The notes below the pieces were generated by a model. The model made no database searches. It saw only the letters and a program-made list of their open reading frames with translations, and was not told the DNA's origin. 32,355 bases of DNA from Deinococcales bacterium. GTDB taxonomy: Bacteria; Deinococcota; Deinococci; Deinococcales; JAAFIG01. Position 1 is the stretch's first letter, and every line of letters begins with the position of its first letter. Where the stretch lies: contig JAAFIG010000047.1 in assembly GCA_013298595.1 (NCBI GenBank), forward strand, positions 1 to 32,355. Reading direction: 5' to 3'. Shown piece by piece: positions 1 to 32,355 of this stretch. The position numbers and the translations under genes were made by a program.

Positions 1-87
1 GCGTTCTGGTTGTTTTTCTTGTTTGAAGCGTTGTTCCAGTTCTTGGCTACTTTCAGCCCAGTTGATTGGTTTTATTGTTCGGGTCAT
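1..87 (-). CDS. IS630-like transposase, N-terminal fragment (runs off window)
   Basis: An ATG at 85-87 (minus strand) opens a frame of 29 codons to the window edge. It begins MTRTIKPINWAESSQEL and continues with a charged stretch rich in Glu, Lys and Gln. This resembles the helical start of winged-helix IS630-type transposases, but no catalytic DDE residues are visible because the gene is cut by the edge. The same 29 residues are encoded at 32268-32355 on the plus strand. Presence of a coding frame is likely; the family is inferred. Confidence 0.5.
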   Translation of the reverse strand, partial: MTRTIKPINWAESSQELEQRFKQEKQPER

Positions 88-121
88 GTGTTTATTATGA
101 CTCACTTTCAAACCGCTTTGG
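1..121 (-). mobile_element. Left-edge fragment of an IS630-like insertion sequence
   Basis: These 121 bases are an exact reverse complement of 32234-32354, and identity continues through TA plus one more base (1-124). The element end reads CCAAAGCGGTTTGAAAG on the minus strand and abuts a TA dinucleotide (122-123), the target of IS630/Tc1-type elements. Only the 5' end of the element is inside the window and the rest runs off the left edge. Family assignment rests on the TA junction and on the short transposase start, so it is tentative. That this is a mobile repeat rests on the exact duplication. Confidence 0.7.
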
Positions 122-140
122 TATTACTCCCATTGGTCGG

Positions 141-171
141 AAATGTTTTAGCGTTTTTTGCTAAAACATTT
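141..171 (-). terminator. Perfect 12-bp hairpin downstream of the secreted-protein gene
   Basis: AAATGTTTTAGC (141-152) pairs exactly with GCTAAAACATTT (160-171) around a 7-nt loop. It starts 18 bases after the stop of the minus-strand gene at 190, between that gene and the IS. It is AT-rich and has only a short T run, so it could be a weak terminator or another hairpin element. Confidence 0.5.
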
Positions 172-189
172 CAAGAAGGTACTTAGCAT

Positions 190-1146
190 TTATTTCAGGT
201 TGCTAATATCAAACTCAGCTGTTCTCGAGCCATGCCATTTGAATTGCAATTTTTTGGCTTGCACATTTTTTGGCACTTCAATAATGGCTTTAAACGCAAG
301 TGTTTGTTTACCACCAAGTTCGGCAGAATCAAATGCGGTGTTTTGATTAGCCATAAATAACCCTTCGGATTCAGCACTTTGCTTGCCTGTTTGATCGGTA
401 TAAGAAACTTTAGCAAGACCACTGTACAAAGAAATTGCTTGTTTAGCTGGGTTATTGACTGTGAAATAAACAACCAACCAACGTCCGCCATCGGTTGGTG
501 CAACACCATCAAATTTTGCTGAACTAAACTCGAACTTATCTACTTTAAAATTACTTAACCCTGGGTAGACAACTGCCAGTTGAGCAGGGAAAATACGTAA
601 TGCACTCGAGCCATCCGCCACACGAGGGTCTTTGAACGGTGCTGGTAACCCTTGCACTTTACCTCGAGTATCGTATGTCCAAGAACTGTTCTGACAATCC
701 TCAACCATTAATTTTTGCAAACTGGTATCGGCATCCATTTCGACTCGAGTGACCACGTTCATTTTCTGACCTGCTTTGAATTCTGTGTCCACTGCTACTA
801 AGCTGCTCTGTTCGTACCAGTAACCATCCGTCTCAAGGTCTTCACTTTTAGAATCTAGCCCTGTAATACGAATTGAATCTGCGTTGATCGTGAATGCTTT
901 GGCTTGCGGGTTTTGCACTGTTAAATAGATCAGTAAACCTTTTCGATCATCTGGTAAGACATTGCTGGTATCGCCACCATCGTAAATATAATTACCAATG
1001 CTGTACTCGAGTTTGTTGATCTGGTACGAAACAGCATCACTTGTGCCTTTGCACAGTGTGTACATCTGTCCGAGCGTGGCTTGTTGGGTCTGGGCAAGTG
1101 CTACTGTTAAAATCGTACTACCTAATAATAAAATTGGTTTTTTCAT
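190..1146 (-). CDS. Secreted protein with two DUF4352-like beta domains
   Basis: This encodes 318 residues. The start at 1146 is chosen because AAGGAG lies 7 nt upstream and the protein then opens with a clear Sec signal peptide (MKKPILLLGSTILTVALAQ, cleavage likely near AQT). The mature part seems to contain two related halves, about residues 35-150 and 165-318. Each has a conserved core of the type GLLIYLTVQNP / RWLVVYFTVNNP followed by Ser/Thr-rich strands, the pattern of immunoglobulin-like DUF4352/telomeric-repeat-type extracellular domains. It is probably exported or periplasmic. Its role is unknown. It ends the minus-strand run ABC transporter then this gene, with a 103-bp gap that should hold its own promoter. 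Confidence 0.75.
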   Translation of the reverse strand: MKKPILLLGSTILTVALAQTQQATLGQMYTLCKGTSDAVSYQINKLEYSIGNYIYDGGDTSNVLPDDRKGLLIYLTVQNPQAKAFTINADSIRITGLDSKSEDLETDGYWYEQSSLVAVDTEFKAGQKMNVVTRVEMDADTSLQKLMVEDCQNSSWTYDTRGKVQGLPAPFKDPRVADGSSALRIFPAQLAVVYPGLSNFKVDKFEFSSAKFDGVAPTDGGRWLVVYFTVNNPAKQAISLYSGLAKVSYTDQTGKQSAESEGLFMANQNTAFDSAELGGKQTLAFKAIIEVPKNVQAKKLQFKWHGSRTAEFDISNLK

Positions 1147-1249
1147 GGTTTGCTCCTTATCAGCTTCACAATGATGCTGTGCCAATTGGAGAGCTTACAC
1201 GATTCTTTTTTGATTAAATGTAAAAAATCTGCAACATCGCCTTAATGTA

Positions 1250-3103
1250 CTACGCGTTTTTCTCAGAATAAAGCGGTGATGTTTCGGCAATTTCACGAAG
1301 TTGTGTCTCGGCAATTTCACGAAGTTGTGTTTCGGCGGCTTCACGAAGTTGTGTTTCGGCAATTTCACGAAATTGCAATTGATATAACTCTTTGTACAAA
1401 CCGCCTTGCTCGAGTAATTGTTCATGCGAACCAATTGCCGAAATTTGTCCAGACTCGAGTACCGCAATTCGGTCAGCGTTTCGGACTGTGCTTAATCGGT
1501 GAGCAATCACAAAAGTGGTTCGAGACTGCATTAAACGCTCGAGCGCATCTTGCACCAAAGCTTCGGATTCGTTATCTAAAGCACTGGTAGCTTCATCGAG
1601 AATAAGGATACGCGGATTTTTTAGAATCGCTCGGGCAATGGCGATGCGTTGCCGTTGCCCGCCTGATAATTTCATGCCACGTTCGCCAACCACTGTTTCA
1701 AGACCTTCCTCGAGGCGGTTAATAAACTCTAAGGCATTCGCGGCGGCGGCGGCGGCTTGCACTTCGGCATCGGTAGCATTTGCTCGCCCATACCGAATAT
1801 TCTCTAAGATACTGCCACTAAACAACTGGGTTTCTTGTGGCACCACACCAATCAAACCACGCAGTTGCTCGAGGCTTAAATCTCGAATGTCTACATTGTC
1901 TATTTTGATACTGCCTGCTGTGACATCATAAAACCGTGTGATTAAAGAAACAAAAGTGCTTTTACCTGAACCACTCGAGCCAACCAATGCCAGCACTTCA
2001 CCTGATTGCACAACCAAGTCAATGGCATCCAGAATCAAACCTTCACGGCTGGCGTACTTAAAACTGACTTGCTCAAATGTCACCTGAGCTTGGATATTCT
2101 CAAGACGAACTGGTTGGCTCGGTTGAGTTAAATCAGAGGGTGTATCAAGAATTTCAAAGATTCGACTTGAAGCTCCTAATGCTTCTTGAAATTGCGTAAA
2201 AATCCCACTCAAACTTGCCATTGCAGTCGAAACACCCAGTGCGTAAAACATAAAACTCACCAATGCCCCAGGGGTTAAATTCCCCTCGAGGGCTAAACGT
2301 CCACCATACCAAAGAATAAAACCAAGGCTCGAGAAACCAATAAAAAGCATGGTCGAACCAAACATTGAATTTAAAAGATTGCGTTTCATGGCAGTACGAA
2401 AAGTTGCAAAAACACCATCATTATATTTTTGTTGCTCGAATGGTTCGTTGGTAAAGCTTTGTACCACGCGGATATTACTCAAGGCTTCTTCGGCACTGGC
2501 ATTGGCTGCGGCAATTTTATCTTGCACTTCTTTAGAAAGTGCTCGGACTTTACGTCCAAAATAAATGGCACCAAAAACAATAAATGGTGTGATAAAAAGT
2601 GTTAATAATGCCAAACGCCAATTGGTAATAAACATCATGATGGCACTACCGATTAAAGAAATAATTTGGCTAAAACCATTAGCTAACGCACTCGAGGCAA
2701 CGGTTTGTACGGTGCTGGCATCCGAGGTTAAACGTGAAGTTAACTCACCAACTTTACGACTCTCAAAAAAGCCACTCGAAAGCGAAATAAGGTGCTTATA
2801 AACACTCTGACGCACATCCCGCACCACCGAGGAACCCACCAAAGCTAAACCATAAGACTGAGCAGCATTGAACACACCTTGTCCAAGTGCTACCAGAACC
2901 AGTAACACCACCACCGAATCTAACTGCGTTGTATCTTTACTCTCGAGATTCAAAAAGCTTGCATCCACCAAACGCCCCAGCACCTGCGGAAAGACCAAAC
3001 CCAAACCACTTGAAACCAGTGTTGCCAAACCCGCTAAAACCAAAATCAAACGATACGGTTTTGAATACTGTAATAAACGCAAAAACTGTTGATTAGAAGC
3101 CAC
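1250..3103 (-). CDS. ABC exporter, fused membrane and ATPase domains (BmrA/MsbA type)
   Basis: The 617-residue protein is a half-transporter expected to work as a dimer. Residues about 15-310 form the six-helix exporter membrane domain. The nucleotide-binding domain follows, with Walker A GSSGSGKST (375-383), Q-loop VVPQETQLFSG, signature LSGGQ (479-483), Walker B ILILDEATSALD (499-510) and switch His535 in VIAHRLSTV. All ATPase residues are intact, so it should be active; the substrate (lipid, drug or peptide) cannot be told. The start is a GTG at 3103, six nt after a TAGAAT -10 element, so the mRNA is probably leaderless. The C-terminus is unusual: residues 579-610 are an octapeptide repeat of the REIAETQL type. 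It is divergent from rlmH with only 21 bp between starts. Confidence 0.93.
   Translation of the reverse strand: MASNQQFLRLLQYSKPYRLILVLAGLATLVSSGLGLVFPQVLGRLVDASFLNLESKDTTQLDSVVVLLVLVALGQGVFNAAQSYGLALVGSSVVRDVRQSVYKHLISLSSGFFESRKVGELTSRLTSDASTVQTVASSALANGFSQIISLIGSAIMMFITNWRLALLTLFITPFIVFGAIYFGRKVRALSKEVQDKIAAANASAEEALSNIRVVQSFTNEPFEQQKYNDGVFATFRTAMKRNLLNSMFGSTMLFIGFSSLGFILWYGGRLALEGNLTPGALVSFMFYALGVSTAMASLSGIFTQFQEALGASSRIFEILDTPSDLTQPSQPVRLENIQAQVTFEQVSFKYASREGLILDAIDLVVQSGEVLALVGSSGSGKSTFVSLITRFYDVTAGSIKIDNVDIRDLSLEQLRGLIGVVPQETQLFSGSILENIRYGRANATDAEVQAAAAAANALEFINRLEEGLETVVGERGMKLSGGQRQRIAIARAILKNPRILILDEATSALDNESEALVQDALERLMQSRTTFVIAHRLSTVRNADRIAVLESGQISAIGSHEQLLEQGGLYKELYQLQFREIAETQLREAAETQLREIAETQLREIAETSPLYSEKNA
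1285..1380 (-). repeat. 24-bp tandem repeat, about 4 copies, coding for octapeptide repeats
   Basis: Units begin at 1285, 1309, 1333 and 1357. They are nearly identical (unit 3 differs in its first third, unit 4 decays at the end). The length is a multiple of three, so the repeat adds the octapeptide REIAETQL to the C-terminus of the ABC exporter without breaking the frame. Such in-frame arrays can change copy number by slippage. Confidence 0.93.
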
Positions 3104-3124
3104 TATGCTATTCTAACTCGATCA
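3104..3124. promoter_or_regulatory. Shared divergent promoter between ABC exporter and rlmH
   Basis: Only 21 bp separate the two start codons. On the minus strand TAGAAT (3110-3115) ends 6 nt before the GTG of the exporter. On the plus strand TATTCT (3109-3114) ends 10 nt before the ATG of rlmH. The two -10 boxes occupy nearly the same bases on opposite strands. No Shine-Dalgarno fits either gene, which points to leaderless transcripts. Confidence 0.55.
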
Positions 3125-3580
3125 ATGCGAATTCATATCATCACAGTTGGCACACCCAAACTCGAGTACGCCCAAATCGGTTGTGAGATGTACAGCACAC
3201 GTCTCGAGCGTTTTCATAAAATCAGATTTACCAGAGTACGTGACAGTAAAAAAAATGGTGAAACTGCCATGCTCGAGGAAGGTAACGCCATTCTTGAAGC
3301 CGTTGGTAAAGCATTTTTATTTGCACTAGACCCAAACGGACAGCAACTCGAGACACCAGCACTTGCCCAAAGACTCGAGACACTTGGTGTCAATGGCGAA
3401 GGGGAACTGGCTTTTTGTATTGGTGGTGATGAAGGACTTTCCAGTGCCGTAAAAACTCGAGCTAATAGCTTATGGAGTTTAAGTAAGCTGACATTCCCAC
3501 ATGATCTGGCACAATTGGTTTTACTCGAGGCGTTGTACCGAGCCAGTACAATCAGTGCTGGTGTGAAATACCATAAATAA
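3125..3580 (+). CDS. rlmH: 23S rRNA (pseudouridine1915-N3)-methyltransferase RlmH
   Basis: The 151-residue SPOUT-class methyltransferase uses SAM to methylate pseudouridine 1915 in helix 69 of 23S rRNA, acting on assembled ribosomes in the cytosol. The family signature is clear: FCIGGDEGL, then SLSKLTFPHDLAQLVLLEALYRA and a C-terminal GVKYHK. The usual length is about 155, so the gene is complete. The ATG at 3125 is chosen over an in-frame upstream start because MRIHIITVG matches the first beta strand of the family and the longer version would begin inside the divergent exporter. Seven CTCGAG sites fall in this short gene, six of them as Leu-Glu codon pairs. Confidence 0.95.
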   Translation: MRIHIITVGTPKLEYAQIGCEMYSTRLERFHKIRFTRVRDSKKNGETAMLEEGNAILEAVGKAFLFALDPNGQQLETPALAQRLETLGVNGEGELAFCIGGDEGLSSAVKTRANSLWSLSKLTFPHDLAQLVLLEALYRASTISAGVKYHK

Positions 3581-3587
3581 AAATTTG

Positions 3588-3602
3588 AGAAGCATTGCTT
3601 CT
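3588..3602. terminator. Short palindrome AGAAGCA/TGCTTCT between convergent genes
   Basis: The seven-base arms flank a single base, 7 nt after the rlmH stop and before the end of the convergent lipoprotein gene. There is no strong T tract, so use as a bidirectional terminator is only a suggestion. Confidence 0.35.
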
Positions 3603-3615
3603 TGAGTCAACATTT

Positions 3616-4257
3616 TTAGAATTTAAGTTTGCCAATTCCAGCCCCAAAGGTCAGGGTCACAACACAACCTTTTAAGCTGTTATCGCTCGAGAACAAGCGA
3701 AAAGCCACAATTGCAGAATTAGGTGTATTAACCCCCGATTTACTGACGATAGGTAGGATGCTCTGCCAAGTAAATGCCACGAATAAACCTTGGAATGCAC
3801 CTAAATTTGGTCCAAAGTCAGGTTCGTACTTGCCATCTGGTGTTTTGGTAAAAAGTACATTGACTGGTCCGACTTCATTGGTGATGTGGCTACGTTCGTT
3901 TGGAGCAATCCCATCTTTAACGCTGATAAACATTTTGGAAAAAGTTAGTGTCAAGCTATTTGGACTCGAGGCGCAGGTTTTGAACCGTGCAAATTTAACC
4001 TGAGGGGTGAAGCCTAAGGTAATTGGCACTGGGTTTTGTGGTGCATCGAAATCATCAAAATCACCTTTGAGACTTAGGTTAGCCGCCACGCCTTGGGGTT
4101 GAACTCGAGTTGCACTCAGGTCTTCTTCAAAGGTTGCATCTACAGTGGCATCGTCCAAGCCAAGTGCATTGGTTAATGGAATTTCTGGCAGTAGGCTTTG
4201 GCAAGCGCCCAAAAGCGCTAAGCTCGAGACGGCAAACAACAATATCTGCTTTTTCAT
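3616..4257 (-). CDS. Putative lipoprotein of unknown function
   Basis: This encodes 213 residues. The start at 4257 is supported by AAGGAG 8 nt upstream and by the lipoprotein signal that follows: MKKQILLFAVSSLALLGACQ, with lipobox LGAC and Cys21 as lipidation site. The mature part is acidic near its start (EEDLSATRVQ) and then looks like a beta-rich domain of about 140 residues ending LTFGAGIGKLKF. Two cysteines (in FKTCASS and KGCVVTL) could form a disulfide. I do not recognise the family. It stands alone, convergent with rlmH and divergent from the GGDEF gene, in a 235-bp intergenic region that contains two copies of AAGCGTCACAA. Confidence 0.8.
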   Translation of the reverse strand: MKKQILLFAVSSLALLGACQSLLPEIPLTNALGLDDATVDATFEEDLSATRVQPQGVAANLSLKGDFDDFDAPQNPVPITLGFTPQVKFARFKTCASSPNSLTLTFSKMFISVKDGIAPNERSHITNEVGPVNVLFTKTPDGKYEPDFGPNLGAFQGLFVAFTWQSILPIVSKSGVNTPNSAIVAFRLFSSDNSLKGCVVTLTFGAGIGKLKF

Positions 4258-4478
4258 AAGTGTTCTCCTTTTCACACTAAAAGTCTAAAAACCAAGCGTC
4301 ACAAAAAGCGTCACAAGTCTAAAAAATATTCTGGTACGTACTTTCTCGAGAAAAGGCAGAGAACTTTTCTCGCTGCTTGAGCATTTAGGTTTTGTTGTGG
4401 AATGCGGTTATAACGTTTGAGATACCCGTTAGAAGAATAATCGAAGGCAATGCCAGTTGTGGTGCTGGTTTTTAACGC

Positions 4479-4484
4479 TAATAT
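4479..4484 (+). promoter_or_regulatory. Putative -10 element (TAATAT) of the GGDEF gene
   Basis: TAATAT ends 8 nt before the TTG start at 4493. There is no Shine-Dalgarno, matching the leaderless arrangement seen elsewhere in the window. TATAAG at 4482 is an overlapping alternative. Confidence 0.4.
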
Positions 4485-4492
4485 AAGCGGTT

Positions 4493-5446
4493 TTGTTCTA
4501 CACTGGTTTTGTGTTTGCAGTATTTCAGGCTCGATTTGTCAGGGGATTTTGGTTGACCACCCTTGGCTTATTCAGCTTGGGTACAATTAATTATTTGCTT
4601 TATCCGATGGCGCGTTGGGCAGAGTTAGGCTTTGTGGCTTGCATCTCCATGATTATAGCAATGTGGTTGTGTTTTATCGCATCACGGTTTTATCCAACGA
4701 CGGCTTTGGTACTGATGTTGTGCTGTACCATTCTTGGTCCAGGTTGGTTAATACGTTACTCGATGTTTGTTGAACTCAGTGGCTTACAAGGTGTCGCCCC
4801 TGTAATTTTTGCGTTTATTCCGTGTTCATTGCTACCACTGGTTTGGTCGTGGCGCGGGGCATTACTTGGTACGGGTTTGTCTTTTATTGCGCTTGTACCG
4901 CAACAAAAATTTAGCGAATTTGTGCTTGGTGCTTTTGCGGTTGTGGCGTTTAGTAGTCTTGGTTTGCTGTTTCATTTTACAATCCGCGAACTCGAGAAAG
5001 CGTACGCTAAACTCGAGCAAGCTGCTCGCACAGATGCTTTGACCAAGCTTGGTAATCGTCGTGCCTTACGAGAGGACTTTGTCGCGTTCAAGTTTATGTG
5101 GCTGAGTTTATGGGACTTAAATGGTTTAAAACAAATCAACGACCAATATGGGCACGAAGCAGGCGATGCTTTTATCCTCGAGTTTGTGCAGTGTTTGCAA
5201 CAAGCTAAACCCGATCTGGCTCAAATCTACCGAGTCGGTGGTGATGAGTTTGTCATACTGCATCACACGAACCCTGCCGCATTTGTTGCCACCGTACAGA
5301 ATGCTTTTAAGAGTGTAGCGACGGGTATCACTGAACTGACAAAGGGGTCGTTGGATGATGCTCTGCATTTGGCAGACAGCCGAATGTACCAAGATAAGCA
5401 ACAGCGTAAAGCCATTGGCTCGAGCCGCGAAGCCAATGTTGTTTAA
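4493..5446 (+). CDS. Membrane-bound diguanylate cyclase (GGDEF)
   Basis: The 317-residue protein makes cyclic di-GMP from two GTP. About six hydrophobic segments fill residues 15-165, followed by a short coiled linker (RELEKAYAKLEQAART) and the GGDEF domain. Visible GGDEF-domain motifs are DALTKLGNRRAL, DLNGLKQINDQYGHEAGD and an intact GGDEF at 249-253. The final helix ADSRMYQDKQQ is typical. The inhibitory I-site (RxxD, five residues before GGDEF) reads AKPD, so product inhibition through that site is probably absent. The start is a TTG, set by frame limits and a -10 element just upstream. The membrane part has few CTCGAG sites. The window also holds a matching HD-GYP phosphodiesterase (17993-20434). 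Confidence 0.88.
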   Translation: MFYTGFVFAVFQARFVRGFWLTTLGLFSLGTINYLLYPMARWAELGFVACISMIIAMWLCFIASRFYPTTALVLMLCCTILGPGWLIRYSMFVELSGLQGVAPVIFAFIPCSLLPLVWSWRGALLGTGLSFIALVPQQKFSEFVLGAFAVVAFSSLGLLFHFTIRELEKAYAKLEQAARTDALTKLGNRRALREDFVAFKFMWLSLWDLNGLKQINDQYGHEAGDAFILEFVQCLQQAKPDLAQIYRVGGDEFVILHHTNPAAFVATVQNAFKSVATGITELTKGSLDDALHLADSRMYQDKQQRKAIGSSREANVV

Positions 5447-5505
5447 GTAACTGTACACAATTGCTTAGCTTTCTAGCTCGAGGTGAAAAACCAATTGTCT
5501 GAAAA

Positions 5506-5542
5506 TAATGCCTTATTTGCACCTCGTCCAGACAAGGCATTA
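5506..5542. promoter_or_regulatory. Inverted repeat TAATGCCTT...AAGGCATTA upstream of gap
   Basis: Perfect 9-bp arms (5506-5514 and 5534-5542) enclose 19 nt. It lies 60 bp after the GGDEF stop and 75 bp before gap. It could be an operator for a sugar-responsive repressor of gap or a loose terminator for the GGDEF gene. A candidate -10 (TAGAAT, 5565-5570) lies between it and gap. Confidence 0.35.
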
Positions 5543-5584
5543 CAAAACCTTCACAACTCGAGTGGTAGAATCCTCGCTGGTTAA

Positions 5585-6613
<1,029 letters not shown>

Positions 6614-6625
6614 AAGATGTTAACC

Positions 6626-6678
6626 GTAGGGGTGAGGCATACGACCATGCCCGTATGGTCAAGAAGCCTCGCCCCTAC
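6626..6678. repeat. Nested hairpin repeat between gap and pgk (copy 1)
   Basis: Outer arms GTAGGGGTGAGGC (6626-6638) and GCCTCGCCCCTAC (6666-6678) pair with one G-T mismatch. Inside, GACCAT (6643-6648) pairs with ATGGTC (6655-6660). The same plan occurs at 7894-7947. It may act as an mRNA stabiliser or attenuator between gap and pgk, or simply be a small dispersed repeat. Confidence 0.85.
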
Positions 6679-6696
6679 ATTCAATTGGAGCTAATC

Positions 6697-7860
6697 ATGA
6701 AAACCCTGAATTCATTAGATGTTGCTGGTAAGCGCATTTTAGTGCGTGTGGATTACAATGTACCAGTCGAAAACGGTGTGGTCTCAGATGATACTCGCAT
6801 CACTGCTTCGCTGGAAACAATAAATCTGTTACTCGAGCGTGGTGCTGCAATTATTTTAATGTCGCATTTTGGTCGTCCTAAAGGCGTGGATGATAAGTAT
6901 CGTTTAGCCCCTGTTCACCCTGTACTCGAGAAGGTATTGGGTAAAAAAGTGTTGTATGTCACGTCCACACCTGCCAGTGCTGAGACAGCAACGGCACTCT
7001 CGAGCCTCAAAGCTGGTGAAGTTGCATTGCTCGAGAATGTGCGTTTTGAAGCGGGAGAAGAAAAAAATGATGCAACCCTCAATGCCGCACTGGCTAAACT
7101 TGGTGATGCCTTTGTCTTAGATGCCTTTGGTAGTGCTCATCGGGCGCACTCGAGTGTTTCGGGCGTGGCTGGTTTGTTACCGCATGCAGCTGGGTTGTTA
7201 CTTGAAAAAGAAATGGTGCAATTAACCAAATTACTCGAGCATCCTGTTGCACCGTATGTAGTGATTATTGGTGGCGCTAAAGTCTCAGATAAGTTAAAAG
7301 TGATCGAGAACCTGCTGCCTAAAGTGGACAAAATGCTGATTGGTGGTGGCATGGCATACACCTTTGTTAAAGCCATGGGTGGCAAAATTGGTAAGTCAAT
7401 CCATGAAGATGATTTCTTAGAGACTGCTAAACGGCTCCTCGAGCAATTTGGGTCTAAAATTGTGTTACCGACCGATACATTAGCTGGTGACAAATTCGCA
7501 GCTGATGCCAAAACACAAATCTTTGCCACCAACGCGATTCCCGATGATTGGGAAGGCATGGACATCGGACCAGAATCGCAAAAAGTCTTTGCAGCAACAC
7601 TCGAGAATGCCAAAACCGTTTTCTGGAACGGACCTATGGGTGTGTTTGAATTCCCAGCTTTTGCCAGCGGCACCAATGCTGTGGCAGCAGCACTGGCTAA
7701 AATTCAGAATGCGTTTACTGTGGTTGGTGGTGGCGACAGTGTCTCCGCAATTAACGAAACAGGGTACGCCGATAAAATAGACCATATTTCCACAGGTGGT
7801 GGCGCAAGTCTCGAGTTACTCGAGGGTAAAACCCTGCCTGGTGTGGCAGCATTGGATTAA
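6697..7860 (+). CDS. pgk: Phosphoglycerate kinase
   Basis: The 387-residue enzyme transfers phosphate from 1,3-bisphosphoglycerate to ADP. The hallmarks run in order: [61 protein letters not shown] and the nucleotide loop GGGDSVSAI with [13 protein letters not shown] near the end. Length is typical for bacterial PGK. The ATG at 6697 is preceded by GGAG and starts at the family's usual MKTLNSLDV. An earlier in-frame ATG at 6655 lies inside the hairpin repeat and is unlikely. Leu-Glu pairs are often, but not always, written CTC-GAG. It is flanked on both sides by the nested hairpin repeat. Confidence 0.97.
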
Positions 7861-7893
7861 ACGTTCTGTGACAAGAAATTTGAATAGATGCTA

Positions 7894-7947
7894 GTAGGGC
7901 GAGGCATGCGACCATGCCCACTAATGGTCAAGAAGCCTCGCCCCTAC
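7894..7947. repeat. Nested hairpin repeat after pgk (copy 2)
   Basis: Outer arms GTAGGGCGAGGC (7894-7905) and GCCTCGCCCCTAC (7935-7947) and inner arms GACCAT/ATGGTC (7910-7915, 7924-7929) match the copy before pgk, including the GAAGCCTCGCCCCTAC tail. It sits between convergent pgk and the S10 peptidase and could also terminate transcription. Confidence 0.85.
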
Positions 7948-8017
7948 CACAGTCACATCACAGACAATGTTTTTCGATAATTTCTCGAGAAAAAGAATGA
8001 ACCGTCGTATCAATTGC

Positions 8018-9490
8018 TTAGCGTTTTTTCTTGCTTGGCACGCTTCTCGAGATAAATCCTTTGAGATCAGTTGCCATTGCCTCGAGGCTGGGTTGGTGAA
8101 CATACATCATGTGACCAGCTTCGTAGTATTTTGTCTCGAGGTTTCTCTGTAAGTGGGCTGGTATGCCGAGGTGATCGAAAACGTAATCGGATGCCCAGTA
8201 GGGTGTTGCAAGGTCGTAGTAGCCATTTAAGACCATCACGCGCAGGTTGGGGTTCATGTTCATGGCTTTGCGTAGGGTTTCGGCAACATTGACGTACCGA
8301 TTCTCGAATTCTTTGTACGACCACGGTTGCCAAACTTTGAAATTCAGAATTTCGTAGACCGTGTCAGATTCAAAACCCAATTCTGTTCGGACATACTGAT
8401 TAAACGCAGCTGTGTACGCACCGTAAATGGCAGCGTAACTTGGGTCGAATTCAAAGTGCTGCCCCGCCGAATCTCGGTCAAAAGCCGTAAATCTCGAGTC
8501 GAGCCGACCAACAGTATTGCCATTGGAACGCATCAGTTCTTTGCAAAAACGCATGATCTCGAGACGTAAATTGCTGTTCTCGACGAATTCTTTGGAAACA
8601 CCTGTCAATCTCGAGATTTCGGCTACCACTTTGGCTCGTTCGGTTTTCTCGAGTCGCTGTCCTTTGAAAAGCGCGGTTTGGTATGCGCCAGCCGCAAATT
8701 CTTCGGCTTGGCGGATGTGCACCTCGAGCGATTTGGCTTTGACTTTGCCGTGATAATAGGCAGTGGCAGCAAAGGCTGGTAAGTACAAAATATGCGGTAA
8801 ATCGTTACCCAGTTCAAAACGAATAGTTGAGAAATCCAGCACCGTAGAAACCAACACAATGCCATTGAGGTACATGCCGTGGCGTTCTTGTAAGTACCCT
8901 GCTAACCCGCTGGCTCGGGTGGTGCCGTAGCTCTCCCCTGCTAAGAATTTCGGTGATAACCAACGCTGTTCTCGAGAAACAAACAAGCGAATAAAATCAC
9001 CAACCGATTCGATGTCTTTGGTAAACCCATAAAAATCTTTGGCTTTGCCGCCTTGAGCAACCCTCGAGAAACCTGTGCCGACTGGGTCTATAAAAACCAA
9101 ATCGGAATGCTCAAGCAAAGTCTGGGCGTTATCCTCGAGTCCGAATGGTGGTGAAACAAGCGTGCCAACATCACCCATCACCACTTTACGCGGACCAAAT
9201 GCACCCATGTGCAACCAAACACTCGAACTACCCGGACCACCATTGAAACAAAAAGTGATTGGGCGTTGGGTTGTATCTTTAATACCATTTAAGGTGTATG
9301 CCACATAAAAAAGTTGCGCTTGGGCTTGTTCGCCATCAAAAGCCCCATCTTTTTCGGTTTCAGCTCGTAAGACCATCGTACCAGTACGAGCGGTGTACTC
9401 GAGCTTTTTGCCTCGCAACAAGAGACTGTGCTGCGTGGTAACAACTTTATCCTCGAGTGGCGGCGGGGTAACTTTGGTTTCTTCAGGCAT
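8018..9490 (-). CDS. Serine carboxypeptidase, peptidase family S10
   Basis: This encodes 490 residues with the alpha/beta-hydrolase fold of family S10, which removes C-terminal residues from peptides. The oxyanion/substrate loop is FNGGPGSSSVW (82-92). The catalytic triad is visible as Ser187 in GESYG, Asp426 in NGYYDLATPY and His460 in YEAGHMMY. Unlike eukaryotic members there is no signal peptide: the N-terminus is polar (MPEETKVTPPP), so a cytosolic place is likely. The C-terminus ends in KKKR. The ATG at 9490 follows TAAACT by five nt, a leaderless pattern. Convergent with pgk. Confidence 0.92.
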   Translation of the reverse strand: MPEETKVTPPPLEDKVVTTQHSLLLRGKKLEYTARTGTMVLRAETEKDGAFDGEQAQAQLFYVAYTLNGIKDTTQRPITFCFNGGPGSSSVWLHMGAFGPRKVVMGDVGTLVSPPFGLEDNAQTLLEHSDLVFIDPVGTGFSRVAQGGKAKDFYGFTKDIESVGDFIRLFVSREQRWLSPKFLAGESYGTTRASGLAGYLQERHGMYLNGIVLVSTVLDFSTIRFELGNDLPHILYLPAFAATAYYHGKVKAKSLEVHIRQAEEFAAGAYQTALFKGQRLEKTERAKVVAEISRLTGVSKEFVENSNLRLEIMRFCKELMRSNGNTVGRLDSRFTAFDRDSAGQHFEFDPSYAAIYGAYTAAFNQYVRTELGFESDTVYEILNFKVWQPWSYKEFENRYVNVAETLRKAMNMNPNLRVMVLNGYYDLATPYWASDYVFDHLGIPAHLQRNLETKYYEAGHMMYVHQPSLEAMATDLKGFISRSVPSKKKR

Positions 9491-9495
9491 TATTT

Positions 9496-9501
9496 AGTTT
9501 A
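9496..9501 (-). promoter_or_regulatory. Putative -10 (TAAACT) of the S10 peptidase gene
   Basis: The minus-strand TAAACT ends five nt before the ATG at 9490, and no Shine-Dalgarno is present. It fits a leaderless transcript. Confidence 0.5.
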
Positions 9502-9566
9502 GCAGCTTATTGCTTGGGTCATGATAGTCATCTGCCCAGAAAGTGGTTCTGTTCAAAATACTGTTA

Positions 9567-10157
9567 TCAGAATTTCGGTTTACTGAAAGCAAGAAAATCT
9601 GAATTATCTGTCAGCTGAGACGTACCATCTACAATCAGTTTTGCTCGCTGCCAAGGGTGATCTGCTTCAAGAAATACTTGTTCAGCCGCTTGCCATTCAA
9701 ACCAAAAAGCGCGTCCTGCTTCGCCATCACGTTCTAAACCTCGTTTTTCAGCGATGTCTGACGCGGTTTCTATCCAAATAGGAAAATCTATCCATTCAGT
9801 AAATTCACGGCGAGTCGCAGAAACACCTTCTAAAATGAGCAGTGACGTTTTTGCGATTTCTATTGAACCTTGTCGTTGATGAGTCTTCCATGCTTGAGGA
9901 ATCCAATTGATTGGCTGTTGTGCTTTGAATGGCTTGAGAATATTTTCAATAAGGAGTTGATGCCAATCAAAAAAACTGTGATTCCAAGCGATATCATCCG
10001 TATGAACAATTGGTGCCTGTAACAACTTCGAGAGTTTGGTAGCAAAGGTGGTTTTACCAGAAGCACTTCTGCCATCTATGGCTACAATGGCAGGCTGTTT
10101 TAGGCTTTGCAACTGCAAAATCAAGGCGTTGAACGTTTGAATGGTAAATGTTGTCAT
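9567..10157 (-). CDS. Uridine kinase-like P-loop NTPase
   Basis: This encodes 196 residues. Walker A is AIDGRSASGKTT (27-37 region), followed by a DDIAW motif like the substrate Asp of the uridine/cytidine kinase group, and a Walker B-like strand LLILEGVSATRRE. The arrangement suggests a small-molecule kinase, possibly for a nucleoside, but the substrate is not clear. It is complete for this family. A TATAGT -10 ends five nt before the ATG. The gene lies in the longest CTCGAG-free stretch of this part of the window (9458-10239), unlike its neighbours, which may mean recent arrival. Confidence 0.8.
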   Translation of the reverse strand: MTTFTIQTFNALILQLQSLKQPAIVAIDGRSASGKTTFATKLSKLLQAPIVHTDDIAWNHSFFDWHQLLIENILKPFKAQQPINWIPQAWKTHQRQGSIEIAKTSLLILEGVSATRREFTEWIDFPIWIETASDIAEKRGLERDGEAGRAFWFEWQAAEQVFLEADHPWQRAKLIVDGTSQLTDNSDFLAFSKPKF

Positions 10158-10162
10158 GTGGC

Positions 10163-10168
10163 ACTATA
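10163..10168 (-). promoter_or_regulatory. Putative -10 (TATAGT) of the P-loop kinase gene
   Basis: The minus-strand TATAGT is five nt upstream of the ATG at 10157, without a Shine-Dalgarno. This suggests the gene has its own leaderless promoter rather than depending on dtd. Confidence 0.5.
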
Positions 10169-10220
10169 CAAAACAAAATCTGTTTATGGGAATTGACAAT
10201 ATTGGTTCAATGTTGTCTGG

Positions 10221-10676
10221 TCAAGGTTTACTACGATCACTCGAGTCTATGATAATGGTCACTGGTCCATCGTTAAGCAAATTCACTTTCATATCGGTTT
10301 GAAAAATACCTTCTTGTACCTCGAGTTGTTCATTGCGGAGCGCTTCGCAGAATTCGCGGTATAAGCGTCTGCCATCTTCGGCACTGGCGGCTTCAATAAA
10401 ACTTGGGCGATTACCACCTCGAGTATCGGCGTACAAAGTAAATTGTGAAACGGCTAATACTGCCCCACCGATTTGCTCGAGCGATAAATTCATTTTGCCT
10501 GCTTGGTCGTTAAAAACCCGTAACTTGGCTATTTTTCGGGCAAGGTAGGTAGCGTCTTCTCGAGTGTCGGATTTTTTAACACCAAGTAAAACCAAAAAAC
10601 CTTGTTCGATACTCGAGACAATTTTGTTATCCACAGTCACACTAGCACTACTGACCCGTTGAATAACAGCTCTCAT
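10221..10676 (-). CDS. dtd: D-aminoacyl-tRNA deacylase
   Basis: The 151-residue homodimeric enzyme hydrolyses D-amino acids (and misacylated glycine) from tRNA. The start MRAVIQRVSSASV and the two conserved motifs SQFTLYAD and NDGPVTI that form the active site across the dimer are present. The usual length is about 145-150. The ATG at 10676 is used because the family begins MRAV; the longer in-frame reading would run back into the upstream gene. AGGTG precedes it by 7 nt. It follows the DUF1844-like gene by 19 bp, probably as one operon. Confidence 0.96.
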   Translation of the reverse strand: MRAVIQRVSSASVTVDNKIVSSIEQGFLVLLGVKKSDTREDATYLARKIAKLRVFNDQAGKMNLSLEQIGGAVLAVSQFTLYADTRGGNRPSFIEAASAEDGRRLYREFCEALRNEQLEVQEGIFQTDMKVNLLNDGPVTIIIDSSDRSKP

Positions 10677-10695
10677 AGCTGCACCTGATACAGAT

Positions 10696-10968
10696 TCATG
10701 CTTCGGCTTTCTCGAGCGGGGTTTCGGCAAGTAATTTGCTAACACTTTGTACGGCATCGGTTAAGGTGCTGGCTTCATCGGCATTTAAGTTGCCTCGAGT
10801 TTTTTGTACCAGCATCTCGAGTAAACGCAAACTGCGTTCGGCAGTGGCTCGGTTACGGGTTACACCATCGCGGTGCATTCGGGCAGTTAAGGCATTGTAC
10901 TGCCCAAGGCTGGTTTCGGCAGCGGCAGTTAAACTATGAATTAATCCCAGAAAATCGGTGTTGGTCAT
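10696..10968 (-). CDS. DUF1844-like small helical protein
   Basis: The 90-residue, probably cytosolic and all-helical protein has a central segment LRLLEMLVQKTRGNLNADE. This matches the DUF1844 pattern (leucine-rich helix, then K-T-x-GNL and an acidic turn). No function is known for this family. It is first in a likely two-gene unit with dtd. A TACGCT box ends 7 nt before the ATG. Three CTCGAG sites are present. Identification rests on this short motif and overall length. Confidence 0.65.
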   Translation of the reverse strand: MTNTDFLGLIHSLTAAAETSLGQYNALTARMHRDGVTRNRATAERSLRLLEMLVQKTRGNLNADEASTLTDAVQSVSKLLAETPLEKAEA

Positions 10969-10975
10969 GGATGGT

Positions 10976-10981
10976 AGCGTA
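10976..10981 (-). promoter_or_regulatory. Putative -10 (TACGCT) of the DUF1844-dtd unit
   Basis: It ends seven nt before the ATG at 10968 and no Shine-Dalgarno lies between. It is a weaker match than the others. Confidence 0.35.
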
Positions 10982-11082
10982 TCAAAAGTAAACCAAGCAG
11001 AATGCCTCGAGTATGAAATGCAACTTAGACCACATCTTAAAGTTGTGTTTTCTTACGAAAATACTCTGGTTTCAACAGTACA

Positions 11083-11811
11083 GTGCTGAGTGTGATTGTT
11101 CAAACGACGACTAAACCAAAATTTCAAATTCCTTTTCTGGTCTGGATATACCTCGGAGTGATTGTTTTCTTAGGGGCATTGTACTTATTTGTACCCAGTG
11201 TCCGAGTTTTTGTAACCCAGTGCTTTGATATTTTGGTCAGCAATGACCGCGAACGCATCGAAACCTTTGTGGCAGGTTTTGGCTGGTGGGGACCTATTTT
11301 AATTATCGGCATGATGATTGCCCAGACGCTTCTGAGTGCTGTACCAATGATTCTTGTTTTATTGGTAGCAGTACTGGCTTATGGTCCAATTTGGGGCGGG
11401 TTACTCGGTTGGTGTGGCGCAATTATTGCTGCAATTGTTGGATACGGCATTGCTCGAGTCTTTGGAGATACCTTACAAGATACGTTTGTAACACCTAAAA
11501 TCCGAGATATCATTGCCCGCCACGTTGCTAGATACGGTGCATTAGCTATTCTTGCATTGCGTTTATCGCCACTGATTCCATCGGATGGTGTAAGTTTTGT
11601 TGCGGGTTTGTTGCGAATGAACTTCACAACGTTTCTCCTTGGAACACTCGGTGGTGTCACCCCGCTTGTGATGGTTGTAGCCTATTTTGGTAGTGATTTT
11701 GAACGCCTCACCAGCCTAGTCATTGGTGTAACGATTCTGAGTTTAGCTTCCCTAATTGCATGGGTGATTTACGACGGGTTTATCAAGCGTAAAAAAAGCA
11801 AAACTATTTGA
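11083..11811 (+). CDS. TVP38/TMEM64 (VTT/DedA-like) membrane protein
   Basis: The 242-residue integral membrane protein has about six hydrophobic segments. The VTT core is visible: a loop starting FGWWGPILIIGMMIAQ, the reentrant-type stretch AYGPIWGGLLGWCGAIIAAIVGYGIARVFG (split by glycines), and RLSPLIPSDGVSFVAGLLRM, the conserved R-x-x-P-x-x-P region. The family is linked to lipid scrambling or transport of lipid carriers. The start is uncertain. GTG at 11083 gives the longest form, while GTG at 11092 lies five nt after TACAGT and may be the leaderless start. Convergent with the uracil-DNA glycosylase, 9 bp apart. Confidence 0.88.
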   Translation: MLSVIVQTTTKPKFQIPFLVWIYLGVIVFLGALYLFVPSVRVFVTQCFDILVSNDRERIETFVAGFGWWGPILIIGMMIAQTLLSAVPMILVLLVAVLAYGPIWGGLLGWCGAIIAAIVGYGIARVFGDTLQDTFVTPKIRDIIARHVARYGALAILALRLSPLIPSDGVSFVAGLLRMNFTTFLLGTLGGVTPLVMVVAYFGSDFERLTSLVIGVTILSLASLIAWVIYDGFIKRKKSKTI

Positions 11812-11820
11812 AAGCAATCT

Positions 11821-12444
11821 TTAAAACAGCTTGGTTTGTTTAATCTCGAGCGGAGCATTGGTTTTTTCTGGTAACGCCTCGAGTGTTGCTTTGACAGCTT
11901 TGATATCTTGCCATGTCAACCATTTTGGTCCGCCCACAGTTCGTATGGCATTACGTAGCAAATAGGCTGGGTGAAACATCGGCAGTAACGGTATGGGATG
12001 GCTCAGTTTAGTAAATTCTGCCCATGTCCCTCGAGTTTTTGTGATACCTAAACTGGTATTTAATGCCCATTGGGTTGGTACATTGCCCAATGTAATAATA
12101 ATTTGTGGGCGAATACATTGGATTTGCTCGAGTAACCAATGGTCGCAACTAGCAATTTCATCGGGTTCTGGATTACGATTATTTGGCGGGCGACACTTGA
12201 CCACATTGCCAATGTAGACTTCACTTCTGGTAATACCAACTGCACCAAGTATTTGCTCGAGGAGTTGCCCTGCTTGTCCAACAAATGGTCTGCTTGTGCG
12301 ATCTTCTTCTTGTCCTGGACCTTCGCCAATCAGCATTAAACGCGCATCTGAGTTGCCTTCACCAAAAACCACGTTTTGCCGTGTGGGTGCAAGTTTACAG
12401 GTGGTACAAGTGCTACACGTTTGCCCTAATTGCTCGAGATTCAT
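11821..12444 (-). CDS. Uracil-DNA glycosylase, family 4 (4Fe-4S)
   Basis: The 207-residue base-excision repair enzyme removes uracil from DNA. Motif A region IGEGPGQEEDRTSRPFVGQAG and the later FHPAYLLRN match family 4. Four cysteines at 13, 16, 84 and 100 have the spacing of the iron-sulfur ligands in the Thermus enzyme. The ATG at 12444 is chosen because it starts MNLEQLGQTCSTC and sits six nt after a perfect TATAAT; the longer in-frame start would overlap the upstream gene. Downstream of the YkgJ-like gene but with its own promoter. Confidence 0.93.
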   Translation of the reverse strand: MNLEQLGQTCSTCTTCKLAPTRQNVVFGEGNSDARLMLIGEGPGQEEDRTSRPFVGQAGQLLEQILGAVGITRSEVYIGNVVKCRPPNNRNPEPDEIASCDHWLLEQIQCIRPQIIITLGNVPTQWALNTSLGITKTRGTWAEFTKLSHPIPLLPMFHPAYLLRNAIRTVGGPKWLTWQDIKAVKATLEALPEKTNAPLEIKQTKLF

Positions 12445-12450
12445 GGTTGT

Positions 12451-12456
12451 ATTATA
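12451..12456 (-). promoter_or_regulatory. Consensus -10 (TATAAT) of the uracil-DNA glycosylase gene
   Basis: A perfect TATAAT lies six nt before the ATG at 12444, in the 16-bp gap after the upstream gene. It is the clearest leaderless promoter in the window. Confidence 0.65.
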
Positions 12457-12460
12457 AAAC

Positions 12461-13213
12461 TCAAGCAGTTCCAATTTGTACAATTTCGATATGCCATAAA
12501 CCCAGTTTTTTGGCTTGTTTAATAGCTTGCTTGGCATTACCCGCTCGGACGGCATTCATAAATATTTCGTTGGTAGATAAACTGGTCAAAACCCAAAAAT
12601 CACCCCAGATTTCTAAACCCCAGGTTTCTTGCATACTTTGGCTGGCAACTTGCCAAATATCTTCGCCCATATCCTCGAGTGGTGCAATGTAATGACTGGT
12701 GCCATCGGTAGCAGGATTGGTTTTGATTTCACGCTGAAAAGCTTGGCTTTCTTGGCGATTCATCTGCTCAAGTGTACCAACTTTGCAGTAATGGGCATCG
12801 TAGGCGCTGTACGTATCGCGGCATCTACCTGGACGAGCTTGATAGGCAGTGCAACTTCCTGTGGTTTGGTCAAGCAATGGGCAAAAACCAATATCTGTGC
12901 GGTGTCGCTGAAAGTACAAATCCCAACTGGTAGCAGTTCGCGCATTTTGCATAACTCGAGCAGCATGCACATTCATGGCTTGTAATTGGGTATCTGTTAA
13001 ATGTGAAGCTGTAAAAAGTGCTTCAGCAAGGCTGACCCGAATTGGGAAACTACAACAATTCGCACAACCTGCTTGGCAATGCACTCTGCCGCCTTGTTGC
13101 ACAAAGCGTTCAATCCAATGACCAGATTGTTTTGTGTAACGTTCATAGGCTCGAGTGAGGCTCGAGATCATTGGTTGATCCACATTTTTGCTGGGTCTAA
13201 GTGACATTGACAT
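12461..13213 (-). CDS. YkgJ-family cysteine-cluster protein
   Basis: This encodes 250 residues. The N-terminal half has the Cys cluster of the YkgJ/zinc- or iron-chelating family: CQAGCANCC near residues 45-53, then FCPLLDQTTGSCTAYQARPGRCRD with three more cysteines. These residues likely bind a metal or Fe-S cluster; the biological role is not known. The C-terminal 100 residues are unassigned. An ATG at 13213 follows TATGCT by five nt. A second ATG two codons later is an alternative. Confidence 0.8.
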   Translation of the reverse strand: MSMSLRPSKNVDQPMISSLTRAYERYTKQSGHWIERFVQQGGRVHCQAGCANCCSFPIRVSLAEALFTASHLTDTQLQAMNVHAARVMQNARTATSWDLYFQRHRTDIGFCPLLDQTTGSCTAYQARPGRCRDTYSAYDAHYCKVGTLEQMNRQESQAFQREIKTNPATDGTSHYIAPLEDMGEDIWQVASQSMQETWGLEIWGDFWVLTSLSTNEIFMNAVRAGNAKQAIKQAKKLGLWHIEIVQIGTA

Positions 13214-13218
13214 CGTGT

Positions 13219-13224
13219 AGCATA
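13219..13224 (-). promoter_or_regulatory. Putative -10 (TATGCT) of the YkgJ-family gene
   Basis: The minus-strand TATGCT ends five nt before the ATG at 13213, without a Shine-Dalgarno. Confidence 0.5.
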
Positions 13225-13320
13225 GCGCTTTTCTATTATCTTTGCATAACCAAGCTTACACAGTGTCACAGACGCTATATGTTATCAACATATTGTCATA
13301 CACAACCTCACTGAGTGTGC

Positions 13321-13326
13321 TAAACT
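13321..13326 (+). promoter_or_regulatory. Putative -10 (TAAACT) of the ftsB-like gene
   Basis: TAAACT ends eight nt before an in-frame GTG at 13335. It was used to decide the start of the downstream gene. Confidence 0.45.
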
Positions 13327-13334
13327 ACCAAACG

Positions 13335-13655
13335 GTGATTCGTTTAGTCCCTCCAAAACTGGGTTCGGTCAAACCGTTGCGGCATTTTTTGCCACAATTA
13401 TTACTGACTGTATTGCTTGGTGCAGGTTTAATCCAATTGACTATCATGACCAGCGTAACCTTGTATCGTCACGTCGAAGCCAGCCAAACTGCTGCCATCG
13501 AAGAAGCCCGTATTGCTGCTTTGCAAAACGAAATTAATGTGCTCAAAGAACGGGCTACTCAAGCACGAACAGATACTTTGTATTTAGAACGCTTAGCCCG
13601 TAAGCAAGGTTTTGTTAAACGCGGCGAACAAGTGCTTGTCCCTAAGGTGCGTTAA
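13335..13655 (+). CDS. FtsB/DivIC-like septum formation initiator
   Basis: The 106-residue protein starts at GTG 13335; an in-frame TTG at 13242 would add 31 residues with no better support. It has one transmembrane helix (LPQLLLTVLLGAGLIQLTIM), then a long coiled coil (HVEASQTAAIEEARIAALQNEINVLKERATQ) and a short end YLERLARKQGFVKRGEQVLV. That is the classic FtsB/DivIC layout: a bitopic membrane protein of the divisome that links FtsQ and FtsL. The terminal E-R-x-AR-x-x-G-(FY)V-x-x-GE pattern is typical. It overlaps the next small ORF by one base (TAATG). Confidence 0.8.
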   Translation: MIRLVPPKLGSVKPLRHFLPQLLLTVLLGAGLIQLTIMTSVTLYRHVEASQTAAIEEARIAALQNEINVLKERATQARTDTLYLERLARKQGFVKRGEQVLVPKVR

Positions 13656-13903
13656 TGCCACTCGAGATCGCTGGGAAGTTACCTGAATTGGCTGGTGTTG
13701 ATGCCTTTCTCGAGGTGCTTGGTCATTCTGTGCATGTTGCCCAACTCAGTGTTGGCAAAGTGTGTGGCGGCAGGGTTTCAGCGGTGTGGTTTGGCAGTTC
13801 ACTCGAGATATATTCCAGCACCCTCGAGCCTTTTGAATTAACCGATGCGACTTTGTGCCGTACTCGAGCACTCGAGTTTATTGGGCAATTAGATCTACTT
13901 TGA
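13655..13903 (+). CDS. Small conserved-looking protein coupled to ftsB-like gene, unknown
   Basis: The 82-residue ORF has an ATG that shares its first base with the stop of the ftsB-like gene (TAATG), with AAGGTG just upstream, so translation is probably coupled. The protein has no signal or membrane segment. It reads as a small alpha/beta domain (GKVCGGRVSAVWFGSSLEIYS). Six CTCGAG sites lie in 250 bp, the densest in any gene here, and its Leu-Glu pairs largely arise from them. I do not recognise the family. Confidence 0.65.
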   Translation: MPLEIAGKLPELAGVDAFLEVLGHSVHVAQLSVGKVCGGRVSAVWFGSSLEIYSSTLEPFELTDATLCRTRALEFIGQLDLL

Positions 13904-13938
13904 ATGTGCACTTGGCAAAAGCCCCAAATTTACGAATG

Positions 13939-13964
13939 CAGGGCGAGGCATGCCTCGCGCCCTA
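13939..13964. repeat. GC-rich palindromic repeat GCGAGGCATGCCTCGC
   Basis: The core GCGAGGCATGCCTCGC (13943-13958) is a perfect palindrome flanked by GG and GCCCTAC. It belongs to the same family as the hairpins around pgk. It lies in the 285-bp gap before the MMPL gene. Confidence 0.8.
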
Positions 13965-14088
13965 CGGGATTTTTACCTTCTATAGCATTCCTCATTTGAC
14001 TTTTCGCCTTTTTTTGAACAATCGTTTGCTACTAGACAGCTTGTGATAAATAGTGCAAACTGTCTACTCGAGTGCCTCAGATACTATG

Positions 14089-14105
14089 GGGCGGATGCCT
14101 CGCCC
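14089..14105. repeat. Degenerate copy of the GC-rich palindromic repeat
   Basis: GGGCG...CGCCC with ATGCCTCGCCC on the right arm is a shortened or decayed member of the family. It sits 83 bp before the MMPL start. No gene was seen in 13904-14188 apart from these repeats. Confidence 0.5.
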
Positions 14106-14188
14106 AAAGCACACTAAACTCAAGGGGTTCAAGTGCAAAGACTTGATTTCTCGAGCAGCCATACAGCCGCTCTTTGGTTAGGATACCT

Positions 14189-16405
14189 ATGTTTAAGAAA
14201 ATCGCTGATTTAGTGGCTACTCGTCCCGCTTGGATACTTGGTTTCTGGGTTGTTTTACTACTTGTTTGCGTCCCATTTGCCGCTCAGACTTCAAAACGAT
14301 TGGTGGGTAATGCCAGCGCTTTGTCCACCAGCGAAGCCGAAAAAGTTAATAAAATTATTGAAAAAGAATTTAAACTCGAGCGTATAGACACCACTTTAAT
14401 TGTTACTGAAAGCAGCTTAGACAGCAAAGACGCAACTTTCTTAGCAAAATACAACATGTTAATCCCGCAACTCGAGAAACTTGAAGGTGTGAAAAGTGTT
14501 ACACGTTTTGATGCCGATGCACCTCTAAAGCTTTTTGGTTTAGTTGAAGGTAAACATGTCACAGCCACAATTTTAACCACTCGTCTAACAGACCCAAACC
14601 CAGTGATTGCAAGTATTCGTGCAGCAACATTAGCCGCAGGTTTACCCAGCACCAATGTTTTCGTTACAGGTGCAACTGCCATCACCAAAGATTTCCTCGA
14701 GAAATCCGAAGAAGACACCAAAAAAAGTGAATTTGCGGCATTACCTTTAATTGCTTTAGTACTGGTTTTTGCCTTTGGTGCATTGGTTGCTGCTGGTATT
14801 CCAATTGGTGTTGGCATGATTTCAATTACCATTGCTATGGCAGCCATTTTTGTTGTCACCCAATTTATAGAAGTCTCGAGTTTTGCCCAAGCCGTTGTCA
14901 CCATGCTCGGACTTGGCGCTGGCATTGATTACGCGCTGTTAATGGTCAATCGTTTCCGCGAAGAACTCACTCATGGTCATAGCCCTCGAGTAGCCGCAGC
15001 CAACACCACACGCACTGCAGGACGCGCTGTGGCATTTTCTGGATTAACCGTAGCAATTGCCATGGCAGCATTACTCATTCCCGATTTAACTTTTGTTCGC
15101 AGCATGGGTATTGCAGGCGTGATCGTGGTCTTTATGACTGTGCTGGTCAGCATTAGTGCCGTACCCGCATTACTTGCCATCATTGGTGAACGTGTTAACA
15201 GTCCACGCAAATTGCAATTCAAAGCCACCTCGAGCGGCAAAGGCAATACCTTCTGGGGAAATATTGCAGGGAAAGTCATGGAACGACCAATACTGTGGGT
15301 GATTGGTATCGTGGCATTTTTATTACTGATTGCCAGCCCAGCTTTAAACATGAAACTAGGCTACACAGGCGCATTTGGGCTTGCTCCTGGCATCGAATCT
15401 CGACGTGGTTTAGAACTGATCCGACCACTCGAGTTAGGTGGCAGTTTAGATCAATTTGAAATTATTTTAACAGTTGATGATTTCCGTGCTGCTCGTAGCA
15501 AATGGCGTGCCTTAGATGCCGAACTTGCCAGTTGGCAAGAAGTCCGATTGGTCATTTCGCCATTCCTAACCAGCCGCGCAGATTTTTCTACCAATACAAG
15601 TGGTAACAGCCTCGCTGCTTTAACCGATTTAACCAAACGCAGTATTTCAGCAGACCGCAAATACTTACGCTTATCAATCATTCCTAAAGAGCCAGTGCGC
15701 CCAGCCGAAATACCAGCTTGGCTCGAGAAACTACGTGCAGCCACAACAAATGCTGGTTTCACTAATTTCTTACTGGGTGGTGCACCTGTTGGTAGCCAAG
15801 AATTCACCAATGCCTTAGTCAGTGCCATGCCAAAAGCCATTATCGCTGTTTTTATTGCCACTTTTATTTTACTTGCCATTGCCTTTAGAAGCCTTGTGAT
15901 TCCAATTAAAAGCATCATCATGAATACATTAACTGTGGCTGCTAGTTACGGTGTGATCACACTGGTTTTTCAAAATGGTTTCTTATCTGGATTCTTTAAT
16001 GTTCCCACTGATATTGGTGCAATAGACTCGAGTTTACCCTTGGTCATGTTTGCTGTCACATTTGGGTTAAGCATGGATTACGAAATCTTCCTGCTCTCGA
16101 GAGTCCAAGAAGCCCACATTGCAGGAATGAACACCCATGATGCCGTCAAAAGCGCTGTACAAAGCACTGCCAGCGTGATTACCAGTGCCGCCCTAATTAT
16201 GTTGATTGTCTTTGCTGCTTTTGTTCAAGGTGATGTGGTCGCCAATAAAACCATTGGTCTTGGCTTAGCTGTTGCTGTTTTCTTAGATGCCACACTGGTG
16301 CGTTTAGTGCTTGTACCCGCTGTGATGATGCTGGCAGGAGAATGGAATTGGTGGTTACCAAAACGCCTCGCCAAAGTCATGCCAAAACTCAGTCTCGAGC
16401 ATTAA
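14189..16405 (+). CDS. MMPL-family RND transporter
   Basis: The 738-residue protein has the two-fold repeat of RND/MMPL permeases. There is one helix near the start (RPAWILGFWVVLLLVCVPFAA), a soluble loop of about 150 residues, then five helices with GLGAGIDYALLMVNRFREEL. A second loop follows, and then five helices with FGLSMDYEIFLLSRVQEA. Both D-Y motifs used for proton coupling in this family (GIDYAL, SMDYEI) are intact. It likely exports lipids or hydrophobic compounds. The ATG at 14189 is preferred over a TTG at 14174 because AGGA precedes it and MFKKIADLV is a natural start. It forms an operon with the small membrane gene 23 bp downstream. Confidence 0.93.
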   Translation: MFKKIADLVATRPAWILGFWVVLLLVCVPFAAQTSKRLVGNASALSTSEAEKVNKIIEKEFKLERIDTTLIVTESSLDSKDATFLAKYNMLIPQLEKLEGVKSVTRFDADAPLKLFGLVEGKHVTATILTTRLTDPNPVIASIRAATLAAGLPSTNVFVTGATAITKDFLEKSEEDTKKSEFAALPLIALVLVFAFGALVAAGIPIGVGMISITIAMAAIFVVTQFIEVSSFAQAVVTMLGLGAGIDYALLMVNRFREELTHGHSPRVAAANTTRTAGRAVAFSGLTVAIAMAALLIPDLTFVRSMGIAGVIVVFMTVLVSISAVPALLAIIGERVNSPRKLQFKATSSGKGNTFWGNIAGKVMERPILWVIGIVAFLLLIASPALNMKLGYTGAFGLAPGIESRRGLELIRPLELGGSLDQFEIILTVDDFRAARSKWRALDAELASWQEVRLVISPFLTSRADFSTNTSGNSLAALTDLTKRSISADRKYLRLSIIPKEPVRPAEIPAWLEKLRAATTNAGFTNFLLGGAPVGSQEFTNALVSAMPKAIIAVFIATFILLAIAFRSLVIPIKSIIMNTLTVAASYGVITLVFQNGFLSGFFNVPTDIGAIDSSLPLVMFAVTFGLSMDYEIFLLSRVQEAHIAGMNTHDAVKSAVQSTASVITSAALIMLIVFAAFVQGDVVANKTIGLGLAVAVFLDATLVRLVLVPAVMMLAGEWNWWLPKRLAKVMPKLSLEH

Positions 16406-16428
16406 AAACCAGCAACGAGGAGCTATTC

Positions 16429-16845
16429 ATGAAATCGCCACGTTGGATGTCTTATACCTTGTTTGCTGCCGCTGCCTACAATGCCCTTTGGGGGGCGTGG
16501 GTTGGCTTATTTCCCAAAGCCAGTTTTGATTTACTGAATATGCCAGCACCATTGTATCTACCTTTATGGCAATCGGTGGGTTTAATGGTTGGTTGTTACG
16601 CAATAGGCTACTTTATTGCAGCTTTTGACCCGTACCAAAATTGGGCACTGGTACTGGTTGGCTTTATTGGCAAAGTCCTAGGACCGCTTGGCATGATTTA
16701 CGCTGTCAGCAGCCAGCAATTACCACTGGCATTTGCTTGGAATAATATCACTAATGATGTGATTTGGTGGATACCATTTTTTCTGATTTTGCGTGGCGCA
16801 TACCAGCATCACTTGGGTCAGAAAAGCCCGAGCGATTCAAAGTAA
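16429..16845 (+). CDS. Small four-helix membrane protein, unknown function
   Basis: The 138-residue protein has four predicted hydrophobic helices. Signature stretches are AAYNALWGAWVGLFP, GYFIAAFDPYQNW, VGFIGKVLGPLGM and NDVIWWIPFFLIL. This resembles a family of short membrane proteins sometimes labelled alkyl hydroperoxide reductase without catalytic support; no peroxidatic cysteine is present here. The ATG at 16429 has GAGGAG eight nt upstream. It is co-transcribed with the MMPL gene and may assist it. Its last 9 bases overlap the end of the convergent oxidoreductase gene. No CTCGAG sites in the gene. Confidence 0.8.
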   Translation: MKSPRWMSYTLFAAAAYNALWGAWVGLFPKASFDLLNMPAPLYLPLWQSVGLMVGCYAIGYFIAAFDPYQNWALVLVGFIGKVLGPLGMIYAVSSQQLPLAFAWNNITNDVIWWIPFFLILRGAYQHHLGQKSPSDSK

Positions 16846-17982
16846 ACTATTGCCCTGAATTGCATCGTGCTCGAGAAATCGGCTTGGGCGTAGTGCGTGT
16901 ATATCTAAGCTCGAGGTTTTGCCTTGAAGTATCAGTTCGCTCATCAGTTTGCCAAAAGCTGGGCTGTGCATTGTGCCATGTCCACTCGAGCCGTTGACAA
17001 GATATAAATTCTGCAAATCTGGGTGCTGACCAAAAATTGCGTGTTTGTCTGGGCTGTTTTCGTACAGTCCTGCCCAGATTCTGTGGACTGGAATGTTTTG
17101 TAAAATGGGTACTCGAGCAATGGCTTCGGTTCGCATTGGCTCGAGCCAAGTTTGATCGGGTTCAAGGTCAAAAGCATGACTCGAGCCTACAGGGCTGGGG
17201 CGGAGCAGTAATACTTTTTGGTCGCGGACTCGCAGGTGAAAACCTGTATCACAGTAAATACTCATGGGCATATTTTCAGGTAAGGCTGTGATGCTAACAG
17301 TTTCAGCAATTTGGCGTTTTTCTGGGGTTACAGGTATTGCTATGCCAAGATTTCCAGCCCAAGCACCCGTAGCATTAACAATGGCATCTGCCTCGAGCCT
17401 ACCCGTAGCTGTACGAACCTGCACTCGAACACCTAAAACCTCGAGCTTACTTTGCACACCAAAACGAAATTCTGCACCATATTGCTTGGCAAGTTGTTGG
17501 TAGCCCCGCAGCATCTCGAGTGGACGAATAAAACCATCCCACGGGCAATACGTGCCACCAACAACACCTTGGAGGTTCAGTGCAGGATTGAGCACAGCTA
17601 TTTCTGTTGGACTGACAGCTCGAGCCACACTCAAACCCATTTGTTGTTGTACTAAAAGTGCGGCTTGTAATGCCTCGAGTTCGGTTTGACTTGAAGCTAG
17701 AAACAAATAACCATATTGTTGATACTGCGGATTAACACCCGTCCAAGACTCAAAACCAAGTAAAATTTCTCTTGCCAGCAGCGATAATTGCACATTGATA
17801 GCTGTACCATACTGCACTCGGAAACCACCTGTGGCCCGAGCAGCACTGCTACTGGCAGTTAAGTCAGTAGCGGGATGCGGGTCTTGCTCGAGCACCAGCA
17901 CCCGCACTCCTTGTTGGGCTAAAAATGCTGCCACACTCGAGCCAATAATACCAGCGCCAAGAACAATCACTTCTGGTTGCAT
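16837..17982 (-). CDS. FAD-dependent amine/amino-acid oxidoreductase (DAO family)
   Basis: The 381-residue protein has an N-terminal FAD-binding motif VLGAGIIGSSVAAFLAQQG, the D-amino-acid/sarcosine oxidase-like middle, NATGAWAG, and the C-terminal NGSSGHGTMHSPAFGKLMSELI that holds the flavin. It is closest in layout to sarcosine oxidase beta/glycine oxidase-like enzymes; the substrate is not fixed by the sequence. An ATG at 17982 follows TAAAAT by seven nt. It lies 10 bp after the HD-GYP gene and on the same strand, but has its own promoter signature. Its end overlaps the convergent membrane gene by 9 bp. Confidence 0.88.
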   Translation of the reverse strand: MQPEVIVLGAGIIGSSVAAFLAQQGVRVLVLEQDPHPATDLTASSSAARATGGFRVQYGTAINVQLSLLAREILLGFESWTGVNPQYQQYGYLFLASSQTELEALQAALLVQQQMGLSVARAVSPTEIAVLNPALNLQGVVGGTYCPWDGFIRPLEMLRGYQQLAKQYGAEFRFGVQSKLEVLGVRVQVRTATGRLEADAIVNATGAWAGNLGIAIPVTPEKRQIAETVSITALPENMPMSIYCDTGFHLRVRDQKVLLLRPSPVGSSHAFDLEPDQTWLEPMRTEAIARVPILQNIPVHRIWAGLYENSPDKHAIFGQHPDLQNLYLVNGSSGHGTMHSPAFGKLMSELILQGKTSSLDIHALRPSRFLEHDAIQGNSLL

Positions 17983-17989
17983 AAAAAGT

Positions 17990-17995
17990 ATTTTA
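17990..17995 (-). promoter_or_regulatory. Putative -10 (TAAAAT) of the oxidoreductase gene, includes a stop codon
   Basis: The minus-strand TAAAAT ends seven nt before the ATG at 17982. Its first three bases are the TAA stop codon of the upstream HD-GYP gene. Confidence 0.5.
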
Positions 17996-20434
17996 CGCGT
18001 TTACAGGCACCCGCAGTATCTCGAGAAAAACCTGAACAATATTGGCATCAAGGCTTAACCCTGCTTGGCGTTGCAATTCTTGCACTGCTTCTGATTCTGT
18101 CCAAGCTGCCTTATAAGGGCGGTCGCTGGTTAGGGCATCATACACATCCACGACAGCGAATACTCGAGCTAAATAGGGAATATCCTCGAGTTTTTTATTA
18201 TCGGGATAACCGCTGCCATCGGTGCGTTCTTGATGGTATAAAACAACATCTAAAGTTTCTTTAGGTAAGAAATTTAAGCCAGCTAACATATCAAAACCAA
18301 TTCTTGGATGCTGACGAATCCACAACCATTCATCGGGATTAAGTTTTTCTGGTTTGAGTAGCACATGGTCTGGTACTGCAATTTTACCAATATCGTGCAA
18401 TAATGCACCCCACTCGAGGGCTTGTAAACAATCGGCAGATAACCCTAAGCTTTCCCCAAGTTGTAATGACAACTGCACCACTCGGTCGGTATGTCCTTTG
18501 GTTTCAAAATCACGCAACTCGAGAGCTAAACCAAGCGCTCTGAAGGCTTGCGCTCGAGTATTCATGATTTCTTGAATAGCATCGGCACGTTCCATCGCTC
18601 TGGCTAAACGACCTGCTAAGAATTCGGTAATCTCGCGGGTGCTGGCTGGGAATTCGATGGTACGACCAAATGTTGTTGCAGATAAAAAGGCTCGTGTTTG
18701 TCCGTTGAGTATGACAGGGGCAATTAAGGCAGTCCGAAATCCAAAGGCTTGAAATTTTGTATTGGCTAAACTTGGTATTTGGGCATCTGGAATAAGCAAT
18801 ACCCGATTACCTGTTGTTGTGCGTCCAAAGGCATCATCTACAGTGATGGGTGTTGTTGTCCGTAATTGCATGTATCCATCAGGTAAATCGCCAAGTACTG
18901 CTAATGGTTGCAAGTACGTGCCATCAAATGTGAAGTAAACAGCTGTGTCTAAACCAATCACATCAAGTAGCGTCTGCAAACCAAGTGCAGCAATACTTTG
19001 TACATCCTCGAGTTGTTCTAAATCGCTGGATAACTGGGCTAATTTCGCAAAAGCTTCGGCTCGAGTTTGCGCTGTTTCTAAAGCATGTAAACGGGCTAAA
19101 GCACTACTCAGTGCTTCGGTAATAGCTGTGAGGATATCTAAGTCCACAGCTTCAAACCCAATTCCACTGGCTTGGGTATCGGCAGTTAAAACACCAATTA
19201 CTTGGCTGTTTTGCATGGTATCAGCCCGAATTGGTAAACCAATAAAACTACCACGAGCAATGGGATAAATAGCAAAAGCCTGATCGAGTGTCTTGCTGAT
19301 CGATTCAATCCGTGAGACTCCTGAATCCAGCACTTGCCAAGATAAACCACGTTCTCGAGTTAAGATTTTTTGTAACATCACTTCGGCTTCAAGTCCACTG
19401 CCTGCCATTGGATGCAATTGGCTACGGTCGGCATTGGCAATCAGCACAAACGAACTTTCAGCTCGAGTGGCACGCAAGGCAAAATCTGTGGCAATTTGGT
19501 ATAGCTCGGCACTAGTACTGGCAAGTCGCATATCTCGAGAAACTTGTGCCAACACTTCTAAGGCAACTCGTTCTCGTTCGAGTTGTTCTAAGTTGCGTTC
19601 ACGTTGTAAGCGTGAACCTAAAGCGGCTGCAACTTCTGGCAAAATTGGACGTAAATCCACCCACGGTTTTTGCCGATAGACCAAGGCAATACTCCCAATC
19701 AGTTCTCCTGCCACGCGCTGTCCTACCAAATGGGCTTCGCGGAAGCCAAGGTTTTTAATTAAGTTATATTTTGTATCTATTTGGGTGTTGTGCAAATCTA
19801 TCAGCACTGTTTCGCCACGCAGAAAAAAAGGTTCCTCGGCTTTAAATTCACTGACTTCGATTGGTTCTAACGTTTGTAAATCAACACCTGTTGCTGCTAA
19901 AATTCGGTAACCACCATTGGCTTCTCGAATCCGAAAAACAGCTGCATCGGCACCAGCTTCAGCCGTTAAGCTCTCGAGCATGATTTGGTATAAGTCGGCA
20001 CTGGTGTTGTTGTTGCCCAGTGCTCGTAAGCAATCGCTGAGAATCCGTTGTCTTAACAATTCGGATTCGCGTTCTGTGACATCTTTGACGATAGCAATTA
20101 AACCTTGGAAAGTATTGGTTTGATCAAAAATGGCTCTTGCACTGACTTCGGCACGAAAACGCTGCCGATTTGGTTTTTGATGCCAGACCACACCACGTAA
20201 CACATCTCCACGTAAAATAGCTGCCCAACCAGCATCTTGTGCATCGCTGATAGCAGTTCCAATCAGGTCTACAAGTTTGCGTCCAATCATGCTATTGGCA
20301 GTCACTTCGTAGAGTTCTTCGGCAGCTCGGTTAATTGCTACCAAATTAATTTCAGCATCAGTCAGCAAAGCAGCTTCGCCAAGAGCGTCTAAGAGAGGAT
20401 ATGCCATCTGTGTAGATTGAATCAAATTCTTCAC
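17993..20434 (-). CDS. PAS-GAF-HD-GYP cyclic di-GMP phosphodiesterase
   Basis: This encodes 813 residues with no membrane segment. A PAS domain (about 10-125) ends in the usual VKDVTERESELL. About three GAF-like sensor domains follow (about 135-285, 295-455, 465-620), joined by leucine-rich helices. The HD-GYP domain (about 630-813) has the metal-binding HD at 680-681 (LLHDIGKIAVPD), HQERTDGSGYP with GYP at 742-744, and DVYDALTSDRPYK, all intact. It should hydrolyse cyclic di-GMP under control of small-molecule or redox signals sensed by PAS/GAF. The start may be GTG 20434 or ATG 20407; neither has a clear ribosome site. Confidence 0.92.
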   Translation of the reverse strand: MKNLIQSTQMAYPLLDALGEAALLTDAEINLVAINRAAEELYEVTANSMIGRKLVDLIGTAISDAQDAGWAAILRGDVLRGVVWHQKPNRQRFRAEVSARAIFDQTNTFQGLIAIVKDVTERESELLRQRILSDCLRALGNNNTSADLYQIMLESLTAEAGADAAVFRIREANGGYRILAATGVDLQTLEPIEVSEFKAEEPFFLRGETVLIDLHNTQIDTKYNLIKNLGFREAHLVGQRVAGELIGSIALVYRQKPWVDLRPILPEVAAALGSRLQRERNLEQLERERVALEVLAQVSRDMRLASTSAELYQIATDFALRATRAESSFVLIANADRSQLHPMAGSGLEAEVMLQKILTRERGLSWQVLDSGVSRIESISKTLDQAFAIYPIARGSFIGLPIRADTMQNSQVIGVLTADTQASGIGFEAVDLDILTAITEALSSALARLHALETAQTRAEAFAKLAQLSSDLEQLEDVQSIAALGLQTLLDVIGLDTAVYFTFDGTYLQPLAVLGDLPDGYMQLRTTTPITVDDAFGRTTTGNRVLLIPDAQIPSLANTKFQAFGFRTALIAPVILNGQTRAFLSATTFGRTIEFPASTREITEFLAGRLARAMERADAIQEIMNTRAQAFRALGLALELRDFETKGHTDRVVQLSLQLGESLGLSADCLQALEWGALLHDIGKIAVPDHVLLKPEKLNPDEWLWIRQHPRIGFDMLAGLNFLPKETLDVVLYHQERTDGSGYPDNKKLEDIPYLARVFAVVDVYDALTSDRPYKAAWTESEAVQELQRQAGLSLDANIVQVFLEILRVPVNA

Positions 20435-20567
20435 CCACCAGAAGGAACACGCCTCCCATCGGCAGCCCTTGGTTTGTACAGCTTAACACTCCTCAAAACC
20501 CTGACGCGTGATGAGGATAACTTGACCACCCATACTAAAGTCGTGAACCCTATCATACAGTCAAGGT

Positions 20568-21773
20568 TTACTCTTTATACTCGAGTGGTAAAAACCGCCA
20601 TAAAACCAACATAGCCACAAAAATCAGTCCAGCACTAAGCCATAACGTTGGCACAATTCGCCATGTCAAAGCTAACCAGCCGCCCAACACCGAACCCAAA
20701 GAAGCTAAACCCCAAAACGAAAACCGAGCTGTAGCCGTCACCCGTCCCAGTAACTCGAGTGGAGTCAATCGTTGTCGCCAACTGACTTGATTGATATTAA
20801 AAACCACAGCCGCAAAACCACTGAGAAAACGCCCGAGTAACAAACTAAACACCATCAACCAGATAAACTTCATCTGTGCTGCAAACGGCAATAACATGCC
20901 ACCAAAAGCCACCAAAAATACGGCTGCAATCATCATTTTAGCTAAACCAACTCGAGTTGTTAACCAAGCACTAAAATACGCACCCAGAAAACTACCCAAC
21001 CCAGAACTTGCCACAATCAACGCCAAGATTTGTGGTTCTAAACGCAAATCTCGAGTCACAAACAAAACAAAAACCGCCATCATCATACCCCGCCCGACAT
21101 TGACTAAAGCAGTACACAGTGTTAGAACCCGTAAAATAGGTTGTGTCCAAGTAAAAGCTAAACCCTCGAGTAATTCGTGCCAAACACTGCGCTTGGCTTT
21201 TGCTTGTGATTGCCTATGAGGTAATGCGCTGACCAAAAATGCCGAAAATAAATATGATACCGCATCCACAAACACTAACAAAGCTGCCGAAACCCAAGCC
21301 ACAACAACACCCGCTAAACCAGGTCCAGCAAACGCAGCCAGTGTTTCACTACTTTGTAAACGCCGATTCCCCTCGAGTAACTGCGAAGCAGGCAACACTT
21401 GTGGCAACATAATTTGGGCGGCTAATTCAAAAAAAACATTACCAACCCCAAGCAAAAAAGTCAGACCATACAACCACTCGAGCTGACCCCAATGCCAAAC
21501 AAACATACTACCCATAAAAAACAACAAGACCGCGCGAGTCATGTCCATTGCTACCATAACCATTTTTGGTGGCAACCGATCCACCCAAACACCCGCTGGT
21601 AAACCAATACACAAATACGGTAACCACGGCATAGCCGCCAAAAAACCCATCTGTACTTCGTTTGCCCCAAGACTCGAGGCTGCCAGTAAGGGAATAGCAA
21701 ATTGGCTAAGTTGCGAACCTGTGACCGAAATAATTTGCGCCGACCATAACCGCACAAACACACTTGGTAACAT
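20568..21773 (-). CDS. MFS transporter (MFS_3/EntS-like exporter)
   Basis: The 401-residue membrane protein has about 12 helices. The N-terminus FVRLWSAQIISVTGSQLSQFAIPLLA and the loop GLPAGVWVDRLPPK match the MFS_3 group that contains the enterobactin exporter. The ATG at 21773 overlaps the TGA of the ATP-grasp gene by one base (TGATG), so translation is coupled and the two proteins probably work together. Export of the ligase product is the simplest idea. 133 bp separate its end from the HD-GYP start. Confidence 0.9.
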   Translation of the reverse strand: MLPSVFVRLWSAQIISVTGSQLSQFAIPLLAASSLGANEVQMGFLAAMPWLPYLCIGLPAGVWVDRLPPKMVMVAMDMTRAVLLFFMGSMFVWHWGQLEWLYGLTFLLGVGNVFFELAAQIMLPQVLPASQLLEGNRRLQSSETLAAFAGPGLAGVVVAWVSAALLVFVDAVSYLFSAFLVSALPHRQSQAKAKRSVWHELLEGLAFTWTQPILRVLTLCTALVNVGRGMMMAVFVLFVTRDLRLEPQILALIVASSGLGSFLGAYFSAWLTTRVGLAKMMIAAVFLVAFGGMLLPFAAQMKFIWLMVFSLLLGRFLSGFAAVVFNINQVSWRQRLTPLELLGRVTATARFSFWGLASLGSVLGGWLALTWRIVPTLWLSAGLIFVAMLVLWRFLPLEYKE

Positions 21774-22924
21774 CAGTTAAAACCTTGTTGTCGCATTAAA
21801 TCGGCAGTTGCAGCAACCTCAGCTCGAGTTTGCCCTATCAGCAAAGAACTCACCCGAAATGGCAGTGCATCATCGTATGGATCAAAAATAGCAGTGGGTA
21901 ACAATTTTTTTGCTTGCAATAACTCGAGTAAAATAGCGCGTAAATCCGCACGTGAACCCGTAAAAGCCCAACTCTTATTCAACAACACCTTGGCTTGCCA
22001 TTCACGCTCAAGCGAAGCACGTAACAACACTGGGTAGGTAGCAGCTGTTAATCGAAAATTCGCATCCACCACAAAACCATGATCATTCTCGAGCAATACA
22101 TCAAAACCTGCAAAACCAAAATAACCCAATTTCTGGGCTTGACGCATCACTTCTGCACAAGCAGCCACCACCGCAGGTGGACAAGGCACATCTACGGCTA
22201 ACCAATTCCCCTGAAAACGCCCTTCTGGGCTAACTATTTGCTCGGTTACACCCAAGAAAATCGGTTCGCCTTCTTGTGGCATAGCAAATTGCAAAGAAAT
22301 GCTCTGAGCCACCAATTTCTTCTCGAGCAACAAAGCATGACCACTAAACCGCTGCTGTGCCGCAACAACATCGGCTCGAGTGGCACACATCACCACCGAG
22401 TAACCACCTGCTGTTGGAGTATCCGAAGCTACTTTTACGACACAAGGCAGCTCGAGTTTTTTAGGAATAGGTTCACTAGCCGCAATATATTGATAAGGCA
22501 AAACCATATTCGCAGGAAATAAAATATCGAGAAAAGCTTTGTTGTTTAAAAATCGTAGTGTTTTTGGTTTAACCCAGTACTTTGAATCTGACAATTGCTC
22601 TTCGGGATATGGGTACTGCATGACCAATTGAGTATGCCCTTGCAGAATCTGAAAAAACTCTGCTTCAGTCCGATACGTTTGCAGATTCTGCGGCATCGGC
22701 AAATCACACAACTGCATGATCTCGAGAATCAGCGGATTTCTTGCATTGCGATGACAAACAAATGGCATCTCGCCAACACCAATTAAAGCACCACCACTCA
22801 TGGCATCAAGAATGCCTTGTCCTTCTGGCAAAATACCATACGAAACATTTGGTAAACGCCCAACCAACATCAATTTTGTTGAAAAAATATCAGACAATAA
22901 AACAGGTTCAAAACCTAATCCCAT
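21773..22924 (-). CDS. ATP-grasp family ligase, unknown substrate
   Basis: This encodes 383 residues. The ATP-grasp core covers about residues 120-300. A beta strand LPCVVKVASDTPTAGGYSVV carries the ATP-binding Lys and glycine loop, FLGVTEQIVSPEGRF follows, and the metal-binding region is GFAGFDVLLENDHGFVVDANFRLTAATYP. In the last motif the usual E-x-N is replaced by D-A-N, still able to bind Mg. The N-terminal part (GILPEGQGILDAMSG) is like the preATP domain. Such enzymes join a carboxylate to an amine. The coupled MFS gene suggests a secreted product. TATTTT ends five nt before the ATG at 22924. Confidence 0.8.
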   Translation of the reverse strand: MGLGFEPVLLSDIFSTKLMLVGRLPNVSYGILPEGQGILDAMSGGALIGVGEMPFVCHRNARNPLILEIMQLCDLPMPQNLQTYRTEAEFFQILQGHTQLVMQYPYPEEQLSDSKYWVKPKTLRFLNNKAFLDILFPANMVLPYQYIAASEPIPKKLELPCVVKVASDTPTAGGYSVVMCATRADVVAAQQRFSGHALLLEKKLVAQSISLQFAMPQEGEPIFLGVTEQIVSPEGRFQGNWLAVDVPCPPAVVAACAEVMRQAQKLGYFGFAGFDVLLENDHGFVVDANFRLTAATYPVLLRASLEREWQAKVLLNKSWAFTGSRADLRAILLELLQAKKLLPTAIFDPYDDALPFRVSSLLIGQTRAEVAATADLMRQQGFN

Positions 22925-22929
22925 AACCT

Positions 22930-22935
22930 AAAATA
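22930..22935 (-). promoter_or_regulatory. Putative -10 (TATTTT) of the ATP-grasp/MFS operon
   Basis: It ends five nt before the ATG at 22924, within the 16-bp gap behind scpA. AGGTT in the spacer is too close to act as a good ribosome site. Confidence 0.4.
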
Positions 22936-22940
22936 ACACG

Positions 22941-23702
22941 CTAAGTTTTAACTTGTTGCACTTCAATATCAGCATACGCAACTTCTTGCACAGCCAAAAA
23001 TTCGCCATCACGCACACCCTCGAGTAACGCCGAAAACAACACAGTACGCTCACCCCAATCCTCGGCAGGCACACTGCCAAACCAGAATCGCGCAGCAAAA
23101 GCCCGCAAACGCTTCAACGCCATCGGCATGGTTAAACGCTCAAACGCCAAATCTAAAAAATCAATACTCCGCACTCGCCGTCGAGCCGCTTCAAGCAACG
23201 CCCCAATCCCACTCGAGATTGGTTTAGCTTTACGTGGCAAATGAATCTCGGGCACATTTGGCAACATCAGCAAAGCCCGCTGCACCCGTTGCTCCTTTAA
23301 AAAAGAAATTGCACCCTCGAGTTTTGCTAGTGCCTGCACACCCTCGAGCACATCTGCAAGACTGGCATCCACATCATCGGCATCATCCTCGAGCACAACT
23401 TTAGGCGGTTTAGGCAGTAACAACCGGGCTTTTAATTCAATCACCCCCGACAAATGCGGCAATGCCTCCGAAGCCAACTCAATTGCCTCATCGGGCGGCA
23501 AAACCGCTTTGACAGCCGCGTACCGCGCTAACACTGCTCGAGTTAACGCCACCAGCGGCACGGCACTCGGCAGAATTGTTTCGGCACGCAGCGCCGCAGC
23601 CAACTCTGGCAACGAACCTTCAAAACCCTCAAAACGAGCTACAAACGTTGCCTCGAGAGGCGGGATAACCACGATTGGAGGCTCGAGAGAAAGTTGGGTC
23701 AT
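22941..23702 (-). CDS. scpA: Segregation and condensation protein A
   Basis: The 253-residue kleisin subunit of the SMC-ScpAB complex acts in chromosome compaction. The N-terminal domain has FARFEGFEGSLPELAAALRA-like sequence (residues about 22-40, with FEGSL standing for the family FxGPLDLLL) and ELKARLLLPKPP. An acidic linker (VVLEDDADDVD) follows, and the C-terminal winged helix FSALLEGVRDGEFLAVQEVAYADIEV binds the SMC head. scpB is not adjacent. There is no Shine-Dalgarno before the ATG at 23702; TAAAAATTT lies directly upstream. It is first of a minus-strand run with the ATP-grasp/MFS pair. Confidence 0.85.
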   Translation of the reverse strand: MTQLSLEPPIVVIPPLEATFVARFEGFEGSLPELAAALRAETILPSAVPLVALTRAVLARYAAVKAVLPPDEAIELASEALPHLSGVIELKARLLLPKPPKVVLEDDADDVDASLADVLEGVQALAKLEGAISFLKEQRVQRALLMLPNVPEIHLPRKAKPISSGIGALLEAARRRVRSIDFLDLAFERLTMPMALKRLRAFAARFWFGSVPAEDWGERTVLFSALLEGVRDGEFLAVQEVAYADIEVQQVKT

Positions 23703-23785
23703 AAATTTTTAGCTCGAAAAACAAACATGCTTTTAATAAGTATATGGCACAACCAACCAAGCCACAACTCGCTAACCAAAAACGA

Positions 23786-23791
23786 TAAACT
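23786..23791 (+). promoter_or_regulatory. Putative -10 (TAAACT) of the DinB-family gene
   Basis: TAAACT ends five nt before the ATG at 23797, with no Shine-Dalgarno. It is in the 94-bp divergent gap from scpA. Confidence 0.5.
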
Positions 23792-23796
23792 CATTC

Positions 23797-24306
23797 ATGA
23801 ACATTTCACAAATTTACGACTACCTGATACGCACTCGGCGAGACTTATGGCAAGCCCTCGAGAACACTCCAGAAGAAGTACTCAACCAACCATTACTCAA
23901 AGGCTCGAGATTCCACTGCATCAAAGACCTTGTGTTTCATATTGCCAATGTCGAAGATAGCTGGATTCAAGCCGATATTCAACAAAAGCAACCGATACTC
24001 AAAAAATTCCCGAACTTAGACGAAACCGAAGACGCACCCGTGTTCTCGAGTTTTACCTTAGAAACGCTCCTCGAGTATTGGCAAGCCGTGGAACAACAAA
24101 CCCTGATTTACTTAACGGCATTAACAGACAACGAATTACAACGATTAGTTGAAGATTCACCTACCGAAAAATACACTGTGGATGGTTTAATCTGGCATGT
24201 GATGCTGCACGAAATACGACACACAGCCCAAATCGTTGCGCTACTGCGAATACAAGGCATCAAGCCACCTTCGCTTGACTTGTTGTTTTATTTGCCAACG
24301 GCTTAA
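23797..24306 (+). CDS. DinB-family (DUF664-like) metalloprotein
   Basis: The 169-residue four-helix-bundle protein has the three metal-binding histidine positions of the DinB/YfiT fold: DLVFHIANVEDSW (first His) and HVMLHEIRHTAQIVALLR (second and third). Members include thiol-transferring enzymes and damage-induced proteins, and the group is greatly expanded in Deinococcus. No substrate can be named. It stands alone between divergent scpA and convergent trpS. Confidence 0.88.
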   Translation: MNISQIYDYLIRTRRDLWQALENTPEEVLNQPLLKGSRFHCIKDLVFHIANVEDSWIQADIQQKQPILKKFPNLDETEDAPVFSSFTLETLLEYWQAVEQQTLIYLTALTDNELQRLVEDSPTEKYTVDGLIWHVMLHEIRHTAQIVALLRIQGIKPPSLDLLFYLPTA

Positions 24307-24367
24307 ACAATTTTTGCATGGAAAGAACATTGCTCGCTACTCGAGACTTTACCCAAGCACCAACCTT

Positions 24368-25381
24368 TTAACTCGGGCGGCGACTCTCGAGTGGTAACAA
24401 CCCAATGGCTTCTCGAACCTCGAGCATCGTGTCTTGAGCAATGCCACGGCAGTAATCTGCGCCACTGACTAAGGCATCGGTCACTTCGTTCGGATGATCT
24501 TGTAAGTACGCAGCTTTGGCTTGGATTGGCTCGAGTTCTTGCCAGATTCCCTGCATTAATAATTTTTTGCAATCCACACAGCCAATCCCTGCTCGGCGGC
24601 ATTCGGTATTGACCATTTCGATATTCTCTAAACTCGAGAATAATTTGTGATAGGCAAACATCACACACACATCTGGATTTCCTGGATCGGTGCGACGTAC
24701 TCGAGCAGGGTCGGTTGGAGCCACTCGGATATTTTGCCAAATGGTTTCTTGTGGCTCGAGCACACCAATAGTATTGCCTTTGGATTTACTCATTTTGCCC
24801 GCACCATCTAAACCCAGCACTCGAGCTGCATTTTTATCGATGCTGGCTTTGGGTTCAGGAAAAATTGGTTGACTTTCCGATGCAAAACGGTAATTGAAAC
24901 GCCGCGCAATCTCTCGAGTTAATTCGATATGCTGAATTTGATCTTCGCCTACGGGTACAGTATCAGCTTTATACAAAAGAATATCGGCGGCTTGTAAAAC
25001 AGGGTACATCAGCAAACCCGCTAAGATACTGTGCTGCTCGGATTTATCCTTAAATTGTGTCATTCGCTCGAGATCACCAAGCGGTGTTTGTGTGGTAAAA
25101 ACCCAGCCAAGTTCGACGTGTTCTCGCACATGCGACTGGGCAAATAACGTAATTTTATTTGGGTCTAAACCCGCCGCCATATTTGCCAAAGCCGCATCGA
25201 AGGTTAATTGCGGTAATTGTTTTGCCTCGTGTGGAATGGTGATAGCATGATAATCCACAATACAAAAAATGGCTTCCTTACCGATTTGTTCACCAATTTT
25301 TACCCAATTCCGAATCGCTCCGAGGTAATTACCAATGTGAATCTCGCCTGTGGGTTGAATTCCAGAAAACACGCGTTTCAT
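24368..25381 (-). CDS. trpS: Tryptophanyl-tRNA synthetase
   Basis: The 337-residue class I synthetase charges tRNA-Trp. HIGH appears as HIGN (15-18) in PTGEIHIGNYLGA, and KMSKS at 196-200 is exact. VPVGEDQIQHIELTREIARRFN is the conserved Trp/ATP-site region. Length is normal. The ATG at 25381 is chosen because MKRVFSGIQPTG is the usual start and TATACT lies eight nt upstream. The longer in-frame reading (to 25501) is an accident of the GC-rich repeats behind the gene. Confidence 0.96.
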   Translation of the reverse strand: MKRVFSGIQPTGEIHIGNYLGAIRNWVKIGEQIGKEAIFCIVDYHAITIPHEAKQLPQLTFDAALANMAAGLDPNKITLFAQSHVREHVELGWVFTTQTPLGDLERMTQFKDKSEQHSILAGLLMYPVLQAADILLYKADTVPVGEDQIQHIELTREIARRFNYRFASESQPIFPEPKASIDKNAARVLGLDGAGKMSKSKGNTIGVLEPQETIWQNIRVAPTDPARVRRTDPGNPDVCVMFAYHKLFSSLENIEMVNTECRRAGIGCVDCKKLLMQGIWQELEPIQAKAAYLQDHPNEVTDALVSGADYCRGIAQDTMLEVREAIGLLPLESRRPS

Positions 25382-25389
25382 GCGTAGGA

Positions 25390-25395
25390 AGTATA
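25390..25395 (-). promoter_or_regulatory. Putative -10 (TATACT) of trpS
   Basis: The minus-strand TATACT is eight nt before the ATG at 25381. Without a Shine-Dalgarno it suggests a leaderless transcript. Confidence 0.5.
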
Positions 25396-25422
25396 CAGAG
25401 GAAAGCGCCAAAGGGCAAAACT

Positions 25423-25451
25423 GTAGGGGTTGGGCTTGCCTAACCCAACTA
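25423..25451. repeat. Hairpin GTTGGGC...AACCCAAC upstream of trpS
   Basis: GTTGGG (25429-25434) pairs with CCCAAC (25444-25449) after a GTAGGG lead-in. It resembles the other intergenic hairpins but has a different arm sequence. Confidence 0.6.
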
Positions 25452-25589
25452 GGAAAACACTGTTTTAAACGCAACCGTAGCGGCGAGGCATGCCTCGCCA
25501 AATTAGCAAAACGCTCCGAGTTACATATTCTCGAGATTCAAAGAAAAGACTGTTTTAGACACAACCATAGCGGCGGGGCGTGCCTCGCT
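25451..25589. repeat. Two 49-bp direct repeats, each ending in a GC-rich palindrome
   Basis: Unit A (25451-25499) and unit B (25541-25589) start with A(G/A)GAAAA(C/G)ACTGTTTTA, continue with a (G/A)CAACC(G/A)TAGCGGCG stretch and end in the repeat-family palindrome. That palindrome is perfect in A (GGCGAGGCATGCCTCGCC, 25482-25499) and has point changes in B. The units are 90 bp apart. No gene was seen in 25396-25661. Confidence 0.85.
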
Positions 25590-25661
25590 TCATTGTTAGC
25601 TCTCACATGCCCCCTTGCTACGTTCGACCCCTCAAATCGCTAAGGTCAAAGGCTGTATAAC

Positions 25662-26990
25662 TCATTCAAAGTACAAACTCCACGGACGACGTATTCGTCG
25701 TTGCAAGGCGTAACGCATAATGGCTCGAGCCAGGCGTTTTGCGTCGTGTTGGGCGTTGCCACCTCGGATCAGGGTGGTTTCAACCACTTCGATACCTCTC
25801 ATTCGGATGGCATCGAAATCGGGTTTGACTGGTATGGATTGGACTTTAGCGTATTGCTCGAGGGTGCTTTGGTGGATGCTGGCAGTGTTGACAAGGATTG
25901 CATCAGGGGTTCGTCCAAGGTGGTGAACAATAACTTGGATGTGCTCGAGCAGGGTCATATGGTCAGTTTCGCCCGGTTCGGTCATGATATTAGCGATGTA
26001 GACAAGTTTAGCTCGGGTTTTTTGAATGGTGTTTTTTAATGCGGGTACAAGTAATGGCGGTGTTAGGCTGGTGTATAAACTGCCCGGTCCAACAAGAATG
26101 ATTTCGGCTTCGTTGATGGCTTCGATGGCGGCTTCTGGGGCGGTGATGTTTTCTGGCTCAAGGCTGAGGTTAGCGATGCGTCTGCCAGCTCGTTCGGATG
26201 ACATGGTGCTTTCGCCTCGGATGATAGTGCCATCTTCAAGGTGGGTGATGAGTACGGCTGGCTCGAGACTGGCAGGTAAGACAATGCCGCGCACATCAAG
26301 GATTTCGTTGACGGCAAGGGTGGCTTCGGCAAAATTGTGGCGTTGTTCGGCAAGGGTGGCAATTAAGAGGTTACCGAAGGTGTGTCCGTTGATGTCGCCT
26401 CGAGTGAAACGGTGGGTCAGTAATTCTTTGAGCACTGGGCTGTCGGAAAGAGCGGCGTAACAATCGGTTAAATCGCCTGGAGCTGGCATTTGTAATCCTT
26501 GGCGTAATCGTCCGCTCGAGCCACCATCGTCGGTAACAGCAACAATAGCAGTCAGATTACTCGAGTACCCTTTTAAGCCCGATAACAAATTGGATAAACC
26601 CGTGCCGCCACCAATGGCAACAATACGTGGTCCTCGAGTCAGGGCACGTTTGCGAAAGATCATGTCGAGGGTTTCGGTGGGACTCGAGCCAAGCGCACCG
26701 AGTAAGCTGCGATTTAAGCCAAGGATGCCAAGAATGCCAAGCAATAAGCCACCAAAGAAACCAATACCCATTAAGCCCCAGCGTCCAAAGCCAATGGATT
26801 CAGAAAATTCGATCAGACGGGCTGTCCAGTTGATAAAGTTATTACGTTCTGGTCCAACGCGTGCCCATGCAACAAAAGCGAGGGTCAGTACCAGTAAGCC
26901 GATCATAATCAGGACAATAAAGCGTTTAACACGTAAGCCTGGAACAAACCAGCGCCACAAGCCAAAGAAAATTTCGCGTTTACGGGGCAT
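25662..26990 (-). CDS. yvcK: YvcK-like gluconeogenesis/envelope factor with membrane anchor
   Basis: This encodes 442 residues. Two transmembrane helices (about 23-44 and 71-92) precede a full YvcK/CofD-like domain beginning at 122: IVAIGGGTGLSNLLSGLK (GGGTG at 127-131), IVAVTDDGGSSGRLR, GHTFGNLL and PGSLYTSLTPPLLVP. In Bacillus YvcK is soluble, binds UDP-sugars and is needed for growth on gluconeogenic carbon and for cell wall synthesis; the N-terminal anchor here places it at the membrane. Its ATG overlaps the stop of rapZ (TAATG), so it is translated together with that gene. Confidence 0.92.
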   Translation of the reverse strand: MPRKREIFFGLWRWFVPGLRVKRFIVLIMIGLLVLTLAFVAWARVGPERNNFINWTARLIEFSESIGFGRWGLMGIGFFGGLLLGILGILGLNRSLLGALGSSPTETLDMIFRKRALTRGPRIVAIGGGTGLSNLLSGLKGYSSNLTAIVAVTDDGGSSGRLRQGLQMPAPGDLTDCYAALSDSPVLKELLTHRFTRGDINGHTFGNLLIATLAEQRHNFAEATLAVNEILDVRGIVLPASLEPAVLITHLEDGTIIRGESTMSSERAGRRIANLSLEPENITAPEAAIEAINEAEIILVGPGSLYTSLTPPLLVPALKNTIQKTRAKLVYIANIMTEPGETDHMTLLEHIQVIVHHLGRTPDAILVNTASIHQSTLEQYAKVQSIPVKPDFDAIRMRGIEVVETTLIRGGNAQHDAKRLARAIMRYALQRRIRRPWSLYFE

Positions 26991-27835
26991 TACGCGCCGC
27001 CTTCGCCACGACCAATATCGCGGTGCTCGAGTTGTACAGTGTAACTACTCGAGAAATCACGGGCGAGGGCTTCAGTGACAGCGACACTGCGGTGAAAGCC
27101 GCCTGTACAACCAACAGCAACGCTGTAACTCGAGCGTCCTGAGGCTTTGGCTCGTGTTAAGTTCAGTGCGAGGAATTCTCGCATTTCGTTGTAAAAAGCG
27201 GTGCCATCGGCGGTAAAAACGTGTTCAGCAACTTCTGACTCGAGTCCGCTTTGGGTTTTTAAATTGGCATCCCAGTAGGGGTTGGGTAAACTGCGAGCAT
27301 CTACGACCAAGTCTGCATCGGTGGGTGCGCCGTGTTTAAAGCCAAAACTAAATAAGGTGACTTGAAAACCAGCTTGGTTGCCAGCGTAAAGCGCACGGAG
27401 GCGTTCGATTAAATCTCGAGCTTTGAGGTTTGAGGTGTCTATGATCGCATCAGCACGTTCACGTAGCCCTTCGAGTACTCGACGTTCTTCGCGTAAATCG
27501 CCGAGCAAAGTGGGTTCGCCAAGTGGATGCGAGCGTCTGGTTAGACCATAGCGGCGTACCAATACATCGTCGTCGGCATCCAAGAAAACCAGTTCGGGAT
27601 GGGCTGTGGTTTGTACCATGGCAAATGCCATCTCGAGATCGGCTAAGAAAAATCGGGTTCGGGCATCTGTGACCACTGCCACGCGTTCGATACCTCGCGC
27701 CGTGCAACCTGTTAATAAGGCTGTCCAAAGCATTGGTGGTAGGTTGTCGGTGACAAAAAAACCAAATTCCTCGAGTGCTTGTAAGGCTGTAGTTTTACCA
27801 GCACCACTTCGCCCTGAAACTATGACAAACCGCAT
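26990..27835 (-). CDS. rapZ: RapZ-type P-loop nucleotide-binding protein
   Basis: This encodes 281 residues. Walker A is GRSGAGKTT (8-16), then TDNLPPMLW and FLDADDDVLVRRY. The conserved C-terminal domain has FSFGFKHGAPTDADLVVDARSLPNP and VGCTGGFHRSVAVTEALA. In E. coli RapZ binds small RNAs and UDP-GlcNAc-pathway metabolites to control glmS; in other phyla it pairs with yvcK, as here. An ATG at 27835 lies six nt after TAATCT. Confidence 0.95.
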   Translation of the reverse strand: MRFVIVSGRSGAGKTTALQALEEFGFFVTDNLPPMLWTALLTGCTARGIERVAVVTDARTRFFLADLEMAFAMVQTTAHPELVFLDADDDVLVRRYGLTRRSHPLGEPTLLGDLREERRVLEGLRERADAIIDTSNLKARDLIERLRALYAGNQAGFQVTLFSFGFKHGAPTDADLVVDARSLPNPYWDANLKTQSGLESEVAEHVFTADGTAFYNEMREFLALNLTRAKASGRSSYSVAVGCTGGFHRSVAVTEALARDFSSSYTVQLEHRDIGRGEGGA

Positions 27836-27841
27836 AGCAGC

Positions 27842-27847
27842 AGATTA
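27842..27847 (-). promoter_or_regulatory. Putative -10 (TAATCT) of the rapZ-yvcK operon
   Basis: It ends six nt before the ATG at 27835. No Shine-Dalgarno is seen. Confidence 0.5.
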
Positions 27848-28208
27848 GCAGATGAAGAAAAGTAAAAATGAGGAAGCTATTGTAATAGGTGGTTATAGCT
27901 CGAGCTTATTTGAAAATAGTTTGATTTGTCTGGCTGCTATGATGCTTTGAAAGAACAGTAACTGATATAGCGCATTGATGACTTTCTGATCCCTGTCCTT
28001 TTCCTAAGTTAATTTTCAGACCGATTGGTTTTTTTCTTGTCGTCCCAAACAGCACAACTACGCGAATTTGTACTGAGTATAAAATTTTTACTATACTCGA
28101 GAAGTGATTTTTTCGCCTTTCTAAAAGCACTTTTCTTCACTCGAGTTATCAAGATTTTCTTGAGCAGAATCGCAAACCAAACAACTGTTCTATTCACATC
28201 TTTGGGCG
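27848..28208. other. AT-rich divergent intergenic region, no convincing gene
   Basis: This 361-bp gap lies between rapZ (minus) and the E1alpha gene (plus). It holds several short open frames on both strands, but none has a start signal or recognisable protein. It is distinctly more AT-rich than its neighbours. Three CTCGAG sites are present (about 27900, 28097, 28140). It is long enough to hold regulation of the dehydrogenase operon, but I could not define an operator. Confidence 0.6.
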
Positions 28209-28214
28209 TAAAAT
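28209..28214 (+). promoter_or_regulatory. Putative -10 (TAAAAT) of the 2-oxoacid dehydrogenase operon
   Basis: TAAAAT ends nine nt before the ATG at 28224. No Shine-Dalgarno and no clear -35 box. Confidence 0.45.
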
Positions 28215-28223
28215 AGCAACCCT

Positions 28224-29372
28224 ATGGCAACCTCCCGCCGTACCACCAAGAAAGGTGCTGCCGATACAGCGAACCATGCCGTGTTCGCTGGCAGTATGCC
28301 TGTAACTTCCGAACTCACACCTTTTCAAATCCTCGCACCAGACGGCACACCCGTGCGTGAAGATTTGATCCCAGACCTCGATTTAGTCGAGGAGATGTAT
28401 CGTCAAATGGCGCGCTTACGGCATTTAGACGATAAATTCATGACCCTGTATAAAAGCCAAAAACTTGGTAATTATGCGCAATTTGGTGGTCAGGAAGCCA
28501 GCCAAATTGGTAGTGCAATGGCATTGGATCAAAACCTAGACTTTCTCTGCCCAATGTACCGCAATACCGCTGCCATGATTACCCACGGTTGGAGCTTAAA
28601 AAACGCCATCATGTATTGGCGTGGTCATCCAGAAGGCTGGCGCATCCCCGACGACCTCAACATCTTACCAGTCATCATCAGTATTCCAGGACAAATTGTC
28701 CATGCAGCAGGTGTGGCAATGGGTTTACAAATGAAGAAAACAGGTGGGGTCGCCATGACCTATATTGGCGAAGGTGGCACATCCCAAGGCGATTTCCACA
28801 TTGGTGTGAATTTCGCTTCGGCACGTAACGCACCAGCTGTTTTTATTATTGAAAACAATGGCTGGGCAATATCTGTGCCGCGCAAAGTGCAATCAGGTGT
28901 GGATTATTTAATGCGCCGTTCCGAAGGCTACGGTATTCCGGGCTATTTGGTAGATGGCAACGATATTTTAGCAGTCCACACCGTAGCTAAAAAAGCGGTA
29001 CAAGATGCTCGGGATGGCAAAGGTCCAAGTTTAATTGAACAAATGACGTACCGAATTAGACCCCACACCACAGGCGACGACCCTAAAGCGTACCGCGATG
29101 AAAACGGCGATCCAAAATTCTGGGCAGAAAACCGCGACCCTATCCAACGCGTCAAACGTTTCTTAACAACCGAAAAACGCTGGAACGACGACCGCGAAGT
29201 TGCCATGATGGCAGAAATCGAAACCGAATTCCAAGCCGCTCTCGAGGCAGCCGATAATTTTGCAGCACCTGACCCCAAAGCCTTACTCGAGTATGTGTTT
29301 GTTAATCCTCCAGTGCAAATTCTCGAGCAACAAGCCATTTTAGCTGAACGTATCAAGGAAGTGAACGCATGA
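28224..29372 (+). CDS. 2-oxoacid (pyruvate or branched-chain) dehydrogenase E1 alpha
   Basis: The 382-residue thiamine diphosphate subunit decarboxylates the 2-oxoacid. The TPP motif begins at GEGGTSQGD (182-190) and ends at ENNGWAIS (210-217). YAQFGGQEASQIGSAMAL and YRIRPHTTGDDP are typical of the two-subunit E1. The first 20 residues are a polar tail (TSRRTTKKGAADT). Pyruvate and branched-chain enzymes cannot be separated by eye. The coding region lacks CTCGAG for its first kilobase, perhaps because the sequence is strongly constrained. Its stop overlaps the next start (ATGA). Confidence 0.92.
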   Translation: MATSRRTTKKGAADTANHAVFAGSMPVTSELTPFQILAPDGTPVREDLIPDLDLVEEMYRQMARLRHLDDKFMTLYKSQKLGNYAQFGGQEASQIGSAMALDQNLDFLCPMYRNTAAMITHGWSLKNAIMYWRGHPEGWRIPDDLNILPVIISIPGQIVHAAGVAMGLQMKKTGGVAMTYIGEGGTSQGDFHIGVNFASARNAPAVFIIENNGWAISVPRKVQSGVDYLMRRSEGYGIPGYLVDGNDILAVHTVAKKAVQDARDGKGPSLIEQMTYRIRPHTTGDDPKAYRDENGDPKFWAENRDPIQRVKRFLTTEKRWNDDREVAMMAEIETEFQAALEAADNFAAPDPKALLEYVFVNPPVQILEQQAILAERIKEVNA

Positions 29373-30382
29373 CCCAAGTCCTTGAAAAAACCGAAACCAA
29401 AACACTTACCATGGCAGCAGCTATCACAGATGCAATGGATGTGATGCTTGACCGTGATCCAAGTGTTGTTATTTATGGCGAAGACGTTGGCAACTTAGGT
29501 GGTGTTTACCGCATCACTACGGGTTTACAAAAAAAGCATGGCGAAGACCGCGTGTTCGATAGTCCACTGACCGAAAGCGGCATTATTGGTACAGCCATTG
29601 GTGCTGGCGCAGTTGGTATGCGCCCCGTAGTCGAATTGCAATTTGGTGGCTTTATGATGCCCGCCTTTGACCAAATTTTTAGCCATGTCAGCAGGTATCG
29701 TTACCGCAGCCGTGGGCGTTACAAAGTACCAATGGTAGTGCGTTTTCCTGTTGGTGGTGGCACAGGTTTACTCGAGCAGCACGCTGATAGCCCAGAAGCT
29801 TACCTTGCCCATTCACCCGGTATTAAAGTGGCATACCCAAGCAATCCATACGATGCTAAAGGGCTTTTAATCAGTGCTATCGAAGATGACGACCCTGTGT
29901 TTTTCTTTGAAACCATTGTTCGTTACCGCGATCCAAAAATTCGTATGGAAGTACCAACAGGGTATTACAACATCCCACTCGGTAAAGCCAGAATTGCTCG
30001 AGAAGGCAAAGATGTCACTATTATTGGTTACGGCGGCATGATGCAAAACATTGAAACGGCTGCTGACGCAGCGGCTAGCGCTGGTATTCAATGCGAAATC
30101 ATAGACCTACGCACCATTGTGCCACTGGATATCGAAACTATTCTCGAGAGTGTTGCCAAAACAGGACGAGTGATTATTGTTCACGAAGCCACCAAAACTG
30201 CGGGTATTGGCGCTGAAATTGCGGCACAAATCATGGAAAAAGCCTTTTACGAACTGGAAGCTCCCATCGAACGTGTGTGTAGTTTCGACACCATGCCAAG
30301 CCCGTTTAACAGCCTCAATCACTTCTCGAGACCCGAAGCGCACCATATTGCAGCGGCAATTAAAAAAGTGCTCAGCGCGTAA
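29369..30382 (+). CDS. 2-oxoacid dehydrogenase E1 beta
   Basis: The 337-residue partner of E1 alpha forms the alpha2beta2 heterotetramer and completes the thiamine site. Motifs are YGEDVGNLGGVYRITTGLQ, ESGIIGTAIGAGAVGMRPVVELQF, LLEQHADSPEAYLAHSPGIKV and the C-terminal domain DLRTIVPLDIETILESVAKTGR. The ATG overlaps the E1 alpha stop by four bases (ATGA) with AAGGAAG upstream, so the two are made in equal amounts. Confidence 0.95.
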   Translation: MTQVLEKTETKTLTMAAAITDAMDVMLDRDPSVVIYGEDVGNLGGVYRITTGLQKKHGEDRVFDSPLTESGIIGTAIGAGAVGMRPVVELQFGGFMMPAFDQIFSHVSRYRYRSRGRYKVPMVVRFPVGGGTGLLEQHADSPEAYLAHSPGIKVAYPSNPYDAKGLLISAIEDDDPVFFFETIVRYRDPKIRMEVPTGYYNIPLGKARIAREGKDVTIIGYGGMMQNIETAADAAASAGIQCEIIDLRTIVPLDIETILESVAKTGRVIIVHEATKTAGIGAEIAAQIMEKAFYELEAPIERVCSFDTMPSPFNSLNHFSRPEAHHIAAAIKKVLSA

Positions 30383-30416
30383 AAGTGGTCGCCCGCATTT
30401 GCATTATGCTCAAACA

Positions 30417-30437
30417 GGGCGGGTGCGAAACCCGCCC
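30417..30437 (+). repeat. Strong hairpin GGGCGGGT/ACCCGCCC between E1 beta and E2
   Basis: Eight-base perfect arms (30417-30424, 30430-30437) close a GCGAA loop, 12 nt before the E2 Shine-Dalgarno. It could stabilise the upstream mRNA or tune E2 translation, or be another small dispersed repeat. Confidence 0.7.
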
Positions 30438-30460
30438 CAACGAATACTAGGAGAAACCCC

Positions 30461-31870
30461 ATGCCCGAAATGCTGATGCCCGTGATGGCAGAATCCATTG
30501 CCGAAGCCGAAATCCTCAAATGGATGGTCAAAGAAGGCGACACTGTAACCGAAGGTCAGATGATTGCCGAAATCATGACCGATAAAGTCACCACCGAAAT
30601 TCCAGCGCCTTACTCGGGAAAGCTCGAGAAAATTCTGGCTCCTGAAGGAACTGTGGTGCAAATCAAACAAGCCATAGCGATTATTGGGGATGGCGCAGCA
30701 GCCAGCACACCAGCTCCTGTGGCTGCACCTGCTGCCAGCAAACCTGCTCTGAAACTGGGTGATGACAGCCAAAGCGCCACCGAAAGCGCTACCAACAGCA
30801 GTTATGGTATGCCAACCAAAGCGGTGGCTTTGGATTTCGGTAATGCTGCCAAAGCTGCCACCTCGAGTAGTGTTAAAGCAGCGGGTACCAACAAATTTGG
30901 ACGACCACTGGCTGTACCTGCGGCTCGTAAGATGGCTCGAGAAGCTGGTATTGACATTATGGAAGTACCTGGCAGTGGTCCAAATGGGCGTGTTGGGGTC
31001 GAAGATGTCAAAGATTATGTCGAAGTTGTATCTGCCAGCACGTATGGTGGCACAACCGTCAAACCAAGCGCTGCACCTGTGGTTGTTGCACCAGCAGTAA
31101 CCTCGAGTAGTAGTGGCGGTATGACCGTACCACCACCGCAGTACCGCACCCCAAAAGGACTCGAGCATCTCGAGACTCGGACACCGTTGCGGGGCATGCG
31201 CCGAGTGATTAGTAACGCGATGGTTGCCAGCCATTTGTACACAGTACGCACCTTAACAGTGGATGAAGTCAATTTTACGGCTTTGGTTGAATTACGTGAA
31301 CGTTTAAAACCAGCCGCTGAAAAAGCTGGTGTGAAAATCACATACTTGCCATTTATTTTTAAAGCCGTTGCCAGCGCCTTAAAAGCCTTCCCAAATGTCA
31401 ATAGCAGTTACGATGAAGCTACTGGGGAAGTTGTCCATAAGCAATACTTCAACATTGGTTGTGCTGTGGACACCGAAGCAGGTTTAATTGTACCTGTTGT
31501 TAAAAACGTGGACAGTAAGAGCATTCTCGAGATTGCTAAAAGCATTTCAGATTTAGCAGGTAAAGCTCGGGAAGGCAAACTTGCACCCGACGAAATCAGT
31601 GGCTCGAGTTTTGCAGTTACCAATATCGGTAGTGCAGGTAGTTTATTATCTTTCCCAATTATTAACGCCCCAGATGCAGCAATTCTTGGTGTGCATACCA
31701 TCGTGGATCGTCCGATTGTCAAAGATGGTCAGATTGTAATTGGCAAAATGATGTACCTCAGCTTATCCTTCGATCATCGTTTAATTGATGGTGCTGAAGC
31801 AGCAAGGTTCGTTAAACACTTAACACGTTTACTCGAGAATCCAGATATGTTGTTGCTCGAAGCGATTTAA
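30461..31870 (+). CDS. 2-oxoacid dehydrogenase E2, dihydrolipoyl acyltransferase
   Basis: The 469-residue core subunit carries one lipoyl domain (1-77) with lipoyl-lysine Lys42 in MTDKVTTE. An Ala/Pro/Ser-rich linker follows, then an E3-binding domain (about 146-187, VPAARKMAREAGIDIMEV, GPNGRVGVEDV), a second flexible linker, and the catalytic domain (about 235-469) with the active-site DHRLIDG (His439, Asp443). The ATG follows AGGAG by 7 nt. E3 (lipoamide dehydrogenase) is not in the window. It is last in the operon and followed by a strong terminator. Tandem Ser-Ser-type CTCGAGTAG sites sit in the linkers. Confidence 0.95.
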   Translation: MPEMLMPVMAESIAEAEILKWMVKEGDTVTEGQMIAEIMTDKVTTEIPAPYSGKLEKILAPEGTVVQIKQAIAIIGDGAAASTPAPVAAPAASKPALKLGDDSQSATESATNSSYGMPTKAVALDFGNAAKAATSSSVKAAGTNKFGRPLAVPAARKMAREAGIDIMEVPGSGPNGRVGVEDVKDYVEVVSASTYGGTTVKPSAAPVVVAPAVTSSSSGGMTVPPPQYRTPKGLEHLETRTPLRGMRRVISNAMVASHLYTVRTLTVDEVNFTALVELRERLKPAAEKAGVKITYLPFIFKAVASALKAFPNVNSSYDEATGEVVHKQYFNIGCAVDTEAGLIVPVVKNVDSKSILEIAKSISDLAGKAREGKLAPDEISGSSFAVTNIGSAGSLLSFPIINAPDAAILGVHTIVDRPIVKDGQIVIGKMMYLSLSFDHRLIDGAEAARFVKHLTRLLENPDMLLLEAI

Positions 31871-31901
31871 AGAAAAAGGTAGAGGAATTAGAGAAAAGTT
31901 C

Positions 31902-31935
31902 AAAGAGGAAAGCCTAAAACTTTCCTCTTTTTTTT
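31902..31935 (+). terminator. Rho-independent terminator of the 2-oxoacid dehydrogenase operon
   Basis: AAAGAGGAAAG (31902-31912) and CTTTCCTCTTT (31920-31930) pair perfectly around a 7-nt loop and end in a run of Ts to 31935. It is the best terminator in the window and also faces the convergent gene remnant. Confidence 0.92.
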
Positions 31936-31941
31936 GCGGTT

Positions 31942-32232
31942 TTAATCAAACCGAATGGCTTTTCGCCAAACTTGAAATCGTCGCCAGAAGCATTGTGCTC
32001 GAGTTTCATTGACTTGCACAATTGGTAATCCAAGGCGTTGCAAAATGTCTTTTGCTAACAGCTCGAGCGGAAGATTTTCGGTATTGATTTGCGTGGCAAA
32101 CATTGGGTCTTGTAAAGCAAGGATGCAGCGCTCGAGATTCCCCAGAGCAAATTGATTGTTGCCGTCACCGCGTTTACGTAATCTGCGACGAATTTCTTGG
32201 CTTGATGCAGTCAGGGCAAAGTGATGTATTAT
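31942..32232 (-). pseudogene. 3' remnant of an AAA_33-like ATPase/kinase gene cut by the IS
   Basis: About 96 codons run from the IS junction to the stop. The protein HFALTASSQEIRRRLRKRGDG followed by LGNLERCILALQDPMF and INTENLPLELLAKDILQRLGLPI is the C-terminal part of the small P-loop kinase-like ATPases (AAA_33/shikimate-kinase fold). The Walker A half is missing. The frame stays open into the IS up to an ATG at 32289, but those first residues come from IS DNA. The N-terminal half is expected on the far side of the IS copy, outside this window. Confidence 0.65.
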
Positions 32233-32233
32233 A

Positions 32234-32355
32234 CCAAAGCGGTTTGAAAGTGAGTCATAATAAACACATGACCCGAACAATAAAACCAATCAACTGGGCT
32301 GAAAGTAGCCAAGAACTGGAACAACGCTTCAAACAAGAAAAACAACCAGAACGCA
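32234..32355 (+). mobile_element. Right-edge fragment of an IS630-like insertion sequence
   Basis: This is the exact inverted copy of bases 1-121. It begins CCAAAGCGG after a TA (32232-32233) and continues past the window edge. It interrupts the ATPase remnant. Both IS copies point outward, so the window is a segment between two inverted copies. Confidence 0.7.
32268..32355 (+). CDS. IS630-like transposase, N-terminal fragment (runs off window)
   Basis: ATG at 32268 opens 29 complete codons identical to the left-edge copy, cut by the right edge. It begins 34 bases inside the element. Confidence 0.5.
   Translation, partial: MTRTIKPINWAESSQELEQRFKQEKQPER

What the first reader, a model, noticed from the sequence alone, without database searches (positions are those of the whole stretch)
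1..32355. CTCGAG is a genome-shaping iterated palindrome, about 25 times over-represented
About 200 CTCGAG sites by hand count in 32.4 kb against 6-8 expected. Sites are in nearly every gene, on both strands and in all frames, and also between genes. The behaviour is like HIP1 (GCGATCGC) in cyanobacteria, at higher density and in a different sequence; I know of no described CTCGAG system of this kind. Such a load needs an active force: a DNA-binding or methylating protein, a mismatch-repair bias, a segregation or uptake signal, or conversion toward the palindrome.
Basis: partly seen in the sequence, partly recalled or inferred. Interest (0 to 1): 0.92.

Follow-up and report, generated by a model that had tools for sequence, protein, structure and literature searches.

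The report
Genome-wide hyperabundant CTCGAG palindrome in Deinococcota
In a family of uncultured relatives of Deinococcus and Thermus, the six-letter DNA palindrome CTCGAG occurs about every 170 bases across the whole genome, 40-75 times more often than expected, and has even changed protein sequences, which points to an unknown protein that reads this word and pulls the genome towards it.

Summary
The window has 202 CTCGAG sites; 2-6 are expected. The whole genome has 27,159 in 4.58 Mb, against 15 of the reversed word GAGCTC. All four genomes of this family and two of the sister family have 5.9-7.7 sites/kb; a third sister genome is intermediate, and a fourth has lost the excess.

The force acts on DNA. 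It works in all three reading frames and equally between genes. It takes 66% of Leu-Glu codon pairs (5.8% expected) and has doubled Leu-Glu dipeptides in proteins. Sites are remade independently in diverged orthologues wherever the protein allows. All nine one-base neighbours are discriminated about equally. Foreign islands lack sites. In genes, neighbouring sites repel each other within about 20 bp. Other 6-bp palindromes are avoided in the same genomes.

No XhoI nuclease or shared CTCGAG-type methyltransferase was found, so the standard explanation for HIP1-like repeats is not met. The DNA-uptake channel ComEC is absent in the two low-CTCGAG genomes that were tested and lack it. I favour a self-DNA uptake signal spread by molecular drive; the reader protein is unidentified.

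The parts
1..32355. Whole window (entire contig C42 of genome G000): 202 CTCGAG sites, one per 160 bp; all positions listed
3089..3580 (+). Densest gene in the window: 163-aa ORF with 7 sites (14.3/kb), 7 of its 10 codon contexts that could hold a site do so
10221..10757 (-). 178-aa ORF with 7 sites (13.1/kb), 7 of 8 possible contexts used
13802..13876 (.). Non-coding cluster of four sites (13802, 13823, 13863, 13871): the load is not a codon effect
10794..10821 (.). Non-coding pair of sites 22 bp apart
9567..10157 (-). Contrast: 196-aa ORF with no site and 0 of 3 possible contexts used

Best explanation
CTCGAG is the recognition word of a sequence-reading protein, and the genome is pulled towards it by a weak but universal directional force. 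Each site is favoured about 20-80-fold over any one-base neighbour at equilibrium, a scaled bias of roughly 3-4.4. SHOWN: the force acts on the intact 6-bp DNA word, in every frame and between genes, afresh in each lineage, and strongly enough to change amino acids. It shows local exclusion of about 20 bp between neighbouring sites in genes, and it has not yet acted on recently acquired DNA. INFERRED: the most likely engine is biased uptake of self DNA in natural transformation. DNA carrying CTCGAG is preferentially bound by a surface or pilus receptor, imported through ComEC and recombined in, so sites ratchet upward by molecular drive until mutation balances them. The receptor is not identified.
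For: Genome-wide excess in all family members, lost in one member of the sister family. All three frames: 1316 vs 31 expected Leu-Glu, 558 vs 29 and 418 vs 38 in the other frames; intergenic density equal. In non-coding DNA all nine one-step neighbours are near normal frequency while CTCGAG is 48x, so all six bases are read and no single mutation type drives it. Diverged orthologues use the same permissive context whether or not the relative does: P(B|A) 0.80 vs P(B|not A) 0.77 for Leu-Glu in G000-G006. Leu-Glu dipeptide O/E 2.2-2.5 against Glu-Leu 1.0, and 1.08 in site-poor G004. Foreign-looking islands use 7/50, 5/26 and 2/40 of their contexts, against a median of 0.60 per gene. Interference below about 20 bp in coding DNA of four genomes survives within-gene permutation, and other direct or inverted repeats show little or none of it. 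No bias around gene starts; rpoC, EF-G and dnaK carry normal loads. ComEC is present in all ten tested genomes with a strong excess and at least 90% complete, and absent in low-CTCGAG G004 (97% complete) and G110 (96%). Scarcity in newly acquired DNA and relatively even spacing are documented for known uptake sequences (PMC7811141).
Against: Known uptake words of Haemophilus and Neisseria are longer and not palindromic, and lie about 1 kb apart in Haemophilus (PMC1939737, PMC7811141). They are under-represented in coding DNA (PMC7811141); this word is not in G000. Thermus has ComEC but takes up DNA without apparent sequence preference (PMC6561018) and shows only a 2-4x excess. The ComEC contrast rests on two losses among 16 genomes, several chosen for their low counts, and the Markov O/E of G110 is unknown. 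Some interference reflects avoidance of mRNA hairpins (other GC-matched inverted repeats about 0.5-0.9 within 14 bp), and it is weaker in non-coding DNA. No receptor was found.
Confidence: 0.38

Rival explanations
1. Intracellular DNA-binding protein: an abundant nucleoid-associated or chromosome-organising protein binds CTCGAG as a dimer with a footprint of about 20 bp, and weak selection keeps sites at a density of about one per 150 bp.
For: A palindrome suits a homodimer. Neighbour exclusion below 20 bp and even spacing (600-bp counts less dispersed than the null in G000 and G006). Uniform discrimination against all neighbours. Use in all frames and between genes.
Against: No candidate protein found. 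No depletion at promoters or in highly expressed genes. It does not predict absence in ComEC-less genomes.
Confidence: 0.27
2. Methylation-linked HIP: an orphan CTCGAG methyltransferase marks the sites, and methyl-directed repair or selection accumulates them, as proposed for cyanobacterial HIP1 (PMC4390886).
For: Every over-represented cyanobacterial HIP was linked to a putative methyltransferase (PMC4390886). XhoI-type methyltransferases do exist in this phylum: 10 of 111 genomes match, mostly Meiothermus, Calidithermus and Trueperaceae.
Against: No enzyme is shared by the four family genomes in PF00145, PF01555, PF07669, PF02384 or PF02086. The XhoI-type enzyme is absent from G000, G005, G006 and the whole sister family, and only a distant homologue (27%) is in G007. 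One-off words are not biased to particular positions, whereas HIP1 deviations are (PMC4390886). Density far exceeds the about 1 per kb at which that model saturates.
Confidence: 0.17
3. Intracellular biased gene conversion or mismatch repair that favours CTCGAG in heteroduplexes, without uptake specificity or any benefit.
For: Independent re-creation everywhere; weak uniform bias; no positional preference.
Against: A repair enzyme usually favours certain mismatches, but the bias is much the same for transitions and transversions at all positions. It does not by itself explain exclusion below 20 bp or the shortage of gaps over 300-400 bp in G000.
Confidence: 0.13
4. Compositional or codon artefact, or a chance local cluster.
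For: CTC and GAG are common codons in GC-rich relatives; Thermus and Trueperaceae excesses of 2-5x may be partly of this kind.
Against: This genome is 45-46% GC. All frames and intergenic DNA are affected, the reversed word is nearly absent, and 27,159 sites are spread genome-wide.
Confidence: 0.01

Closest known systems
HIP1 (GCGATCGC) and alternate HIPs of cyanobacteria (Elhai 2015, PMC4390886)
   Same: A GC-rich palindrome in great excess across genes and intergenic DNA, lost in some lineages. No agreed function.
   Different: Different word; about 5,900-7,700 per Mb against 500-2,500 per Mb for most HIPs. No shared methyltransferase found. Deviations spread evenly over positions. Different phylum.
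DNA uptake sequences (Neisseriaceae DUS, Pasteurellaceae USS)
   Same: A short word at high genomic density, poor in newly acquired DNA, relatively evenly spaced, explicable by molecular drive (PMC7811141).
   Different: DUS/USS are 9-12 bp and not palindromes. The densest DUS is 5,918 in 2.4 Mb (PMC3630211). Uptake specificity has not been tested here.
Campylobacter jejuni methylated RAATTY uptake code (CtsM)
   Same: A short palindromic word used for self-DNA recognition at uptake (PMC10046745, PMC8468864).
   Different: It depends on a dedicated methyltransferase, CtsM; no counterpart shared across this family was found.
XhoI/PaeR7I-type restriction-modification (CTCGAG)
   Same: Same recognition word; nuclease and methyltransferase homologues occur in the phylum.
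   Different: No nuclease in any high-density genome of the two families, and no methyltransferase except a distant homologue in G007. Restriction would predict avoidance of the site, not excess.

Membership tests
Highly iterated palindrome (HIP-like) | Palindromic word grossly over-represented genome-wide | tested here: met
   27,159 sites; 55-69x by Markov models in a 428-kb sample
Highly iterated palindrome (HIP-like) | Present in coding and non-coding DNA in all frames | tested here: met
Highly iterated palindrome (HIP-like) | Associated with a methyltransferase for the word | tested here: not met
   None shared within the family; XhoI-type enzyme absent from G000, G005, G006 and the sister family. 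Caveat: draft genomes, 91-94% complete
Highly iterated palindrome (HIP-like) | One-off variants concentrated at particular positions | tested here: not met
   compared with PMC4390886
DNA uptake sequence (DUS/USS) | Genomic enrichment of a short word | tested here: met
DNA uptake sequence (DUS/USS) | Depleted in newly acquired DNA | tested here: met
   Islands in L107, L302, L355
DNA uptake sequence (DUS/USS) | Depleted in coding relative to non-coding DNA | tested here: inconclusive
   Equal in G000 and L001; modestly higher between genes in G006 and about twofold in G007
DNA uptake sequence (DUS/USS) | Competence machinery present | tested here: met
   ComEC in all four family genomes; absent in G004 and G110. 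Only ComEC tested
DNA uptake sequence (DUS/USS) | Word increases DNA uptake | not testable with these tools
   Needs uptake assays
XhoI/PaeR7I restriction-modification | Cognate endonuclease gene | tested here: not met
   PF04555 found only in G012-G014 and broken in G108

The most novel reading that the evidence does not exclude
A 6-bp palindromic self-recognition word that is not marked by a conserved methyltransferase has nearly saturated whole genomes and rewritten proteomes, through biased DNA uptake or an unknown dimeric DNA-reading protein, in a phylum where uptake is thought to be unspecific. It would be the densest iterated palindrome I know of, of a class distinct from HIP1 and from DUS/USS.
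Probability: 0.5. Interest if true: 0.9.

Novelty: new variant of a known kind. Interest (0 to 1): 0.82.

Why it matters
HIP1 has been known since the 1990s without an agreed cause. This system is denser and simpler (one 6-bp word), lacks the methyltransferase that dominates HIP thinking, and comes with a natural gain-and-loss series across Deinococcota. That makes the causes separable: uptake drive, protein binding, methylation or repair. It also shows that a DNA-level drive can double a dipeptide's frequency in a proteome, which matters for reading protein evolution. CTCGAG is the XhoI site, so cloning and restriction mapping of such DNA would be badly affected.

Tried and rejected
Chance or composition: rejected. 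Conserved CTCGAG methyltransferase: five Pfam families searched in 15 genomes and sequences clustered, none shared across the family; XhoI nuclease and its gamma-class methyltransferase sought in 111 genomes. L073 (514-aa TaqI-like methyltransferase in G000) was first suspected, but it has no orthologue in the other family genomes. Regulatory role: no preference around gene starts. Helical or nucleosome-like periodicity: no consistent period. Hairpin avoidance as the whole cause of interference: only partial. A first reading of the interference as a pure DNA footprint was softened, because it is weaker in non-coding DNA, where CTCGAG is often an arm of terminator-like hairpins. XhoI-bearing genomes as a natural knock-down: not clear-cut.

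Full report
OBSERVATION. The window is one whole contig of a draft genome (G000, 4.58 Mb, 94% complete). It holds 202 CTCGAG sites (positions): 181 in genes, 21 between. Base composition predicts 6.3; Markov models with the sites masked predict about 2. The whole genome has 27,159 sites, one per 169 bp, while the reversed word GAGCTC occurs 15 times. The nearest named relatives are MAGs labelled Deinococcales (Deinococcota) with 75-79% identity at a pyruvate dehydrogenase subunit.

DISTRIBUTION ACROSS THE PHYLUM. The other three genomes of the family have 26,619-28,178 sites each. In the sister family G002 (58% complete) has one per 129 bp, G003 one per 160 bp, G001 one per 280 bp, and G004 one per 3.4 kb, which is at or below its expectation. 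In sampled loci, Meiothermus and Calidithermus show 5-12x, Trueperaceae about 3-5x and Thermus 2-4x. The excess is therefore phylum-wide in weak form, extreme here, and lost in places.

NATURE OF THE FORCE. (a) It acts on DNA, not codons. In G000, 66% of Leu-Glu pairs are CTC-GAG against 5.8% expected from codon usage; 63% and 37% of permissive contexts in the other two frames are also CTCGAG; density between genes is the same (O/E by frame). (b) It reads all six bases. In non-coding DNA CTCGAG is 48-fold over expectation while each of the nine one-step neighbours is at 0.6-2.2; the implied bias is 3.1-4.4 natural-log units for every neighbour, somewhat smaller for transitions, as decay products would give. 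(c) It recurs. Among reciprocal-best orthologues of genomes with near-saturated synonymous sites, a Leu-Glu pair in G006 is CTCGAG 80% of the time if G000 has the site and 77% if it does not; within the genus some inheritance remains (odds ratio 7.7). For the rarer contexts of the other two frames some association remains between G000 and G006 (odds ratios near 5), against 2.5 for an ordinary codon. Positions are therefore largely not conserved as such; permissive contexts are filled anew. (d) It bends proteins. Leu-Glu dipeptides are 2.2-2.5 times expectation in the family, Glu-Leu 1.0; Leu-Glu is 1.08 in G004. (e) It needs time. A polysaccharide gene cluster and two other foreign-looking islands are nearly free of sites.

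SPACING. Given the contexts that could hold a site, two sites closer than about 20 bp are depleted to 0.3-0.6 of expectation, recovering to about 0.9 by 23-24 bp, pooled over four genomes. This survives permutation within gene and frame (0 of 500 in each genome). Other direct repeats show no such depletion, and GC-matched inverted repeats in genes only a milder one within about 14 bp. In non-coding DNA the effect is weaker and masked by CTCGAG arms in terminator-like hairpins; without extended stems the ratios are 0.51, 0.66 and 0.83 at 6-8, 9-14 and 15-20 bp. I read this as partly hairpin avoidance and partly steric exclusion by a bound protein. In G000 and G006, 600-bp counts are less dispersed than the null (0.91 vs 1.15; 1.07 vs 1.33), but not in G005 or G007.

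OTHER PALINDROMES. In the same genomes most other GC-containing 6-bp palindromes are avoided: median O/E 0.17-0.38, against about 1.0 for non-palindromes. Summed O/E is 0.97-0.99 in G004, 0.77-0.81 in G001, 0.63 in Meiothermus, and 0.32 and 0.47 in G002 and G003. The avoided set is largely shared between genera. Restriction pressure is the ordinary explanation; the correlation with the CTCGAG excess is unexplained.

SEARCH FOR A CAUSE. DNA methyltransferases are numerous and variable in these genomes, but none is shared by the four family members. The XhoI nuclease occurs only in three genomes of another genus and as a broken gene in G108. The adjacent gamma-class methyltransferase of G108 has matches in 9 other genomes, but not in G000, G005, G006 or the sister family; G007 has a distant one. 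This fails the methyltransferase criterion that all cyanobacterial HIPs meet (PMC4390886). The competence channel ComEC, in contrast, is in all ten strong-excess genomes tested that are at least 90% complete, and is missing from G004 and G110, both low in CTCGAG. The sample is small and partly chosen, and Thermus has ComEC with little excess. So ComEC may be necessary but is not sufficient.

INTERPRETATION. What is shown is a sequence-specific, frame-blind, recurrent, weak directional force with local exclusion. What is inferred is a protein that reads CTCGAG. I rank biased self-DNA uptake first (0.38), an intracellular binding protein second (0.27), methylation-linked accumulation third (0.17) and neutral conversion fourth (0.13).

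LITERATURE. Searches of the held open-access library found no description of CTCGAG as an iterated word in any bacterium. A key later HIP1 paper, which as I recall reports conserved HIP1 positions, is not held, so that contrast rests on memory only.

Noticed in passing
whole genome G000; also G002, G003, G005, G006, G007: Broad avoidance of most other GC-containing 6-bp palindromes, shared between genera and tracking the CTCGAG excess.
   Followed up: partly
window and G000, G005, G006 samples: GGCC is almost absent (O/E 0.00-0.02). An m5C methyltransferase cluster (L033/L036/L035/L034, 59-74% identical) is shared by G000, G005, G003 and G097, but GGCC is not strongly avoided in G003 (0.70).
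   Followed up: partly
L104:16818, L111:11704, L113:8197, L117:4841: CTCGAG pairs form arms of terminator-like hairpins between genes.
   Followed up: partly
L107:12800-20000; L302:8000-12300; L355:7259-11141: A polysaccharide gene cluster and two defence-like islands nearly free of CTCGAG: the word can flag recent horizontal transfer in these genomes.
   Followed up: yes
L360-L362 (G012-G014); L363, L364, L368 (G108): XhoI-type restriction genes sit next to two unrelated methyltransferase classes; the G108 nuclease gene is broken by stops.
   Followed up: partly
G004, G110: No ComEC found despite 96-97% completeness, suggesting loss of natural transformation.
   Followed up: no
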